A DNA stretch of 64,000 nucleotides from Tessaracoccus flavus (GTDB lineage: Bacteria; Actinomycetota; Actinomycetes; Propionibacteriales; Propionibacteriaceae): positions 3,100,001 through 3,164,000 of the forward strand of contig NZ_CP019605.1 of assembly GCF_001997295.1 (NCBI RefSeq), given 5' to 3'. Of this stretch, positions 1 to 64,000 are shown piece after piece. Both the position numbers and the translations under genes were made by a program. The notes below the pieces were generated by a model that was not told the DNA's origin, ran no database searches, and saw nothing but the letters and a program-made list of their open reading frames with translations. Position 1 is the stretch's first letter. Each line of letters starts with the position of its first letter.

Positions 1-1667
1 CAGAACAGCAGTTTCCGCAGCGACACCTGACCCGCCAGCGGCGATACCTGCGTGATCGAGTGACCGCGGAAGTACAGCTCGCGAAGCACCGGCTGCACCG
101 TCCAGCCAGCAAGGCTCGCCACCGGCGAATCGCCCACGCTCAGCATGCGCAGGGATGGCTGGACCTGCATCCCACCCAGCTGGGTCACTCGACTGTTGGA
201 GGCGTCGAGCGACTGGAGCTTCGGCAGCGAGGGTAGGCCCGAGAGATCCGCCACCGACGTGTAGTCGATCTGCAACGTGTCCAGCGACGGCTGTGGGGCG
301 AACCCGGCGGTGGTCGTCAGCGGGTTGAACGACGCGTCGATGCGCGCCAGCAGCGGCATCGTCGGCAGGCCGGCCCACGAGGTGAGCTCGTTGTGGGTGA
401 TATTCAGGTAGGTGAGCGACGGCAGCGGCGGCAGGCCTGCGAAGGATGTCAGCCCGTTGCCACTGGCCACAAGGTCCTTCAAGATCGGCAGCGCCGGCAG
501 CCCCGCGAACGACGGCGTCTGCAGCCCGGACGCCTGGAGCAGCGTGAGCGACCCGAGCGACGGCATCCCCTCGAACGAGGTGATCGGGTTGTTGTTGAGG
601 TGGAGCGACGCCAGCTTCGGCAGCGACGGCATCCCGCGCAGGGTGCTGACCTGGCCGTCGCCGACCGACAGGAAGTCCAATTGACCCAGCGACGGCAGGG
701 TCGCCAGCGACGTGAGCAGGGTCTCCCGCGCGTCGAGGTGGGTCAGCGACGGGGTGTGCCGCAGCGGGCTGAGGTCGCTGACCGGGGTGTCCCACATGGT
801 CAACCTCGTCAGGGCCGGCAGGTGGGCCACCTCGGCGAGCGATGCGACGTTCGACGACTGAAGCCCGAGGAAGCTCACCTTCGCCTGGGGGGGCAGACCC
901 TTCAGACTCCCAAGCTCGGTGAAGGAGAAGTCTAGGCCGGTGAGGTTGGGCAGGTACGGCATCCCTTCCAGCGATCGCACGCCGGAGTAGCTGCAGTTCA
1001 GACGCGTCAGGCGGGCGGCGGCCTCGGCGTCGAAGTCTGCGGCCGTGCGCACCCCGGAGCGAAGCACAATGCAGCTCTTGAGCCCGGCGTCCTTGACCTG
1101 GCTGAGGTCGCGCGGCCATTCGGGGCCGGGCTCGGCCGGCGGCGTGGGCGTCGGTGTGGGCGTGGGGGCGGCCGCGGGCGGCGAGAACCGCACCATGTTG
1201 TTGAGAATCTCCTTGGTGACCCACCGGTACGAGGTGCCGCCCGACGCTGCACGCACGGACTCGACGACGCTCGCCTTGAGGAAGGTTCGGCAGCCGTTCT
1301 GGCCGGTCAGGGGGGTGTCGCACTCGGTGCGCCATGTGCGCCCGGCGTTGGTCCACGTACCGGTGTTGGCCAGCGGGTTGTCGCCCCACCCGGCGCGGGG
1401 CATCGGGGCGTAGGTGAGGTTGTTGAAGGCCCAGTCGGTCTCGGGCACGAAGCGGCCGTTGATGTAGGACACCACCGTGGCCATGATCTCGGTGCGGCAC
1501 CGCTTCGTCTGCGAGTACGGCTCGCACTCGGTGCTCCACAGGCGCCCGTTGATCTCATGGACGCCCGGCTCGAGGTAGACGTCGAGGGCGGCGGCGGGGG
1601 CTGCTGGGGCCAGCGGTGCGGCGGCGACCGCCACGAGCAGGGCCAGCGCGAGGCGGAGCTTCTTCAC
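1..1667 (-). CDS. Secreted leucine-rich-repeat protein with N-terminal duplicated Cys module (partial, C-terminus beyond window)
   Basis: A GTG start at 1667 opens a frame with no stop before the window edge, so at least 555 residues are encoded. The start is followed by KKLRLALALLVAVAAAPLAP, a Sec signal peptide. Residues of about 30-165 form two similar halves. The first carries NGRLWSTECEPYSQTKRC and FNNLTY; the second carries GRTWRTECDT, a second Cys nine residues on, and LNNMVRF. A PTPTPTPTP linker follows, then about a dozen LRRs of 22-24 residues (for example LPSLPKLASLHLNNNPITSF). The same N-terminal module occurs in the genes at 8596 and 30327. LRRs of this kind usually mediate surface binding; no partner can be inferred. 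Any anchor lies outside the window. Confidence 0.9.
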   Translation of the reverse strand, partial: MKKLRLALALLVAVAAAPLAPAAPAAALDVYLEPGVHEINGRLWSTECEPYSQTKRCRTEIMATVVSYINGRFVPETDWAFNNLTYAPMPRAGWGDNPLANTGTWTNAGRTWRTECDTPLTGQNGCRTFLKASVVESVRAASGGTSYRWVTKEILNNMVRFSPPAAAPTPTPTPTPPAEPGPEWPRDLSQVKDAGLKSCIVLRSGVRTAADFDAEAAARLTRLNCSYSGVRSLEGMPYLPNLTGLDFSFTELGSLKGLPPQAKVSFLGLQSSNVASLAEVAHLPALTRLTMWDTPVSDLSPLRHTPSLTHLDARETLLTSLATLPSLGQLDFLSVGDGQVSTLRGMPSLPKLASLHLNNNPITSFEGMPSLGSLTLLQASGLQTPSFAGLPALPILKDLVASGNGLTSFAGLPPLPSLTYLNITHNELTSWAGLPTMPLLARIDASFNPLTTTAGFAPQPSLDTLQIDYTSVADLSGLPSLPKLQSLDASNSRVTQLGGMQVQPSLRMLSVGDSPVASLAGWTVQPVLRELYFRGHSITQVSPLAGQVSLRKLLF

Positions 1668-1714
1668 GACCGAAAGCTACACCCCGCGCGGGCGTTCCCC
1701 GCAGTCGGGGACGA

Positions 1715-2239
1715 TCAGGCCTCGGCGAGGACCTCGGCCATGGCCTCGGGGCCCCAGCTCAGGATCTGTACCTGCGGGGAGGCGCTCAGCAGGACGGCGT
1801 TGCCGTGGCCCACGAAGACCCAGGTGTACTCGTTCGGCTGCGCGAACACCTCGTAGCCCGACTCCTCGGCGCTCTCGGTGACGGCCGTGATGACGGCGGA
1901 GGGGTCCTCGTCGATGATCATGACGTAGGCGGGCTGGGCGTCGCTGACCAGAGACTCCTCGGGGAGCTTGATGCCCTTCGGCACCTCGATCTCCTGCGGG
2001 CCCACCATGATCGTCTCGGTCTGCACGTCGCCCTCGAAGGTGATGGTGCCGTCGTCCTGCGTCTGAACGCCGCCCGGTTCAGTCGCATCCCCCGCGCCCG
2101 GGTCGGTGGGCTGCGAGGTGCCCTCGGCGGGGGCGCTGACTGTGGCGGTCGCGTCGGGCTGGGCGTCGTCGGGGGAGCAGGCGCTCAGCCCGACCAGGGC
2201 GAGGGCGGCGACTGCTGCAGCTGCGAGGCGAAACTTCAT
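1715..2239 (-). CDS. Putative lipoprotein of unknown function
   Basis: The predicted product has 174 residues and begins MKFRLAAAAVAALALVGLSAC. This is a lipoprotein signal with lipobox LSAC and Cys21 as the lipidation site. An Asp/Ala/Thr/Pro-rich linker follows, then a roughly 100-residue domain with no recognised motif. The longer upstream frame was rejected because it runs into mshB and skips the signal peptide. The start lies 10 nt after the mshB stop, so the two are probably cotranscribed. The function is unknown; attachment to the outer face of the membrane is inferred from the lipobox. Confidence 0.8.
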   Translation of the reverse strand: MKFRLAAAAVAALALVGLSACSPDDAQPDATATVSAPAEGTSQPTDPGAGDATEPGGVQTQDDGTITFEGDVQTETIMVGPQEIEVPKGIKLPEESLVSDAQPAYVMIIDEDPSAVITAVTESAEESGYEVFAQPNEYTWVFVGHGNAVLLSASPQVQILSWGPEAMAEVLAEA

Positions 2240-2249
2240 GGACAACACT

Positions 2250-3158
2250 TTACGTGGCTTCTGAGAAGTCGATTCCCTCGAAGACGTCGGTGGCCGGGCC
2301 GTCGCCGGGCGGGAACGGCTGACCGCTGCCCAGCAGATACGCCTCCCCGGCGCCGGGGAGCTCCTGCATGATCGAGTAGAACTGCCAGAACGGGTGCTCA
2401 AGGTTGACCTGGCTGCGGTGCGCGCCCAGCGCGGCGCGGCACTTCTCGAGCCACGGCGATGTCTCGACCACCGCGACGATCTGCGACGGGTCCGGCCCGA
2501 ACCGCTCAGTGGCGGCGTCCTCGTCGACACCCGGCCAGAGCTCAAGCCCGCGCTCCCGCGCGATGGCGTAGGCCTCCGCCCACTTGCTCGTGTTGTGGGT
2601 GTTCCACAGGACGCGGGAGACCTGCCAGGGCGCGCCCAGATCCGGGCGGTGCGACGGCGACGACGCCAGCTGCACGGCGTACATGAGCGTGCGGTGGGCC
2701 TGGATGTGGTCGGGATGCCCGTAGTTGCCGAACGGGTCGTAGGTGATGGCCACCTGGGGCCGCCGGCTTCGGATGACTTCGACGAGGTGGTTGGCGGCCT
2801 CCAGCAGGTCGGCTCGCCAGAAGGCGTTGTCGGGCATCTCGTCGGGCACCGCCGCGCGTCCGGTGTCGTCGGAGGTCATCCCGGAGTCGTGGTAGCGGCC
2901 GGGGCCGCCGAGGAAGAGGTGGTCGGTCACCCCCACGACGTCGAGGGCTGACTCCAGCTCGACCTGACGGTGCGCGCCGAGCTCGGCCGGCGAGAAGTGT
3001 GACCACTCCGGCAGCATGATCTCGCCGAGTTCGCCCAGCGTGCACGTGACGAGCGTGACGTGGGCCCCCTGGTCGAGGTAGCGCGCCATGGTGGCGACAG
3101 ACTGGCTCGATTCGTCGTCGGGGTGGGCGTGGACGAGAAGAAGTCGTTGCTGGGTCAC
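2250..3158 (-). CDS. mshB: N-acetyl-1-D-myo-inositol-2-amino-2-deoxy-glucopyranoside deacetylase, MshB
   Basis: This 302-residue LmbE/PIG-L-family zinc deacetylase fits MshB, which removes acetate from GlcNAc-Ins in mycothiol biosynthesis. The metal motif AHPDDE is at residues 11-16 (His12, Asp15) and the third ligand is in HPDH at 148-151. The segment LGGPGRYHDSGM near residue 83 resembles MshB more than the mycothiol S-conjugate amidase Mca. Length is normal. Mycothiol is the actinobacterial low-molecular-weight thiol, so this gene also supports the taxonomic placement. It leads a two-gene unit with the lipoprotein. Confidence 0.9.
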   Translation of the reverse strand: MTQQRLLLVHAHPDDESSQSVATMARYLDQGAHVTLVTCTLGELGEIMLPEWSHFSPAELGAHRQVELESALDVVGVTDHLFLGGPGRYHDSGMTSDDTGRAAVPDEMPDNAFWRADLLEAANHLVEVIRSRRPQVAITYDPFGNYGHPDHIQAHRTLMYAVQLASSPSHRPDLGAPWQVSRVLWNTHNTSKWAEAYAIARERGLELWPGVDEDAATERFGPDPSQIVAVVETSPWLEKCRAALGAHRSQVNLEHPFWQFYSIMQELPGAGEAYLLGSGQPFPPGDGPATDVFEGIDFSEAT

Positions 3159-3244
3159 GTGGATCAGTCTAACGGTCGTCCCGGTTTCAACTAATTCGCG
3201 CGACGGCGGGGGCGCGAGGCACCGCGGGTTTGGCCTGTCAGGTT

Positions 3245-3303
3245 GCGAGCCCTTCGATACACGGCCGCTCGTTCCTCGCGGTCGTTACTCAGGGAGACGG
3301 TGG
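3245..3303. repeat. Family B palindromic repeat, half copy
   Basis: The sequence CCTTCGATACACGGCCGCTC followed by GTTCCTCGCGGTCG and TTACTCAGGGAGACGG matches copies at 33125, 39921 and 54976. It overlaps the 3' end of the ribbon-helix-helix gene. Confidence 0.75.
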
Positions 3304-3521
3304 TGACCTTTCCCGCTCGGGGAACGGGGCTGTGCTGGCGGGCGGCCGCGTTTCGGGAGCGGGGCCGCGTCCTTGGGGGCGCGCCCGGCCTTCTTGAGCG
3401 CGTCCCGCAGCACCACCTCGATCTGGGCGTTGACCGAGCGCAAATCGTCGGCAGCCCAGCGGGCGAGCGCGTCGTGCACCGCCGGGTCCAACCGGAGCAG
3501 CACCGCCTTACGCTCGCCCAT
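3285..3521 (-). CDS. Small ribbon-helix-helix (Arc/HicB-like) DNA-binding protein
   Basis: The product has 78 residues. The N-terminal half, beginning MGERKAVLLRLDPAVHDALA and continuing to RSVNAQIEVVLRDAL, has the strand-helix-helix pattern of Arc/CopG/HicB antitoxin-type repressors. The C-terminal tail is Pro/Lys/Arg-rich. It starts 32 nt after the stop of the SPFH gene, so it should be in that operon. No toxin-like partner is adjacent, so a regulatory role is more likely than a classical toxin-antitoxin pair. The palindrome at 4556-4582 is a plausible binding site (inference). Its 3' end overlaps a family B repeat, so the Pro-rich tail may be repeat-derived. Confidence 0.75.
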   Translation of the reverse strand: MGERKAVLLRLDPAVHDALARWAADDLRSVNAQIEVVLRDALKKAGRAPKDAAPLPKRGRPPAQPRSPSGKGHHRLPE

Positions 3522-3553
3522 CAGAGCCCCTCGGGCAGGTCACAGCGCATCGC

Positions 3554-4540
3554 TCACGTGTACAGCGACCCGGTGTTGACCACCGGGGTGACGCGCGACT
3601 CGCTGGTGAGGACCACGAGCAGGTTGGACACCATCGCGGCCTTGCGCTCCTCGTCGAGGGAGACGACGTTCTTCTCCTCGAGGCGCTCGAGCGCGTTCTC
3701 GACCATGGACACCGCGCCCTCGACGATCTTCTCGCGGGCCGCGATGATCGCGGACGCCTGCTGGCGCTGAAGCATCGCCTGGGCGATCTCCGGCGCGTAG
3801 GCGAGCGAGGAGATGCGGGTCTCCACCACCTCGAGGCCGGCGATCGCGATGCGCGCGGCCACCTCGTCGGCGAGTTCGTCGGCCACCAGCTCGGTGGAAC
3901 CGCGGAGGCTCTCCTCGCCGGGGCCTGCGTAGTCGTAGGGGTGGGTGGTGGCGACGTGGCGCAGTGCCGATTCCGACTGCACCGCGACGAACTCGTCGTA
4001 CTGCTCGACGGCGAACACCGACTTGGCGGTGTCGGCCACCTGCCACACGACGATCGCGGCGATGTTGACCGGGTTGCCGTCGGCGTCGTTGACCTTGAGC
4101 TCGTTGGTCTCGAAGTTGCGAACCTTCACCGAGACCTTCTTCTTCGTGGTGAAGGGGACGGTCATCAGCAGGCCGGCCCGGCGGATGGTGCCGATGTAGC
4201 GACCGAAGAACTGGATGACCTTGGTGTCGCCGGGGCTGATGATCGTCAGCGACGAGAACATCACCAACGCCAGGAGGAACAGAAGGATCGCCAGGAACAT
4301 CCGCAGCCCGCCGGCGTCCCCGACGTCGAGCGCCATCGCGGCGACGACGAACTGCCAGGAGGCGAGGCCGAGGACCACCAGGGCGACGAAGAACGCCAGG
4401 ATGCCGTCGATGTACCAGGCCTTCTTCTCCTCAATGTCGACGCGGGCACCCTCGCGCCCGACGGGACGAACGGAGGTGTTGCCGCCCACGGAGTCGCCGT
4501 CGAGATCGGTGCTGGGATCGGGTGTCTGGGGAAGAGTCAC
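3554..4540 (-). CDS. SPFH (stomatin/flotillin-like) membrane protein
   Basis: The product has 328 residues. After a polar N-terminus there are two hydrophobic segments (about 45-67 and 82-100). An SPFH/Band 7 domain follows, beginning near TIISPGDTKVIQFFGRYIGT, and then an Ala/Glu-rich helical region including YAPEIAQAMLQRQQASAI. SPFH proteins organise membrane microdomains and scaffold oligomeric rings. The start is GTG at 4540 with AAAGGACC upstream. The gene is divergent from the MFS transporter and followed by the RHH gene. No NfeD partner is present, which argues against the classical slipin operon. Confidence 0.85.
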   Translation of the reverse strand: MTLPQTPDPSTDLDGDSVGGNTSVRPVGREGARVDIEEKKAWYIDGILAFFVALVVLGLASWQFVVAAMALDVGDAGGLRMFLAILLFLLALVMFSSLTIISPGDTKVIQFFGRYIGTIRRAGLLMTVPFTTKKKVSVKVRNFETNELKVNDADGNPVNIAAIVVWQVADTAKSVFAVEQYDEFVAVQSESALRHVATTHPYDYAGPGEESLRGSTELVADELADEVAARIAIAGLEVVETRISSLAYAPEIAQAMLQRQQASAIIAAREKIVEGAVSMVENALERLEEKNVVSLDEERKAAMVSNLLVVLTSESRVTPVVNTGSLYT

Positions 4541-4555
4541 GATGGTCCTTTCAAT

Positions 4556-4582
4556 AAAGTGTAATCAATATGATATCACTTT
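4556..4582. promoter_or_regulatory. AT-rich 27-bp palindrome, candidate operator/promoter of the SPFH-RHH operon
   Basis: The arms are AAAGTG at 4556-4561 and CACTTT at 4577-4582, with inner matching ATCA and TGAT around a 3-bp centre. It lies 16 nt upstream of the SPFH GTG, in an AT-rich island that stands out from the surrounding GC-rich DNA. Position and symmetry suggest an operator, possibly for the RHH protein of the same operon; this is inference. Confidence 0.5.
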
Positions 4583-4628
4583 ACGGGCCGGGTGTGTGCA
4601 CGTCCGTGCCCTGTCCTAGGCTCTGGCT

Positions 4629-5942
4629 GTGACCACCAGCGAATCCGTCTACACCGCCCTTGTGCACCGTTCCTCGGCCGCCGACGAGTCGATCGCCGAG
4701 GAGGACCGCAGCACCGTGGCCCGCAACGGGCTACGGATCGTGGGCGCGAGCGCGCTGCAGGCGTCGGGGGATCAGGCGACGAAGGCGTCGACGGTGCTGC
4801 CCTGGCTGCTCCACGCCCTCGGGGCCCCTGCTGCCCTCATCGGGTTGCTCGTCCCGATCCGGGAGTCGGGCTCGATGCTCCCGCAGGCATTCCTCACCCC
4901 GATCGTGATGCGCTACCGGCAGCGCAAGTGGGTGGTCGTCGTCGGTCACGCGGTGCAGGCCGCCTCGGTCGCCGTGATGACGCTCATCGCCGCCGTCGGC
5001 TCCGGCCTCTGGGCGGGGGTCGGCATCGTCGGTGCGCTGGCGGTGTTCTCGCTGGGCCGCTGCCTGACCTCGATCGCCTCGAAGGATGTCCTGGGGCGGA
5101 CCTTGCCGAAGGGCGAGCGCGGCCAGGTCAACGGACTGGCCACCACCGCCTCGGGGATCGTGGCGATCACGCTCGGGCTGGGCCTCCGTCTGCTGGGCGG
5201 CCAACAACTGGAGGCGACGCAGCTCGCCTGGGTGCTCGGCGGAGCGGCCGCGCTGTGGGTGCTCGCGGCGGTGCTGTACGCGCAGGTCGAGGAGCCCGAC
5301 GACGACGCCTCGGCCGACGGCGAGAGCGACGGCTCGTGGGCCGCGCTGAGGCTCCTGCGCGACGACCGGGACTTCCGCCGCTTCGTCACCACCCGCAGCT
5401 TCCTCCTCGTCTCCGCCCTGGCGCCACCGTTCATCGTCTCCATGTCGGCGTCGTCGGGCGCCGACGCCGTCGTCGGACTGGGTGGCTTCGTCGTTGCGTC
5501 GGGGGTGGCGTCGATCATCGGCGGGCGGCTGTTCGGCCGGATGGCCGACCGCTCCAGCCGCCGTCTCATGGCCTTCGGTGCGGCGGCGTCGGCGGCGGTG
5601 GTGCTGCTGATCGTCGGCATCGTCGCGCTCCCGGGATTCTCGGGGGAGACGACCGTCGGCACCCTCGTGCTCGTCGTCGGGTACTTCCTGCTGACCCTCC
5701 TGCACACCGGTGTGCGGGTGGGGCGCAAGACCTACATCGTCGACATGGCGGAGGGGGATCAGCGGACGCTGTACGTCGCCGTCTCCAACACGGCGATGGG
5801 CATCATCCTGCTGGTGGTCGGGGCGATCAGCTCGGCGATCGCGCTGCTCGGCACGGTCTGGGCTCTGGTGTTCCTGGCCGCCCTGGGAGCCCTCGGTGCC
5901 GTCTGGGGCTGGCGGCTCCCCGAGGTGTCTCAGGGGTCCTGA
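4629..5942 (+). CDS. MFS transporter
   Basis: The product has 437 residues from GTG 4629. It is an integral membrane protein with about 11-12 hydrophobic segments and a charged central loop near residues 225-245 (VEEPDDDASADGESDGSW) separating two halves, the usual MFS layout. The substrate cannot be told. The N-terminal 30 residues are polar and acidic. It is divergent from the SPFH operon across an 88-bp gap, and its stop lies just before a block of family A repeats that may end transcription. Confidence 0.8.
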   Translation: MTTSESVYTALVHRSSAADESIAEEDRSTVARNGLRIVGASALQASGDQATKASTVLPWLLHALGAPAALIGLLVPIRESGSMLPQAFLTPIVMRYRQRKWVVVVGHAVQAASVAVMTLIAAVGSGLWAGVGIVGALAVFSLGRCLTSIASKDVLGRTLPKGERGQVNGLATTASGIVAITLGLGLRLLGGQQLEATQLAWVLGGAAALWVLAAVLYAQVEEPDDDASADGESDGSWAALRLLRDDRDFRRFVTTRSFLLVSALAPPFIVSMSASSGADAVVGLGGFVVASGVASIIGGRLFGRMADRSSRRLMAFGAAASAAVVLLIVGIVALPGFSGETTVGTLVLVVGYFLLTLLHTGVRVGRKTYIVDMAEGDQRTLYVAVSNTAMGIILLVVGAISSAIALLGTVWALVFLAALGALGAVWGWRLPEVSQGS

Positions 5943-5949
5943 CCACTCG

Positions 5950-6428
5950 GCCCTTGAGCTTGTCGCCTCGTGCTCCCTGAGCTTGTCGGCTCGTGCTCCC
6001 TGAGCTTGTCGAAGGGTTACGGCCCCGACCGTGGTCGCCGCCCTTGTGGTCGGGGGCGGCGGTAGGTAGCGAGGTCGTTACCCTTCGACGGACGTTCCTC
6101 GCGCAGGCGCTCGTCACTGCTCAGGGACCACCCTTCGACGGACGTTCCTTAGCTCTTGCGCTCGTCACTGCTCAGGGGTCAAGGTCCCTGAGCTTGTCGA
6201 AGGGTTACGCCCGTGAGTGTGGTCGCCGCCCTTGTGGTCGGGGGCGGCGGTAGGTGGCGAGGCCGTTACCCTTCGACGGACGGGCTGCTCGCTGCGCTCG
6301 CCGGCCCTGCTCAGGGACCACCCTTCGACGGACGTTCCTTAGCTCTTGCGCTCGTCACTGCTCAGGGATCGATTCGAGCGCTCGCCGGCCCTGCTCAGGG
6401 ATCGGGGAAACATCAGGGACATTGCTCA
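5950..6428. repeat. Family A palindromic repeat cluster
   Basis: This gene-free block holds about two core copies plus extra end units. The core reads, in order, CCCTGAGCTTGTCGAAGGG, TTACGGCC, a GC palindrome of the form CGCCGCCCTTGTGGTCGGGG, GTTACCCTTCGACGGACG and a TGCTCAGGG end. The outer ends and the inner GTCGAAGGGTTAC/GTTACCCTTCGAC are inverted repeats. Left end units are tandemly repeated at 5953-6015 with TCGTGCT spacers. Confidence 0.9.
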
Positions 6429-6504
6429 GGTGCCACTCCTGGCTGGGCGCTTAAGCTCGCCGAGAGCGCGGTGATTCTGCCGCCTGCTGGACAGGAGCGG
6501 ACCC

Positions 6505-7254
6505 ATGCCCGACAACATCACCCGACCCACCGACTCGTCGGTGGACGAGTTCCTCGACTCCGTCACTGAGCGCCGTCGCCACGAGGCACGAGCGCTGATC
6601 GACATGATGCGCGACATCTCTGGTGAGCAGCCGGTGCTGTGGGGCTCATCGATCATCGGCTTCGGCACGGAGCACTACCGCTACGACACCGGCCGCGAGG
6701 GTGACCAGCCGGGGATCGGATTCAGCCCGCGGAAGGCGTCCATCACGATCTACTTCTCCGAGGGTTTCGAGCACTACGGCGACGAACTCTCCCGCCTCGG
6801 GAAGCACCGCGCCAGCGTCTCGTGTCTCTACCTGAACAAGCTGGCCGACGTCGATCTGGACGTCCTGCGATCCATGCTCGAGGCCTCCTGGCACAAGCAA
6901 CACGAACCGCTCGCCAAGCCCACCACGGTCGACGAGTACATCGCGCAGGTGCCCGACGCGGCGCGCGAGAAGTTCGACGACCTCCGCGCCCTCGTCCGCG
7001 GCCAACTGCCCGAGGCGGAGGAGACGCTGAGCTACGGAATCGTCGGTTACCGCACCGGCAAGGGCCGGGCGCGGGTGTACATCTCGGGGTTCAAGGACCA
7101 CGTGGCGATCTACCCGGTGCCCAGCGACGAGTCGCTCCCCCAGGAGCTCAGAGCGCACATCCACGGCAAGGGATCGATCTGGTTCGCGCTCGACGAGCCG
7201 CTGCCAACCGGCCTCATCCGGCGGACGGTCGCCGCACTGGTGGAAGGCCGGTGA
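6505..7254 (+). CDS. Tandem DUF1801-domain protein
   Basis: The product has 249 residues. Two copies of a DUF1801-like (YdhG/YjhX-type) domain appear fused. The first spans about residues 9-125 and includes GSSIIGFGTEHYRY and KASITIYFSEGF. The second spans about 140-248 and includes LSYGIVGYRTGKGRARVYIS and FKDHVAIYP. Single-domain members are about 110-140 residues long. No enzyme activity is established for this family. ATG 6505 sits at the end of the repeat block. The stop overlaps the next gene by 4 bp (GTGA), so the two are translationally coupled. Confidence 0.8.
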   Translation: MPDNITRPTDSSVDEFLDSVTERRRHEARALIDMMRDISGEQPVLWGSSIIGFGTEHYRYDTGREGDQPGIGFSPRKASITIYFSEGFEHYGDELSRLGKHRASVSCLYLNKLADVDLDVLRSMLEASWHKQHEPLAKPTTVDEYIAQVPDAAREKFDDLRALVRGQLPEAEETLSYGIVGYRTGKGRARVYISGFKDHVAIYPVPSDESLPQELRAHIHGKGSIWFALDEPLPTGLIRRTVAALVEGR

Positions 7255-7841
7255 GCGCCCGCGCTGCCGCGCTCGCCCTTGGCGGGGGGCTCGTTGCCGG
7301 GGTCGTGATGTCGTTCGGGCAGACGGTGGCACCCGAGCCCATTGCGCCGCTCTTCAACTCCGCCGCTCCGGTGGTTGCCCTCGCCGCCGCCGTGGCGCTG
7401 GCCGGCCGGGGAGCCCTCACCCACGTGCTTTTCGGCGCGTCCGCAGGACCCCTGGCCATGGTCGGCTACTACGCCACCACCCACCTGAGGGGTTTCGGGG
7501 TCAGCCTGCAGATGGTGGCGTTCTGGTCGGTGGCCGGCGTCGTCAGCGGGGCGGCGATGGGGCTGGCCGTCTGGGCGCTCCGACGCCGAGCTGCTCCGGC
7601 GTGGCGCGTGCCAGCCGCGGCCCTGTTTCCGGGCGTCGCGATCGGCGAGGCTGCCCACGGCCTGGTGCGCATTTCGGACACGACCCCAGCGGCCTACTGG
7701 GCAGGGCTGGCTCTGCTCGGTGCCGTGATTCTCGCGTGGCTCGCACGATCGTTCCTGGACACCACGCTGCAGAGGACGCTGGCCGTCGGGTTCACAGCGG
7801 CCGCGGCCGCCGCGCTCTTCGTCCTCTACGGCGTTGCCTGA
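7251..7841 (+). CDS. Small integral membrane protein (DUF6518-like)
   Basis: The product has 196 residues from GTG 7251, which overlaps the preceding stop. There are about six hydrophobic segments, including ALALGGGLVAGVVMSFGQTV at the N-terminus, and a short basic loop (LRRRAAPAWR). No transport motif is recognised. The DUF6518 assignment rests on overall pattern (N-terminal GxxxGxxxSFGQ) and is tentative. The longer frame from 6822 was rejected because it lies inside the DUF1801 gene. The gap to the next gene is only 43 nt, so the three genes may form one operon. Confidence 0.7.
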   Translation: MSARAAALALGGGLVAGVVMSFGQTVAPEPIAPLFNSAAPVVALAAAVALAGRGALTHVLFGASAGPLAMVGYYATTHLRGFGVSLQMVAFWSVAGVVSGAAMGLAVWALRRRAAPAWRVPAAALFPGVAIGEAAHGLVRISDTTPAAYWAGLALLGAVILAWLARSFLDTTLQRTLAVGFTAAAAAALFVLYGVA

Positions 7842-7884
7842 ACCCGTGCCCGCAGATCGGCAGCGCGCTCGTAGACTGCCGCCC

Positions 7885-8505
7885 GTGACCCAGACCACTG
7901 CCGACGGCCTCCGACGCGCCGTCCTCATCGTCGCTGCCCTCAACCTCGCCTACTTCTTCGTCGAGGCCGGGGTGGCGATCAACATCGGCTCGGTGTCACT
8001 GTACGCCGACTCCGTCGACTTCCTCGAGGACACCGCCGTCAACCTCCTCATCTTCCTTGCCCTGGGGTGGCCGCTGGCGCGCCGGGCGACGATGGGCAAG
8101 GTGATGGCGGTGGTCATCCTCATCCCCGCCGTCGCAGCGCTCTGGCAGGCGATCGTCAAGTTCCAGCGGCCCGACGCGCCCGATCCGCTGTCGCTCATCC
8201 TGACCGCGGGGGGAGCGGTGGTGGTCAACACCATCTGTTCTGTCATTCTGCTGCGGCACCGCGAGCACGGGGGGTCCATGACGCGGGCCGCCTGGCTGGC
8301 CGCCCGCAACGACGTCATCATCAACATCGGCATCATCGTCGTCGGCGTCATCACGTTGTTCCTCGTCCGCAACGGGTGGCCCGACCTCATCCTGGGCCTG
8401 GGCATCATCGCGCTCAACGCCCGCGCCGCGCGAGAGGTGTGGGAGGTTGCCGAGGAGGAGAACCTCGCGGCCAAGGCGCTGGCGGGCGACATCGACGACG
8501 ACTAA
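7885..8505 (+). CDS. Cation diffusion facilitator-like transporter, compact
   Basis: The product has 206 residues from GTG 7885. The first helices contain LNLAYFFVEAGVAINIGSVS and YADSVDFLEDTAVNLLIF, which match the CDF-family pattern with Asp residues in helix II. A later segment with ARNDVIINIGIIVVGV resembles helix V, whose HxxxD-type pair binds metal. It lacks the cytoplasmic C-terminal domain of full-length CDF proteins, which usually exceed 280 residues. Metal efflux is likely, but the ion is unknown. Confidence 0.7.
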   Translation: MTQTTADGLRRAVLIVAALNLAYFFVEAGVAINIGSVSLYADSVDFLEDTAVNLLIFLALGWPLARRATMGKVMAVVILIPAVAALWQAIVKFQRPDAPDPLSLILTAGGAVVVNTICSVILLRHREHGGSMTRAAWLAARNDVIINIGIIVVGVITLFLVRNGWPDLILGLGIIALNARAAREVWEVAEEENLAAKALAGDIDDD

Positions 8506-8595
8506 CCGGTCCCTTGGCCGACAGGCCGGTGTGACACGCGACTGCCGCAGCCTCCCTCACCTAGTCTGAAGGCTCGCGGACGAGAGGGATGGATC

Positions 8596-9597
8596 ATGAC
8601 ACTGAAGCGACGGCTGGCAGCGGCTCTGGCGGCGGCAGCGATGCTGGTCTGGGGCAGGGTGGCCACTGCTGCGGCCGAGGAAGTCGACATGTACTCGAAC
8701 CCTGGCGGTCACGCCAATAACGGTCGGCTCTGGCAGACCGACTGCGAGATGTACTCCTCGACGGTGGTGCGCTGCGAGACCGACATCTGGGCCTCGGTGG
8801 TGCGCTACGAGAACGGGCGCTTCCGCACCATCACAGGCTGGCACTTCAACAACCTCACGTACCTGCCGTCCTACCGCGGGGCCTGGGCCAACAATCCACT
8901 CGGTGTGCCGAGCGACTCGTTCACGAGCAACGGCCGCACCTGGCGCACCGAGTGCGACACCGCTGCCACGGGCAGCGGTGCCTGCCGGAGCTACATCTGG
9001 ACGAACTACGCCGCGTATGAGGGTGGCGCCTACCGCAACAAGACCGGCTGGGTGTTCAACAACCTCGTCCGCTTCGCCCACGACCAGATCCAGCCTGTCA
9101 AGACCGTGCCGCCGCACGTGCTCGACCAGGTGCGCCTCGACTTCTCCGGGCTCGGCCCGCTCAAGGCAGGGGTGTCGCACGCCGATCTGGCGCGCCTGGG
9201 CTACCTGACGGCGACCGGTCACGAGTGCGACGCCTACCGGGAGACGACGGAGCTGCGCTCCAGGGGGATCGCCGTGACGTTCGGACGCTCGGACGTGCTG
9301 GTGCAGTCCCGCAACATCTTCACCGTCGACGGCGCGCGGCCCGGGCTCAGCATCGGTTCTATCCGCGGCATCTACGGGTCCCGCTTCAAGGTGGAGGCCA
9401 AGGAGAACTACGGCCGCACGCAGTACTTCGGGTCGGTCCGTGAAGGCGACCGGGAGCTGATCTTCCGGGTCCGGGGCGTCCCCGATGGCTACGGCGGCTT
9501 CGAGTACGCCCCGACGCGGACGCTCGTCGACACCGACGTGGTCTATGAGATCAGCGCGGGTGAGTACACCGACGACGTCAGCTGGGGCGGCTGCTGA
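8596..9597 (+). CDS. Secreted protein with duplicated Cys module (same family as 1-1667 and 30327-31388), non-LRR C-terminus
   Basis: The product has 333 residues and an N-terminal signal peptide ending near ATAAAEE. Residues of about 30-165 repeat the shared module: NGRLWQTDCEMYSSTVVRC and FNNLTY, then NGRTWRTECDTAATGSGAC and FNNLVRF. The rest has no LRR. It starts LDFSGLGPLKAGVSHADLAR and has two Cys residues (one near residue 213 and the C-terminal residue), resembling the GxGPLKxGxS segment found in many uncharacterised actinobacterial secreted proteins. No TM anchor or sorting signal is visible, so the product is probably released or held non-covalently. Confidence 0.85.
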   Translation: MTLKRRLAAALAAAAMLVWGRVATAAAEEVDMYSNPGGHANNGRLWQTDCEMYSSTVVRCETDIWASVVRYENGRFRTITGWHFNNLTYLPSYRGAWANNPLGVPSDSFTSNGRTWRTECDTAATGSGACRSYIWTNYAAYEGGAYRNKTGWVFNNLVRFAHDQIQPVKTVPPHVLDQVRLDFSGLGPLKAGVSHADLARLGYLTATGHECDAYRETTELRSRGIAVTFGRSDVLVQSRNIFTVDGARPGLSIGSIRGIYGSRFKVEAKENYGRTQYFGSVREGDRELIFRVRGVPDGYGGFEYAPTRTLVDTDVVYEISAGEYTDDVSWGGC

Positions 9598-9689
9598 GAC
9601 CAGGTCTGCGCCGCGCATGGTGGCTCTGAACGGGCGCGAACAGCGCGGAGATTCTCGTCACTTGACTTGATCGTGCAAAACTTGGCGAT

Positions 9690-12050
9690 GTGAACCATCT
9701 GATTGCACTGAACGAGCAGGAGTGGGCGACGGCCAGCTGGCCGCTCGGCACCCACCCGTCAGCCGACGGTGTGACTTTCGCCGTCCATGCCCCGGCCGCC
9801 TCGCGGATCCAGCTCGAGATTTACCCGGAGGCGCTCGGCGCCGACGCCACTGACTCCTTCCTCATGGCCAAGGGCGTCGACGGGATCTGGCGGGCCAAGG
9901 TGCAGGGCCTCCAGCTGGGTGCGCTGGTCGGCTTCCGTGCCTGGGGCGACAACTGGCCCTACGTCGAGGGCTGGGAGCCTGGATCGGACCTCGGTTTTGT
10001 GGCCGACCTCGACGAGGACGGCAACCGGTTCAACCCGAACAAGGTCCTCTTCGATCCGTACGCGCGCGAGGTGACCCACAACGTCTACACCGACCTCCTC
10101 CATGAGTACGGCGTCAACGATGGTGTCTTCGGGACCGGCGGCGAGATCGTCGACGGCGTGCCGCGCCGCCAGATCGACACCGGCCGGTACGCGCCCAAGG
10201 GCATCGTCATCGCCGAAGACACCTACGTCTCGCCGAAGCCGCAGATCCCGGGCGAGAAGTCGGTGATCTACGAGGTGCAGGTGGAGCAGCTCACGGGGCA
10301 CCCATCGGCGTCCCGGCTGACCGAACTGCTGGCCGACGAGCCCGGCTTCGCCGACGTCGTCGACATCCCCGAGGAGTACCGCGGCACCTACAAGGGTGTG
10401 GGCATGATGGCGCCCTACCTCAAAGCCATCGGCATGACGACGATCGAACTGCTGCCGATCCACGAGACCAACGCGTCGGAGACCGGCCGGCCGGGTGCCT
10501 CCAACGCGTGGGGCTACATGACTCTCACGTTCTTCGCGCCCAACCGGCAGTACTCGTCGGACAAGAGCTGGGGCGGCCCCACGCGCGAGTTCAAGGAGAT
10601 GGTCTCCGCGTTCCACGACGCCGGGCTCCAGGTCTACCTCGACGTCGTCTACAACCACACGGCCGAGGGCGGCAACTGGAACGGCGACGTCAACACCACC
10701 GGGTTCACGAGCCTGGGCGGCTTCGCGACGGCCGAGTACTACCAGATGACCACCGACAAGATCCTCGTCGACGGCGCGACAGGAACGTCCAACCAGCTCA
10801 ACTTCTCGTCGGAGGCGGCCCAGCGGCTCGTCCTGGATTCCGTGAAGTACTGGACGCAGGACATGCAGGTGGACGGGTTCCGCTTCGATCTCGCCACGGT
10901 CCTTGGCCGTAAGCCCGACGAGGCGCACCCGGAGGACTGGGCCAAGCAGAAGCGGTTCTTCACCGACCACCCGCTACTCGTGGCCATCGCCGACTTCGCC
11001 GCCGAGGAGGGCATCGAGGTCATCGCCGAGGCGTGGGACCTCTGGGGCTACGAGGTGGGCAACTTCCCCCGTGGCTGGGGCGAGTGGAACGGCCGCTACC
11101 GCGACGCCATCCGCCGCTACGCCAAGGGCGACGGCAACACGATCGACTTCCTCGACATGATGAACGGCGATTACCACCACTTCCACGACTCGGGGGGCGC
11201 GCAGAAGACCATCAACTTCATCGACGCGCACGACGGCTTCAACATGGTGGACCTGGTCAGCTACCAGGAGAAGAACAACGACCAGCCGTTCCCGTTCGGG
11301 CCCTCCGACGGCGGCTCGGACAACAACCTGTCGTGGGACTCGGGCGGCTCCCAGGCGCTGCGACGCCAGCGCGTCCGTAATTTCTGGACGATGCTGTTCT
11401 TCTCCCGCGGCGTGCCGATGATCGTGGCGGGCGACGAGTTCGGGCGGACGCAGAACGGCAACAACAACCCGTGGGCCCTGGACTCGGTGGCGATGCGCAA
11501 CAACTACGCGATGATCCCGACCAACTCGCCGCACCTCGTGCCCGTCGCCGACGGCCTCGACGCGGTCTACCACGACAATCTGGGCACCTTCGAGACGCCC
11601 GCCAACGTCAACGGCCTGTTCCGGTTCGCGACGTTCCTGGCGAACCTGAGGCAGCGTCACGAGGCGCTGCAGCAGAAGAGCTGGGGCGACCTGATCCCGG
11701 ACAACAGGGACGTCTCCTACCTCTTCCACACCCCGACGCGCGAGGGCTTCCCGGAGGAGGGCCACCGGGCCGTTGCCATCTACATCAACTCCCCGGGCGA
11801 CAACTTCTGGGTGATGGTCAACATGACCGAGGCCCCGATCGACTTCGTCGTCCCGCCCGCGCAGGACGGCCTCGTGTGGCGCCGCCTGGTGGACACCGCC
11901 AACTGGGCGGAGCCCGCGTGCAACTTCTGGCGCGAGGGGGAGGGGATGATCGTGGCCGACGGCGTCACGGTGGAGCCGTGGTCGATCGTCGTGTGGCACG
12001 AGCTGCCGGCCCCCGACGGCTCCCGGAAGATCCCGGTGTGGAAGGACTGA
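9690..12050 (+). CDS. glgX: Glycogen debranching enzyme GlgX-type (GH13 isoamylase-like)
   Basis: The product has 786 residues from GTG 9690. An N-terminal CBM48/E-set-like region (TFAVHAPAASRIQLEIYPEA) precedes a GH13 barrel. The conserved blocks are DVVYNHTAEGG, DGFRFDLATVLG (nucleophile Asp), VIAEAWDLWG (acid/base Glu) and INFIDAHDGFNMVDLVSYQE. These enzymes cleave alpha-1,6 branch points of glycogen or limit dextrins. Length is within the GlgX/TreX range. No other glycogen gene is adjacent. Confidence 0.88.
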   Translation: MNHLIALNEQEWATASWPLGTHPSADGVTFAVHAPAASRIQLEIYPEALGADATDSFLMAKGVDGIWRAKVQGLQLGALVGFRAWGDNWPYVEGWEPGSDLGFVADLDEDGNRFNPNKVLFDPYAREVTHNVYTDLLHEYGVNDGVFGTGGEIVDGVPRRQIDTGRYAPKGIVIAEDTYVSPKPQIPGEKSVIYEVQVEQLTGHPSASRLTELLADEPGFADVVDIPEEYRGTYKGVGMMAPYLKAIGMTTIELLPIHETNASETGRPGASNAWGYMTLTFFAPNRQYSSDKSWGGPTREFKEMVSAFHDAGLQVYLDVVYNHTAEGGNWNGDVNTTGFTSLGGFATAEYYQMTTDKILVDGATGTSNQLNFSSEAAQRLVLDSVKYWTQDMQVDGFRFDLATVLGRKPDEAHPEDWAKQKRFFTDHPLLVAIADFAAEEGIEVIAEAWDLWGYEVGNFPRGWGEWNGRYRDAIRRYAKGDGNTIDFLDMMNGDYHHFHDSGGAQKTINFIDAHDGFNMVDLVSYQEKNNDQPFPFGPSDGGSDNNLSWDSGGSQALRRQRVRNFWTMLFFSRGVPMIVAGDEFGRTQNGNNNPWALDSVAMRNNYAMIPTNSPHLVPVADGLDAVYHDNLGTFETPANVNGLFRFATFLANLRQRHEALQQKSWGDLIPDNRDVSYLFHTPTREGFPEEGHRAVAIYINSPGDNFWVMVNMTEAPIDFVVPPAQDGLVWRRLVDTANWAEPACNFWREGEGMIVADGVTVEPWSIVVWHELPAPDGSRKIPVWKD

Positions 12051-12054
12051 CAGG

Positions 12055-12178
12055 TCCCTGAAGGTCCCTGAGCTTGTCTTTCCGTTCCCTGAGCTTGTCG
12101 AAGGGTAACGACCTCTCGGCTGTGCGCCGCCCCTGACCACGGGGCGGCGCACGGCCGTTCAGGGCGGTTACCCGTCGG
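12055..12178. repeat. Family A repeat copy containing a strong hairpin
   Basis: End units CCCTGAGCTTGTC at 12056-12075 and 12091 lead into a perfect 12-bp stem (12122-12133 with 12141-12152, 7-nt loop) and a degenerate GGTTACCCGTCGGCC right arm. It lies between glgX and the PPDK regulator and could act as a terminator for glgX. Confidence 0.8.
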
Positions 12179-12219
12179 CCGGCGCGGCCCCGCCGGACGG
12201 CACCGGTAGAGTGCCGGTC

Positions 12220-13107
12220 ATGTCAGCAGAGCCGCTGGAAATCCACATCATCGCCGATTCGACCGGCGAGTCCGCCGCCCGCGTGGCGCGGGCTGCGATC
12301 ACGCAGTTCCCAACCCGGGAGTTCAGCATCGTCCGACACCGGAAGATGAACAGCACGGCGGCACTGCTCGGGGCGCTCGAGAGCGTCAAGAGCACCGGTC
12401 GGCCGACGGCAGTCTTCTTCACGCTCGTCAACGAGGAGCTGTCGCTCCTGGTCAGGAATTTCTGCACCGACGCCGACATCCCATACGCGGACCTCATGAC
12501 CGACGCGATGCACGCGCTGGAGCGGATCACCGGCATCGAGGCGGACCAGGTGGCCATGCGTCCCCCGGGCGTGGAGGCGGAGTACTTCGTCCGGATGTCG
12601 GCGATCGACTTCGCCGTCCGGAACGACGACGGCTCCCTCCCGGAGGCGCTCCGCGAATGCGACATCTGCCTCGTCGGGCCGTCGCGCTCCGGCAAGACCC
12701 CTCTGTCGATCTACCTCGCCTACATGGGCTACAAGGCGGTCAACGTCCCGCTGGTGCCGGGCATCAAACCGCCCAAGGAACTCGACGAACTCGACCGGTG
12801 GCGCATCGTCGGGCTCACCATGGACGCCGAACGCCTCCTCAAAATCCGCGGCGAGCGCGTCCGCGGCATGGGCGGCTTCGGGACGAAGGACGGCTACGCC
12901 GACCTGGCCAAGATCTACGACGAGCTCGACGAGATCGCGAAGGTTCACCGTCGGCTCGGCTGCCCGATCATCGACACCACCGGCGTCGCGATCGAGGAAG
13001 CGGCCAGCCGCATCGTCGATATCGTCGACGACCGAGCCCGCCGCGTCGGCTCCCGCCTCCGCCGCCCACCTGGCATCGTGCGGCCGGGGTCCGACTTCAA
13101 GCCCTGA
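12220..13107 (+). CDS. Pyruvate, phosphate dikinase regulatory protein (bifunctional kinase/pyrophosphorylase, DUF299)
   Basis: The product has 295 residues from ATG 12220. It has the family hallmarks: HIIADSTGESAARVARAA at the N-terminus and a P-loop GPSRSGKT at residues 153-160. These proteins inactivate PPDK by ADP-dependent phosphorylation of the Thr next to the catalytic His, and reactivate it by Pi-dependent, PPi-forming dephosphorylation. The target ppdK lies 2.6 kb downstream on the same strand, separated by DUF4397 and sigma-factor genes, which supports this target over PEP synthase. Confidence 0.9.
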   Translation: MSAEPLEIHIIADSTGESAARVARAAITQFPTREFSIVRHRKMNSTAALLGALESVKSTGRPTAVFFTLVNEELSLLVRNFCTDADIPYADLMTDAMHALERITGIEADQVAMRPPGVEAEYFVRMSAIDFAVRNDDGSLPEALRECDICLVGPSRSGKTPLSIYLAYMGYKAVNVPLVPGIKPPKELDELDRWRIVGLTMDAERLLKIRGERVRGMGGFGTKDGYADLAKIYDELDEIAKVHRRLGCPIIDTTGVAIEEAASRIVDIVDDRARRVGSRLRRPPGIVRPGSDFKP

Positions 13108-13147
13108 CCGGCCCTCGACGGCGCAGCGACCCACGCCGTCGTCCTGG

Positions 13148-13285
13148 CGGTCCAGACGCCAACGCTCTGCGCCGAACGCCACCATGACTCAGCGACGCCC
13201 CTGAGATCTCGCGGGCGTCGGCGATTCTCGTCGGCGGATCACGATTCCAGTTGGCGTTTCGGGCTCCCGGTTGGCGTCTCGGAAA
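13148..13285. repeat. Family C inverted repeat (TTGGCGTTT type)
   Basis: Left-hand units GACGCCAACG and GAACGCCACC face right-hand TTGGCGTTTCGG and TTGGCGTCTCGG across a centre reading GACTCAGCGACGCC...GGGCGTCGGCGATTCTCG. Similar arrays occur at 23857 and 49794. The 13108-13460 gap has no gene; the remainder is presumed promoter DNA for the DUF4397 gene. Confidence 0.75.
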
Positions 13286-13460
13286 AGAATCTTCCGCACT
13301 CTCGGACGGCAAACAGCCTAGTCAGGACCATTCGAACGGGCGGATGCGATCTCTCAGAAAAAAAGTTGAAAATTCCTGCATCCAAACCACCCCCTGCCCA
13401 CGAAGTACTCAGTGTCAAGGTGATAGTCGCCTCGTCAAGGTTTCCGAAAGGTTCACTCCA

Positions 13461-14267
13461 ATGAAGCTCTCTCGCATCATCGTCGCCGGCTCCGTCGCCC
13501 TCGCGGCCTCCCTCGGCTCGGCAAGCGTCGCGTTCGCCGACGACCACAACACCTCCAACGTCTCGATCCTCCACGGCGTCCCCGGCGCCACCGTCGACGT
13601 CTACGTCAACGGCGACGCGCTGCTCACCAACTTCGCCCCCGGCACCCTGACCGACCCGCTGGAGCTCCCCGAAGGTAGCTACGACCTCAAGGTCGTCGCG
13701 CCCGGCGCCGGCGCCGACGGCGAGGCAATCATCGAGGCCAACGACGTGGCTGTTCCGGCCGGTGCCGACATCACCGTCGTCGCCCACCTCACCGACGCCG
13801 GCGTGCCGGCACTGACCCCCTTCGTCAACGACACCAGCATGTCGGAGGAGGGTGGCCGACTGACCGTCCGCCACGTGGCCGCAGCTCCCGCCGTCGACAT
13901 CCGCGCCGGTGGTGCGGTGGCAGTGTCCAACCTTGCCAACCCCGACGAGGCCAAGCTTGACCTCGCCGCCGGCACCGTTCCCGCCGACGTCGTTGCCGCC
14001 GGCACCGACACCGTGGTGCTTGGCCCCGCCGATGTGACCATCGCAGCCGGCTCCAACACCATCGTCTACGCCTGGGGCTCGCTCGAGGACGAGAACCTCG
14101 CCCTCGCCATCCAGAACGTCGCGCTCGACACGGCCGGCATGCCCCACACCGGTGCTGAAGGCCCCGCCAACTCGACCAACGGTCTCGTCGCCGCCACCCT
14201 GCTTCTGGCCGGCGTCGCCGTCACCGTCGTGATGGCTCAGCGCAACCGCGCTGGCAACATCGCCTGA
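13461..14267 (+). CDS. Exported DUF4397-domain protein with sortase-like C-terminus
   Basis: The product has 268 residues from ATG 13461, preceded by CCGAAAGGTTC. The signal peptide ends near ASVAFADDHN. Two DUF4397-like beta-rich stretches follow (VSILHGVPGATVDVYVNG and LTVRHVAAAPAVDIRAGG). The C-terminus is MPHTG, then a spacer, a hydrophobic stretch (GLVAATLLLAGVAVTVVMA) and Arg residues. This is the layout of a cell-wall sorting signal with MPHTG in place of LPxTG. Function is unknown; surface display is likely. Upstream frame extension was rejected because it lacks a signal peptide and crosses a repeat. Confidence 0.85.
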   Translation: MKLSRIIVAGSVALAASLGSASVAFADDHNTSNVSILHGVPGATVDVYVNGDALLTNFAPGTLTDPLELPEGSYDLKVVAPGAGADGEAIIEANDVAVPAGADITVVAHLTDAGVPALTPFVNDTSMSEEGGRLTVRHVAAAPAVDIRAGGAVAVSNLANPDEAKLDLAAGTVPADVVAAGTDTVVLGPADVTIAAGSNTIVYAWGSLEDENLALAIQNVALDTAGMPHTGAEGPANSTNGLVAATLLLAGVAVTVVMAQRNRAGNIA

Positions 14268-14286
14268 CCGATCCGCTGACAATGCT

Positions 14287-14329
14287 CACGGCTTCCCGCC
14301 CAGCACCCGATGCTGAGCGGGAAGCCGTG
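14287..14329 (+). terminator. Strong hairpin after the DUF4397 gene
   Basis: A perfect 13-bp stem (14287-14299 with 14317-14329) continues, after one C/A mismatch, as CAGCA/TGCTG around a 5-nt loop. There is no T tract, as is common in high-GC actinobacteria. Confidence 0.8.
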
Positions 14330-14374
14330 GCCATGTCCCCGGCAACCCGCACTCCGTGTGCAACACTGGTTCAC

Positions 14375-14938
14375 ATGGCCCCCGACGACCGGCAGACCCC
14401 AGTGGGGCTCCTCGCCACTCAGCTCGCCGCAGGCGATGAGTCGGCGCTCCGGGAGGCCTACCACCGCTGGTCCCGCCTCATCCACACGATCGCCCGCAAC
14501 TCTCTGGGCTCCGCAGCTGATGCGGACGACGTGACGCAGCAGGTGTTCATCGCCGCGTGGAACTCGAGGGCCTCCCTGCGAGCGAGCGACGAGGCCCTCC
14601 CCGCCTGGCTCATCGGCATCTGCCGCATGAAGGTGATCGACGCCCTCCGGGCCAGGAGCCGCGGCTTCCGCAACGAGGAGGCGATGATGAGCGAGGCGCT
14701 CGACGAGCCGGTGGTGCGGAACCTCGACGGTGTGATCGACTCGGTGGTGGTGCGTGACGCACTGGCCGCCCTCGGCGACCCCCGGGCGCAGATCCTCACC
14801 ATGGTGTACCTGGAAGATAAGACTCATGACGACGTGGCCCGCCACCTCAGCATCCCGCTGGGTACGGTGAAGAGCCACGTCCGTAGGGGCCTCGAGAGGC
14901 TCCGCTCAGTGTTCGAGGAGGTGGATTCCCTTGTCTGA
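14375..14938 (+). CDS. ECF-type RNA polymerase sigma factor
   Basis: The product has 187 residues from ATG 14375; earlier in-frame starts lie in or before the terminator hairpin and are unlikely. Region 2 contains ADADDVTQQVFIAAWN, and region 4 ends with THDDVARHLSIPLGTVKSHV followed by RRGLERLR, a typical sigma-70 region 4 helix-turn-helix. It overlaps the next gene by 8 bp, and that gene looks like its membrane anti-sigma factor. The promoter it controls is not identifiable here. Confidence 0.88.
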   Translation: MAPDDRQTPVGLLATQLAAGDESALREAYHRWSRLIHTIARNSLGSAADADDVTQQVFIAAWNSRASLRASDEALPAWLIGICRMKVIDALRARSRGFRNEEAMMSEALDEPVVRNLDGVIDSVVVRDALAALGDPRAQILTMVYLEDKTHDDVARHLSIPLGTVKSHVRRGLERLRSVFEEVDSLV

Positions 14939-15557
14939 AGAAAGCAACTACACGCTTGACGACGTGGCACGGCGTTTCCGCCGAGCCGTCGCTCAGGACC
15001 CGCAGTGGTCCGACCCGTCGCCCGGTACGTGGGAGGCCATCGCGGCCGCGACCGGTGTCGCGCCCAGCCAGAGCCCCGCGCCGGACGCCAGCGAACCCCA
15101 GGCAGCTCCCAGCGTCAGCCGCCGTGGCTGGCTGTTCGGCGCTGGCGGGCTCGTCGTCGGCGCCATCGCCGGTGCGGTGGGCATGCGGATGGCCGATGGC
15201 TTCTTCGACGACCTCGAGGAGGCCGTGCGGCGCGCCGAACTCACCCCGCTCGACCGGCCCGACCAGCGCCTCGGCACCGCCGAGTTGCTGCGGCAGCAGT
15301 TCGGGTACAGCCTCTCGGTGGAGGTGCCCGAGGGCGTCTCCAACCCCGACGGCTACGTCGAGGTCTGGCTCATCAACACCGACGGCCAGCGGATGGTATC
15401 CGTCGGCGTGTTCGCCGCCGACAGCATCGGCCGGTTCTCCATCGACGAGGCGCTCATCGAGGGCGGCTACCTGATCGTCGACCTGTCCAACGAGCAGTTC
15501 GACGACGAGCCGCGCCACTCCGGCGACACCATCATGCGCGGAGAGCTCCGCTCCTGA
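14931..15557 (+). CDS. Probable membrane anti-sigma factor
   Basis: The product has 208 residues from TTG 14931, overlapping the sigma gene by 8 bp. A polar N-terminus (LDDVARRFRRAVAQDP) could be the sigma-binding part. One TM segment follows (GWLFGAGGLVVGAIAGAVGM), and then an extracytoplasmic beta-rich domain (GYVEVWLINTDGQRMVSVGV) like the RskA C-terminal domain. No HxxxCxxC zinc motif is present, so it is not a ZAS-type anti-sigma. Assignment rests mainly on topology and coupling to the sigma gene. Confidence 0.75.
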   Translation: MSEESNYTLDDVARRFRRAVAQDPQWSDPSPGTWEAIAAATGVAPSQSPAPDASEPQAAPSVSRRGWLFGAGGLVVGAIAGAVGMRMADGFFDDLEEAVRRAELTPLDRPDQRLGTAELLRQQFGYSLSVEVPEGVSNPDGYVEVWLINTDGQRMVSVGVFAADSIGRFSIDEALIEGGYLIVDLSNEQFDDEPRHSGDTIMRGELRS

Positions 15558-15713
15558 CCTGACGCCGTCGCGACTCGCCCGCGGCGCGAAGCGCTCATCC
15601 GGCTTGCTCGAAGATGTACACCCCGCCGCCTACGGTGCTCGGAGGGGCCACTAGGCTGGGGGTCGTTGCTGGGACGAAGCAGTCCCCAGGGCAAGTCGAA
15701 GGAGATTTCCCAC

Positions 15714-18368
15714 ATGAGTGAAGAACGCTATATCTACGACCTCGCTGACGGCGACGGCACGATGCGGTCGCTTCTCGGCGGTAAGGGCGCGGGCGTAGCT
15801 GAGATGAATCGGGTTGGGGTTCCCGTCCCCGACGCGTTCACCGTCACGACGACGGCGTGCGTGCAGACGATGAACAACAACGGCGAGTGGCCCGACGGCC
15901 TGGCCGATCAGATCGCGCAAGGTCTGAAGCGCCTCGAGGAACGCACCGGGCGTACGCTCGGCGGTTCCGAACGTCCGCTGCTCGTCTCGGTGCGTTCGGG
16001 TGCCGTGCACTCGATGCCCGGCATGATGGACACGATCCTCAACCTCGGTATCTCCGACGAATCAGTTGTCGCCCTGGCAGAGGAGTTCGGCAACGAACGC
16101 TTCGCCTGGGACTGCTACCGCCGCTTCATCCAGATGTACGGCGAGGTCGTCGAGGGTGTGCCGCAGAACCTCTACGAGGATGCGCTGAGCGAGCTGAAGC
16201 ACCACCGCGGCGTCGATCAGGACACCGACCTGGACGCCGACGACCTCAAGGGTCTGGTCGAGACCTTCAAGCAGATCTCAAACGACCACCTCGGCGGCGC
16301 ATGGACCGCCGACCCCCGCGAGCAACTCAACCGGGCCGTCAACGCCGTCTTCAAGTCGTGGGGCAACCCCCGCGCCGAGGTGTACCGCCGCGCCCACAAC
16401 ATCCCGGCCAGCCTCGGCACCGCCGTCAACATCATGCAGATGGTCTTCGGCAACCGCGGCGACACCTCCGCCACCGGGGTGTGCTTCACGCGCAACCCGT
16501 CGACCGGTGAGAAGGCGCTCTACGGCGAGTTCCTCGTCAACGCCCAGGGCGAGGACGTCGTCGCGGGCATCCGCACGCCGCGTCCCATGGGCGAGATGAA
16601 GGACGTGCTGCCGGAGGCCTACGAGCAGCTCGTGGCCACCATGCACAAGATGGAGCAGCACTACAAGGACATGCAGGACATGGAGTTCACCATCGAGGAT
16701 GGCAAGCTCTACCTGCTGCAGACCCGTAACGGCAAGCGCACCGCCGCGGCCGCCCTCAAGGTGGCCTCGGACCTCGTCGATGAGGGCGTCATCTCCCAGG
16801 AGGAGGCGCTGCTGCGCATCGAGCCCGGCCAGCTGGACCAGCTGCTGCACCCGGCCATCCCTCCGGAGCACGGCCAGATCCCGATCGCGAAGGGCCTCCC
16901 GGCCTCGCCCGGCGCCGCGGTGGGCGGTGTCGTCTTCGACGCCGACACGGCCGCCGAGCGCGGCAGCAAGGGTGAGCCCGTGGTGCTGGTGCGGTTCGAG
17001 ACCACGCCCGACGACATCCACGGCGTCATCGAAGCCCAGGGCATCCTCACGGCTCACGGTGGCATGACCTCGCACGCGGCCGTGGTGGCCCGCGGCATGG
17101 GCAAGCCCTGTGTTGCCGGTGCGCACGGCATCAAGATCGACCCGGTCGGCAAGACGCTGACCATCGGCGATCGCGTCATCAAGGAGGGCGAGACCATCAC
17201 CCTCGACGGCACCACCGGCGACGTCTATGGCGAGAAGATCGAGCTCATCCCGCCGCAGATCAACGAGGACTTCGAGCGGGTTGTTCAGTGGGCCGACAGC
17301 GTGCGCCGTCTGGGCGTGCGCGCCAACGCCGACAACTTCGAGGACGCGACGAAGGCCCGCGAGCTGGGCGCCGAGGGTATCGGCCTCTGCCGGACCGAAC
17401 ACATGTTCATGGCCCAGGACCGTCTCCCGGCGGTGCGGCGCATGATCCTCGCCGAGAGCTCCGAGCAGCGCGCTGCCGCGCTCGAGGAGATCCTGCCGAT
17501 GCAGCAGTCGGACTTCGAGGGCGTCTTCACCGCGATGAAGGGGCTTCCGGTCACGGTTCGCCTCCTCGACCCGCCGCTGCACGAGTTCCTGCCGAACCTC
17601 GTCGAACAGTCGTTGCTGGTGCAGAGGCTGGAGATGTCCGGTGGCGACTCCGAGGAACTCGGCGAAGCCAAGCAGACCCTGGCCCAGGTCAAGCGCCTAC
17701 ACGAGCTCAACCCGATGCTCGGCACCCGTGGCTGCCGCCTGGCGATGCTGTACCCCGAGATCCCCGACATGCAGACGCGCGCGATCGTGCGTGCCGCGCT
17801 CGCGGTCAGGGAGCGCGAGGGCGAGACCGTCGGCGTGGAGATCATGATCCCGCTGGTGGCGCTCAGCCAGGAGCTCGAGACGCAGCGCGCGATCGTCGTC
17901 GCGGCGGTGGAGGACGAGCTGGCCCAGGCCGGAGCGGAGCTCGACTACACCGTCGGCACGATGATCGAGCTGCCCCGTGCAGCGCTGATCGCCGACAAGA
18001 TCGCCGAGCATGCCGACTTCTTCTCGTTCGGCACCAACGACCTGACGCAGACCGCGATCGGTATCTCGCGCGACGACGCCGAGAACGGCTTCCTCACGCA
18101 GTACGTGATGGATCGGGTCCTCGAGCGCAACCCGTTCGAGACCATCGATGTCGAGGGCGTCGGCCAGCTGGTCGAGATGGGCGTCGAGCGCGGACGGTCG
18201 GTCAAGCCCAAGCTGAAGACCGGCGTCTGCGGTGAGCACGGTGGCGATCCCGATTCCGTGGAGTTCTTCCACGGCGCTGGGCTCGACTACGTCAGCTGCT
18301 CTCCGTTCCGCGTGCCGATCGCCCGCTTCGCCGCGGCCAAGGCGGTGCTTCAGGAGAAGAAGGCCTGA
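15714..18368 (+). CDS. ppdK: Pyruvate, phosphate dikinase
   Basis: The product has 884 residues from ATG 15714 (AAGGAGA upstream). It catalyses reversible conversion of pyruvate, ATP and Pi to PEP, AMP and PPi. The N-terminal ATP-grasp part has LLGGKGAGVAEMNRVGVPVP. The phospho-His loop GGMTSHAAVVARG holds the regulatory Thr452 and catalytic His454. The PEP-binding barrel contains GVCGEHGGDP with catalytic Cys near residue 839. Length and motifs are canonical, so regulation by the DUF299 protein at 12220 is expected. It is followed by a clear terminator. Confidence 0.96.
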   Translation: MSEERYIYDLADGDGTMRSLLGGKGAGVAEMNRVGVPVPDAFTVTTTACVQTMNNNGEWPDGLADQIAQGLKRLEERTGRTLGGSERPLLVSVRSGAVHSMPGMMDTILNLGISDESVVALAEEFGNERFAWDCYRRFIQMYGEVVEGVPQNLYEDALSELKHHRGVDQDTDLDADDLKGLVETFKQISNDHLGGAWTADPREQLNRAVNAVFKSWGNPRAEVYRRAHNIPASLGTAVNIMQMVFGNRGDTSATGVCFTRNPSTGEKALYGEFLVNAQGEDVVAGIRTPRPMGEMKDVLPEAYEQLVATMHKMEQHYKDMQDMEFTIEDGKLYLLQTRNGKRTAAAALKVASDLVDEGVISQEEALLRIEPGQLDQLLHPAIPPEHGQIPIAKGLPASPGAAVGGVVFDADTAAERGSKGEPVVLVRFETTPDDIHGVIEAQGILTAHGGMTSHAAVVARGMGKPCVAGAHGIKIDPVGKTLTIGDRVIKEGETITLDGTTGDVYGEKIELIPPQINEDFERVVQWADSVRRLGVRANADNFEDATKARELGAEGIGLCRTEHMFMAQDRLPAVRRMILAESSEQRAAALEEILPMQQSDFEGVFTAMKGLPVTVRLLDPPLHEFLPNLVEQSLLVQRLEMSGGDSEELGEAKQTLAQVKRLHELNPMLGTRGCRLAMLYPEIPDMQTRAIVRAALAVREREGETVGVEIMIPLVALSQELETQRAIVVAAVEDELAQAGAELDYTVGTMIELPRAALIADKIAEHADFFSFGTNDLTQTAIGISRDDAENGFLTQYVMDRVLERNPFETIDVEGVGQLVEMGVERGRSVKPKLKTGVCGEHGGDPDSVEFFHGAGLDYVSCSPFRVPIARFAAAKAVLQEKKA

Positions 18369-18385
18369 GCCGTCCACCCTGAGTT

Positions 18386-18415
18386 GAGGGCCCCGCTGTT
18401 CGCAGCGGGGCCCTC
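18386..18415 (+). terminator. ppdK terminator hairpin
   Basis: A perfect 13-bp stem, GAGGGCCCCGCTG with its complement, closes on a TTCG tetraloop 17 nt after the ppdK stop. Confidence 0.9.
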
Positions 18416-18451
18416 TCATGTCCGCCAAGGCCGGCCCGTAGATCGACTCGC

Positions 18452-18531
18452 ACCCTCTGGTGTTGCGCTCGACGCACCCTCTGAGCGTGACTCCGCGCTC
18501 AGAGGGTGCGTCGAGCGCAACATCAGAGGGT
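18452..18531. repeat. Family D long inverted repeat (36-bp arms, 8-nt loop)
   Basis: Arms at 18452-18487 and 18496-18531 match at 35 of 36 positions; the sole difference would be a G-U pair in RNA of one strand. It lies between convergent ppdK and the APH-like gene, and its last base is the first base of the latter's stop codon complement. It may work as a bidirectional terminator or be a non-autonomous element. Confidence 0.85.
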
Positions 18532-19745
18532 CAGGCACGCCTAGCTAGCTTGCCGTGGGCACTGACAGCAGAGTCGGCCCAGATCTCGGCGAGCTCCAGC
18601 CAGGTCTCGGCGAGCGGGCCGGCGCCCGAGATGAGGCTCACGAGTACTGCCGCCACCCGGGCACGGAGCGATGCTGGATTCACCCGCTGGTCGAAGTCGG
18701 TCAACCAGTGGGCCAGCACCTCATCGATCCGCGGGTACGACTCGGGCGAGAGAGACGGCAGCACCGCGAGGTGGGCCAGGCAGCACGCGAGATCATCGAC
18801 CCGGTGCCCGGGCCCGCAGGAGTCCATGTCGATGACCCGCAGCCCCTGGTCAGAGACGAAGATGTTGGCCTCGTAGAAGTCCCCATGGACCGGGACGACG
18901 GGGCCGGCCGGCAACGAGTCGAGCAACGTCTGTATCCGTGCGGCCAGCGAAGCGATCCGGTCGGCGTGTTCGGGGAGTTCGTGGGCAGCGGTGGCGCTGT
19001 GGAAGTCGAGGCGATCGGCCCAGGACTCCCGGCGCGGGAGGTCCGTGACCGCGTCCGGGACCTGGTCCAGGAGTTCCGCTAGGTCCGCCGGCTCGGGGAG
19101 GGCGTGGCCGAGGAACTGCCAGTCCACCAGGCGCTGCGCGAGGGACACTCCAGGCACCGCGGCCGTGACGAGCACGCCCGGCCTGGGGCGGAGCGCGATG
19201 GGTGCGGTGAGGCCGGCGGCGGCCACCGGATCGATGCGGTCTGCGAGGATCGACGCCTTCCGCTCCGGCATCACCTTGACGAACCACGTGCGGCCGTCGG
19301 CGGTCAGGCGGAGGACGGCGCGGCGGAGGGGACGGTAGGCGAGCAGGCTGATGTCGAGCTCGGCGATGCCGTCACGATGAGGCGGCAGCTGGCCCAACCA
19401 TGAGAGCACGGTGGCCGGGTCGCAGGCGGCGGCCAGCGCAGGGAGGCGGGGATCGGCCGGGTGCCGCCACACCGAGAACCGGCCGTGCTCGGTGGTCACC
19501 TCGACGGCGGGTTCGCCGACGGCCGCGGTCGAGATGAGGAGGTGGTCGACCACCTCGGCGCCGTCGACCGGGTACGCCACCGTGTAGATGGCGGTCGCTT
19601 CAGCGCCCGGGCGGTAGTGGAACTCATCGCGCGTGGCGGTGAAGGTGAGCCCGTCCGCGTTCCCCACGAGAGCCGCCCGAAGCAGCCCTTCAGCGTCTGG
19701 GGACGCGAGAAAGGCAACGTCGGGCGGCAGGGGATGGCGAGGCAT
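18531..19745 (-). CDS. APH-fold phosphotransferase
   Basis: The product has 404 residues. The C-terminal half has the aminoglycoside-phosphotransferase/choline-kinase signature PVVPVHGDFYEANIFVSD (catalytic loop HGDFYEAN) followed by LRVIDMDSCGPGHRVDDLA (metal-binding DxD-type segment). The N-terminal 120 residues include an unusual beta-rich region (FHYRPGAEATAIYTV). The family phosphorylates small molecules; the substrate is unknown and antibiotic resistance should not be assumed. It begins 8 nt after the stop of the Ser/Ala/Pro protein, so they are probably cotranscribed. Confidence 0.8.
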   Translation of the reverse strand: MPRHPLPPDVAFLASPDAEGLLRAALVGNADGLTFTATRDEFHYRPGAEATAIYTVAYPVDGAEVVDHLLISTAAVGEPAVEVTTEHGRFSVWRHPADPRLPALAAACDPATVLSWLGQLPPHRDGIAELDISLLAYRPLRRAVLRLTADGRTWFVKVMPERKASILADRIDPVAAAGLTAPIALRPRPGVLVTAAVPGVSLAQRLVDWQFLGHALPEPADLAELLDQVPDAVTDLPRRESWADRLDFHSATAAHELPEHADRIASLAARIQTLLDSLPAGPVVPVHGDFYEANIFVSDQGLRVIDMDSCGPGHRVDDLACCLAHLAVLPSLSPESYPRIDEVLAHWLTDFDQRVNPASLRARVAAVLVSLISGAGPLAETWLELAEIWADSAVSAHGKLARRA

Positions 19746-19753
19746 AACCGCGG

Positions 19754-20251
19754 TCAGTCGCCGGAGTTGGCGGAGGGAGCCGACGATGCGCTGGCGGGGG
19801 ACGGGGCGGACGCCGGGCTGACAGGGCTGGGGGCCGACGGTGCGCTGGCCGGGGACATCGGCGAATCCGGGCTGTCCGGTGAGGCCGGGCTCTTGGCCGA
19901 CAGCGGTGACACGGCGGACTTAGCCGATGCGGCGGACTTTGCCGACGCCGCGGACCGAGCCGACGCGGCGGTCTTGGCACTGGCGGCGCTTGGAGCCACG
20001 GAGACGGTCACCTGCGGTGCGGCGGCGGAGGCCGTGGCGGCCGGGAGCTTGGCGGCCGGCGTCGAGGCGGACCTGGCGGACCACGGGGTGTCGGCCGACT
20101 GGGTGGTGGCCGGAGCGGCGCTCACGGTGACGCTGGGGGCATCCTGGGTGCCGCGGCTGTCAGCGATCGCGACGGCACCAGCGGTGGCGGCGCCGAGCCC
20201 GAGCGTTCCGGAGATCGCCCACGTGGCGATGGTGCGCTTGGAGATGTTCAT
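19754..20251 (-). CDS. Exported Ser/Ala/Pro low-complexity protein
   Basis: The product has 165 residues from ATG 20251 (MNISKRTIATWAISGTLGLG), with a signal peptide or N-terminal anchor ending near AVAIADS. From about residue 80 to the end it is built of degenerate three- and four-residue units (SAASAKSAASAKSAVSPLSA, then SPxSP and SAPSPVSPAS). The composition suggests an extended, possibly glycosylated wall-spanning stalk, but no anchor or binding domain follows. The 17 residues upstream in the frame lack support as coding. It is the first gene of a pair with the APH-fold kinase. Confidence 0.75.
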   Translation of the reverse strand: MNISKRTIATWAISGTLGLGAATAGAVAIADSRGTQDAPSVTVSAAPATTQSADTPWSARSASTPAAKLPAATASAAAPQVTVSVAPSAASAKTAASARSAASAKSAASAKSAVSPLSAKSPASPDSPDSPMSPASAPSAPSPVSPASAPSPASASSAPSANSGD

Positions 20252-20353
20252 GGTGTGTTCCTCTCGTACCCGAACCGGTGGTCGGTTCCTGATGTCCACT
20301 ACGAAACACCGCAGGGATGAGGGACGCCCTAGATCAAGATGAGCAATCGTTCA

Positions 20354-21274
20354 TCAACCCGCGACCAGGACCTCGGCTCGGGACCTCAAGGATGCGCCCG
20401 CCAGACCCTCGACGTGCGCTGCGGCCGCAGCCAGCCCGTGCCGGACGACCTCCTCTCCATCCGCCCCGCGAAGCAGCCCCCAGGCCAGACCCGCGACGAA
20501 CGTGTCGCCGGCCATGACGGACACCATCGCTCGGTCGGCGGGGCTCGGCAGCACCGCTGGGCGCCCCTCGCGCAGGACCGCGACCCCTCGCGCGCCGAGC
20601 GAGACGAGCGGGATGGTGGCGCCGGCCTCGTCCAGGAACTGAAGTGCCCGCTCGACCCGCTCGTCGGCCGTCAGGCTCTCAAGCCCAGGGAGCGCCCGGA
20701 TCTCCTCGTCGTTGGGTTTGAACGCGGTGATCCCACGCACTGCCAGGCACGCGCGCAGCGCGGCCCCCTGCGCATCGACGATCACGCGCGCCCCGCGCTC
20801 GAGGCTGGCGGCGGCGAGCTGGGCCCAGGCGTCGTCGGCGAGACCTTGAGCCAGTGACCCGTTGAGGGTGACGATGTCGTCAGGCTGCAGGGACGCGAGC
20901 ACGCCGTCGAACAACATCTCGACGGCGTCAGGATCGTCGATGCGTAGCCGCTCGCCCATGAAATGCGCGGCGACCTTCTCGCCGCTGCCGTCCACCAACG
21001 TCAGGTTGTGCCGGACGCTACCGGGGACGGTGACCAGGCCGTGGCTCAGCCCCTCGGCGTCGAGCCGCGCCGCGTACTCGCCTGCGTCGTCGGCCCCGAC
21101 CGCCACGTGCGCGACGACCGGCACGCCCAGCGCCGCGGCGGACCTGGCGCAGGAGACTCCCTTGCCGGAGGCGACGGAGCGGTACGCATGCATGGTGCCT
21201 ACCCCGCCCCAGTCGAGGCCGCTGACGGTGTAGTAGTCGTCGAACCCGGGGCTGAGCGTCACGGTGTGCAGCAT
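20354..21274 (-). CDS. PfkB-family carbohydrate kinase, 1-phosphofructokinase-like
   Basis: The product has 306 residues. It begins MLHTVTLSPGFDDYYTVSGL, resembling FruK/LacC kinases (TLNPAxD start), and contains SGKGVSCARSAAALG near residue 36, the GGKGxNxA sugar-binding motif. The C-terminal ATP/anion-hole motif reads VMAGDTFVAGLAWG, keeping the catalytic Asp of the GAGD motif with Met in place of the first Gly. No PTS fructose genes are adjacent, so the sugar substrate is uncertain. Confidence 0.8.
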   Translation of the reverse strand: MLHTVTLSPGFDDYYTVSGLDWGGVGTMHAYRSVASGKGVSCARSAAALGVPVVAHVAVGADDAGEYAARLDAEGLSHGLVTVPGSVRHNLTLVDGSGEKVAAHFMGERLRIDDPDAVEMLFDGVLASLQPDDIVTLNGSLAQGLADDAWAQLAAASLERGARVIVDAQGAALRACLAVRGITAFKPNDEEIRALPGLESLTADERVERALQFLDEAGATIPLVSLGARGVAVLREGRPAVLPSPADRAMVSVMAGDTFVAGLAWGLLRGADGEEVVRHGLAAAAAHVEGLAGASLRSRAEVLVAG

Positions 21275-21399
21275 GCGACGAGCCTACGGGCTCGCCTCGC
21301 CCGGGAACTCCGGTTCGGGGAGGTTGGCGTGCGGGTGGTTGGTGTGGGGGTCATACTGGATGGGTAACTCCCGAGCGGGAGCCGACGAGGAGCGCAACC

Positions 21400-21999
21400 A
21401 TGTCGCAGCCGAACGACTACGGCCAGTCAGATCCACGGCAGTCGCCGCGCGAACCCGAGACCACACCCGATGGGTGGGGCCAGCCCGGCTACAGCGCTGG
21501 TAGCCCCTACTCGCAGCCGACACCTCCGCCGCCGCGCACCGATCCGTACGGCCAGCCCTATCCGCAGTCGGGGTACGGACACAACCCTTACGCCCAGCCG
21601 TACGGCTCCCAGCAGGCTGATCCCTACGGCCTCTACGGACAAGACACGTACGCGCCCTACGGTCAGGACCCCTACGGGACTCCCTCCTACCCACCGGTGC
21701 AGCCGTACGGCGCTCCGGGCTACGGCTACGGGTACGGGTCGGCCGAACATCCGCAGGCGAGCACCGTCCTGCTGCTGGGTGTCGGGGGATTCCTCTTCAT
21801 GCCGTTGTGGTTCATCGCCTGGCACCTGGGCGGCCGCGCGAGGGACGAGATCCGGGGCGGCGCGCCCTTCCGCTGGGACGGGAACCTCAAGATCGGGTTC
21901 CTGCTCGGCAAGGTGATGGGCATCCTGACGATCCTGGGCTTCGTGCTGAGCGTGCTCTTCATGATCCTGGCTGGCGGGCTCATGGTGCTGGGGGGCTGA
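21400..21999 (+). CDS. Membrane protein with Pro/Tyr/Gly/Gln-rich cytoplasmic-type N-terminus
   Basis: The product has 199 residues. Residues 1-115 are low complexity, dominated by PYGQPYPQ- and DPYG-like units. Two TM segments follow (ASTVLLLGVGGFLFMPLWFIAW and a C-terminal GKVMGILTILGFVLSVLFMI), separated by ARDEIRGGAPFRWDGNLKIG. This matches the common actinobacterial DUF4190-like membrane protein layout. The role is unknown. The region 21275-21399 upstream holds no gene. Confidence 0.75.
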   Translation: MSQPNDYGQSDPRQSPREPETTPDGWGQPGYSAGSPYSQPTPPPPRTDPYGQPYPQSGYGHNPYAQPYGSQQADPYGLYGQDTYAPYGQDPYGTPSYPPVQPYGAPGYGYGYGSAEHPQASTVLLLGVGGFLFMPLWFIAWHLGGRARDEIRGGAPFRWDGNLKIGFLLGKVMGILTILGFVLSVLFMILAGGLMVLGG

Positions 22000-22013
22000 C
22001 CGCCAGGGCTGAC

Positions 22014-22038
22014 GGGGCCCCACGCTGAGCGGGGCCCC
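22014..22038. terminator. Bidirectional hairpin between convergent genes
   Basis: Two copies of GGGGCCCC (22014-22021 and 22031-22038) can pair across a 9-nt spacer between the convergent membrane-protein gene and metS. Confidence 0.7.
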
Positions 22039-22056
22039 ATCAGAGAGCGCAGCGCC

Positions 22057-22182
22057 CTAGAAGCCGTCACCCTCGTCGACGATGACCTCGGGGCTCCGGA
22101 GCAGGTGCACGATCGCGACGCCCAACCCGCCCCAGAGGGTGGTGATGGCGACGATCATCATGATGGTGGCTGTAGCTGTCAT
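22057..22182 (-). CDS. metS: MetS-like small subunit of NSS-family importer
   Basis: The product has 41 residues and starts MTATATIMMIVAITTLWGGL, a single TM helix followed by a short acidic tail (SPEVIVDEGDGF). The ATG at 22182 overlaps the transporter's stop (ATGA). Size, topology and position match MetS, the small subunit needed by the MetP methionine/alanine importer in corynebacteria. It is too short for routine ORF calling. Confidence 0.85.
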   Translation of the reverse strand: MTATATIMMIVAITTLWGGLGVAIVHLLRSPEVIVDEGDGF

Positions 22183-23738
22183 TTCTGCATGATCTCCTCG
22201 TACTTGACATTGAGTGCGGCTTCGTCGATCTCCGTGACCACGTCACGCCTCCACCGCGTGGCGAAGGCGATGACGACCGCGACGATGATGATGCCGCCCG
22301 CCATGCCCCAGCCGAAGATGCCGAGCATCCCGGCCGGGTAGTCCCCGTACGGAGCCTGGATCTTGGTGAGGATCTCGTTGAAGACGATGTAGCCGAGGAC
22401 GATCGGCACCAGGATGCCGACCAGGCCCAGCCACAGCTTCCCGAAGCGGACGCTGGAGACGCGGTCGAGGTGCTGCTGCAGTGCGGGCAGCTTGCGCAGG
22501 ATCCAACCGACGACGAGCACGCTCGTGAAGGCTCCGAGCAGGATGCCGAACTTGTTGATGAACTCGTCGGTGATGTCGAGGAAGTAGAGCCCCGTCGTCG
22601 TCGGCAGGAAGAGCATGGAGACCGCGGCCATCGGAATGCCGACGGCGGCCGTGGCCATCACACGGCTGAGACCCATCTTGTCGCGGACCGCCGACACGCA
22701 CACCTCGACGATCGAGATCATCGAGGTGAAGCCTGCGAACATCAGCGACGCGAAGAACAGCACGCCGATCACCGGACCGAGGTTGGTGGTGCTGACGATC
22801 GTCGGGAACGCGATGAACGCGAGCCCGATGCCACCGGCGGCGACCTCGTCCATCGTCTGGTTGGTGGCCTGCATCATGAAGCCCAGCGCCGCGAAGACGC
22901 CGATGCCGGCGAGCAGCTCGAAGCTGGAGTTCGCGAATCCGACGACGAGGCCGGAGCCCGTGAGGTTGGTGCGACGGCGCAGGTAGGAGGAGTAGGTGAT
23001 CATGATGCCGAAGCCGACGGAGAGCGAGAAGAAGATCTGGCCGTACGCCGCCGCCCAGACGCCGGGGTTCGTGAGCGCCGACCAGTCGGGGGTGAAGAAC
23101 GCGTTGAGGCCGTCGACCGCGCCGGGGAGCATGATCGCCTGGAACACGAGAATGAGGAACATGACGAGCAGGAGCGGGATCATGACGACGTTGGCACGGG
23201 CGATTCCGCGCCGCACGCCGAGCGCGATGACGACCAGCGTCACCACCCAGACCAGAGCCATCGGCATGGCGACCTGCGGGACGAAGTCGAACCCGATGTG
23301 GGGGGTGTCGGCGAGTTGAAGGAACTCGCCGTACAGGAACGCCTGGGCGTCGTCGCCCCAGCTCTGGTTGAAGCTGAAGATGAAGTACATCCCGGCCCAG
23401 GCGAGGATCGCGGCGTAGTAGACGGCGATGACGAAGCACACCAGCACCTGCCACCAGCCGAGCGACTCGACCCACTTCGCCCGTCCGACGCGACGCATCG
23501 CCAACGGGGCGCTGCTGCGGTAGCGGTGACCGATCGCGTAGTCGAAGAACAGCAGCGGGATGCCTGCCGTCAGCAACGCGACGAGGTAGGGGATGACGAA
23601 CGCGCCGCCGCCGTTGCTGTAGGCGACGTACGGGAAGCGCCAGATATTGCCGAGACCGACGGCGGAGCCGATCGCGGCGAGGATGAACACGTTGCGCGAG
23701 CTGAAGACCTCACGCTTGACGACTGTTGGATCAGCCAT
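22179..23738 (-). CDS. metP: Sodium-dependent amino-acid symporter, NSS/SNF family (MetP-like)
   Basis: The product has 519 residues with about 12 TM segments. The first helix holds the NSS sodium/substrate signature AAIGSAVGLGNIWRFPYVAY at about residues 20-40. The translationally coupled small subunit supports a MetP-type methionine/alanine importer rather than another NSS transporter; substrate choice is inference from that pairing. An about 430-bp upstream region without genes contains family C repeats and probably the promoter. Confidence 0.87.
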   Translation of the reverse strand: MADPTVVKREVFSSRNVFILAAIGSAVGLGNIWRFPYVAYSNGGGAFVIPYLVALLTAGIPLLFFDYAIGHRYRSSAPLAMRRVGRAKWVESLGWWQVLVCFVIAVYYAAILAWAGMYFIFSFNQSWGDDAQAFLYGEFLQLADTPHIGFDFVPQVAMPMALVWVVTLVVIALGVRRGIARANVVMIPLLLVMFLILVFQAIMLPGAVDGLNAFFTPDWSALTNPGVWAAAYGQIFFSLSVGFGIMITYSSYLRRRTNLTGSGLVVGFANSSFELLAGIGVFAALGFMMQATNQTMDEVAAGGIGLAFIAFPTIVSTTNLGPVIGVLFFASLMFAGFTSMISIVEVCVSAVRDKMGLSRVMATAAVGIPMAAVSMLFLPTTTGLYFLDITDEFINKFGILLGAFTSVLVVGWILRKLPALQQHLDRVSSVRFGKLWLGLVGILVPIVLGYIVFNEILTKIQAPYGDYPAGMLGIFGWGMAGGIIIVAVVIAFATRWRRDVVTEIDEAALNVKYEEIMQK

Positions 23739-23856
23739 GTTGCCTCCCGACGGTGGGAATGGATCGATACGGGCTCACCGTAGTGCTCCGCCGTCGGGTC
23801 GGAGCGCCCGCCCACGAAAATGGGCGTGGCACTGGCCCGGGTCGTCGGCATTGATA

Positions 23857-24084
23857 GTCGCCAACGCTCCGACCGGTACGCCAACGGTCCACCCCCACGC
23901 CAACGGCCCGACCGAAACGCGAAAGGTGCGAGGAGAACGCCAACGGGGCGGGCCGTTCGCTGGCGAGACTCAGCGATGCCAGCGAGATTTCGCAGGCATC
24001 GATGGGTATCGACGGCGTTTTGGCGGCGCCGTTGGCGTTTGGCAGGGCCGTTGGCGTTCGGACGGCGCGGTTGGCGTCGGCAAG
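23857..24084. repeat. Family C inverted repeat array
   Basis: Four or more left-hand CGCCAACG-type units (with GACCGNAACGC spacers) face right-hand TTGGCGTTTGG and TTGGCGTTCGG units. The centre reads GAGACTCAGCGATGCC...GGCATCGATGGGTATCG. This is the longest of three copies in the window. The 23739-24170 gap has no supported gene. Confidence 0.8.
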
Positions 24085-24170
24085 GCCTTACCGATGCGCG
24101 ACATCCGACGGCAACCTCCTACGACGACGCGCGGGCAGTCCCACGGGCGGCGAGGGAGCTCGCGATCGAA

Positions 24171-24941
24171 TCAGCGGACGAAGACCGGGGTGTCCTTGGT
24201 GGAGCGCTCCTCGTCGTAGGAGTAGCCGTCGGCCTCGAAGTCCAGCACCTTGGCGGCACTACGCACCCGCTCACGGACCAGCCAGGCCGCCATGAGGCCG
24301 CGTGCACGCTTGGCGTAGAAGCTGACGACGCGCGGCTCGCCGGACTTATCGCGGTCCTCGAACCGGGGGCTGATGACGCGCGCCCCGAGGCGGTGCTCGT
24401 CGACCACCTTGAAGTACTCCTGGGAGGCGAGGTTGATGAGGACCTCCGGGCCGGGAGAGGCCTCGAGGTCGCGGCGAAGCAGGTCCGTCACCTGGGTGCC
24501 CCACCATTCGTAGAGCGTCTGTCCGCGGCTGGACGCAAGACGTGTGCCCATCTCGAGGCGGTGGGGCTGGATCAGGTCCATCGGCCGCAGCAATCCGTAG
24601 AGGCCGGACAGGATCCGGACGGTCTTCTGCGCCTCGGTGAAGTCCCGGGCGTCGAAGTCCTTGGCTGCGAGACCCTGGTAGACGTCGCCGTCGAAGGCGA
24701 GCACCGCGGGTCGGGAGTTGTCCGGGGCGTGGTCAGTTGAGAACGCGCTGTAGCGGGAGGCGTTGAGCTCCGCCAGGTCGTCGGAGATGTGCATCAGCGC
24801 CTTGATTTCGCCCGGGGACTTCGTCCGCATGATCTCGATCAGCCCTGCCGACTGCCCCACAAGGCGGGGCTCCGAGTGCTTCCTGGTAGGCAGGGGAGTC
24901 TCGAAATCGAGTGATTTGGCGGGCGAAAGGACGGAAAGCAT
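24171..24941 (-). CDS. yaaA: Peroxide stress protein YaaA (DUF328/UPF0246)
   Basis: The product has 256 residues. It begins MLSVLSPAKSLDFETPLPTR, the conserved start of the YaaA family, and has FDGDVYQGL, LSGLYGLLRPMDLIQPHRLE and NLASQEYFKVV at the expected places. YaaA binds DNA and limits intracellular iron during peroxide stress in Escherichia coli. Length is standard. It stands alone between repeat blocks. Confidence 0.9.
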   Translation of the reverse strand: MLSVLSPAKSLDFETPLPTRKHSEPRLVGQSAGLIEIMRTKSPGEIKALMHISDDLAELNASRYSAFSTDHAPDNSRPAVLAFDGDVYQGLAAKDFDARDFTEAQKTVRILSGLYGLLRPMDLIQPHRLEMGTRLASSRGQTLYEWWGTQVTDLLRRDLEASPGPEVLINLASQEYFKVVDEHRLGARVISPRFEDRDKSGEPRVVSFYAKRARGLMAAWLVRERVRSAAKVLDFEADGYSYDEERSTKDTPVFVR

Positions 24942-24977
24942 GGGGTGAGTCTAGTTGCCCCTGCCTGCTGTTCCTCG

Positions 24978-25108
24978 GCCCCTGAGCTCGTCGAAGGGTC
25001 AGGGACGTGCCAGTGCTCGACGTGGCTGTGGCCGGGGGCGGCGTTTGGAAACGGGCCGTTACCCTTCGACAAGCTCAGGGAGCAAGAGTCGACAAGCTCA
25101 GGGGTCAG
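24978..25108. repeat. Family A repeat, diverged copy
   Basis: CCCTGAGCTCGTCGAAGGG on the left and GTTACCCTTCGACAAGCTCA on the right flank a degenerate GC centre (GTGGCCGGGGGCGGCG). Two right end units occur. It lies between convergent-end yaaA upstream DNA and the glycosylase 3' end and touches the latter's stop codon. Confidence 0.8.
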
Positions 25109-25527
25109 GGGCGCTCCCACGCCTCGATCGGGCCATCGACGACGGTGAAGAGCGGGTGCGGACGAGGTGCAGTCAGTCGCGGCTCCCAGTCCGGGGCGCG
25201 CAGACGCACCTTCGAGCGCAGGTGGTCGAGCTCGTAGGCGAGTTGGCCGGCGGTGACGGTGAGCCGGAGTTCGTCGTCGGGCACTGTGTCCAGGCGCGTG
25301 ACGTCGAAGCGGTAGCCACGCGCGGCGGCCTCGCTGCGTAGACCCGCGAGGTACGTCACGACGGCGCGGACTGGATCTGCTGTGGTCCGGAATCGCTGGA
25401 GCTGTGGGTGGTTGAGGTAGCCCTTCGTCCTGCCCGCCAGCACAGCTTGGGCGAGAAGCCCCTCGCGCCACCCGGCCACGAGCGCCGCGCGGTCGAGCAG
25501 GGTCGGGTGCAGGCTCCACAATCTCAT
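25105..25527 (-). CDS. Pyrimidine dimer DNA glycosylase/endonuclease V-like protein
   Basis: The product has 140 residues from ATG 25527 (MRLWSLHPTLLDRAALVAGW). It matches the pyrimidine-dimer DNA glycosylase family related to T4 DenV, with WREGLLAQAVLAGRTKGYLN and HPQLQRF near the N-terminus. DenV-type enzymes use an N-terminal amine and a Glu; WREG is a candidate. The longer upstream frame overlaps the divergent epimerase promoter and is rejected. UV-damage repair is the likely role. Confidence 0.8.
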   Translation of the reverse strand: MRLWSLHPTLLDRAALVAGWREGLLAQAVLAGRTKGYLNHPQLQRFRTTADPVRAVVTYLAGLRSEAAARGYRFDVTRLDTVPDDELRLTVTAGQLAYELDHLRSKVRLRAPDWEPRLTAPRPHPLFTVVDGPIEAWERP

Positions 25528-25601
25528 CCCCCCAAGCATGCCCGACTGGCCGCGTGCCAAGATGAGTCCGGACCAGTGACGCCCGTGAGCGGAGGACGAC
25601 G

Positions 25602-26837
25602 ATGGAGCTTTTCGGTCAAGACGACAATCCCTTCGAGGACTGCACGCACCTGCGCTGGCTGGAATCGCACCGCGACGACCTGCTCGACTTCTACCAACCG
25701 GAGGTGTGTCTCGACAGCGGCGGCTACGCCTACCTCGACGCCGAGGGGCACGCACTCCCTGAGCAGGGGGCGCAACTCTGGCTGGGCGCTCGCATGCTGC
25801 ACTGTTTCTCCATCGCCCACGCGCTGGGACGTCCCGGCGCGGCCGACGTCGTCCGTCATGGCCTGTCCTTCTACTCCGACGGCGAGGGCCGCGACCACGT
25901 CCACGGCGGCTGGTTCGCCACCGTCGGCGGCGCCGCCCCGTCGGACCGGAAGGAGCTCTACGGGCAGGCGCACCTGTTGCTGGGCGCCTCCTCGGCCGTG
26001 ATCGCCGGGTTCCCCGAGGCCCGGAAGCTCGTCGACGAGGCGTTGCGGGTCATCGATGAGCACTACTGGCGCGAAGCGGAGGGAAGGTGCGTCGAGGCCT
26101 TCGACCGCACGTTCACCGAGCTCGACCCCTACCGCGGTCAAAACGCCAACATGCACCTGACCGAGGCTCTGCTGACGGCCTACGAGGCGACTGGCGACGA
26201 GATGCTCCTGAACCGGGCGGCGCGCATCGCACGCCACATCGCGGGGCGTGCCGCCGACCCGACCCGCGGTGCCTGGAGGCTCCCCGAGCATTTCGACGGT
26301 CAGTGGCGCGATCTCCTCGACTACAACCGCGACGAGCCGCGCCACCCCTTCCGCCCCTATGGCTCGCAGCCGGGGCACTGGCTCGAATGGACGAAGCTGC
26401 TGCTACAACTGCGCGGCAAGGGGATCGACGAACCGTGGCTGGTGCCCGCGGCGCGGAACCTGTTCGTCGGCGCCCTGCGCGACGCGTGGGCACCCGAGGG
26501 CGGTTTCGCCTACACCGTCGACTGGGACGGCAACGTGGTCGTGGCGGAGAAGTTCTTCTGGGAGGTCGCCGAGGGCATCGGAGCCGCGCGGTACCTCTAC
26601 GACCTGGACCCGATGCCGACGTATGCCGACGCCTACCGCGGGTTCTGGCGCTACGTCGCCCTGCACATCGTCGACCACGAGCGGGGATCGTGGTTCCCCG
26701 AACTCGACGACGAGAATCGCCCCGTCCAGCACACCTGGGCCGGCAAGCCGGACCTCTACCACGCCTTCCAGGCGACGCTCTACGCCGCCGTCCCGGCCGA
26801 CGAGGGCCTCGCCGCCTGGGCGGCGCGACCCCGCTGA
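25602..26837 (+). CDS. AGE-family sugar epimerase/isomerase (YihS-like)
   Basis: The product has 411 residues. It has the alpha/alpha-barrel family pattern of N-acylglucosamine 2-epimerase and YihS: DSGGYAYLD near residue 38, GGWFATV, KELYGQAHLLLGAS, QNANMHLTEALL, HPFRPYGSQPGHWLEWTKLL and KFFWEVAEGI. The His residues in QAHLL, NMHL and GHWLEW are candidate catalytic or binding residues. Mannose/fructose or related aldose-ketose isomerisation is likely; the exact substrate is unknown. It is divergent from the glycosylase. Confidence 0.85.
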   Translation: MELFGQDDNPFEDCTHLRWLESHRDDLLDFYQPEVCLDSGGYAYLDAEGHALPEQGAQLWLGARMLHCFSIAHALGRPGAADVVRHGLSFYSDGEGRDHVHGGWFATVGGAAPSDRKELYGQAHLLLGASSAVIAGFPEARKLVDEALRVIDEHYWREAEGRCVEAFDRTFTELDPYRGQNANMHLTEALLTAYEATGDEMLLNRAARIARHIAGRAADPTRGAWRLPEHFDGQWRDLLDYNRDEPRHPFRPYGSQPGHWLEWTKLLLQLRGKGIDEPWLVPAARNLFVGALRDAWAPEGGFAYTVDWDGNVVVAEKFFWEVAEGIGAARYLYDLDPMPTYADAYRGFWRYVALHIVDHERGSWFPELDDENRPVQHTWAGKPDLYHAFQATLYAAVPADEGLAAWAARPR

Positions 26838-26841
26838 GCCG

Positions 26842-28551
26842 CTAGGCGTCCGGTGAGTTGGAGGTGATCCCGGGCTTGCCGTCGTGGATGATCTTGCCCG
26901 GGTTCAGGTTGTTGCCCGGGTCGACACCTTCGAACAGCTTGCGCTGGATGAATACGCCCGCCGGAGAGATGTCCTGCTCCATCCAGGGGCTGTGCTCCTC
27001 GCCGACGCCGTGGTGGTGCGACACCGTCGCGTGGTTGTCCATGAACGACTGCTGGATCTCGCGCTTGGCCAGATCGTAGGTGCGCATTGCGTTGGCGGAG
27101 TTGTCGTTGATCGCGAACGTGAAGTACTGGCAGGCCCCCGAATGGTACGAGTGGCTGAGGTGGCAGAAGACGACGCCTTGGACACCCAGTTCGTCCATCA
27201 GCTTGTTGAAGCGCTCCACGGTGTTGGTGTGGATCTGCTCGGCGTAGGCCCACGGCGTCGTCGTCTCCGACACATCGCAGAGCATGCCGCGGTCGAGCAT
27301 GAAGTCGCGGATGTAGGGGGTGTCGTACTTCTTCTGGTCGTACAGCGCGCCCGGGCCCTTGCCGACGCCCATGCCGCCGTTGTCGCGGACGATCTTGCCG
27401 ACGATGCCCTTCTCGTAGCGCACGTGGCTGGCGGATCCCTCAAACCCGACGAAGCTCATCGCGATCTGCTCGAGATCCCAGCCCTTCTGCACCATCAGCT
27501 TCTGGATGCCCTTGCTGACGAGCGAGCTGACCTTCGACTTCGACTTCTTGCCGTTGGCCATGATGTATTGCGTCTCGATCGCGTCGGAGACGCGCGCCAT
27601 CATCACGTGCGCATCGGACTCGACGATCTGCTGGCAGGCCCGCAGCCCGTCCTCGTAGGTCGGGTAGAAGTACGCCTGCAGCTCGCGAACCTCTGGGATG
27701 CGGTGCACGTTGACCCAGGCCGACGTGATGATGCCCAACCGGCCCTCCGAACCCAGCACCATCTCGCGGACGCTCGGGCCGGACGACGTCGACGGCAGGG
27801 GGCGCAGCTCCAGCACCTGCCCCGGCATCACCATGGTGAGCCCGCGGCAGATGTCGGCGATGTCGCCGTACTTGTCCGACTGCATGCCCGACGAGCGCGT
27901 GGCGATCCAGCCGCCGAGCGTCGACCAGACGAACGAGTCGGGGTGATGCCCCATGGTCCAGCCCTTGGCGCGGAGCTGGTCCTCCATGTCGGGGCCGAAC
28001 ACGCCCGCCTGGATGTGGGCGAGCCCTGAGTTCTCGTCGATCTCCAGCACCTTGTTCATCCGGCCGAGGTTGACCGAGACCACCTGGCGCGTCTCTCCCG
28101 GCTCGGCCTCGAGCGCGGCGACGATGTTCGAGCCGCCACCGAACGGGATGACGACGGCGTCAGCCTCGACGCAGGCGTCGACGACCTGCTCGACCTCGCG
28201 CTGGCTGCCCGGGTAGAGCACGACGTCGGGGATGCGCTCGAGCTGCCCGGCGCGCACCCGCATGAGGTCACGCAGGCCCTTGCCGAAGCCGTGGACCACG
28301 CGGGTCTCGTCGTCGGTCTGCACGTACGTGTCGCCGAGGATGCCGGCCAGGGTGCCGCGAAGCTCGTCGGTGAGCTGGGAGGCGGGCACGTTGAGCGACG
28401 AGAAGGGAGGGATGGTCTCCGCGGGGGCCGTGATGTCGACGCCGACCATCTTCTTCACGAACGCGGGGAACTTCGGCTTGTCCTCGTAGCGGTAGCCCTT
28501 GCCTTCTTCGCCCCAGCCCCACCACTTCTGCTGCTTGACGCCTTCGATCAT
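26842..28551 (-). CDS. FAD-binding alkyldihydroxyacetonephosphate synthase-like protein
   Basis: The product has 569 residues with GGAGGAACG before ATG 28551. The PCMH-type FAD domain contains IPFGGGSNIVAALEA and HHPDSFVWSTLGGWIATRSS. A C-terminal FAD-oxidase domain follows, with VSHHHGVGEEHSPWMEQDIS near the end. Trp-rich WWGWGEEGKGY at the N-terminus and the HHHG motif are typical of alkyl-DHAP synthase (AGPS), which swaps an acyl for an alkyl chain on acyl-DHAP to make the ether bond. A D-lactate or glycolate oxidase-like role is the main alternative. Its start overlaps the stop of the acyltransferase by 4 bp. Confidence 0.82.
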   Translation of the reverse strand: MIEGVKQQKWWGWGEEGKGYRYEDKPKFPAFVKKMVGVDITAPAETIPPFSSLNVPASQLTDELRGTLAGILGDTYVQTDDETRVVHGFGKGLRDLMRVRAGQLERIPDVVLYPGSQREVEQVVDACVEADAVVIPFGGGSNIVAALEAEPGETRQVVSVNLGRMNKVLEIDENSGLAHIQAGVFGPDMEDQLRAKGWTMGHHPDSFVWSTLGGWIATRSSGMQSDKYGDIADICRGLTMVMPGQVLELRPLPSTSSGPSVREMVLGSEGRLGIITSAWVNVHRIPEVRELQAYFYPTYEDGLRACQQIVESDAHVMMARVSDAIETQYIMANGKKSKSKVSSLVSKGIQKLMVQKGWDLEQIAMSFVGFEGSASHVRYEKGIVGKIVRDNGGMGVGKGPGALYDQKKYDTPYIRDFMLDRGMLCDVSETTTPWAYAEQIHTNTVERFNKLMDELGVQGVVFCHLSHSYHSGACQYFTFAINDNSANAMRTYDLAKREIQQSFMDNHATVSHHHGVGEEHSPWMEQDISPAGVFIQRKLFEGVDPGNNLNPGKIIHDGKPGITSNSPDA

Positions 28552-29351
28552 CGTTCCTCCTGCTTGTCCGCGCGTTGCTTGGCGTCATCGACCAAGGCGG
28601 CTATCTCGGATTTCTGTGCCCGTTCGAGGGCTTGGGTGTGGGCGTACTCGGCCAGGGTCTTCATCCCATAGGCGCGAGCCGTGGTGTCGTGTAGTTCGAT
28701 GACCTGGCGGCGCATGCGCTCGTTGAACTCGTGCGCGATCTCGCCGGGGAAGGGGGTCATCGGACGCCCGAACACGACGTGTACCTCGGGCCGACCCTTG
28801 GGCAGATGCTTCTGTTTCGACGGCCACGCCTCGAAGGCTCCGACGAGCGCGACGGGCAGCGCCGGAACGCCCCGCGAAATGCACAGCGACGCCACGCCCG
28901 GCTTGTACGGCCCCATCGCCCCGTCCCTGGAGCGCGTGCCCTCGGGGAACAGGAGCAGCGGGACGCCGTCGTCGAGCAGCTTGGCCGACAGCCCGCGCTG
29001 CCCGCGGCCGCCCTTGCCGCGGTCGATCGGGAAGCCGTTCATGAACAGTGACATCGGCGCGGACTTCCACCACTTGTCATAGAAGAAGTCGCCCGCCGCG
29101 CCGGTCGCGACGAAGCGACCGAGCCGGCTGGGCAACGAGCAGAGGATGAGGGGGGCGTCGAGGTGCGACGCGTGGTTGCTGAAGACGATGAACGGCGCCT
29201 CGAGGCTGTCGAGGTTGGCGGCGGAGTGCACGTGGATCTTCAGGAGCTTCCACAGGGCCGGTTTCAGCAGGAGGAGTTGGGCCGTGCGCCGAGTGGCCGC
29301 CTGCAGGTCCGACGTGTAGCGCGAACCTCCCGGCTCGACGTCTTTGGCCAC
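28548..29351 (-). CDS. PlsC-type glycerolipid acyltransferase
   Basis: The product has 267 residues from GTG 29351. The acyltransferase motifs are FSNHASHLDAPLIL (catalytic HxxxxD), FPEGTRSRDGAMGP (phosphate-binding block) and PVALVGAFEAWP. It lies 1 nt after the SDR stop and overlaps the AGPS-like start. In general such enzymes transfer acyl chains to glycerol-3-phosphate derivatives; here DHAP or lyso-ether lipid may be the acceptor (inference from operon). The C-terminus is charged and helical. Confidence 0.87.
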   Translation of the reverse strand: MAKDVEPGGSRYTSDLQAATRRTAQLLLLKPALWKLLKIHVHSAANLDSLEAPFIVFSNHASHLDAPLILCSLPSRLGRFVATGAAGDFFYDKWWKSAPMSLFMNGFPIDRGKGGRGQRGLSAKLLDDGVPLLLFPEGTRSRDGAMGPYKPGVASLCISRGVPALPVALVGAFEAWPSKQKHLPKGRPEVHVVFGRPMTPFPGEIAHEFNERMRRQVIELHDTTARAYGMKTLAEYAHTQALERAQKSEIAALVDDAKQRADKQEER

Positions 29352-29352
29352 G

Positions 29353-30129
29353 TCAGTGCCTCTTCCTCGACGCGGTGAGGACCCGGGTGAACCAGCGCGT
29401 CAGTGTCCTCGGCCCGTGGTCGCCGACCTTGAGGGCGAGCTTCCACTTCCAGTCCGGCACCGACTCGATCTTGCCCTTCTCGGCGTCGTCGAGACACTCT
29501 CGCACGAGCTTGTCGGGGTCGATCCAGATGAAGTCGGGAATCTTGGAGGCGTTGATGCCCGCACGGTCGTGGAACTCGGTGCGCACCCAGCCGGGGAGCA
29601 GCGCGGTCGCGGTGACGCCGGTGCCGGTGAGTTCGAGCGCCAGGCCGTTGGAGTACGAACGCGCCCAGGCCTTGATCGCCGAGTAGTTGCCGGTGTAGAT
29701 CGCCGACGACGACGACGCGACGGTCACGATGCGGCCGTGGCCGCGCTCCTTCATGGCCCGGGCCGCGGCACCGCCGAGGATGAGCACGGCTAGGCACATG
29801 ACGTCGAGCGCGCGGGCGTGGATGTCGATGTCGTCGGGGTCGAGCACGGTCGAGTGGAGGCCGAAGCCCGCGTTGTTGACGAGCCAGTCGACGGGGCGGC
29901 TCTGGTCCTCGAGCCGCGCGGCGACGCGTGCGACGTCGTCGCGTACAGCGAGGTCTGCTGGGAGCACCTCCACCTCGACCCCGTGCAACTGCCGCAGTTC
30001 TTCCGCGACGGCGTTCAGCCGGGCCTCGTCACGGGCGACGAGGATCAGGTCAGTGCCCCTGCTGGCGAATTCGCGCGCGAACGCGTGTCCGATGCCGGAG
30101 GTACCGCCCGTGATGAGTGCTGATGCCAT
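29353..30129 (-). CDS. Short-chain dehydrogenase/reductase
   Basis: The product has 258 residues. It has the classical SDR signature: TGGTSGIG at residues 7-14 for the cofactor, NNAG near 91, and a catalytic region with SSSAIYTGNYSAIKAW (Ser, Tyr, and Lys four residues after the Tyr). An Arg-containing motif after the second strand (VARDEAR) suggests NADPH. It is the first gene of a three-gene coupled operon with PlsC-like and AGPS-like genes, so acyl/alkyl-DHAP reduction is a plausible but unproven role. Confidence 0.87.
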   Translation of the reverse strand: MASALITGGTSGIGHAFAREFASRGTDLILVARDEARLNAVAEELRQLHGVEVEVLPADLAVRDDVARVAARLEDQSRPVDWLVNNAGFGLHSTVLDPDDIDIHARALDVMCLAVLILGGAAARAMKERGHGRIVTVASSSSAIYTGNYSAIKAWARSYSNGLALELTGTGVTATALLPGWVRTEFHDRAGINASKIPDFIWIDPDKLVRECLDDAEKGKIESVPDWKWKLALKVGDHGPRTLTRWFTRVLTASRKRH

Positions 30130-30326
30130 GCCCTATAAGGTACGCCACTTGCGGAACGCTCCGCGAAGTCGACGGCGATGCGGGCACGCTGGCTGGCGCG
30201 AGTCCACAACCTCGAGGCGCCGTCGTTTGTGGGACCTCCACAACGCGTTGCCCCTTGCCGGCCCTGCCTATCCGTGGGAGATGTGCATCCCCTACGATTC
30301 AGCCACCAACTCTTGAAGGGACCCTC

Positions 30327-31388
30327 GTGAAGGTCTTCCGGGCAATGGCTGCCCTCATCCTCGGCGCCGCGCTTGCGCCGCTCGTCCCCGCCCTCGACGC
30401 CCGCGCGGAGGTCGACGTCTACAGCACCGCCGGGCACCACGAAGTCAACGGCCGGCAGTGGTACACCGAGTGCGAGCCGTACTCGCAGACCACGCGCTGC
30501 CGCACCAGCATCTTCGCCTCCTACGTCGTCTACCGCGACGGACAGTACGTGACGCAGCGGGACTGGCTGTTCAATAACCTCACCTACCTGCCGTCCCCGC
30601 GGACCATGTGGACCACGAACCCCCTGGGCAACAATGGCGAGTGGACCGCCAAGGACGGCCGCAAGTGGAGGACCGAGTGCGATACGGCGGCGACCGGCCG
30701 CAACGGCTGCCGCTCCTACACCGAGGCGAAGGTGGTGGAGCAGTACAACCTGTCCGCGAACGTCGTCGGGTACCGCACTGTGACGAAGTGGCTGTTCAAC
30801 AACATCGTGCGCTTCGGCCCGATCACCTACCCCGCGCTGCAGGGCGGTGACGCGCTGATCGGCGATCCCGGGCTGTTCGAGTGTCTGGCCGATGCCGCCG
30901 GGGTCGCGCACAACCACACTGCGATCCCGCAGAGCAGATTGCAAAACGTGGTCGAGCTGGACTGCTACAACCGCGGCATCGAGTCGCTCGACGACCTCGG
31001 GTTCGCGCAGCTGCCCAACCTCGAGGTGGCCGACTTCAGCTCCAACTGGCTGACCACCCTCGACGGGCTGCCCTACCTGCCCAGCCTGCTGTTGCTCGAT
31101 GCGTCGGACAACGAGCTCACGGAAGTCGGCGATCTCTCCTCCCTCAGCTCGCTCGTGGTGCTGGCTGTCGCGGACAACCACCTCACGTCCGTCGAGGGCC
31201 TGAGCTCGGAGCGGCTCCAGTTGGCGGCGCTCGACGTCCGCGGCAACGACATCACGACGGTGGCGCCGCTGGCCGACGCCTGGTCGCTCGAGGAGCTGTA
31301 CGTCGAGGACAACCCGATCACCGACCTGGACGCGCTCGCCGCGCTGATCGACGCCGGCCTCTGGCTGGACGTGCTCCACGGCGAGTAG
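30327..31388 (+). CDS. Secreted LRR protein with duplicated Cys module (family of 1-1667 and 8596-9597)
   Basis: The product has 353 residues from GTG 30327, which has GAAGGGACC upstream. The signal peptide ends near LDARAEVD. The shared module follows: NGRQWYTECEPYSQTTRC, FNNLTY, GRKWRTECDTAATGRNGC and FNNIVRF. After a linker, a capping segment with two Cys residues precedes about six LRRs (for example LPNLEVADFSSNWLTTLDGL) ending DNPITDLDALAALI. No TM segment or sorting signal is visible at the C-terminus. Frame extension to 30117 was rejected because it lacks a signal peptide. Confidence 0.88.
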   Translation: MKVFRAMAALILGAALAPLVPALDARAEVDVYSTAGHHEVNGRQWYTECEPYSQTTRCRTSIFASYVVYRDGQYVTQRDWLFNNLTYLPSPRTMWTTNPLGNNGEWTAKDGRKWRTECDTAATGRNGCRSYTEAKVVEQYNLSANVVGYRTVTKWLFNNIVRFGPITYPALQGGDALIGDPGLFECLADAAGVAHNHTAIPQSRLQNVVELDCYNRGIESLDDLGFAQLPNLEVADFSSNWLTTLDGLPYLPSLLLLDASDNELTEVGDLSSLSSLVVLAVADNHLTSVEGLSSERLQLAALDVRGNDITTVAPLADAWSLEELYVEDNPITDLDALAALIDAGLWLDVLHGE

Positions 31389-31400
31389 CCGGCTGTCGTC

Positions 31401-31570
31401 TAGCTCCCTGAGCTTGTCGCCTATCGGTCCCTGAGCTTGTCGCCTATCGGTCCCTGAGCTTGTCGCCTATCGGTCCCTGAGCTTGTCGAAGGGTTACGAC
31501 CCCAGCTTCGGTTCTAGTTCCCTGAGCTTGTCGAAGGGTTACGGCCCCAGCTTCGGTCGCCGTCCCTGTG
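31401..31570. repeat. Family A end-unit tandem array plus partial core
   Basis: The unit TCCCTGAGCTTGTCGCCTAT is repeated with a period of about 23 bp, then two copies run into CGAAGGGTTACG. A core fragment reading CGGTCGCCGTCCCTGTGATC and GGGGGCGACGG follows. The region 31571-31694 continues as a family B right half (31597-31640) and a left fragment CCTTCGATACA at 31684-31694. Confidence 0.8.
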
Positions 31571-31694
31571 ATCGGGGGCGACGGTTCTTTCCGTTTCCCC
31601 GAGTAGGGAGCGAGGTACGAGTGACCGTATCGAGGGGCTGCCGCGGGGCTCCGCTGTCTCGGGTGAGCGGTTGGGTGCGGGGTCCTTCGATACA

Positions 31695-32009
31695 GAGAGG
31701 ATTGGGGGTACCGGGTTTCCCGGGGATCCGCAAGGATGAGGGTGCCGGGCTTTCCGGTGGTCTTGTGGTGGTGGCTGTCTTCGATACTGCCCTGGAGGGC
31801 GTTGCAGCGATGTGCCCTGCCTCGTTGATCCCTGGGAGATCCGGGCCGGTGTCTGACCCCGCGTGCGGGTTGGGGGATGGGTCAGGCCGGGGCGGTAGCT
31901 TGATAAGACCGTGCCCCGCGTGTGTGGGGCTCATCTCTGTAGTGCTCCGGTCCCCGGCCTGCTGAGCCATCCCTCCCGGCTGATAGTGACAAGCCTTGAG
32001 GGAGGCAAC
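31695..32009 (+). ncRNA. Candidate IS110 left-end non-coding region (bridge RNA locus)
   Basis: IS110-group elements encode a structured bridge (seek) RNA upstream of the transposase that pairs with donor and target DNA. This 315-nt stretch has no convincing ORF and has local hairpins (CCCGC/GCGGG at 31858-31869; a CCCC...GGGG stem at 31914-31929). The guide loops were not determined, so this is a position-based prediction. Confidence 0.4.
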
Positions 32010-33101
32010 ATGTACAAGACATCACACACGCGCCGTCACCGCAACCCCCCATCAGGATCGGTGGTGGTGGGTATCGATACCCATCTGGACATCCATCACG
32101 CGGCGTTGGTGGACGCGGCGACCGGTGCTCCGGTGGCTGACCAGCAGTTCCCGGCCACCCCGGCCGGCTATCTTGAGTTACTGGACTGGGCCGCCGATCA
32201 TGGCAGGGTCTCGCGGGCCGGGGTGGAACAGACCGGCACCTATGGTGCCGGGTTGACCGCCGTGTTGCATGCTGCCGGGATCGAGGTGATCGAGATCAAC
32301 CACACCGAACGAGGTGACCGGGCCCGGCACGGGAAGACCGATGAGCTCGACGCGTACCGGGCGGCGACCGCGGCGGCGGCCGGCACCCAGAAGGGCCTAG
32401 CCAAGCACTATCATCCCGCGATCGCCGCGCTACGACCGTTGATGGTGCTGCGGGCCCATCACCGGAGCTCCAGGCAGCGGGCCTGGGGCCGTGTAGGCGG
32501 GATGCTGGTGACCTGTCCCGACGACCTCGCTGACCAGGTGCGGGGGTTGAACTCGGCCCAGAAACGGGCCCGGATCGCCGCGTGGCGTCCCGACCTGACT
32601 CGTCTCCACGACCCTGTCAACAGTTACAAACTCGCCCTCAGGGACCTCGCCCGTGCCTGCCTCGACCATGATCGGGCCATCGTCGAGATCGATGCGCAAC
32701 TGCTCAGGATCCTCACCCCGATCGCGCCGACCCTGCTGGCCCAGCATCATGTCGGGCCAGTGACCACTGCCCAGTTGTTGATCACCGCCGGTCACCCCGG
32801 CCGGATCACCTCCGGTGACGCGTTCGCCAAACTTGTCGGCGTGGCACCACTGCCCGTTCAATCCGGAAAGTCCAGCCGGTGGAGATTGTCGCGCTCGGGC
32901 GACCGGCAAGCCAACAGCGTCATCCACCGCGTCGTCATCGGACGCCTCGGAACCGACCCGCGATCCAAGACCTACATCCAACGCCGAGTATCCGAAGGAA
33001 AGACCCGCTCCGAAGCCATCCGAGCACTCAAACGACACGTCACCCGAGACCTCTGGACCGCCCTCCAAACAGACCTCAACAACCTCCCCCACACCACTTG
33101 A
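32010..33101 (+). CDS. IS110-family DEDD transposase
   Basis: The product has 363 residues from ATG 32010 (GGAGG upstream). The N-terminal RuvC-like DEDD domain has GIDTHLD (Asp23), VEQTG (Glu73) and KTDELDAYRAA (Asp111, Asp114). The C-terminal Transposase_20 domain has HHVGPVTTAQLLITAGHPGR and LPVQSGKSSRWRLSRSGDRQ, with Ser candidates for the recombination nucleophile. The frame is intact, so the element may be active. Codon use is less GC-biased toward the 3' end than in neighbouring genes, consistent with acquisition. Confidence 0.93.
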   Translation: MYKTSHTRRHRNPPSGSVVVGIDTHLDIHHAALVDAATGAPVADQQFPATPAGYLELLDWAADHGRVSRAGVEQTGTYGAGLTAVLHAAGIEVIEINHTERGDRARHGKTDELDAYRAATAAAAGTQKGLAKHYHPAIAALRPLMVLRAHHRSSRQRAWGRVGGMLVTCPDDLADQVRGLNSAQKRARIAAWRPDLTRLHDPVNSYKLALRDLARACLDHDRAIVEIDAQLLRILTPIAPTLLAQHHVGPVTTAQLLITAGHPGRITSGDAFAKLVGVAPLPVQSGKSSRWRLSRSGDRQANSVIHRVVIGRLGTDPRSKTYIQRRVSEGKTRSEAIRALKRHVTRDLWTALQTDLNNLPHTT

Positions 33102-33124
33102 CAGACCATAAGACCTTCGCTGCT

Positions 33125-33215
33125 GCTCGTTCCTCGCGGCCGCTACTCAGGGAGACGTTTGGGACCCGTTTCGCCGAGTAGCGAGCGAGGGACGAGCGAT
33201 TGTATCGAGGGGCTC
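33125..33215. repeat. Family B repeat, right part after the IS element
   Basis: GCTCGTTCCTCGCGGCCGCT then ACTCAGGGAGACG, and an inverted half CGAGTAGCGAGCGAGGGACG ending TGTATCGAGGGG, form an imperfect palindrome that ends just before the ackA stop. Confidence 0.75.
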
Positions 33216-33226
33216 GCGCGGGCTCC

Positions 33227-34408
33227 TCAGGCGCCGATGACCTGGAGGGTCTCCTGGGCCATCGCGAGTTCCTCGTTCGTCGGGATGACCAGGACGCGCA
33301 CCTTGGATTCGGGCGTCGAGATCTCACGTGCCTGCTTGGAGCGGACCTTGTTCGCCTCCTCGTCGAGCTCGAAGCCGAGGCCGGCGAGCCTGCGCACCGC
33401 GGGGCCGCGGACGTGGGCCGCGTTCTCGCCGATGCCGGCGGTGAAGACGAGCGCGTCGACGCCGCCCAGGACGGCGATGTACGAGCCGATGTAGCTGATC
33501 AGCCGGTGGACGTAGACGTCGAGGGCCAGCTTGGCCTCCTCGTTGCCCGCGTGAATCTGCGTCGCCACGTCGCGCATGTCCGTGTAGCCGCACAGCCCGG
33601 CCATGCCCGACTGCTTGTTGAGGAGGGTGTCGACGTCGTCGATCGTCATGCCCTTGCGCACGAGGTACTTGTGCAGCCCAGGGTCGACGTCGCCCGAGCG
33701 GGTGCCCATGACGAGGCCCTGCAGCGGGGTCAGCCCCATGGAGGTCTCGACGGCCACTCCGCCGTCGACCGCCGAGATGGAGGCACCGTTGCCGAGGTGG
33801 CAGACGATGATCTTCAGGTCCTCGATCGGACGGTCGAGGAACTTCGCGGCCTCCTTGGAGACGTAGCTGTGGCTGGTGCCGTGGAAGCCGTACTTGCGAA
33901 CCCCCAGGCGCTCGGTCACCTGCCGGTCGATCGCGTAGGTGTAGGCCTCCGCCGGAAGGGTGGAGAAGAACGCAGTATCGAAGATCGCGACGTGCGGCAC
34001 GTCCGGCAGCACCTTCTGGGCGGCGCGGATGCCGGCCAGGGCGGGCGGGTTGTGCAGCGGCGCGAGTTCGGAGAGCTCCTCGAGGTGCGCGATGACCTCG
34101 TCGTCGATGAGCGTGGACTCGACGAAGGTCGATCCGCCATGCACCGTGCGGTGCCCGACGGCCACCACCGTGTCGAGGCTCGGGCCGTGCTCGTCGAACA
34201 TCCTCACGACGCGGGCCACAGCCTCGGTGTGGTCGGCGAACGGCTCCTCGTCGTGGTACTCGGCGTCGCCCGCCTCGTGGTCGATCGTCGACATCGGCTG
34301 CCCGATCCGCTGCACGATGCCGACGGCTTGGGGGCTGCCCTGCGCCGGGTCGAGGAGCTGATACTTGATGGACGACGATCCGCAGTTGAGCAGGAGGATC
34401 TGGGACAT
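33227..34408 (-). CDS. ackA: Acetate kinase
   Basis: The product has 393 residues. It begins MSQILLLNCGSSSIKYQLLD (conserved NxGSSSxK). GHRTVHGGSTF, PHVAIFDTAF, GTSHSYV and ICHLGNGASISAVDGG carry the ASKHA-fold ATP and acetate sites. It makes ATP from acetyl phosphate and ADP. It begins 17 nt after pta, forming the usual pta-ackA pair for acetate overflow or assimilation. Confidence 0.97.
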   Translation of the reverse strand: MSQILLLNCGSSSIKYQLLDPAQGSPQAVGIVQRIGQPMSTIDHEAGDAEYHDEEPFADHTEAVARVVRMFDEHGPSLDTVVAVGHRTVHGGSTFVESTLIDDEVIAHLEELSELAPLHNPPALAGIRAAQKVLPDVPHVAIFDTAFFSTLPAEAYTYAIDRQVTERLGVRKYGFHGTSHSYVSKEAAKFLDRPIEDLKIIVCHLGNGASISAVDGGVAVETSMGLTPLQGLVMGTRSGDVDPGLHKYLVRKGMTIDDVDTLLNKQSGMAGLCGYTDMRDVATQIHAGNEEAKLALDVYVHRLISYIGSYIAVLGGVDALVFTAGIGENAAHVRGPAVRRLAGLGFELDEEANKVRSKQAREISTPESKVRVLVIPTNEELAMAQETLQVIGA

Positions 34409-34425
34409 TGCGCTGGCTTCGTTTC

Positions 34426-36483
34426 TCAGATTGCTTGGGCCTGGATGGCGGTGATGGTGATGGTGGAGACGATGTCGTCGACGAGGGCGCCGCGCGACAG
34501 GTCGTTGACCGGCTTGCGCAGCCCCTGGAGGACGGGACCGATCGCGACCGCACCGGACGTGCGCTGGACGGCCTTGTAGGTGTTGTTGCCCGTGTTGAGG
34601 TCGGGGAAGATGAACACCGTCGCCTGGCCGGCGACCTCGGAGTTCGGCATCTTCTTGCTCGCCACAACCTTGTCGACGGCGGCGTCGAACTGGATGGGAC
34701 CCTCCACCTTGAGCTCGGGGGCACGCTCGCGTACGAGCTCGGTGGCGGCCCGGACCTTGTCGACATCGGCGCCGGAGCCCGAGTCACCCGTCGAGTACGA
34801 CAGCATGGCGATGCGGGGCTCGATGCCGAAGCTCTCGGCGGTCTTGGCCGATGAGATGGCGATGTCGGCGAGCTGCTCGGCGGTGGGATCAGGGTTGACG
34901 GCGCAGTCGGCGTAGACCAGCACGCGGTCGCTCATGCACATGAGGAACGAGCCGCTGACCACCGACAGGCCCGGGACGGTCTTGATGAACTCGAGCGAAG
35001 GCCGGATCGTGTTGGCGGTGGTGTTGATCGCGCCCGACACCATGCCGTCGGCCTTCCCGAGGTGCACCATCATCGTGCCGAAGTAGGACAGGTCCTTCAT
35101 CCGCTCGAGGGCCTGTTCGGTCGTGACGCCCTTGTGGGCGCGGAGCTGGGCGTACTCCTCGGAGAACTGGCGGGCCAGCTCCGGATCGTCGGGGTTGACC
35201 ACGGTGGCGGCCGAGAGGTTGAGGCCGAGCTCCGAGGCGCGACGGCTGATCTTGCCCGAGTCGCCGAGCAGGATGAGGTCGGCGACGTTGCGGTTGAGCA
35301 CCACCTCGGCGGCCTGCAGGATGCGGTCGTCGGTGGCCTCCGGCAGGACGATGCGCTGCTTGTTGGCGCGCGCCTGCTGCATGATCTGGTGCTCGAACAT
35401 CGTCGGCGTGCGGATCTCGGTGCGGGGGAGATCGATGGCGGCGAGCAGGGCCGCCTCGTCGACGTTGGCGGAGAACAACGCGCGGGACACGTCGATCTTG
35501 CGGGGCGAACTCGTCGAGGTGCCCTGGACCCCCTGGAGGGCCACCGCGGTGGTGAACGTGTCGCCCTGGGTGATCGCCACCGGCAGGTCGATCTCCGCGT
35601 CGGCGAACAGCGTCTTTATGGTCTCGGGGATCTCGAAGCCGCCGGTGAGGACGACGGCGGCCAGCGGCCCGTAGTGCGCGGAGCGGTGCGCCATGATGAG
35701 CCCCGCGACGAGGTCGAGACGATCGGCGGGAACGATGACCGTTGATTCGCGCTTCAGCCGGGCCAACAGGTTCGGCAGGGTCATTGCACCGACGATGGTG
35801 TGGAGCGACTCGAGGCTGCGGAAGTCGGTCTGGCCCAGCCACTGCGTGGCGCCGACGGCGTCGAACTGCGCCCCGACGGAGGGAGCGCCCAGCACGGCGT
35901 CCTCGGGGATGAGCGACACGGGTACGTCGCGCACTTCGCGCAGTGCCTCGGCGAGTCCCTGGTGTCGCTCCTCGAAGACGTGCGTGGCGACGATCGCCGC
36001 GATGGAGTTGTGCCGCTCCTCGTACGCCTCGATGGCTGACTCGGTGAGCCGTTTGACCTGCTCGACGTTCCGGTCGGCGGCGCGCGTGACGAAGAGGATG
36101 GGGGAGTTGAGGTTCGCGGCGATCACCGCGTTGTGGCCAAGCTCCTGGGCGCTCTCGATGTCGTCGTAGTCGGAGCCCAGAATGACGACGGCGTCGCACT
36201 TGGCTTCGATCTCGGCGTACTTGGCGACGATCGTGTCGATAGCGGCTGCGGGATCGTCCGCATACTCCTTGTAGGTGACCCCCACTGAGTCGGCGAGACT
36301 CTGTCGGACACCCTTCTGGGAGATGAGGGCTTCGGTCACCGCGTCGCTCTCGACCGAATGCACAAGGGGTCGGAATACGCCGACGGAACGAACCTGACGG
36401 GCAAATAGTTCGATCACGCCGAGCGCGATGGAGGACTTGCTGACCTGCCGCTCCGACGAGGCAATATAAACACTCTTGGTCAC
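34426..36483 (-). CDS. pta: Phosphate acetyltransferase, long form
   Basis: The product has 685 residues. The N-terminal part is a P-loop dethiobiotin-synthetase-like domain (MTKSVYIASSERQVSKSSIA), followed by a DRTGG regulatory domain and the C-terminal PTA catalytic domain from about residue 360 (QARANKQRIVLPEATDDRIL; YSTGDSGSGADVDKVRAAT). It interconverts acetyl-CoA and acetyl phosphate. In the P-loop the usual GKT-like residues read SERQVSKSS, still close to long-form Pta. First gene of pta-ackA. Confidence 0.95.
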   Translation of the reverse strand: MTKSVYIASSERQVSKSSIALGVIELFARQVRSVGVFRPLVHSVESDAVTEALISQKGVRQSLADSVGVTYKEYADDPAAAIDTIVAKYAEIEAKCDAVVILGSDYDDIESAQELGHNAVIAANLNSPILFVTRAADRNVEQVKRLTESAIEAYEERHNSIAAIVATHVFEERHQGLAEALREVRDVPVSLIPEDAVLGAPSVGAQFDAVGATQWLGQTDFRSLESLHTIVGAMTLPNLLARLKRESTVIVPADRLDLVAGLIMAHRSAHYGPLAAVVLTGGFEIPETIKTLFADAEIDLPVAITQGDTFTTAVALQGVQGTSTSSPRKIDVSRALFSANVDEAALLAAIDLPRTEIRTPTMFEHQIMQQARANKQRIVLPEATDDRILQAAEVVLNRNVADLILLGDSGKISRRASELGLNLSAATVVNPDDPELARQFSEEYAQLRAHKGVTTEQALERMKDLSYFGTMMVHLGKADGMVSGAINTTANTIRPSLEFIKTVPGLSVVSGSFLMCMSDRVLVYADCAVNPDPTAEQLADIAISSAKTAESFGIEPRIAMLSYSTGDSGSGADVDKVRAATELVRERAPELKVEGPIQFDAAVDKVVASKKMPNSEVAGQATVFIFPDLNTGNNTYKAVQRTSGAVAIGPVLQGLRKPVNDLSRGALVDDIVSTITITAIQAQAI

Positions 36484-36568
36484 GGGGTTACCCTACCCTC
36501 TCCTCCGCCGGGTCGCCCTTCGGCCCGAATGACTGACGAAGCGAGATCTTCTGGGCTCGTCATGTCGG

Positions 36569-37003
36569 ACCCTGAGCTTGTCGTTCCGTGGTCCCTGAGC
36601 TTGTCCCCTCGTGCTCCCTGAGCTTGTCCTTCCGTGGTCCCTGAGCTTGTCGAAGGGTTACGGCCGTGGGTGTGGTCGCCGCCCTTGTGGTCGGGGGCGG
36701 CGGTGAGCCACGGTGCGGTAACCCTTCGACGGACGCTCGCTCGTTCCTCGCGAGCTGCTCAGGGACCAGCCAAGGTCCCTGAGCTTGTCCTCCGTGGTCC
36801 CTGAGCTTGTCGAAGGGTTACGGCCGTGCGTGTGGTCGCCGCCCTTGTGGTCGGGGGCGGCGGTGAGCCACAACGCCGTTACCCTTCGACGGACGCTCGC
36901 TCGTTCCTCGCGAGCTGCTCAGGGATCAACCAAGGTCCCTGAGCTTGTCGAAGGGCGACGGACGCTCGCTCGTTCCTCGCGAGCTGCTCAGGGATCGGCG
37001 ACC
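36569..37003. repeat. Family A repeat cluster, two full copies plus partials
   Basis: Two near-identical copies (about 36634-36762 and 36795-36930) each carry the CCCTGAGCTTGTCGAAGGG left arm, a GTGGTCGCCGCCCTTGTGGT centre and the ACCCTTCGACGGACGCTCGC right arm, followed by a further right arm at 36950-36993. Left end units are duplicated at 36569-36650. This block fills the 36484-37020 gap between pta and the ferritin-like gene; no gene is seen. Confidence 0.9.
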
Positions 37004-37020
37004 CTGCTCGATGCCTCGGC

Positions 37021-37806
37021 CTACGTGATCCCCATCTTCGTGAAGGCGGTGCGGAAGATGGTCAACCCCTCGAGCCCCGGCAGCTTCTGCACCCTCAGAT
37101 CCACCTTGTCGAGCACGTCCATGTGGCCCTGGAAAAGGTGGCTCATCACGTGCTGCACCTCGGATTCGTCCATCATGCCGGAGCCGACGGGGCGCCAGGC
37201 GTTGGCGAGGACGAGCCTGACGAGCTTCTGCGCCGTCTCGGACTCCTCCATCGCGGCGCGGGCCTGCGTCGTGTAGAACGCCACGTGTCTGGTCTCCTGT
37301 TGCGCGATCCGCCGCAACAGGGGGGACAGAGCGGGGTGGCTGGTCATGTCAGCCATCCGGCGGTAAGCGGCCACGGCCGACAGTTCGTTAGCGGCGCCCC
37401 AGGCCATGTGGACGGCGATGAAGTTCTTCCCCACCAGGTTGCTCATCACCGACTGCTTGAGCGGGCCCAGCGCGAACTGCCAGCCGAGCTTCACCCGCTT
37501 GGCTTTCAGTTCGTCGTAGTCGACGACGATGCCGTGACGCTGCAGAACGGCAGACAGCGCCTCGCCGTGCCAGAACTCCTCCCGGTTCCACATCGTCATG
37601 AACCCCGCGGCCTCTGGCTCGCGGCGGGACCGCGTCACCAGCAGGTCCCGGAGGAAGCAGGACGTGTGGTACTCGACGTCGCACATGTAGCGCAGCGATC
37701 GGAGGGTGTCCGCATCGAGTGGCTGGTCGTCGAAGGTGTCGAAGTCGAGGTCGTCCCACGCGACGGCCTCCGAGGTTTCGGTGAACTTGTCCAGGTCAAA
37801 TGCCAT
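37021..37806 (-). CDS. Ferritin-like di-iron protein
   Basis: The product has 261 residues from ATG 37806. Four helices carry a plausible carboxylate-bridged di-iron set: DVEYHT near residue 43, REEFWHGEAL near 75, AANELSAVAAY near 137, and QQETRHVAFYTTQA near 166. Such proteins include stearoyl-ACP-desaturase-like and R2-like oxidoreductases. Substrate unknown. The start overlaps the preceding gene by 11 bp. Extension of the frame to 37980 would lie entirely within that gene and is rejected. Confidence 0.75.
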   Translation of the reverse strand: MAFDLDKFTETSEAVAWDDLDFDTFDDQPLDADTLRSLRYMCDVEYHTSCFLRDLLVTRSRREPEAAGFMTMWNREEFWHGEALSAVLQRHGIVVDYDELKAKRVKLGWQFALGPLKQSVMSNLVGKNFIAVHMAWGAANELSAVAAYRRMADMTSHPALSPLLRRIAQQETRHVAFYTTQARAAMEESETAQKLVRLVLANAWRPVGSGMMDESEVQHVMSHLFQGHMDVLDKVDLRVQKLPGLEGLTIFRTAFTKMGIT

Positions 37807-38713
37807 GGTGCGGGCTCCGGGTGAGGCGGTGGATGAGGGGACGGCGCAGGCGTCGGCGCACGGCGCGGACCGACGGCAAGGGGCGCCCCGGCAGCAGCGA
37901 CGCGATCGCGCGGTCCGACTCCACGAGAGCAGATCTCGCTTCGCGGGAGGAGAACAGCGCCCCGAACGTCTCGGCCTCACCGGGGTCGGGCACGCCGTCG
38001 GGACGCATCGGCACGAACTGTGGGCCGACGGCGATCGCGGCGCTCAGCCGCTCCGCGGGGGAACGTCGCACGCGCGCCGCAGCCTCCTGCCGGAAGAAGT
38101 CGACGAACGACTCGCGCCGCTCGATCACGTCGGCGACGACGTCGTGGGCGGCGCCGTCGAGGCGGGGGAGGAGCGCCCGGTACGCCACCTGGAGGCCCCC
38201 TTCGTGGACGGCCATCCGAGCCATATGCCCGGCGGTGACGGGCTCGCCGACGACGATTCCTCCGATCGCGGAGACGCCGGGGAGGAGGTACTCGACGTAG
38301 GCGCCGACCAGCCGAGCGTGCAGTCCGCGGCGGGGAAGCGGACGGGGCGCGGGGCTGCCGTCGGCGGTGAGCAGGTCGCGCAGCGCCCGCGCGTTCCAGT
38401 AGCGCTCGTAGGCCCAGGTGCCGAGGAAGGCGGTGATGCGGGCCTCGTTGCTGGTCCAGGAGGAGAGCATCTTGCGCAGGTCGCCGAGCGCCTCGTGCTC
38501 CACGCGCCACAGGTAGCCGACGTCGCGCCGCGCGTCGGGGGCGAGGGTCACGTCGCCGTCGACGCTGATGGGGCCTCGGGCGTTTCGCGTGTACGCCGCG
38601 ACGTCGAAGTCGGTCTCGAGGACCCGCAATTTGTCGTCGTCGAGGTGGAGGCGCCCGTTCCGGTAGCCCGGGGGCAGCACGCGGGCTCCGGTCGGTGTGC
38701 GCGCATCACTCAC
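37796..38713 (-). CDS. Ferritin-like protein with degenerate metal site, partner of 37021-37806
   Basis: The product has 305 residues from GTG 38713. Helical segments align in order with those of the downstream protein (YLWRVEHEALGDLRKML, GTWAYERYWNARAL, HEGGLQVAYRALLP and IERRESFVDFFRQEAAAR), but the second and fourth lack the full ExxH pattern. A scaffold or regulatory subunit for a heterodimer with the next gene product is inferred. The C-terminus is Arg-rich. Identity beyond the fold is not recognised. Confidence 0.65.
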   Translation of the reverse strand: MSDARTPTGARVLPPGYRNGRLHLDDDKLRVLETDFDVAAYTRNARGPISVDGDVTLAPDARRDVGYLWRVEHEALGDLRKMLSSWTSNEARITAFLGTWAYERYWNARALRDLLTADGSPAPRPLPRRGLHARLVGAYVEYLLPGVSAIGGIVVGEPVTAGHMARMAVHEGGLQVAYRALLPRLDGAAHDVVADVIERRESFVDFFRQEAAARVRRSPAERLSAAIAVGPQFVPMRPDGVPDPGEAETFGALFSSREARSALVESDRAIASLLPGRPLPSVRAVRRRLRRPLIHRLTRSPHHGI

Positions 38714-38830
38714 GGGATATCAGCTCTCCTGCCAACTACGTCGCTGTCAACTAGGCAGTTTAGCCACCCCGCCCCGGTCGGCAACGCTCCGTGGCCGCTG
38801 AGGCTTGCCCGTCTGGCTAGCGTGGGAGGC

Positions 38831-39898
38831 ATGAAGCTTTCGGTGTTGGATCTCATCAACGTGCGCCAGGGTCAGACCACCGCCCAGGCGCTGCGCGCGA
38901 GTAGGGCGATGGTCGAGGCGGCCGACAAGCTCGGCTACACGCGTTACTGGGTGGCGGAGCACCACAACACCACGTCTGTCGCCTCGACGGCTCCAGCGGT
39001 CGAACTCATGTACCTCGGGCAGGACACGTCACGGATCCGGCTGGGCTCGGGCGGCGTCATGCTACCCAACCATTCCCCGCTCGCCGTGGCCGAGCAGTTC
39101 GCGCTGCTGGCCGCGGTCTACGGCGACAGAATCGATCTGGGTATCGGGCGGGCACCCGGCACCGACCCGATCACCTCGGCCGCCATCCGCGGCCACCTCA
39201 GCGGCGGCCACTTCGTCGATGCCAACGGCCGCCCCAGCGATCCGGTCCGCGAGTTCCCGCAGAACGTGGCCGACATCCTCACCCTGCTGAACCCCGACGG
39301 CGCAGAGATCCGCCTGCGTCACGGTCAGCACTACAGCCTGCGCGCCACCCCCGTGCTGGAGCACGCGCCGGCGGTGTGGCTGCTCGGCTCGTCGGACTAC
39401 TCGGCGGAGATGGCTGCGACGATGGGCCTGCCGTACGTGTTCGCGCACCACTTCTCGGGGCGCGGCACGCAGCGCGCGCTGGACCTGTACCGCAGCAGCT
39501 TCCAGCCCAGCGAGCACGGCGCTCAGCCGCGTACCTTCGTGACGGTGAACGTCTCGGTGGCAGAAACCGCCGACGAGGCGTGGGAGTTGTGCGAACCCCA
39601 CCAGTACCTCATGGCGTCGCTCTCCACCAGGGGGAAGATGGACCCGCAGCCCCGTGTCGGGGACGAGGTGAAGCGGCTGCTCACCGACGACCTGCGCGCC
39701 GCCGTCGCTCCGGTCGTCGACACCTGGGCGATCGGTAACCCAGAGCAGGTCAAGGCGCAGCTGGAGGAGACGGCCGACCAGTACGGCGTCGACGAGATCA
39801 TGATCCACCCCATCGAGGGTGCCTACGAGGCCGATCCCGCTGACGCGTGGCCGGCCAAACTCCGCGGCCTCGAACTGCTCGCCGAAGCACTCCTGTAG
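38831..39898 (+). CDS. LLM-class flavin-dependent oxidoreductase
   Basis: The product has 355 residues from ATG 38831, preceded by GGGAGGC. It begins MKLSVLDLINVRQGQTTAQA and contains GYTRYWVAEHHNTTSVASTA, IRLGSGGVMLPNHSPLAVAE and RIDLGIGRAPGTDP, the hallmarks of the luciferase-like MsnO8/YhbW group that binds FMN or F420. Substrate unknown. The frame runs open upstream to 37706 but that part is antisense to the ferritin-like genes. Divergent from the ferritin-like pair across 117 bp. Confidence 0.88.
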   Translation: MKLSVLDLINVRQGQTTAQALRASRAMVEAADKLGYTRYWVAEHHNTTSVASTAPAVELMYLGQDTSRIRLGSGGVMLPNHSPLAVAEQFALLAAVYGDRIDLGIGRAPGTDPITSAAIRGHLSGGHFVDANGRPSDPVREFPQNVADILTLLNPDGAEIRLRHGQHYSLRATPVLEHAPAVWLLGSSDYSAEMAATMGLPYVFAHHFSGRGTQRALDLYRSSFQPSEHGAQPRTFVTVNVSVAETADEAWELCEPHQYLMASLSTRGKMDPQPRVGDEVKRLLTDDLRAAVAPVVDTWAIGNPEQVKAQLEETADQYGVDEIMIHPIEGAYEADPADAWPAKLRGLELLAEALL

Positions 39899-39920
39899 TC
39901 GGGGTTTCGCTGGGGGGCAC

Positions 39921-40022
39921 TTTCGATACGGTCGCTCGTTCCTCGCTCCCTACTCAGGCGACGATATTCGTCTCCCTGAGTAGCGGCCGTGAGGGACGAA
40001 CGGCCGCGTATCGAAGGGCTCG
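39921..40022. repeat. Family B repeat, complete palindromic copy
   Basis: CTTTCGATACGGTCGCTCGT, TCCTCGCTCCCTACTCAGG and an inverted half (CTGAGTAGCGGCCGTGAGGG, ACGAACGGCCGCGTATCGAA) form a full inverted pair between the monooxygenase gene and the end of the mrp operon. Confidence 0.85.
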
Positions 40023-40043
40023 TGGGCTGCCCGCTCTCTCGCA

Positions 40044-40412
40044 TCAGAGTTGCTCGGGGCGCGTGTAGCCGGCTTCCTTGAGGTCCTCAGCGAGATGGTT
40101 GTACTTGAGCTTGGAGTCGTTGGCCAGGCCAGCACGGTAGGCGCCTCGCGCGACCAGGTTGGCCGACACCGGAGCGGTGAGCAGCTGCACCACCACGATG
40201 AGGATGCACAGGCCGGACGCCCACCAGGTGCGCAGACTCAACCCGATGCCGAGGCTGATCGCGATGAGACCCAGCACCTGCGGTTTCGTCACCGCATGCA
40301 TCTTCGACATCACGTCAGGAAAGCGGACCAGCGCGACGGCGGCGGCGAAGCAGAGGCCGGCCCCGACGAGCATCAACAGAGCACCGATGAGGTCGAATGT
40401 CGCGTCGATCAT
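40044..40412 (-). CDS. mrpG: Na+/H+ antiporter subunit MrpG
   Basis: The product has 122 residues and three TM segments. RFPDVMSKMHAVTKPQVLGL is the conserved MnhG/MrpG segment. It is the last gene of the mrp operon and overlaps mrpF by 4 bp. Confidence 0.93.
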   Translation of the reverse strand: MIDATFDLIGALLMLVGAGLCFAAAVALVRFPDVMSKMHAVTKPQVLGLIAISLGIGLSLRTWWASGLCILIVVVQLLTAPVSANLVARGAYRAGLANDSKLKYNHLAEDLKEAGYTRPEQL

Positions 40413-40729
40413 GAGTCAGCCTCCTCGTGTTCCCGCTCCGCCGTGTAGCGGCGGCGAGTCAACATGCGGTCACCGACCATGCGGGCGATGGACACGGCAC
40501 TGGTGAACCCCAACATTGACAGCATGACCAGCACCAGCAGTTCGGTCGACAGGTCCGTCCAGATGGTCCAGAGCCCCAGCGATGCCACGACGACGGCGAC
40601 GATGAGGTCAGCCGCCACGGAGCGGTCGAGCTGTGAGGGGCCATCGGCGATCCGTTTGACGCCGATGAGCGCCGCCACGGCCAGCACGACGGCGGCGACG
40701 CTGAGGATGACATTGGTGAGAAGCGTCAC
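40409..40729 (-). CDS. mrpF: Na+/H+ antiporter subunit MrpF
   Basis: The product has 106 residues with three TM segments. KRIADGPSQLDRSVAADLIV is the conserved MrpF/MnhF motif. It overlaps mrpE and mrpG by 4 bp each, indicating translational coupling. Confidence 0.93.
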   Translation of the reverse strand: MTLLTNVILSVAAVVLAVAALIGVKRIADGPSQLDRSVAADLIVAVVVASLGLWTIWTDLSTELLVLVMLSMLGFTSAVSIARMVGDRMLTRRRYTAEREHEEADS

Positions 40730-41322
40730 GACTCCACCTCCATCTCGGTAGCCCGGGGGTCGGGGTGCAGCTCGAGCGCCTCGTTGAACTGCGCGATCTC
40801 CTCGTCCGAGCCGAAGGCACGCAGGACGCGGGACTCGACGTCGAACACCATGCGCTGCACGCGTGCCAGAGGTTCATCGCCGACGAGGTCGATGACGTGG
40901 AGGTACAGGCGCCGGGGGCTGCGCACGACCTCGACGACCACGGTCCCAGGAACCAGGGAGATCATCTCGGCTACCTGCACCTGGTAGAGGTCGTTGTCAC
41001 TGTGGAGGTCGACCCGGACGATGCCGGCGTTGAGGTTGACCCGCCGGTGGAACACCAGCGCCACGACGCGGAATGACGACACCACGAGGTCCCACAGCAG
41101 GTGAAAGACGAGGACAACGACGCCCAGCGGACGCAGTTTGCCCTGCCAGAAGATGGGTGGCAGGGGGAAGACGATGTCGATGAGATAGCCGATGAGCATG
41201 CCCGAGAGCACGATGACCGGCGACGCGCTGCCCCACAGCAGCATCCACATCAGCGTCATCCCGAAGACCGACAGCGGCCGGAAGCGGAGCCGGTCGCGCC
41301 ACGGCGTGGCTGAGCGCATCAT
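40726..41322 (-). CDS. mrpE: Na+/H+ antiporter subunit MrpE
   Basis: The product has 198 residues. N-terminal TM segments precede a cytoplasmic domain with NAGIVRVDLHSDNDLYQVQV and SLVPGTVVVEV, the MrpE/MnhE pattern. The C-terminal tail after about residue 150 is a longer charged extension than the basic family needs. Overlaps both neighbours by 4 bp. Confidence 0.9.
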   Translation of the reverse strand: MMRSATPWRDRLRFRPLSVFGMTLMWMLLWGSASPVIVLSGMLIGYLIDIVFPLPPIFWQGKLRPLGVVVLVFHLLWDLVVSSFRVVALVFHRRVNLNAGIVRVDLHSDNDLYQVQVAEMISLVPGTVVVEVVRSPRRLYLHVIDLVGDEPLARVQRMVFDVESRVLRAFGSDEEIAQFNEALELHPDPRATEMEVES

Positions 41323-42872
41323 CGCAAGCCCTCCGGCAGTACCGCGTTGACATAGGAGCCGTCGCGCAGCGCCTCCGCGGCTGCGGTGGTGTACTCGTAC
41401 AGCGGGCCGGCGAACACCATGAGCGCCATCCCGAAGAGGACGAGCGCCAGCGTGGCCCCAACCTGCACCGGAGGCATGGGGCGGGTGTCGTCGTCGAGCT
41501 CATCGGGGTCGAGGTCGAGCTCGAGTTCGCGCGCTTCGACCTGACGCTGCTCCCTGGGCGTCACGCCCCAGAAGGCGCGGTTCCAGACCTTCGCCATGGC
41601 CATGAGAGTCAGGAGGCTGGTGGTGACCCCGCCGGCGACGACGGCCCAGGCCAGCGGCGTGCCGACGCTGGCGCCCGCCTGGAGGAGCCCCAGCTTCCCG
41701 ACGAATCCGGACATCGGGGGGATGCCGGCCAGGTTCATCGCGGGGATGAAGAACAGGAAGGCGAGCATGGGCGCCACCTTGAGCAGACCCCCCAGGCCGT
41801 CGAGCGACGACGTGCCGCCCCGTCGCTCGATCAGGCCCGTGACGAGGAAGAGCGTGGCCTGGATCGTGATGTGGTGGGCGGTGTAGAAGATGGTGGCCGC
41901 CATGCCCTCGTCGGTGTTGAGCGCGATGCCGAAGATCATGTAGCCGATGTGGCTGATGAGCGTGAACGACAGCATTCGCTTGATCTCCACCTGCGCGACG
42001 GCGCCGAGGATGCCGATCACCATCGTGGCCAGCGCGACGACCATCAGGATGCCGTGCATGTTCGTGCCCGGGAAGAGCAACGTCTCTGTGCGGATGAGGG
42101 CGTAGACGCCGACCTTGGTGAGGAGGCCGGCGAACACGGCGGTGACGGGCGCGGGAGCCGTCGGATAGGAGTCCGGCAGCCAGCTGGAGAGCGGAAAGAC
42201 CGCGGCTTTGATGGAGAAGGTGACCACCAGGAGCACTTCGAGGAGCAGCCGGATCGGCTCGGTGATCATCTCCAGCCGGATGGAGATCTGCGCCATGTTC
42301 ACGGTCCCGGTGGCAGCGTAGATAGACGCGATCGAGATGAGGAACAGCGACGAGCTGAGCAGCGAGACGATGACGTACGTGGTGCCGGCACGGATGCGGT
42401 CGGGGGTGCCGCCGAGGGTCAGCAGGACGTACGAGGCGAAGAGGAGGATCTCGAAGCCCACGAAGAGGTTGAACAGATCCCCGGCGAGGAACGCGTTCGA
42501 GACGCCGGCCATGAGGAGCAGAAACGTGGGGTGGAAGATCGAGACCGGGGTCTCCCGGCGCACCTCGTCGCGGTCCTGCCCCGTCGCGAAGATCAGCACG
42601 CAGAGCGCCACCACTGCCGCGACCAGCAGCATCAACGCGCTCAGCCGGTCCGCGACGAGCGAGATGCCGAGCGGCACCTCCCAGCCGCCCAGCCACAGGG
42701 CCAGCGGGCCGTGGGAGTTGGTGAACCACATCAGCACTGCGGCGACGCCGATCATGCAGCTGATGCTGAGGATGGAGACGAAGCGCTGAAGACCGGGCCG
42801 GCGGGGCAGGACAAGCGTCACGGCCGCGCCGAACACGGCCAGCAGGACCGGCACCGGAAGGAGGCTGGTCAT
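41319..42872 (-). CDS. mrpD: Na+/H+ antiporter subunit MrpD
   Basis: The product has 517 residues, a NuoM/NuoN-like proton-translocating subunit with about 14 TM segments. DLFNLFVGFEILLFASYVLL and VTFSIKAAVFPLSSWLPDSY hold the conserved Glu and Lys of the channel. A charged loop (REQRQVEARELELDLDPDEL) separates the last helices and is rich in Asp/Glu. It overlaps mrpC and mrpE by 4 bp. Confidence 0.94.
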   Translation of the reverse strand: MTSLLPVPVLLAVFGAAVTLVLPRRPGLQRFVSILSISCMIGVAAVLMWFTNSHGPLALWLGGWEVPLGISLVADRLSALMLLVAAVVALCVLIFATGQDRDEVRRETPVSIFHPTFLLLMAGVSNAFLAGDLFNLFVGFEILLFASYVLLTLGGTPDRIRAGTTYVIVSLLSSSLFLISIASIYAATGTVNMAQISIRLEMITEPIRLLLEVLLVVTFSIKAAVFPLSSWLPDSYPTAPAPVTAVFAGLLTKVGVYALIRTETLLFPGTNMHGILMVVALATMVIGILGAVAQVEIKRMLSFTLISHIGYMIFGIALNTDEGMAATIFYTAHHITIQATLFLVTGLIERRGGTSSLDGLGGLLKVAPMLAFLFFIPAMNLAGIPPMSGFVGKLGLLQAGASVGTPLAWAVVAGGVTTSLLTLMAMAKVWNRAFWGVTPREQRQVEARELELDLDPDELDDDTRPMPPVQVGATLALVLFGMALMVFAGPLYEYTTAAAEALRDGSYVNAVLPEGLR

Positions 42873-43294
42873 TCGCTCACCACGTCCTCTCCCGTGTCGG
42901 AGAACGAGGTGTCCTCGTAGCTCTCGGAGGCGACGTCCGAGTCGGCCAGTTCACGGATGCGGGCGTCCTCGACGTCGTCGGCCACCTCATCGTGGCCATG
43001 CAACTGGAAGCTGCGGTAGGCCATCGCGAGGACGAACGCGGCAACGGCCATCGTGATGACGATGGCGGTGAGCACCATCGCCTGCGGCAGTGGATCCGAG
43101 ATGTCCTCCTCGACGAGGTCGACGATGGGCGGAGTGCCCGGGCGTCCCGCGGCGACGAGGAACATCAGGTTCACGCCGTTGCTGAGCACGAGGATGCCGA
43201 GGAGGATGCGGGTCAGCGAGCGTTCAAGCACGAGGTAGACGCCGGCGGCGACGAGGACGCCAGCCGTGATGGCGAGGGTGAGGTTGGCGGTCAT
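42869..43294 (-). CDS. mrpC: Na+/H+ antiporter subunit MrpC
   Basis: The product has 141 residues, a NuoK-like protein with three TM segments. LVLSNGVNLMFLVAAGRPGT and DPLPQAMVLTAIVITMAVAA are MrpC/MnhC hallmarks. A roughly 35-residue acidic C-terminal tail (DVASESYEDTSFSDTGEDVV) is unusual in length. Overlaps mrpA and mrpD. Confidence 0.93.
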   Translation of the reverse strand: MTANLTLAITAGVLVAAGVYLVLERSLTRILLGILVLSNGVNLMFLVAAGRPGTPPIVDLVEEDISDPLPQAMVLTAIVITMAVAAFVLAMAYRSFQLHGHDEVADDVEDARIRELADSDVASESYEDTSFSDTGEDVVSE

Positions 43295-46233
43295 CGGCGC
43301 TCCCCGTTCCGGCCGGGAAGGGCCACCGTCGAGTCGGGTAGGGGCATCGGCGCGAGCTGTTCCTCGGCGTGCTCGTCGATCCCTGAGCCGAGGCTGCGGG
43401 CGACGTCGAGCAGCATCCCGATGACGATCAGGTACACGCCCACGTCGAAGATGACCGAGCTGACCAGGTGGAGCTCACCGAAGAGGGGCAGGACGCCCAG
43501 CGGGGTGGCGATGGAATCGGGGCCTGGCAGGTTGAGGTAGTAGTCGTAGCTCTGCAGAACGGCGCCGCCCAGGAATAGAGGGCCGACGGCGGCCAGCAGC
43601 ATCAGGAGCAGCCCGCCACCCAGCAGGCGTCCGGCGTCGATCGGCGCGGCCTCGTCGAGCTCGTACCGGCCCGCGGCCAGGTAGCGGATGACGAGCGCCA
43701 TGCCGGCCACCAACCCGCCGGCGAAGCCGCCGCCGGGGGAGTTGTGCCCTGCGAGCAGGAGGTAGACCGAGGCGACGATCATGACGCCGAACAGCAGCCG
43801 GGTGATGACTTCGAAGACCACTGATCGGACCGTGGGGGACAGGGTCTGGCCGGCCCGCAGCCACACGCCGGGCGAGGCGTCGTCCTGCGGGTCGTCGTCG
43901 CGGTCGCGGAAGGCCTCCTCGGTGCGCTTGACGCTCGTGGTGCGAGACCTCAGGAAGATGAGCGAGGCGATGCCGGTGGCCGCGATCACGAGCACCGACA
44001 CCTCACCGAAGGTGTCCCAGGCTCGGATGTCCACCAGGGCGATGTTGACGATGTTCTTGCCGAACCCGAACTCGTAGGCTGCGTCGTACCAGGCGTCCGA
44101 CACGGGATCGGACACCCGGGCGCCCACGGCCACGAGGGAGATCAGGGTGACCGTCGTACCGGTCAGCACCGCCACCAGGACGCGCCACCAGCGCGTCGAG
44201 CTCAGGGGCCGGTTCGTGAAGTAGCGCGGGAGTTTGCGCACCACGAGGATGAACACCACGAGCGTCACCGTCTCCACCAGCACCTGCGTGAGCGCCAGAT
44301 CGGGAGCCCCTCCCATGGCGAACAGCAGGGCGAGCCCGTAGCCGGTGACGCCGACGAGCAGGACGGCGCGGATCCGGCCGCGCGAGGTGGCGGCGAGTGC
44401 AGCCGCCATGATCATCACGAGCGCGATGAGCAACTGTGGCCAGAAGTCGAAGGCGCGGTAGGTGGGCCACAGGCGGATGCTCAGCAGCGCCCAGGTGGAG
44501 AGTGCCACCAGAGTCACGAGGATCGTGCCGAGATAGATCGACAACGAGCCTCGTTGCGTTCGCGCGGTGACCTCCACCGCCACCCGGTCGATGCCGTGCA
44601 TCGAGCGGTGGTAGAGGTCTTCGGCGGTGACAACTTCGGGGAACGTCGCCTGGATATCGGCGATCCGCTCCCGGAACACGAACAGGGCGACGCCGGCGGC
44701 GAGGGCCACGATCGACATGATGAGCGGCCACGACACCCCGTGCCAGAGCGCCAGCCCGTAGCTGGGCTCGCCGAGGGGGACTGTTTCGGAGTACGCCGTC
44801 AGCACCCGGGTCAACTGAGGGCCGAGGAACCCGCCGACGAGGCCGAGGGTCCCGAGCAACATCGGGATGCCGGCCATGCCCCAGGCCGGGCGATGCCACT
44901 GCAGCGCGGGAGCGCCGTCCTTCGACGCGAACGCGCCCCACCACCAGCGCAGCGAATAGGCGACGGTGATGGCGGATCCGAAGACCAGGGCGACGGCGAG
45001 CGCGGCGGCGGCGAGCGGCGTCAGGTCAGCAACATCGCCCTCCACCAGGTACACCGCGGACTCGAAGGCCGCCTCCTTGGTGAGGAATCCGACCAGCGGA
45101 GGCATGCCGGCCATCGAGAGCGCGGCCAGACCGCCGAGCGCGGCCAGCCACGGCACCCGGTAGCCGACACCGTTGAGCTCGCGGACGTCGCGCGTGCCGG
45201 CGGAGTGGTCGATGAGCCCGACGCACATGAACAGCGTCGACTTGAACAGGGCGTGCGCGATGACCAGACCCAGCCCAGCAAAGGCCGCCGACTGGGTGCC
45301 GATGCCGACCAGCAGCACCATGAAGCCGAGCTGGCTCACGGTGCCGTAGGCGAGCAGCAGCTTGAGGTCGGTCTGCCGCAGGGCACGCCAGCCGCCCAAC
45401 ACCATCGTCACAGTGCCGAGCAGCATCACCGTCGGACGCCAGAACGGTACTTCCGCGAAGGCGGGGGCGAGGACGGCGACGAGGTAGACGCCCGCCTTCA
45501 CCATTGCCGCCGCGTGCAGGTAGGCCGAGATGGGCGTCGGGGCGGCCATTGCCCCGGGGAGCCAGAAGTGGAAGGGGACCAGCGCCGACTTGCTCAACGC
45601 GCCGACGAGCATGAGGAGAGCCCCGGCTGTGGCGAGGACACCCGTCGGGGGGCTGGCGATGATGATCTGCAGCGACATGGTGCCGGTGGCCTGCCAGAGC
45701 GCGATGATGCCGACGAGCATCGCCAGACCACCCGCGGTGGTGACGATGAGAGCGGTTTGCGCGGCGCCGCGGTTTGCGCGGCGGGTGGGGTCGTGGCCGA
45801 TGAGAAGGTAGGAGAAGACCGTAGTCAGCTCCCAGAAGATGTAGAGCACCACGAGATTGTCGGCGGTGACCAGCCCCAGCATGGTGCCCGCGAAGAGCGT
45901 CAGCACCGCGGCCGAGCGGGCGTGAGTGAGGCCGTCGAAGTACCACCTGCTGTACAGCAGGACGAACAGGCCTATCCACGAGACGATCATCGCCAGGACC
46001 CACTGGAGCAGGCCCATCTGCAGCGTCAGGCTGACGTCAAGGGCAGGGATCCAGTCGTAGGACTCCACGTAGACACCGCCGCCGAGGACGACGGGAGCCT
46101 GAGTCAGCAACCAGACCCCGGCTGCCAAGGGGCCCAGCGCGAGCACGAAGAAGGACCGCGACCCCAGAAACCGGACCAGCAGGGGAGTGAGGGCACCCAG
46201 CACCGCGTGCGCGGCGACCAGAGCAAATAGCAC
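43291..46233 (-). CDS. mrpA: Na+/H+ antiporter subunit MrpA fused to MrpB
   Basis: The product has 980 residues. The NuoL-like part (about 1-650) includes VVLYIFWELTTVFSYLLIGH (conserved Glu) and LSKSALVPFHFWLPGAMAAP. Hydrophobic MbhD/MbhE-like modules follow, and finally an MrpB/MnhB domain (NSPGGGFAGGLVAGMALVIR near 850). The separate mrpB gene of many bacteria is therefore part of this chain. The Mrp complex exports Na+ in exchange for H+, supporting salt and alkali tolerance. First gene of the six-gene operon. Confidence 0.95.
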   Translation of the reverse strand: MLFALVAAHAVLGALTPLLVRFLGSRSFFVLALGPLAAGVWLLTQAPVVLGGGVYVESYDWIPALDVSLTLQMGLLQWVLAMIVSWIGLFVLLYSRWYFDGLTHARSAAVLTLFAGTMLGLVTADNLVVLYIFWELTTVFSYLLIGHDPTRRANRGAAQTALIVTTAGGLAMLVGIIALWQATGTMSLQIIIASPPTGVLATAGALLMLVGALSKSALVPFHFWLPGAMAAPTPISAYLHAAAMVKAGVYLVAVLAPAFAEVPFWRPTVMLLGTVTMVLGGWRALRQTDLKLLLAYGTVSQLGFMVLLVGIGTQSAAFAGLGLVIAHALFKSTLFMCVGLIDHSAGTRDVRELNGVGYRVPWLAALGGLAALSMAGMPPLVGFLTKEAAFESAVYLVEGDVADLTPLAAAALAVALVFGSAITVAYSLRWWWGAFASKDGAPALQWHRPAWGMAGIPMLLGTLGLVGGFLGPQLTRVLTAYSETVPLGEPSYGLALWHGVSWPLIMSIVALAAGVALFVFRERIADIQATFPEVVTAEDLYHRSMHGIDRVAVEVTARTQRGSLSIYLGTILVTLVALSTWALLSIRLWPTYRAFDFWPQLLIALVMIMAAALAATSRGRIRAVLLVGVTGYGLALLFAMGGAPDLALTQVLVETVTLVVFILVVRKLPRYFTNRPLSSTRWWRVLVAVLTGTTVTLISLVAVGARVSDPVSDAWYDAAYEFGFGKNIVNIALVDIRAWDTFGEVSVLVIAATGIASLIFLRSRTTSVKRTEEAFRDRDDDPQDDASPGVWLRAGQTLSPTVRSVVFEVITRLLFGVMIVASVYLLLAGHNSPGGGFAGGLVAGMALVIRYLAAGRYELDEAAPIDAGRLLGGGLLLMLLAAVGPLFLGGAVLQSYDYYLNLPGPDSIATPLGVLPLFGELHLVSSVIFDVGVYLIVIGMLLDVARSLGSGIDEHAEEQLAPMPLPDSTVALPGRNGERR

Positions 46234-46289
46234 GCCAGAGCTCCCTTCGATCGGGGGGTCGTGGTGGCGCGCTCAGTCTAGCTGTCTGG

Positions 46290-46316
46290 ACAAGTGCACC
46301 GGGATGGTCCACTTGT
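46290..46316. promoter_or_regulatory. 11-bp-arm inverted repeat between nfo and mrpA
   Basis: ACAAGTGCACC and GGTCCACTTGT (one mismatch, 5-nt spacer) are followed on the plus strand by TTTT. On the transcribed minus strand it lies after the nfo stop and before mrpA, so it could be a terminator for nfo or an operator for mrp; the sequence does not decide. Confidence 0.45.
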
Positions 46317-46360
46317 TTTCGGCCCCTTGACGACGCGGAGAATCAGGGGGATGGAGACGG

Positions 46361-47155
46361 TCACAGGCGGGCGCGTAGCCAGGCCAGGTCGTCGAGGTGT
46401 TCGGCAACGCCGCCGGGCGTCTCGAGGATCACGGGGGCGCCGGCCGACGCGACGATGCGGACGAGGGCGTCGGGGTCGGCCAGGCCCTCGCCGAGGTTGG
46501 CGTGCCGGTCGGCACCGCTGCCGGCGGGGTCGCGGGAGTCGTTGCAGTGCACCAGGTCGATCCGGCCGGTGATGGCGCGCACCCGGTCGACCAGGCCGTC
46601 GAGCTCGGCCCCGCCGGCGTGCGCGTGGCAGGTGTCCAGGCAGAAGCCCACCGAATCGAAGTTCGGCGAGCCGGCCAGGGCCTCCCACAGGCGCTCGATC
46701 GCTCCTTCGTGCCGGGCCATGGCGTTGTTGCCGCCGGCGGTGTTCTCGATGAAGATCGGCACCGACAGATCAAGGCCGTCGACGCACTTGCGCCAGTTCG
46801 CGAAACCGACGGCCGGGTCCTCGTCGGCGGTGACGTGGCCGCCGTGGACGACGACGCCGATCGCGCCCACCGCCGCCGCCTCCGTGACCGTCTGTTGCAG
46901 CAGCTTGCGTGACGGGATGCGGATGCGGTTGTTGGTGGAGGCGACGTTCAGAACGTACGGGGAGTGCACGACGATCTTCACGCCCGCGGCCTCAGCGGCG
47001 TTCCTGAGCGCTTCAGCCCCGCCGGGGAACAGCGTGGCCGGCTTCTTCCAGCTCTGTGGGTCCCCGAGGAAGATCTGCACGATGTCCGCGCCGAGCGCGG
47101 CGGCGTCGGCGAGGGGGTCGGTCGAGTTGACGTGGGCTCCGAACAGGGCAGTCAT
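46361..47155 (-). CDS. nfo: Endonuclease IV (deoxyribonuclease IV)
   Basis: The product has 264 residues, an AP endonuclease family 2 TIM barrel. Metal and active-site segments include [11 protein letters not shown] near the start, [36 protein letters not shown] and [20 protein letters not shown]. It cleaves at abasic sites during base-excision repair. It lies upstream of mrpA on the same strand with a 127-bp gap. Confidence 0.92.
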
Positions 47156-47182
47156 GGGGCCCGAGCCTATCCGCTAGACCCC

Positions 47183-47760
47183 TGAGCTAGTCCCCTCGTG
47201 CTCCCTGAGCTTGTCCTCCGTGCTCCCTGAGCTTGTCCTCCGTGCTCCCTGAGCTTGTCCTCCGTGCTCCCTGAGCTTGTCCTCCGTGCTCCCTGAGCTT
47301 GTCGAAGGGTTACGGCCGTGAGGGTGGTCGCCGCCTTGTGGTCGGGGGCGGCGGTGGGTCGCGTGGTCGTGACCTTTCGACGGACGCTCGCTCGTTCCTC
47401 GCGAGCTGCTCAGGGACCGCCCTTCGACGGACGCTCGCTCGTTCCTCGCGAGCTGCTCAGGGACCAATCGAGTTCCCTGAGCTTGTCCTCCGTGCTCCCT
47501 GAGCTTGTCGAAGGGTTTCGGCCGGGAGGGTGGTCGCCGCCCTGTGGTTGGGGGCGGCGGTAGGTCGCGTGGTTCTGACCCTTCGACGGACGCTCGCTCG
47601 TTCCTCGCGAGCTGCTCAGGGGCCAATCGAGTTCCCTGAGCTTGTCGAAGGGTTTCGGCCGTGAGGGTGGTCGCCGCCCTGTGGTCGGGGGCGGCGGTGG
47701 GTCGCGTGGTCGTGACCCTTCGACGGACGCTCGCTCGTTCCTCGCGAGCTGCTCAGGGAC
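47183..47760. repeat. Family A repeat cluster with tandem end-unit array
   Basis: A roughly 22-bp unit (CTCCCTGAGCTTGTCCTCCG, TG) occurs about five times at 47200-47300. Three core copies follow near 47288-47416, 47494-47622 and 47635-47757. Right arms read CGACGGACGCTCGCTCGTTC then CTCGCGAGCTGCTCAGGG. The 47156-47958 gap has no gene. Confidence 0.92.
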
Positions 47761-47762
47761 CA

Positions 47763-47844
47763 AACCGTGTAGAAGCCCGCTCGACGCAGTGTCTCAGCGT
47801 GGCACCCCGCTCAGAGGTGTCGTCGAGCGGTCGTGCACACGGTT
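47763..47844. repeat. Family D inverted repeat, diverged copy
   Basis: Arms of 37 nt (47763-47799 and 47808-47844) around an 8-nt loop match at roughly three quarters of positions, share CGCTCGACG and CTCAGCG-like blocks with the 18452 copy and keep the same loop length. It lies in the leader region of the acyl-CoA synthetase gene. Confidence 0.7.
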
Positions 47845-47958
47845 CAGCAGGTGTAGGTCGTTACTCGCGAGCTTGTCAGGTCAGGGAGATCTCGGTTACG
47901 CCGCCGTAGGTTACCGGTCAGTAGCTAAGTTGGGCGCAGACAATCGAGGGGAGTCGAC

Positions 47959-49746
47959 GTGTCGGATCACGTAGTCGTGCGCGTTCGCGAGGCAATCAAC
48001 AAGCACAGTCACCGGGTGGCGACCAGGATCAGGGAGGGCGACCGGTGGGTCACCCAGACCTACGCCGAGTTGGGCACACGAATCGACCGCGTGGCGCAGG
48101 GCCTACTCGATCTGCGGGTCGAGGCAGGCGGGCGGATCGGCATCTTCCTCAACAACCGCCCGGAATGGTCGGAGATCGACCTGGGCGCCGGAGCCGCCAG
48201 GGCCATCCCCGTCCCGTTGTACGCGACGTCGACACCGGAGCAGATCCAGCACATCGCGGCGGATTCCGGCCTCACCGTCATGTTCGTCGGCGGCCAGAGC
48301 GAATGCGAGCGTGTCCTGTCCGTGGCCGACGACCTGCCGGAGCTCCGTCAGATCGTCGTCGTCAAGCCGTTCGACGGGATGCCGGACAGTGTCGTGTCCT
48401 ACGACGACTTCCTGGGCCAGCCCGACCGGGCGGCCCTTGACGAGCGGTTCCGTGAGGCGTCCGGAGAGGACCTCGCGTCGATCATCTACACCTCGGGAAC
48501 CACTGGCAACCCGAAGGGCGTCATGATCGAGCACCGGGCCCTGGTGGCCCAGAGCGATGCGCTGGACCAGTTCTTCGACATCACACCGGAGGACCACTCG
48601 CTGGCCTTCCTCCCGCTCTCGCACGCGCTCGAGCGGGCTTGGACCGCCGTCGTCCTCATCCATGGGGCAATGAACACGTACGTGGAGAATGCCCGCACGG
48701 TCGCCGAGCAGATGGTGCTCGCCCAGCCCACCCTGATGGTCAGCGTGCCGAAGCTCTTCGAGACGGTCTTCGCGACGGCGCACGCCAAGGTCGCGGGGTC
48801 CGCCGGCAAGAAGAAGCTGTTCGCGTGGGCGCTCAAGGTCGGCCGGCACGCGCAGTACGCCCACCGTGCTGGCCGCGAACCCAGCGCGGTGGTCCGCGCC
48901 CAGCTGGCGATCGCCGACAAGCTCGTCCTCAGCAACGTCCGCGCCGCCCTCGGCGGGCCGAAGTCGGTGCTGGCCTGCGGCGGGGCGCCGATCCGTGAGG
49001 AGATCGAGGAGTTCTTCGCCGCAGTCGGCCTCCCCATCCAGCCCGGCTATGGATTGACCGAGGCGTCACCGCTGGTGTCGTTCAACTCGCCGTCGGACTT
49101 CAAGATCGGCACCGTGGGCAAGGTGCTCCCCGGTGGGGAGATCCGGATCGGCGATCTGGGCGAGATCCTCTATAAGGGCCCCAACCTCATGCGCGGGTAC
49201 TGGAACGATCCCGAGGCGACGGCCGAGACCATCAAGGACGGCTGGCTGCACACCGGCGACGTCGGCTATGTCGACACCGACGGCTTCCTGACGATCACCG
49301 ACCGGCTGAAGGACATCATCGTCACCCTCGGCGGTAAGAACGTGGCACCCCAGCCCATTGAGGGCCTGATCCTCTCGGACCCGCTGTTCGAGCACGCTGT
49401 GCTGCTGGGCGACAACCGTCCCTTCGTCACCCTCTTGGTCAAGCCGTCGCTACCTCAGGTGGAGGCGCTGGCCAAGGCGAAGAACTGGCAGGGCGAGGTG
49501 CAGGACTGGTTGGCCTCGAACGAGTTGCTCGAAGAGTTGAAGAGGCGGGTCGACGAGTTGACCGCCAAACTGCCGAGCCAGGAGCGCCCCAAGGAGACCG
49601 GCGTGCTCCACGAGGAGTTCACCATGGATAACGGCCTGTTGACGCCGACCTTGAAGGTCCGCCGTCGCGAGGTGGAGGCCCGCTTCAAGGCCATGGTCGA
49701 CGACATGTACGCCCGAATGGAGCGCCGCCGCTCCGGCGGAGAGTGA
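47959..49746 (+). CDS. Long-chain fatty acid-CoA ligase
   Basis: The product has 595 residues from GTG 47959 (GGGGAG upstream). The adenylation signature YTSGTTGNPKG lies at residues 177-187, and YGLTEASPLVSFNSP and GWLHTGDVGYVDTDGFLTIT follow. The last part resembles the FadD15-type long-chain synthetases of actinobacteria. It activates fatty acids to acyl-CoA via acyl-AMP. The gene stands alone and may feed the lipid genes around 28 kb. Confidence 0.9.
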   Translation: MSDHVVVRVREAINKHSHRVATRIREGDRWVTQTYAELGTRIDRVAQGLLDLRVEAGGRIGIFLNNRPEWSEIDLGAGAARAIPVPLYATSTPEQIQHIAADSGLTVMFVGGQSECERVLSVADDLPELRQIVVVKPFDGMPDSVVSYDDFLGQPDRAALDERFREASGEDLASIIYTSGTTGNPKGVMIEHRALVAQSDALDQFFDITPEDHSLAFLPLSHALERAWTAVVLIHGAMNTYVENARTVAEQMVLAQPTLMVSVPKLFETVFATAHAKVAGSAGKKKLFAWALKVGRHAQYAHRAGREPSAVVRAQLAIADKLVLSNVRAALGGPKSVLACGGAPIREEIEEFFAAVGLPIQPGYGLTEASPLVSFNSPSDFKIGTVGKVLPGGEIRIGDLGEILYKGPNLMRGYWNDPEATAETIKDGWLHTGDVGYVDTDGFLTITDRLKDIIVTLGGKNVAPQPIEGLILSDPLFEHAVLLGDNRPFVTLLVKPSLPQVEALAKAKNWQGEVQDWLASNELLEELKRRVDELTAKLPSQERPKETGVLHEEFTMDNGLLTPTLKVRRREVEARFKAMVDDMYARMERRRSGGE

Positions 49747-49793
49747 CGGGCGCCCGCCGTCGGCACTCTCCGCTGAGATCACAGCCACATCGT

Positions 49794-50017
49794 CGCCAAC
49801 CCTCTGAGTGAAACGCCAACCGTCTGCGCGGAACGCCAACGGTCTGAGCGAAACGCCAACGGTTTCGACGCCGACGCCAACGGCGAGGGGCTTCCGCCCC
49901 CGAGACTCAGCGACGCCCGTGATATATCGCGGGCATCGCTGAGGCTCGCGGGCCTAACGGAATGACGATTGGCGTTTCCGCCGGACCGTTGGCGTTTCCG
50001 CCGGACCGTTGGCGTTC
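49794..50017. repeat. Family C inverted repeat array
   Basis: Five AACGCCAACC/G units spaced by GTCTGNGCG-like sequence (49810-49880) face two identical GGCGTTTCCGCCGGACCGTT units and a GGCGTTCGG. The centre reads GAGACTCAGCGACGCC, TATATCGC, GGGCATCGCTGAGGCTCG. No gene is supported in 49747-50061. Confidence 0.85.
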
Positions 50018-50061
50018 GGTGTGCGGAAGGGCAGGCTGGATGGCGGGCTAACCTGGGGCCC

Positions 50062-50391
50062 ATGGGCAGACGGCGGAAGCTCTGGTGGGCAACCTGGCCA
50101 GGGGCGCTCGGCTTCGGTGCGGCGTCCCTGCTTCTCGTTCTCCCCGCTCTCTTCGCCGCCGTCGTCTTCGTTTCGTTACGCGGCGACGACAGCGCGGGGC
50201 TGGACTTCCAGGTCGAGGGCCCCGGCGCGGTGTCGCGGATCCTGGCCGTCCTGCTCTTCATCGGCGCGGCCACCCTCCCCGTCCTCACCGCCCGGTGGGC
50301 GAGAAAGAGGTGGGCCGGCTACCTGCTACTCGGGGTGGGGCTCAGCGCCGTGGCCTTCATCGTCGGCCTCATCATGCTCGGCGTGCTGTGA
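50062..50391 (+). CDS. Small membrane protein, three TM segments
   Basis: The product has 109 residues from ATG 50062 (MGRRRKLWWATWPGALGFGA). Three hydrophobic segments are visible, with a short extracytoplasmic acidic loop (RGDDSAGLDFQVEG) after the first. No motif identifies a function. Extension of the frame into the family C repeat is rejected. It lies 19 nt before the rhodanese gene. Confidence 0.65.
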   Translation: MGRRRKLWWATWPGALGFGAASLLLVLPALFAAVVFVSLRGDDSAGLDFQVEGPGAVSRILAVLLFIGAATLPVLTARWARKRWAGYLLLGVGLSAVAFIVGLIMLGVL

Positions 50392-50410
50392 CGCGTGTCA
50401 CCATTGGGGA

Positions 50411-50788
50411 ATGGGTATGTTCGACTTCCTCGGCAAGCGCTCGACCGGCCTGACCATCGAGGAGACGCTGATGGCACTGAGCAAGGGTGCGGTGCTCATT
50501 GACGTCCGCACTCAGGCTGAATACGAGGCGGGTCACGCGCCCGGCGCCCGCCCCGTCGACCCCAGGTCGCTTCACGACGATCCCGCCGAAGCCATCCACG
50601 GCGACGACATCTTCGCCGACCGGGACTCCGCCGTCATCGTCATCTGCGACAACGGGCTGCGCAGTTCCATCGCTGCAGCGGAACTGCGCTCGAAGGGACT
50701 TCTCGCCGAGTCTGTGGCCGGAGGCCTCCGGGCCTGGGCGAAGGACGGGAACCCGGTGCTGCCGGGGCCCTATCGAGGGCGGAGATGA
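50411..50788 (+). CDS. Rhodanese-like domain protein
   Basis: The product has 125 residues if the start is ATG 50411 (alternative ATG 50417). A single rhodanese domain has LIDVRTQAEYEAGHAPGARP near residue 31 and the active-site loop VICDNGLRSSIAAAELRSKG with catalytic Cys. Sulfur transfer or thiol redox signalling is likely, but the partner is unknown. The frame upstream is antisense-like or overlaps the preceding gene. It overlaps the GDSL gene by 4 bp. Confidence 0.82.
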   Translation: MGMFDFLGKRSTGLTIEETLMALSKGAVLIDVRTQAEYEAGHAPGARPVDPRSLHDDPAEAIHGDDIFADRDSAVIVICDNGLRSSIAAAELRSKGLLAESVAGGLRAWAKDGNPVLPGPYRGRR

Positions 50789-51510
50789 ACCGACTGGCGA
50801 CGGTGGCCGGAGTCACCGCCGCCACCTCCGCTACCGCGTTGGCGTCGTGGTTCGTCGGCCACCGCGCGGTGGCCAGGCACGTCGAGCCCTACCGGGCCCA
50901 CTGGGCTGGGTTGTCCGACGGCGGTGATGGTGTACTGCGCTACGTCGCGCTGGGCGACTCCGCAGCCCAGGGTGTGGGGGCCTCGTCGGTGGAGCGCGGA
51001 TACGTGGCGCTGCTGGCCGAGCGGCTGGCGGCCGAGAGCGGGCGCCGGGTGTCCGTGACGAACCTGTCGGTTTCGGGGGCGACGAGCGACGACGTGGTGA
51101 ACGACCAGCTCCCACGCCTGGCCCACCTGCCCTTCACCCCCGACATCGTGACCCTCGATATCGGCGGCAACGACGTCGTCTTCCCGGGTCACAACCCGAA
51201 GACCTATGCGGCCAGCATCGCCGTCATCCTCGAGGCGCTCCCGAGCGGATCGTTCGTCGCGGACGTGCCGTGGTTCTCCCTGCCGTTCTGGGGTCGGCAG
51301 TCGCGATTGATGTCAGAGGCCGCTGCGAGGGAGGCGGAACGTCACGGGCATCACCTGGTCGAACTCCACCGGATCACGAGGGAGGTGGGGCTGCGATACC
51401 ACCTCTACACCGCGTCCGACCTCTTCCACCCCAACGACGTCGCCTACGAAGGCTGGGCGGACGCGTTCTGGCAACAGATGGTGGTGAGCGGCCGGGTTCC
51501 TGTCACCTGA
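50785..51510 (+). CDS. SGNH/GDSL-family hydrolase
   Basis: The product has 241 residues with an N-terminal hydrophobic segment (VTAATSATALASWFVGH), a signal peptide or anchor. Catalytic blocks are GDSAAQGVG (nucleophile Ser, block I), VTLDIGGNDVVF (block III Gly/Asn-Asp) and SDLFHPNDVAYEGWA (Asp-His pair, block V). It is an esterase or lipase acting at the cell surface, substrate unknown. Coupled to the rhodanese gene. Confidence 0.85.
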   Translation: MNRLATVAGVTAATSATALASWFVGHRAVARHVEPYRAHWAGLSDGGDGVLRYVALGDSAAQGVGASSVERGYVALLAERLAAESGRRVSVTNLSVSGATSDDVVNDQLPRLAHLPFTPDIVTLDIGGNDVVFPGHNPKTYAASIAVILEALPSGSFVADVPWFSLPFWGRQSRLMSEAAAREAERHGHHLVELHRITREVGLRYHLYTASDLFHPNDVAYEGWADAFWQQMVVSGRVPVT

Positions 51511-51610
51511 GCCTGTGTCCCCTGTGGAGCTGGGACTCGGTGGCGCCGTTTGGGTAACCGTCGGGCCGACCGGTAGGGTTGGCCCTTGGCCGCCTTGCGA
51601 GGCGGTCTTG

Positions 51611-51660
51611 CCCTCCTGCCACGGGAACGACCCGTGGCCGTTAGTCCGAAGGAGGTGGGG
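51611..51660 (+). promoter_or_regulatory. Candidate S6:S18-binding leader of the rpsF operon
   Basis: CCACGGG/CCCGTGG (51619-51625 with 51631-51637) forms a hairpin enclosed by CCTCC (51612-51616) pairing with GGAGG (51651-51655), with an unpaired CCG box at 51638-51640 followed by TTAGTCCGAA. The layout matches the known autoregulatory mRNA site for the S6:S18 dimer and would cover the Shine-Dalgarno sequence. Confidence 0.65.
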
Positions 51661-51667
51661 CTGAAGC

Positions 51668-51976
51668 ATGCGTAAGTACGAAATCATGGTGCTCATCGAC
51701 TCTGATGTCGACGAGCGTCAGGTGCCCGCACTGGTTGAGAAGCACCTTGAGGTGATCACCAAGGACGGCGGCACCGTCGACAACACCGACATCTGGGGTC
51801 GTCGTCGTCTCGCCTATGACATCAACAAGAAGTCTGAGGCGATCTACGCCGTGCTGCAGGTGACCGCGGAGCCCGCGTCCGTGAAGGAGATGGACCGACT
51901 GATGTCCATCGACGAGCGGGTCGTGCGCACCAAGGTTCTGCGGCTCGAAGAACCGAAAGATAACAAGGAAGACTGA
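51668..51976 (+). CDS. rpsF: Ribosomal protein bS6
   Basis: The product has 102 residues. MRKYEIMVLIDSDVDERQVP and DIWGRRRLAYDINKKSEAIY are conserved bS6 segments. It is a small-subunit protein that binds 16S rRNA with bS18. First gene of rpsF-ssb-rpsR-rplI. The acidic C-terminal tail is typical. Confidence 0.97.
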   Translation: MRKYEIMVLIDSDVDERQVPALVEKHLEVITKDGGTVDNTDIWGRRRLAYDINKKSEAIYAVLQVTAEPASVKEMDRLMSIDERVVRTKVLRLEEPKDNKED

Positions 51977-51992
51977 GTTATCCACAGCGCCC

Positions 51993-52055
51993 GGTCTGGG
52001 TGGGAAACTGTCGGTCCTCACTCCAATAGTGGGAACTGACAACGCAGCCCAGACC
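51993..52055 (+). other. Structured intergenic element between rpsF and ssb
   Basis: GGTCTGGG (51993-52000) pairs with CCCAGACC (52048-52055). Inside, a 13-position stem forms between GTCGGTCCTCACT and AGTGGGAACTGAC with two wobbles and one mismatch around CCAAT. It lies in the 145-nt gap and could be an attenuator, processing site or repeat. Confidence 0.5.
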
Positions 52056-52121
52056 TCTAGGTGAGAATCGATCCAAGCTCGAACGCTCACCACCCAAGTC
52101 CGCATCGGAAGGCAGAAACAC

Positions 52122-52655
52122 ATGGCAGGCGAAACCCCCATCACGCTCATCGGCAACCTCACCGCCGATCCCGAGCTTCGCTTCACTCCCAATGGAGCGG
52201 CGGTCGCGAACTTCACTGTCGCGTCCACGCCCCGCACGTTCGATCGTCAGACGAACGAGTGGAAGGACGGCGATGCCATGTTCCTCAACTGCTCGGTTTG
52301 GCGTCAGTACGCCGAGAACGTTGCCGAGTCCCTGCAGAAGGGCACCCGCGTCATCGTCTCCGGCCGTCTGAAGTCGCGCAGCTACGAGACCCGCGAGGGC
52401 GAGAAGCGCACCGTGTTCGAGGTTGATGTCGACGAAGTCGGTCCCGCCCTGCGCTACGCAACGGCCAAGGTCACCCGCACCCAAGGGGGCGGTGGCGGCG
52501 GCGGTGGCAGCTGGCAGGGCAATCAGGGCGGAGGCCAGCCCGGCGGCGGCCAGGGCGGTCAGTCCGATCCGTGGGGCGGCACCGGTACCTCCGGTGGCAA
52601 CCGCGGCGGCAACGACCCCTGGGCTCAGTCCCAGCCGGAAGAACCCCCGTTCTGA
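52122..52655 (+). CDS. ssb: Single-stranded DNA-binding protein
   Basis: The product has 177 residues. An OB fold (residues 1-115; [20 protein letters not shown]) is followed by a Gly/Gln-rich linker and the acidic tip EEPPF, which recruits replication and repair partners. Placement between rpsF and rpsR is conserved in bacteria. Confidence 0.97.
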
Positions 52656-52753
52656 TCCACCCGCTCAGCCCCCACCGGGGCTAGCTGGCACATTCCGTCG
52701 AAAGACGGGCTTCCCCGGGGCACGTCGTCCCGAGAAACAAGGAGAGCACCACA

Positions 52754-52993
52754 ATGGCCGGTCCACAGCGCAAGCCTGTGAACAAGAAGAAGATCCTGCC
52801 GGTGAAGAAGACTCGCGTCTCGAACATCGACTACAAGGACATCAACACGCTCAAGAAGTTCATCTCTGAGCGTGGCAAGATCCGCGCCCGCCGCGTCACT
52901 GGACTCTCTGTCCAGGACCAGCGCAAGATCGCCCTCGCAGTGAAGAACGCCCGCGAGGTCGCCCTGCTGCCGTACGCGTCGACCGCACGCTGA
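52754..52993 (+). CDS. rpsR: Ribosomal protein bS18, zinc-cysteine-free form
   Basis: The product has 79 residues. [20 protein letters not shown] and [15 protein letters not shown] identify bS18. The N-terminal segment where actinobacterial copies often have a CxxC pair reads [14 protein letters not shown], with no Cys, and the protein has none at all. Such C-minus forms do not bind zinc and are often zinc-limitation paralogs, yet this one is in the main ribosomal operon. Confidence 0.95.
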
Positions 52994-53010
52994 TCAGGAG
53001 GAAGTGAACC

Positions 53011-53457
53011 ATGAAGCTCATTCTGACCAGCACCGTTGACAAGCTCGGCATCGCCGGCGACGTCGTCGAGGTGAAGGACGGCTACGGCCGCAACTTCCTT
53101 CTGCCCCAGGGCAAGGCGATCCGCTGGACCCGCGGCACCGAGAAGCAGATCGAGGGCATCAAGCGCGCTCGTGACGCACGCGAGGTCCGTGGCGTGGAGC
53201 ACGCCCAGGAGCTGCGCACGCAGCTCGAGGGCCTGACCGTCAAGATCCCCGCACGGGTGTCCGAGCAGGGTCACCTGTTCGGCTCCGTCACCACCTCCGA
53301 CCTGGCCGTCGCGGTCAAGAAGGCCGGTGGTCCCACGATCGACAAGCGCACCGTTTCGTTCGCGAAGCCGGTGAAGACGCTTGGCGCCCACACTGCGGCC
53401 GTCAAGCTGCACCAGGCCGTCACCGCGCACGTCCCCTTCGAGGTCGTCGCCCAGTGA
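53011..53457 (+). CDS. rplI: Ribosomal protein bL9
   Basis: The product has 148 residues. MKLILTSTVDKLGIAGDVVE and VKDGYGRNFLLPQGKAI are the bL9 N-terminal signature, followed by the long connecting helix and C-terminal domain. Last gene of the operon, 17 nt after rpsR and followed by a strong terminator. Confidence 0.97.
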   Translation: MKLILTSTVDKLGIAGDVVEVKDGYGRNFLLPQGKAIRWTRGTEKQIEGIKRARDAREVRGVEHAQELRTQLEGLTVKIPARVSEQGHLFGSVTTSDLAVAVKKAGGPTIDKRTVSFAKPVKTLGAHTAAVKLHQAVTAHVPFEVVAQ

Positions 53458-53472
53458 TCTGAGGCAACCGCG

Positions 53473-53500
53473 AAAGACCCCGGCTCCGGCCGGGGTCTTT
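53473..53500 (+). terminator. rplI terminator
   Basis: A perfect 12-bp stem (AAAGACCCCGGC and its complement) around TCCG ends in TTT, 15 nt after the rplI stop. Confidence 0.93.
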
Positions 53501-53515
53501 CCATATCCGGAAAAG

Positions 53516-53857
53516 GTCCCTGAGCTTGTTGAAGGGTTACGGCCCTGTTCCCTGAGCTTGTCGAAGGGTTACGGCCCTGTTCCCTGAGCTTGTCGAAGGG
53601 TTACGGCCCCGTTCCCTGCCGCCGCCCCTGACCACGGGGGCGGGGTTCGACCACCGGCCGTTACCCTTCGACGGACGGGCTGCTCGCAGAGCGAGCTGGC
53701 CCTGCTCAGGGACCAATCGCGACGCACGGGCTGTTCCCTGAGCTTGTCGAAGGGTTACGGCCCAGATCCCTGCCGCCGCCCCTGACCAAGGGGGCGACGG
53801 CCAAAGCTGAGGCCGTCACCCTTCGACAAGCTCAGGGAACAGGGCGCGACAAGCTCA
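53516..53857. repeat. Family A repeat cluster overlapping the add stop codon
   Basis: Left arms at 53516-53610 are repeated three times with TTACGGCC(C) and CTGTTCCCTGAGCTTGTCGA spacing. Two cores of the GCCGCCCCTGACCACGGGGG type and right arms follow. The final right unit CGACAAGCTCAG runs through 53855-53857, the complement of the adenosine deaminase stop. Confidence 0.9.
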
Positions 53858-54904
53858 GAAATCGAGCTCCTCGGCGAGCCAGGCGTCGACGTCGGCGAGC
53901 CACGCCCGCTTGTCGTCGTCGGACGCGAAGCTGGCCCTGATTGAATCGCGCGCGAGCCTCGCGAGGCCAGCGTCGTCCAGCCTGTGCACGGAGCGGGCGA
54001 GCTCGTACTGATCGGTGAGGCGCGATTGGAACAACAGCGGGTCGTCGGCCCCGAGGGCGACGCTGGCGCCGGCGTCGAGCAGCGTTGTCAGGGGCACGTC
54101 GTCGACATCCCTGAACACTCCCAGGTGCACGTTGGAGGCAGGACACACCTCGAAGGTGATTCCGCGATCGATAATCCGTGACAGGAGGTCAGGATCCTCG
54201 ACGGCGCGCACGCCGTGCCCGATGCGCGACGGTTCGAGGTGCTCCACTACCTGGGCCAGATGCCTGGCGCCGCGAAGTTCGCCGCCGTGGGGCACACCCG
54301 GCAGGCCGGCGCGCCGGGCGATGCGGAACGCGCCGGACCACTCCTCGGTGCGCCCCTCACGTTCGTTGTTGTTGAGCCCGAAGGCGCATACCTCTCCTGG
54401 GCCGGTGCCCGCGCGGCGGGCCGCGAGCCGAGCGAGGGTGCGGGCATCCAGAGGGTGGCGGATCCTGGACGCCGCGACGACGATGCCCACCTGCACGCCG
54501 GTGGCGGCCGAGGCGATCGCAGCCTCGTCGCAGACGATGTCGAGCGCTTCCTGGAGGCCCCCGACCGAGCTGGCGTACGACGTCGGGTCCATCTGCAACT
54601 CCAGCCGGCGGGAACCCTCGGCCGCGTCCTCCTCGGCAGCGCGTCGCACGACGGTGCGCAGCGCGTGCTCCCCGCGGACCGCGGCGCGGGCGACGTCGTA
54701 GAGGTGCTGGAATCGGTTCCAGCCGCGCTTGTTGTAGGGCACGTCGAGCGCGACGCCGTCGACGAGCTTCGTGGGCAGTTCCATGTCGCGGCGCTCAGCG
54801 AGGTCGACGAGCGTGGGGATGCTCATCGAGCCGGTGAAGTGCAGGTGCAGATGAGCCTTGGGAAGCGAGGCTAGATCCCGCCGCCGTTCTCCTTCGCCTG
54901 CCAT
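53855..54904 (-). CDS. add: Adenosine deaminase-family protein
   Basis: The product has 349 residues, a metal-dependent TIM-barrel hydrolase. PKAHLHLHFTGS gives the metal His pair (His20, His22); VPHGGE holds the catalytic Glu; PSRIGHGVRAVED and ALGADDPLLF supply His and Asp ligands. The VCAFGLNNNEREG segment resembles actinobacterial members. It converts adenosine to inosine in purine salvage; another deaminated nucleoside substrate is possible. Its stop codon lies within a family A repeat. Confidence 0.88.
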   Translation of the reverse strand: MAGEGERRRDLASLPKAHLHLHFTGSMSIPTLVDLAERRDMELPTKLVDGVALDVPYNKRGWNRFQHLYDVARAAVRGEHALRTVVRRAAEEDAAEGSRRLELQMDPTSYASSVGGLQEALDIVCDEAAIASAATGVQVGIVVAASRIRHPLDARTLARLAARRAGTGPGEVCAFGLNNNEREGRTEEWSGAFRIARRAGLPGVPHGGELRGARHLAQVVEHLEPSRIGHGVRAVEDPDLLSRIIDRGITFEVCPASNVHLGVFRDVDDVPLTTLLDAGASVALGADDPLLFQSRLTDQYELARSVHRLDDAGLARLARDSIRASFASDDDKRAWLADVDAWLAEELDF

Positions 54905-54975
54905 GGCCCGATGCTAGCGCCGCGTCTCTACCCGTGCGGCGAAGCGCTGACCCGGGTGAGCGGGTACGTTCAGGA

Positions 54976-55064
54976 GCCCTTCGATACACGGCCGCTCGTT
55001 CCTCGCGGCCGTTACTCAGGGCGACGGGTTGGGTCGCGCGTTCTTCGAGGCCGCTACGCAGGGA
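54976..55064. repeat. Family B repeat, half copy
   Basis: CCCTTCGATACACGGCCGCT, CGTTCCTCGCGGCCG and TTACTCAGGGCGACGGGTTG are followed by a degenerate second TTCTTCGAGGCCGCTACGCA. It lies between divergent add and the esterase gene. Confidence 0.78.
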
Positions 55065-55092
55065 GACGTGGGTCACGGCGTAGGCTTGCGGG

Positions 55093-55950
55093 ATGCGTAC
55101 GTTCACCGTGGAGATGAACCCCGACCGCGAGGTCACCCTCGAGGCGATCCTGTTCGACCGAGCCCTCGAATACGACGGGATGCCGGTGGTGGAGGACCCT
55201 CGGCCGGCGATCATCATCTGCCCCGGCGGGGGCTACGAGATGCTGTCGCAGCGCGAGGACAACCCCGCCGCCGTTGCTTTCCTCCGGCACGGATTCAACA
55301 CCTTCATCCTGCGGTACTCGATCCGCGAGCACGCCAGCTACCCCAACCCGCTCGTCGACGCCGCGCGCGCGGTGCGCTGGGTCAGGGCCCACGCCGAGGA
55401 CCTCGGTGTCGACCCCGCGTCCATCGCAGTCATGGGGTTCTCGGCGGGAGGACACGTCACGGCGATGCTCGGCACCCAGTGGCAGAACGCCGAACTCCAG
55501 GCGGCCGAGAGAGCCGAGTACGAAGCACTCGCAGGCCGTGGGGTGGACGCCAACGCCGGCCTCATGGAACACAGTTCCAGACCGGACGCGATCATCCCCT
55601 CCTACGCGGTCTTCAACTTCGACTGGATCCCGGAGGAGTCCCGGCTGCTCCACCGCGCCCCGACCGTCGACTGCATCGCCGGGGTCAGCGACTCGACACC
55701 CCCAGCCTTCGTCTGGACCACCGGGGAGGACGAGATCGTTCCCCCGAGCCAGTCGCTGCGCTTCGTCGCCGCGATGGCAGAGGCGGGGGTGCCGTTCGAG
55801 TACCACCACTTCGCCCATGGAGTACACGGGCTGGGCGTTGCCGATCCGCTCTCCAACGCCGACCGAGCGACGCTGCCTGAGAACGCGCACGCCTGGGTGG
55901 ATCTGGCCGCGCGCTGGCTGCGCGCCACCTTCGAGGGGAACTCGTCGTGA
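55093..55950 (+). CDS. Alpha/beta hydrolase (BD-FAE/acetyl esterase-like)
   Basis: The product has 285 residues. The oxyanion segment IIICPGGGYEMLSQRE, nucleophile elbow VMGFSAGGHVTAML (Ser) and late Asp (TGEDEIVPP) and His (HFAHGVHGLG) fit carbohydrate-ester or small-ester hydrolases. There is no signal peptide, so a cytosolic role is likely. It overlaps the small zinc-ribbon gene by 4 bp. Confidence 0.85.
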   Translation: MRTFTVEMNPDREVTLEAILFDRALEYDGMPVVEDPRPAIIICPGGGYEMLSQREDNPAAVAFLRHGFNTFILRYSIREHASYPNPLVDAARAVRWVRAHAEDLGVDPASIAVMGFSAGGHVTAMLGTQWQNAELQAAERAEYEALAGRGVDANAGLMEHSSRPDAIIPSYAVFNFDWIPEESRLLHRAPTVDCIAGVSDSTPPAFVWTTGEDEIVPPSQSLRFVAAMAEAGVPFEYHHFAHGVHGLGVADPLSNADRATLPENAHAWVDLAARWLRATFEGNSS

Positions 55951-56120
55951 GTGCCCGCTTCCTGGTCACCTGGCCCTGCCAGGACGCGTGCGGCACCGTC
56001 GAAACCGATGAGCGGGTGGAGGGCGCCCCGGTCTACGCCTGCCCCGGGTGCGACAGCCGCTGGATCGAGCTCAACGAGCGCACGGAGCCGTCGGGGCACG
56101 CGGATACTCTGGAGGGATGA
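55947..56120 (+). CDS. Small zinc-ribbon-like protein
   Basis: A 57-residue frame from GTG 55947 overlaps the esterase stop (GTGA) and its own stop overlaps the next ATG (ATGA). It contains WPCQDACGTVETDE and VYACPGCDSRWIEL, that is C-x3-C and C-x2-C, a plausible treble-clef or zinc-ribbon site. Overlaps at both ends are the main evidence for translation. No family is recognised. Confidence 0.7.
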   Translation: MSARFLVTWPCQDACGTVETDERVEGAPVYACPGCDSRWIELNERTEPSGHADTLEG

Positions 56121-57031
56121 ACCCTGTTGAGAAGCTGCGCCGGCTGATCGGCCGGACGCTGAGATCAAGGGTGGCGGGGGCCGACGCCGACGCCAAGGCG
56201 CTGACCATCTGGCACGCCCCCGGCCCCCGCTGGCACTCCAGCGACGACATCATCTGGCACCTCAACGGCGACGCGGCGATGTACCCGGGCGGCATCCGCG
56301 CGCTGCTCCTGCAGGCGCTCCATCCCGCAGCGATGGCCGGCGTGGCAGGCCACTCCGGCTACCGGTCCGACCCGTGGGGCAGGCTGCAACGCACCAGCGA
56401 GTTCCTCGCCATGACCACGTACGGACCCATTCCATCGGCGGAGGCCATCATCGCGCGGATCAGGTCGGTCCACGAGCGGGTCCGCGGCAAGACCGACGAC
56501 GGCACCCCCTATCGCGCCTCCGATCCGCACCTGCTGGCCTGGGTGCACATCGCGGAGACCCAGAGCTTCCTCGCCGCGTTCCAGCACTTCGGCGACCGCC
56601 CGCTCACCCAGCGTGAGGCCGACGACTACGTGGCCCAGGCCGCCCCCGTCGGCGAGATGCTGGGTGCCGTCGATCTCCCACGCACCGAGGCCGACTTGCT
56701 GGCCGCCCTCGAGGCGTACCGGCCCGAGCTGCGGGCCTCCGCCGACGCCCGCGACACCGTCCGCTTCCTGCTGCACGAGCCGCCCGTGCCGTGGCCCGCC
56801 CGGCCCGGCTACTGGATGCTCGCCGCAGGTGCCATCTCGACGATGCCGGTCTGGGCACGCGAGGAACTGGGCCTCCCGACCAGCCGATGGTTCGACCGCC
56901 TGCTGGGTCTGCCGTTGGGGAAGGCCTCGACGGCCATCGTCCGGTGGGCGTTGGGTCCCGAGAGCCGCAAGGGTCTCGCGTCCGGTCAACGGAGGGTGCC
57001 GCAGCCGGCGCAGGACGCCGCAGGTTCCTGA
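56117..57031 (+). CDS. DUF2236 / MpaB-family oxygenase-like protein
   Basis: The product has 304 residues from ATG 56117. [20 protein letters not shown] and [20 protein letters not shown] carry the conserved His residues of the DUF2236 family that includes latex-clearing (rubber) oxygenase and MpaB, which use haem. The start 56048 is rejected because it overlaps the zinc-ribbon gene in another frame. The function in this organism is unknown. Confidence 0.83.
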
Positions 57032-57075
57032 CCGCACCACCCGCGCGGCTCAGCACGGACGGCTACGGTGAGCCT

Positions 57076-58295
57076 GTGGCTGTGTTGAACGTGACGAGCG
57101 AGGTTGGCCCCCTGCGCCGGGTCATCGTCCACCGCCCCGGGATCGAACTCGCGCGGCTGACCCCGACGAACGCCGCCGAGCTGCTCTTCGACGACATCCT
57201 GTGGCTGGAGCGCGCCGAGCAGGAGCACGACGTGTTCGCCGAGGCGCTGGCGTCGTCGGGTGCGGAGGTGCTGCACTTCGACGACCTGTTGCGCCGGACG
57301 CTGGCGGTGCCTGAGGCGCTGGCCTGGGTGCTCGACGAGACGATCGACGAGCGCACGTTCGGGCCCACCTGGCGCAGGCGCTGCGCGAGCACCTCGACTA
57401 CGCCACCCCTGACGTCCTCTACCGCGTCCTGGTGGGCGGACTGACCAAGGGCGAGGCGCTGGAGCGGATGCCGGTCCCGGACTCGGCGGTCTTCCAGATG
57501 GCGCACCGCAACGACTTCCTCGTCACTCCGTTGACCAACCATCTCTTCACCCGCGACGCCACGTGCTGGATCGGGGGAGGCGTCTCGGTCAACTCGATGC
57601 GCCACCTCGCCCGGCGCAGGGAGGCCGTGCACTACCGGGCGATCCTGCGGTGGCATCCCATGTTCGCCAGCGCCGACTTCGAGGTCTGGTCCGACGACCT
57701 CGAAACGGGCGCGGCGACCCTCGAGGGCGGCGACGTGCTGGTGCCGACGGCGGACGCCCTGCTCGTCGGCATCTCGCAGCGCACGTCTCCCCAGGCCATC
57801 GAACGGCTGGCCATGCGCCTCTTCGACGCCGGGCAGATCGAGCGCATCGTCGCCGTCAGGCTCCCCGACCGGCGCGCGTTCATGCACCTCGACACGGTGC
57901 TGACGATGGTCGATGAGGAGACGTTCCTTGTCTACGGCGACCTGCCCGAGCCGGAGTGCTACCTCATCGAGCCCGGCGACGCCCGGCGCCCGCTGCGCAC
58001 GACCCTGCTCGCGGGCCCGCTGGCGACGAGCCTGGCGCTCGCCGTCGGCCACGAGGTCCGAGTGCTGTCGACGGCGCAGGACGCGTTCGCGCGCGAGCGG
58101 GACCAGTGGGACGACGGCTGCAACGTGCTGGCGGTGGCGCCGGGCGTCGTCGTCGGCTACGAGCGCAACCAGGCGTCGATCGCCGACCTCAAGGCTGGCG
58201 GTATCGAGGTGATCGAGGTGCCGGGCTCGGAACTTGGGCGCGGACGCGGTGGGCCGCGGTGCATGTCGTGCCCGATCGAGCGCGCCCCGCTCTGA
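57076..58295 (+). pseudogene. arcA: Arginine deiminase with a single-base frameshift
   Basis: Two frames give one arginine deiminase of about 406 residues if one base is added near 57368. The first (GTG 57076) gives [20 protein letters not shown] to [12 protein letters not shown]. The second continues [47 protein letters not shown] and the catalytic RCMSCPIERAPL. The enzyme hydrolyses arginine to citrulline and ammonia. The frameshift is at CCCACCTGG (57364-57372), where a lost C is likeliest. No slippery heptamer was found, so a true disruption or a sequencing error is likelier than programmed shifting. Confidence 0.85.
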
Positions 58296-58329
58296 CCGTG
58301 TCGAGGTGAGCGGGGCTTCCGCCCCGATC

Positions 58330-60690
<2,361 letters not shown>

Positions 60691-60736
60691 CGATTCACCT
60701 TGCCACGCTGGCATGCGGATGGCTACCCCCTGCGTG

Positions 60737-61080
60737 TGCTCCCTGAGCTTGTTGTTTCGTGCTGCCTGAGCTTGTCGTTCGTGCTCCCTGAGCTTGTCGA
60801 AGGGTTACGGCCGTGTCTGTGGCTGCGGCCCTTGTGGCCGGGGGCGGTGGTGGACGACGAGGTCGTGACCCTTCGACGGACGTTCCTCGCGCAGGCGCTC
60901 GTCACTGCTCAGGGACCACCCTTCGACGGACGGGCTGCTCGCTGCGCTCGCCGGCCCTGCTCAGGGATCAACCAAGGTCCCTGAGCTTGTCGAAGGGTTA
61001 CGGCCGTCTCTGTGGCCGCCCCCCTCATGGTCCGGGGCGGCGGTAGGTGGCTGGGGCGCTCGCCGGCCCTGCTCAGGGAG
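60737..61080. repeat. Family A repeat cluster
   Basis: Left end units (CCCTGAGCTTGTTGTTTCGT, then CTGCCTGAGCTTGTCGTTCG) precede a core copy (60785-60915) with the GTGGCTGCGGCCCTTGTGGC centre, further right arms, and a second left arm and core at 60976-61045. Fills the 60691-61097 gap; no gene is seen. Confidence 0.9.
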
Positions 61081-61097
61081 CGATTCCTCGCGCCGGG

Positions 61098-61760
61098 TCA
61101 GCCGGCGGACGCGTCGTCGTCGGGGGCGTCGGGGGCGAGGATCTGGAGAGCGCCGGTGGGGCAGTTGAACACCGTCGTGCGCAGGCGCTCCGCGTCCGCC
61201 GGCGACTCAGCCGCCTCAGGGTTGATCCAGGGGCGCTTGGAGGTGTCGAAGACCTCCGGCATGTTTCGCACGCACTGCCCGTTGTGGTTGCACAGTGCCG
61301 AGTCGAACGTGACATCGACCAGCTGGCCCCGGTAGCGCTTGCGGCCGTGGGTGGGGGTATCGCGGTCGGACGCGGGCCGAGCGACGGCGACCGCCCCGAT
61401 CGCCGTGCCTCGGTCGTCGTGCAGCATCGCGAAGGTCATGTCGATGTAGACCGTGCCACCGTCGGCGCGCAGTGACTTGGTCCGCCGCGCCGCGCCGTCG
61501 GAGGCTAGGGCGCCGCGCTCCATGGCGGAGGTGAAACCCCGATGGTGCCCGTCACGGAGCCGGGGCGGGATCATGAAGTCGACGTCGCGGCCGACCGCGT
61601 ACTCCTTGGTGAACCCGAACAGGTCGACGCACGCCCGGTTCCATGCACGCACCAGGCCTTCGCCGTCGATCACGATGATGGCGTCGGTGGCGCTGTCGAG
61701 CGCCCAGCCCGCCACCTCACCCGACAGCACACCGTCTGCTCCGTCCCAGGTCACCACCAT
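61098..61760 (-). CDS. PAS-domain protein fused to a YjdI-like [4Fe-4S] mono-cluster ferredoxin
   Basis: The product has 220 residues from ATG 61760 (GAGGAGGAC upstream). Residues of about 15-125 are a PAS fold (SATDAIIVIDGEGLVRAWNR; RDVDFMIPPRLRDGHHRGFT; SLRADGGTVYIDMTFAML). Residues of about 150-210 are a Fer4_19 domain with LCNHNGQCVRNMPEVFDTSK and a later NCPTGALQI, giving Cys, Cys and a third Cys. No kinase, cyclase or DNA-binding domain is present. It is divergent from a GNAT gene, matching the YjdI-YjdJ pairing. A small redox or ligand sensor is inferred. Confidence 0.8.
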   Translation of the reverse strand: MVVTWDGADGVLSGEVAGWALDSATDAIIVIDGEGLVRAWNRACVDLFGFTKEYAVGRDVDFMIPPRLRDGHHRGFTSAMERGALASDGAARRTKSLRADGGTVYIDMTFAMLHDDRGTAIGAVAVARPASDRDTPTHGRKRYRGQLVDVTFDSALCNHNGQCVRNMPEVFDTSKRPWINPEAAESPADAERLRTTVFNCPTGALQILAPDAPDDDASAG

Positions 61761-61844
61761 GTCCTCCTCACCTTTCCGGTCACTATTCCGGAGCAACCTC
61801 CCGCTGTCCATACCTGGACGGGAAAGCCCTTGTAGCGTGGGGAC

Positions 61845-62261
61845 ATGACCCTGCAGATCTCTCCGGTGCGGCCCGACGAGCGCGAGGCCGTCGTCGCACT
61901 CTGGAACGACACCGGCCTGACCCGGCCCTGGAACGACCCGCACGCCGATCTCGAACGAGCTCTCCACGGACCGAACTCCACCGTCTTCGCAGCCCGCGAG
62001 GGGGACCGGCTCGTGGGTACCGCCATGGTCGGACACGACGGGCACCGCGCCTGGGTGTACTACGTGGCGGCAGCGCCGGAGCGCCGCGGTCAGGGCATCG
62101 GACAAGCGCTGATGGCCGCCGCGGAGGGGTGGGCCCGGGAGCGCGACATCCCCAAGCTGCAGTTCATGGTGCGCGACGACAACCAGGACGTCCTCGACTT
62201 CTACGCCCATCTGGGCTACGAACGCCAGTCAGTGGTCGTCCTCGGACGTAGGCTCGACTGA
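61845..62261 (+). CDS. GNAT-family acetyltransferase (YpeA-like)
   Basis: The product has 138 residues. APERRGQGIGQALMAAAEGW is the acetyl-CoA pyrophosphate loop; the end (LDFYAHLGYERQSVVVLGRR) is typical of YpeA. Substrate unknown. It lies 84 bp divergent from the PAS-ferredoxin gene; the shared intergenic region may carry a common control site. Confidence 0.87.
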   Translation: MTLQISPVRPDEREAVVALWNDTGLTRPWNDPHADLERALHGPNSTVFAAREGDRLVGTAMVGHDGHRAWVYYVAAAPERRGQGIGQALMAAAEGWARERDIPKLQFMVRDDNQDVLDFYAHLGYERQSVVVLGRRLD

Positions 62262-62301
62262 TCTGGCGTCGTCGATCGTCGGCGCCGAGACGAAGAGGAC
62301 A

Positions 62302-62970
62302 ATGATGCAGATCACTGTGCAGGGTGAGGCAACAGCCTCGTTCCCGCCTGAGCGGGCCACCGTTCACCTCGAGCTGGGCTTCGAGGGTCCCGACAAGGCC
62401 GCCGCGCTCCAGCGCGCCACCCAGCTCGCCAACGAGCTGGGGTCACACCTGGAGCGGCTCGCCCAGATGACCCCCTCGCCGACGACGTGGTCGGCGATCC
62501 TCCCGATCGGCACGCGCAGTTGGCGGCCGCACTCCAACGACGGCGCCGTCCTACCGCTCCGATACGCCGCCTCGTGCCGGGCGAAGGTCAAGTTCAGCGA
62601 CTTCCGCGCGCTCGCCCAGTTCATCGACCAGTGGGGCGGCGTCGACGGCGTCTCCGTTCGGCAGGTCGAGTGGACGCTGACGGAGCGGGCGAAGCGCAAG
62701 GAGGAGGAAGCTGTTCTGGCGCGTGCGGTCGAGGTGGCCAGGGCGCGTGCTCAGACGATCGCCACCGCGGCTGGGTCAGGGCAGGTGCGGGTCATCGACA
62801 TCGCTGACCCCGGGCTGCTCGGCCAGGGGCTCGTCGCTCAGGAGAGCCATGGCAGCGCAGCGATGATGCGCTCGCTCTACGACGGGGGTGCGCAGGGCGA
62901 CGGCGTGGACCTCCGGCCCGAAGATGTCGACCTCGTGGCCCGGGTGCACGCGAGGTTCACCACGGACTGA
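62302..62970 (+). CDS. SIMPL-domain protein (DUF541)
   Basis: The product has 222 residues from ATG 62302 (62305 also possible). QITVQGEATASFPPERATVH and RAVEVARARAQTIATAAGSG match the SIMPL domain. No signal peptide or TM segment, unlike periplasmic YggE-type members, so it is probably cytosolic. Function unknown. Confidence 0.8.
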   Translation: MMQITVQGEATASFPPERATVHLELGFEGPDKAAALQRATQLANELGSHLERLAQMTPSPTTWSAILPIGTRSWRPHSNDGAVLPLRYAASCRAKVKFSDFRALAQFIDQWGGVDGVSVRQVEWTLTERAKRKEEEAVLARAVEVARARAQTIATAAGSGQVRVIDIADPGLLGQGLVAQESHGSAAMMRSLYDGGAQGDGVDLRPEDVDLVARVHARFTTD

Positions 62971-63005
62971 GTGGTCGTCGGCCGGCAACGAACAAGGAGG
63001 AAGAC

Positions 63006-63335
63006 ATGCCCGAGGCCTGGAGTGAGAAGCGGGAGCGCCAGTACGAGCACATCAAGGAGGGTCTGCTCGACCGCGGCGAGGACGAGGACACCGCTGAAGA
63101 GATCGCGGCCCGCACTGTCAACAAGGAGCGTGCCCGCGCGGGCGAGTCGGAGGAGGCGAGCCGCTCGTCCCTGGACGACATCTCGTCGGGGCGGCGAGGC
63201 GGACTGCGCTCCCACAAGGGCGCCCAGGGGCGTACGCGAGACCAGCTGTACAACGAGGCGCGGCAGATGGGGATCGAGGGGCGGTCCAAGATGAACAAGG
63301 CCGAACTGCAACGCGCGGTGGACGCCAAGAAGTAG
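63006..63335 (+). CDS. Small charged protein with C-terminal Rho_N/SAP-like domain
   Basis: The product has 109 residues with AAGGAGGAAG upstream. The N-terminal part is Glu/Arg-rich, ending with a segment RTRDQLYNEARQMGIEGRSK and a final MNKAELQRAVDAKK, the helix-extended-helix pattern of Rho N-terminal and SAP domains that bind nucleic acid. Often annotated as plasmid stabilisation protein, but no partner is seen here. Confidence 0.78.
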   Translation: MPEAWSEKRERQYEHIKEGLLDRGEDEDTAEEIAARTVNKERARAGESEEASRSSLDDISSGRRGGLRSHKGAQGRTRDQLYNEARQMGIEGRSKMNKAELQRAVDAKK

Positions 63336-63378
63336 TCGCGGGGTCCGGAGCCAGACCCCCGCAGAGTAGCCTGACGCC

Positions 63379-64000
63379 ATGGAGTCGGCGCTGACTTTCC
63401 TGGTGGCCGCTTTTCTCGGCGGCGCTGCGGCTGCTGCGCTCAGACTCCCCGCCCTCGTCGGCTTCCTTGCGGCTGGCTTCGTCGTCAATGCCCTCGGGAT
63501 CGAGGCGCCGGTGTGGTTGGGCTGGGTGGCGGACCTCGGGGTGACGCTGTTGCTGTTCAGCATCGGGCTGAAACTCGACCTCCGCACGCTGCTGCGCCGC
63601 CACGTCTGGGTGACGACAGGCCTGCACTTGCTGCTGTTCAGCCTCTTGTCGGCGTTGCTCATCGGAGCGTTCGCCCTCGTCGGGCTGGCCTTCGACCGCG
63701 ACCCCGAGGCCATCGCGCTGGTGGGGTTCGGGTTGTCGTTCTCCAGCACGGTGTTCGTCGTCAAGCACCTGGAGGAGTTCGACGACGAACGCTCGCTCTA
63801 CGGCCGGGCTTCGATCGGCATCCTCCTCCTGCAGGACATCGCCGCGGTGGTGTTCATCGTGCTGGTGACGGGGGTGCACCCGAGCTGGTGGGCGCTGGCT
63901 CTCCTCGTGATCCCCCTCTCCATGCCGTTGGTAAGGCGGCTCTGGGCGTGGATGGGCGACGGCGAGCTGCAGCTCCTCTTCGGCTTGGCGATGGCCTTCG
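63379..64000 (+). CDS. KefB/CPA2-type monovalent cation:proton antiporter (partial, 3' end beyond window)
   Basis: At least 207 residues from ATG 63379. The chain is strongly hydrophobic with six or more TM segments visible. LGVTLLLFSIGLKLDLRTLL, LSFSSTVFVVKHLEEFDDER and ILLLQDIAAVVFIVLVTG are CPA2 hallmarks (the last carries the QDIA transport motif). No regulatory TrkA domain can be seen because the sequence ends. Confidence 0.85.
   Translation, partial: MESALTFLVAAFLGGAAAAALRLPALVGFLAAGFVVNALGIEAPVWLGWVADLGVTLLLFSIGLKLDLRTLLRRHVWVTTGLHLLLFSLLSALLIGAFALVGLAFDRDPEAIALVGFGLSFSSTVFVVKHLEEFDDERSLYGRASIGILLLQDIAAVVFIVLVTGVHPSWWALALLVIPLSMPLVRRLWAWMGDGELQLLFGLAMAF

Follow-up and report, generated by a model that had tools for sequence, protein, structure and literature searches.

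A duplicated four-cysteine module on many secreted proteins of Tessaracoccus flavus, a candidate surface-retention domain

Results

The window, i.e., the whole stretch of 64,000 nucleotides of Tessaracoccus flavus analysed here (contig NZ_CP019605.1, positions 3,100,001 to 3,164,000), was found to contain three genes at the places given in the initial annotation, each encoding a protein of the secreted type with a common module of about 135 residues. The first carrier (locus L042; minus strand, 3–1667) starts at 1667 and crosses the window edge, and only part of its 582 codons lies inside the window. By ORF and Pfam analysis it contained a signal peptide, the module, a P/T-rich linker, and leucine-rich repeats (LRRs). 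Its N-terminal module, comprising two halves and four cysteines, was located at 1176–1583 by profile search and alignment, followed by the LRR region at approximately 3–1037 (Pfam LRR_4, E 3.7e-30; LRR-type models from residue 211). The second carrier (plus strand, 8596–9597) contained a signal peptide, an N-terminal module (8680–9084, by profile search and alignment), and a C-terminal domain without a Pfam match; a domain 46% identical to the latter was present in another carrier, at 2334383–2335582 of the genome. The third carrier (plus strand, 30327–31388) contained a signal peptide, an N-terminal module (30408–30821, from alignment and an AlphaFold2 model), and LRRs. LRRs thus follow the module in two of the three proteins (Pfam LRR_4) and the third lacks any Pfam family match, as annotated. 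The two LRR carriers were not accepted as internalins, as their NCBIfam scores were far below the cut-offs (85.9 and 76.6 bits in the first, where 1050 and 1600 are required; 39.7 bits in the third), which leaves LRR similarity only.

The three modules shared 51–58% pairwise identity and four cysteines. The annotated motifs were recovered overall, except that FNNxVRF of the second half was LNNMVRF in the first gene. The cysteine spacing, annotated as 8–9 residues in the first half and nine in the second, was found to be 9, 10, and 9 positions in the first halves, respectively, and 10 in the second. The relatedness of the two halves was confirmed within each window protein (z = 7.7, 8.9, and 18.7; 500 shuffles each) and by comparing the profile of half A with that of half B over 34 modules (99.1% probability, E 1.5e-18), where 20 column-shuffled control profiles gave at most 5.9%. 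In the AlphaFold2 model of the third carrier's module (pLDDT 94.4) the structure was mostly beta, with two halves of about four strands each. As modelled, the module is a beta-rich tandem of two halves of about 60 residues, probably with one disulfide per half. Exactly four cysteines were present in all 96 modules of the named relatives. Trp, Tyr, Arg, and Asn residues were conserved, and the module carried a net positive charge, +4.4 per 100 residues against −5.5 in the preceding 400 residues, being the more positive part in 68 of 71 cases.

No named relative of the module was found in Pfam, NCBIfam, or the PDB sequences (the last searched up to E 10), in agreement with the annotation. A Foldseek search of the model against the PDB, with E allowed up to 10, gave 623 matches but none at 0.001; the best, a single-strand DNA-binding protein (E 0.057, TM 0.21, rmsd 14.3), was not meaningful. 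Weak Pfam matches occurred in fewer than half of the 34 modules and were taken as chance: DUF4295 in five (best E 0.0016), thaumatin in four (best E 0.025), and seven other families in one module each, in a scan with a limit of E 10 in which the HMMER filters drop most matches above 0.1. One C-terminal-type module had no match in plasmids and phages, and the module alignment gave 30 pattern stretches in viral contigs without any relative among them. Peptide words of the module retrieved no paper from the open-licence PMC literature, which does not show that the module is unpublished; topic searches there gave PMC5817068 and PMC1569441 for comparison, whereas PMC6160142 was not relevant. Neither of the two adverse outcomes named in the annotation was found: the module matched no described domain and was not confined to close copies of a single protein.

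The term "expanded family" proved an understatement, since the 3.22-Mb genome contained 42 module matches (43 with a larger alignment), 34 of them near-full-length and open and eight partial or interrupted. The module was present in 15 of the 39 genomes of the genus, at 1–66 copies, and missing from 24; the named relatives that contain it belong to Tessaracoccus (T. rhinocerotis and T. bendigoensis among them) and Arachnia. It was absent from all 28 further genera of the family that were sampled and from 395 sampled genomes elsewhere in the phylum. Close relatives had either 38–52 copies or zero, but G029 with one copy and G010 with eleven make the pattern not strictly all-or-none. The most telling contrasts were the negative G002, which stands among the positives G003, G005, and G007, and the pair G027/G029. 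Along a tree of 30 genomes built from one gene, module presence changed six times, at least four of them forced. Within genomes, modules 94–95% identical in DNA were found on unrelated enzymes, their 300-base flanks being only 58–64% identical.

The module was C-terminal in 24 and N-terminal in 10 of the 34 carriers of this genome. Among 96 carriers of the named relatives, 70 were C-terminal, 25 N-terminal (judged by eye from a signal-peptide-like sequence before the module), and one was cut by a contig end. In all 130 near-full copies the module lay at one end and never occurred twice per protein; C-terminal modules stopped 0–11 residues ahead of the stop codon. By a home-made rule, a signal-peptide-like start was present in 29 of 34 carriers vs. 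53 of 442 other ORFs. Pfam matches were obtained in 28 of 33 scanned carriers and fell into many unrelated families: many glycoside hydrolases (some with CBMs), 5′-nucleotidase, nuclease, CAP, and LRR proteins, as well as peptidoglycan hydrolases and an L,D-transpeptidase. The annotated role of "displaying variable binding domains" is therefore too narrow, as many carriers are enzymes and the module is mostly C-terminal.

In related species the place of the module was occupied by other endings. For the 5′-nucleotidase, 30 of 33 matching genomes were compared. Among the 12 module-positive genomes, 10 enzymes ended in the module and two in LPSTGx; among the 18 negative genomes, 16 ended in [LP]PxTG plus 1–4 residues, two had another tail, and none had the module. 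When mapped on a tree of the catalytic parts (n = 29), the module label required six changes, at least five of them forced. A secreted nuclease, compared in 28 genomes, largely agreed with this exchange: the module was found in 9 of 13 positive and 0 of 15 negative genomes, and 13 of the 15 negatives ended in LPx[TS][GS] within eight residues of the stop. The nuclease match lacked the module in four positive genomes (G010, G022, G028, and G034), two of these matches being distant (38–39% identical). In the L,D-transpeptidases, the module takes the place before YkuD that PG_binding_1 repeats occupy in homologues, a likeness to a peptidoglycan-binding domain; the repeats were checked with Pfam in three homologues, and the comparison includes some paralogues. 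The LPxTG exchanges are informative only if this tail-less ending, a putative surface signal, does act as one.

These exchanges bear on two other explanations. The first, a carbohydrate-binding module that makes enzymes stick to external substrate polymers such as glycans of plants, fungi, or a host, would suit the many glycoside hydrolases, some with CBMs, and the aromatic content of the module (on median, 7 Trp and a total of 19 aromatic residues; n = 96). We consider it very unlikely, since 5′-nucleotidase, nuclease, CAP, LRR, and peptidoglycan-active proteins also carry the module, and homologues have peptidoglycan-binding repeats or terminal LPxTG in its place. Extremely unlikely is a secretion or folding module (a chaperone-like domain or export signal) without a retention role: the carriers mostly have a signal peptide and the module occurs at either end, but an export signal working at either end would be unusual, and module-less L,D-transpeptidase homologues begin instead with a lipoprotein-type signal (by eye).

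The tail-less LPxTG ending, with no membrane helix and no charged tail, was a second unexpected find of this study. A terminal LPxTGx pattern was matched in 68 of 198 genomes of the family. Outside the genus it occurred in 42 of 159 genomes, mostly with one match each and near the reversed-pattern control, and was concentrated in G067 (nine), G165 (four), and G062 (three). Sortase was present in 39 of 39 genomes of the genus and so does not discriminate; only over-cut-off matches were used, because PF00746 at E 1 matched 13 of 14 control genomes (two over the cut-off).

No recurrent neighbour or cognate factor was found beside the modules at 77 loci of the named relatives; the two clusters that recurred most, at 11 and 7 loci, resembled shadow frames or common genes by eye. 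The uronic-acid-type polysaccharide cluster of loci L137/L078, a first candidate for a gene cluster that tracks the module, was not found beside the epimerase carrier of this genome or at 2.625–2.68 Mb, where the only matches were an acyltransferase relative at 50% and an ABC ATPase at 27%. Locus L013, adjoining another carrier, contained a DegT-type relative (40%).

Discussion

We propose, with a probability of roughly 0.7, that the module serves to retain proteins on the surface, as an anchor domain specific to this lineage. The terminal position, secreted carriers, unrelated families, three exchanges, shuffling between genes, patchy distribution, cysteines, and charge argue for it. Against it stand the missing neighbour partner, the exceptions in the nuclease and the 5′-nucleotidase, the copy numbers of G029 and G010, and the partly paralogous L,D-transpeptidases. 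The annotated reading was supported in part: an expanded, unnamed family is borne out, attachment itself being what we infer, while the display of binding domains is too narrow. The carriers, with their signal-peptide-like sequences, would leave the cell and then be kept at the envelope by the module at one end, with no covalent processing. The ligand is probably a wall component that module-bearing species make and others lack, an acidic wall polysaccharide being a plausible candidate. In related species a terminal LPxTG-type peptide or peptidoglycan-binding repeats stand where the module would be. The module would spread by copying onto other genes of the same genome.

A bolder and more tentative version, possible rather than probable, is that the module is one of the two parts of a novel surface-display system. 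Here a new beta fold would dock dozens of unrelated secreted proteins on a single cognate partner at the surface, either a special acidic wall polymer or a receptor, which relatives would gain or lose as a unit. Where this partner is absent, the same enzymes would use a second novel device, an LPxTG motif that ends the protein with neither a membrane helix nor a charged tail behind it. Surface retention would give a testable role to an unmodelled domain recurring in dozens of proteins per genome, and many "hypothetical" secreted proteins of Tessaracoccus and Arachnia could be annotated. The natural exchange of module and tail-less LPxTG on the same enzymes offers a ready-made experiment on anchor choice in actinobacteria.

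Dockerins consist of two helical, Ca-binding repeats of about 22 residues. A dockerin-like module plugging enzymes into a surface scaffold or receptor protein, not a wall glycan, would explain one internally duplicated module per secreted protein, usually C-terminal, dozens of copies per genome, many glycoside hydrolase carriers, and patchiness among relatives. We regard it as unlikely and reject dockerin membership: the model (pLDDT 94.4) is mostly beta with four cysteines, no dockerin was among the Pfam matches of the 34 modules, peptidoglycan hydrolases and an L,D-transpeptidase are also carriers, and neither a scaffold candidate nor a cohesin-like partner was seen at the loci examined.

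Surface retention by the module can be compared with non-covalent wall binding. The families listed in Table 1 of PMC5817068, in its available text (LysM, SH3 types, SPOR, CW-7, PGB1, PGB2, CWB1, CWB2, SLH, and ChW), had no Pfam match in the 34 modules, and neither had SH3b or PG_binding_1. According to the same text, the WxL domain (PF13731) of Firmicutes forms the last ~120–190 residues of extracellular proteins, binds peptidoglycan non-covalently, and has two Trp-x-Leu motifs including YXXX(L/I/V)TWXLXXXP. Like WxL, our module is often at the C-terminus of extracellular proteins; unlike WxL, it is also N-terminal, has two halves with four cysteines, and was seen in one actinobacterial genus only. 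WxL membership was rejected, as no Pfam WxL match was found in the 34 modules and the motif was missing from the alignment (by eye).

In the available text of PMC1569441, the PEP-CTERM signal is a short motif with a membrane helix and a basic cluster at the C-terminus, and PEP-CTERM/EpsH comprises a C-terminal region that occurs in multiple copies and that some genomes have and others lack. The module resembles that system and LPXTG/sortase in being multi-copy, often C-terminal, and patchy across genomes, but it is a folded domain of about 135 residues at either end (N-terminal in 10 of 34), with no helix or basic tail after it, and no cognate processing enzyme was identified; a PEP-CTERM-type signal was rejected on these grounds. 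An LPXTG/sortase substrate (LPXTG, membrane helix, basic tail; PF00746) was likewise rejected, none being found after the C-terminal modules. As with PEP-CTERM/EpsH (PMC1569441, same text), presence and absence among close relatives should make the ligand or partner of the module findable by phylogenetic profiling.

Copy number and conservation of the module

The window (3,100,001-3,164,000 of a single-contig genome of 3.22 Mb) was found to contain three genes that share the module, at 3-1667 (minus strand), 8596-9597 and 30327-31388 (both plus strand). The initial annotation had described these genes and related the two halves of the module; gene calls, Pfam and the module alignment bore out the first claim, and half-to-half comparison showed that the halves are homologous. 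With the three window modules as queries, 42 matches were found in the own genome (G000), and 43 with a larger alignment. Thirty-four were near-full-length and open, and from these alignment A2 was built; the other eight were partial or interrupted (618972-620687, 1268196-1268606, 141737-142879 and five others), which suggests turnover of the family.

When 130 modules were compared (34 own and 96 of named relatives), a single residue made up at least 90% of 42 alignment columns, all four cysteines included, and exactly four cysteines were present in each of the 96 modules of named relatives. Because the cysteine pairs were spaced 9-10 apart within each half, the sequence suggests one disulfide per half. 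The AlphaFold2 model on A2 (mean pLDDT 94.4, pTM 0.81) was mostly beta with a short helix, and contained about four strands in each of the two halves. Foldseek found no PDB match at E 0.001, its best one having E 0.057 and TM 0.21; such an absence is no proof of a new fold.

Distribution among genomes

The named relatives (best 80 of 350 stretches, 77 loci) that contained the module were Tessaracoccus species, uncultured Arachnia, one Propionibacterium bin and one Propionibacteriaceae bin. In the genus, the module was present in 15 of 39 genomes (14 of the 34 good ones), with 43, 64, 48, 52, 38, 11, 59, 66, 42, 17, 37, 1, 48, 16 and 29 copies, and no copy was found in the other 24. Presence fell to 15/198 genomes and 1/29 genera in the family (up to 21 candidates scored per genome), and to 1/396 genomes, the own genome, in the phylum sample (up to 10 candidates scored). 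The module is real and highly multiplied, and within the range of these searches it is confined to some members of a single genus.

On a tree of pyruvate phosphate dikinase alone (30 of the 39 genus genomes, SH-aLRT only), a weak stand-in for the species tree, module presence required 6 changes, at least 4 of them forced. The negative genome G002 was placed among the positives G003, G005 (row 43% filled) and G007, which hold 48, 52 and 38 copies, and G029 (one copy) was sister to G027 (no copies).

Position of the module and its carriers

In the own genome, the module formed the extreme C-terminus in 24 of 34 carriers (0-8 residues after it) and was N-terminal in 10; the N-terminal placement of the three window modules is the minority arrangement. 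Among the 96 modules of named relatives, a non-random sample drawn from best hits, 70 were C-terminal (0-11 residues after), 25 were N-terminal, with a signal-peptide-like sequence ahead by eye, and one was truncated where its contig stops; none of the proteins in this set contained two modules. In the module tree, supported by SH-aLRT only and mostly weakly, the two types were intermixed yet clustered (5 changes vs a shuffled mean of 8.8). Genes with N-terminal modules stood in tandem in two loci (two at L070:5851-9281, three at L071:3858-9244), possibly by local expansion.

A Pfam scan of 33 of the 34 own carriers, all except a 269-aa carrier in locus L028, gave a match at E 0.001 in 28, including one (L036:3301-4953) whose score stayed under the curated cut-off. 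C-terminal modules were attached to GH43, arabinofuranosidase, GH16, GH3, GH10, pullulanase and GHL10 domains, and also to 5'-nucleotidase, LTD/endonuclease, PIG-L, DMFA2_C, CAP, M23, PKD/Ig repeats and LRR. N-terminal modules preceded YkuD L,D-transpeptidase, NlpC/P60, DPBB lytic transglycosylase, M15 peptidase, D-glucuronyl C5-epimerase and LRR. No Pfam match was found for the carriers in loci L034, L059, L061 and L012 and for the window carrier at 8596-9597. The C-terminal domain of the latter (9085-9594), also free of Pfam matches, has a 46%-identical relative behind another own-genome module. A home-made signal-peptide rule was satisfied by 29 of 34 carriers vs 53 of 442 control ORFs.

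Beside the carrier at 30327-31388 lies a reading frame (31911-33101) that we take to be IS110-type transposase-like. Between window genes, similar spurious translations (LSLSKG, FDKLR, PSTSSG, PELVEG) recur at about 24955-25519, 31483-31965, 36785-37276, 47174-47626 and 60223-60984, which suggests a dispersed short DNA repeat.

Near-identical modules and exchange of C-terminal ends

The modules of the nuclease and the 5'-nucleotidase were 95% identical in DNA, and those of the GH16 and PIG-L proteins 94%, while the 300-base flanks of both pairs were 58-64% identical (background mean 53, maximum 59). The 64% value belonged to the downstream flank of the nuclease/5'-nucleotidase pair, where both genes encode eight similar residues after the module. 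Module copies have therefore probably been transferred, or converted, from one gene to another, unrelated one.

Of the 39 genus genomes, 33 contained a match to the catalytic part of the 5'-nucleotidase from the own genome, and 30 loci were fetched (all except G004, G005 and G034). In positive genomes, 10 of 12 ended in the module and two (G010, G025) in LPSTGN/LPSTGR. In negative genomes, none of 18 contained the module; 16 ended in LPxTG (14) or PPxTG (2) plus 1-4 residues and a stop, including G006, whose frame was broken and whose ending was taken by eye from the neighbouring locus, and two (G009, G014) had another tail. No membrane helix with charged tail was seen downstream by eye in 15 loci (DNA in three frames). 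On a tree of 29 catalytic parts (G006 omitted, PPxTG scored as other), the module label had to change 6 times, and well-supported branches force at least 5 of these changes.

LTD/nuclease matches were present in 28 genomes, all examined. The module was found in 9 of 13 positives (on a shifted frame in G005, on a contig piece in G033, with a broken end in G007), was missing in four (G010, G022, G028, G034), and was found in none of 15 negatives. Thirteen of these negatives, all except G013 and G038, had LPx[TS][GS] at the end, no more than 8 residues from the stop, strictly LPxTG in 8. In YkuD enzymes of positives, the module stood ahead of the catalytic domain (30 loci read); homologues contained a putative lipobox and PG_binding_1 repeats, the latter borne out by Pfam in three of them. 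Since positive genomes often contain both kinds, the likeness here is one of architecture and does not amount to a strict exchange between orthologues.

Within the genus, the LPxTGx-stop DNA pattern was hit 89 times, in 26 of the 39 genomes, vs 3 times for the reversed pattern (21 hits in the 15 positives, 68 in the 24 negatives). In eight of ten loci read, the pattern closed a reading frame 105-441 codons long, mostly with a tail rich in Pro/Thr/Ser; the other two frames were short, and at least one of these is likely a chance hit. Secreted-type proteins with this ending were seen, for example, in loci L144, L147-L149, L152, L172, L173, L175, L177 and L180. By eye, the LPxTGx-ending proteins contained no membrane helix or charged tail. 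PF00746 exceeded its cut-off in 23 of 39 genus genomes; the own genome had no such match, no LPxTGx-stop hit and one sortase.

Proposed role and comparison with known systems

The module is most likely a surface anchor. This reading draws on features visible in the sequences: the secreted-type carriers, the terminal placement, the replacement by other devices that are C-terminal or bind the wall, the near-identical modules on unrelated genes and the patchy presence. Carriers would be retained non-covalently at the surface, by a component found only in species with the module.

The module carried +4.4 charges per 100 aa vs -5.5 in the preceding 400 aa, and was the more positive in 68 of 71 comparisons. 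In two species, a module-bearing C5-epimerase (Pfam match in locus L078; the L137 protein 53% identical) adjoins polysaccharide genes (L137:886-12224; L078:2997-11240) for a Gfo/Idh oxidoreductase, DegT aminotransferase, hexapeptide transferase, glycosyltransferase and ABC ATPase, the last a putative ABC exporter; L137 also contained a UDP-sugar dehydrogenase and an acyltransferase. Enzymes of these kinds are together expected where an acidic amino-uronic sugar is made. Charge and gene neighbourhood together suggest, as a weak lead, that the ligand may be acidic. No such cluster was found around the own-genome epimerase carrier within 2,798,000-2,837,000.

Searches of libraries and of open-licence papers turned up no description of the module domain or of its exchange with the tail-less LPxTG ending; surface anchors as a kind are already known. 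PEP-CTERM (PMC1569441) offers a precedent for discovering a partner from patchy presence, and WxL domains (PMC5817068) are the most alike in working, although no WxL domain was among the Pfam matches of 34 modules.
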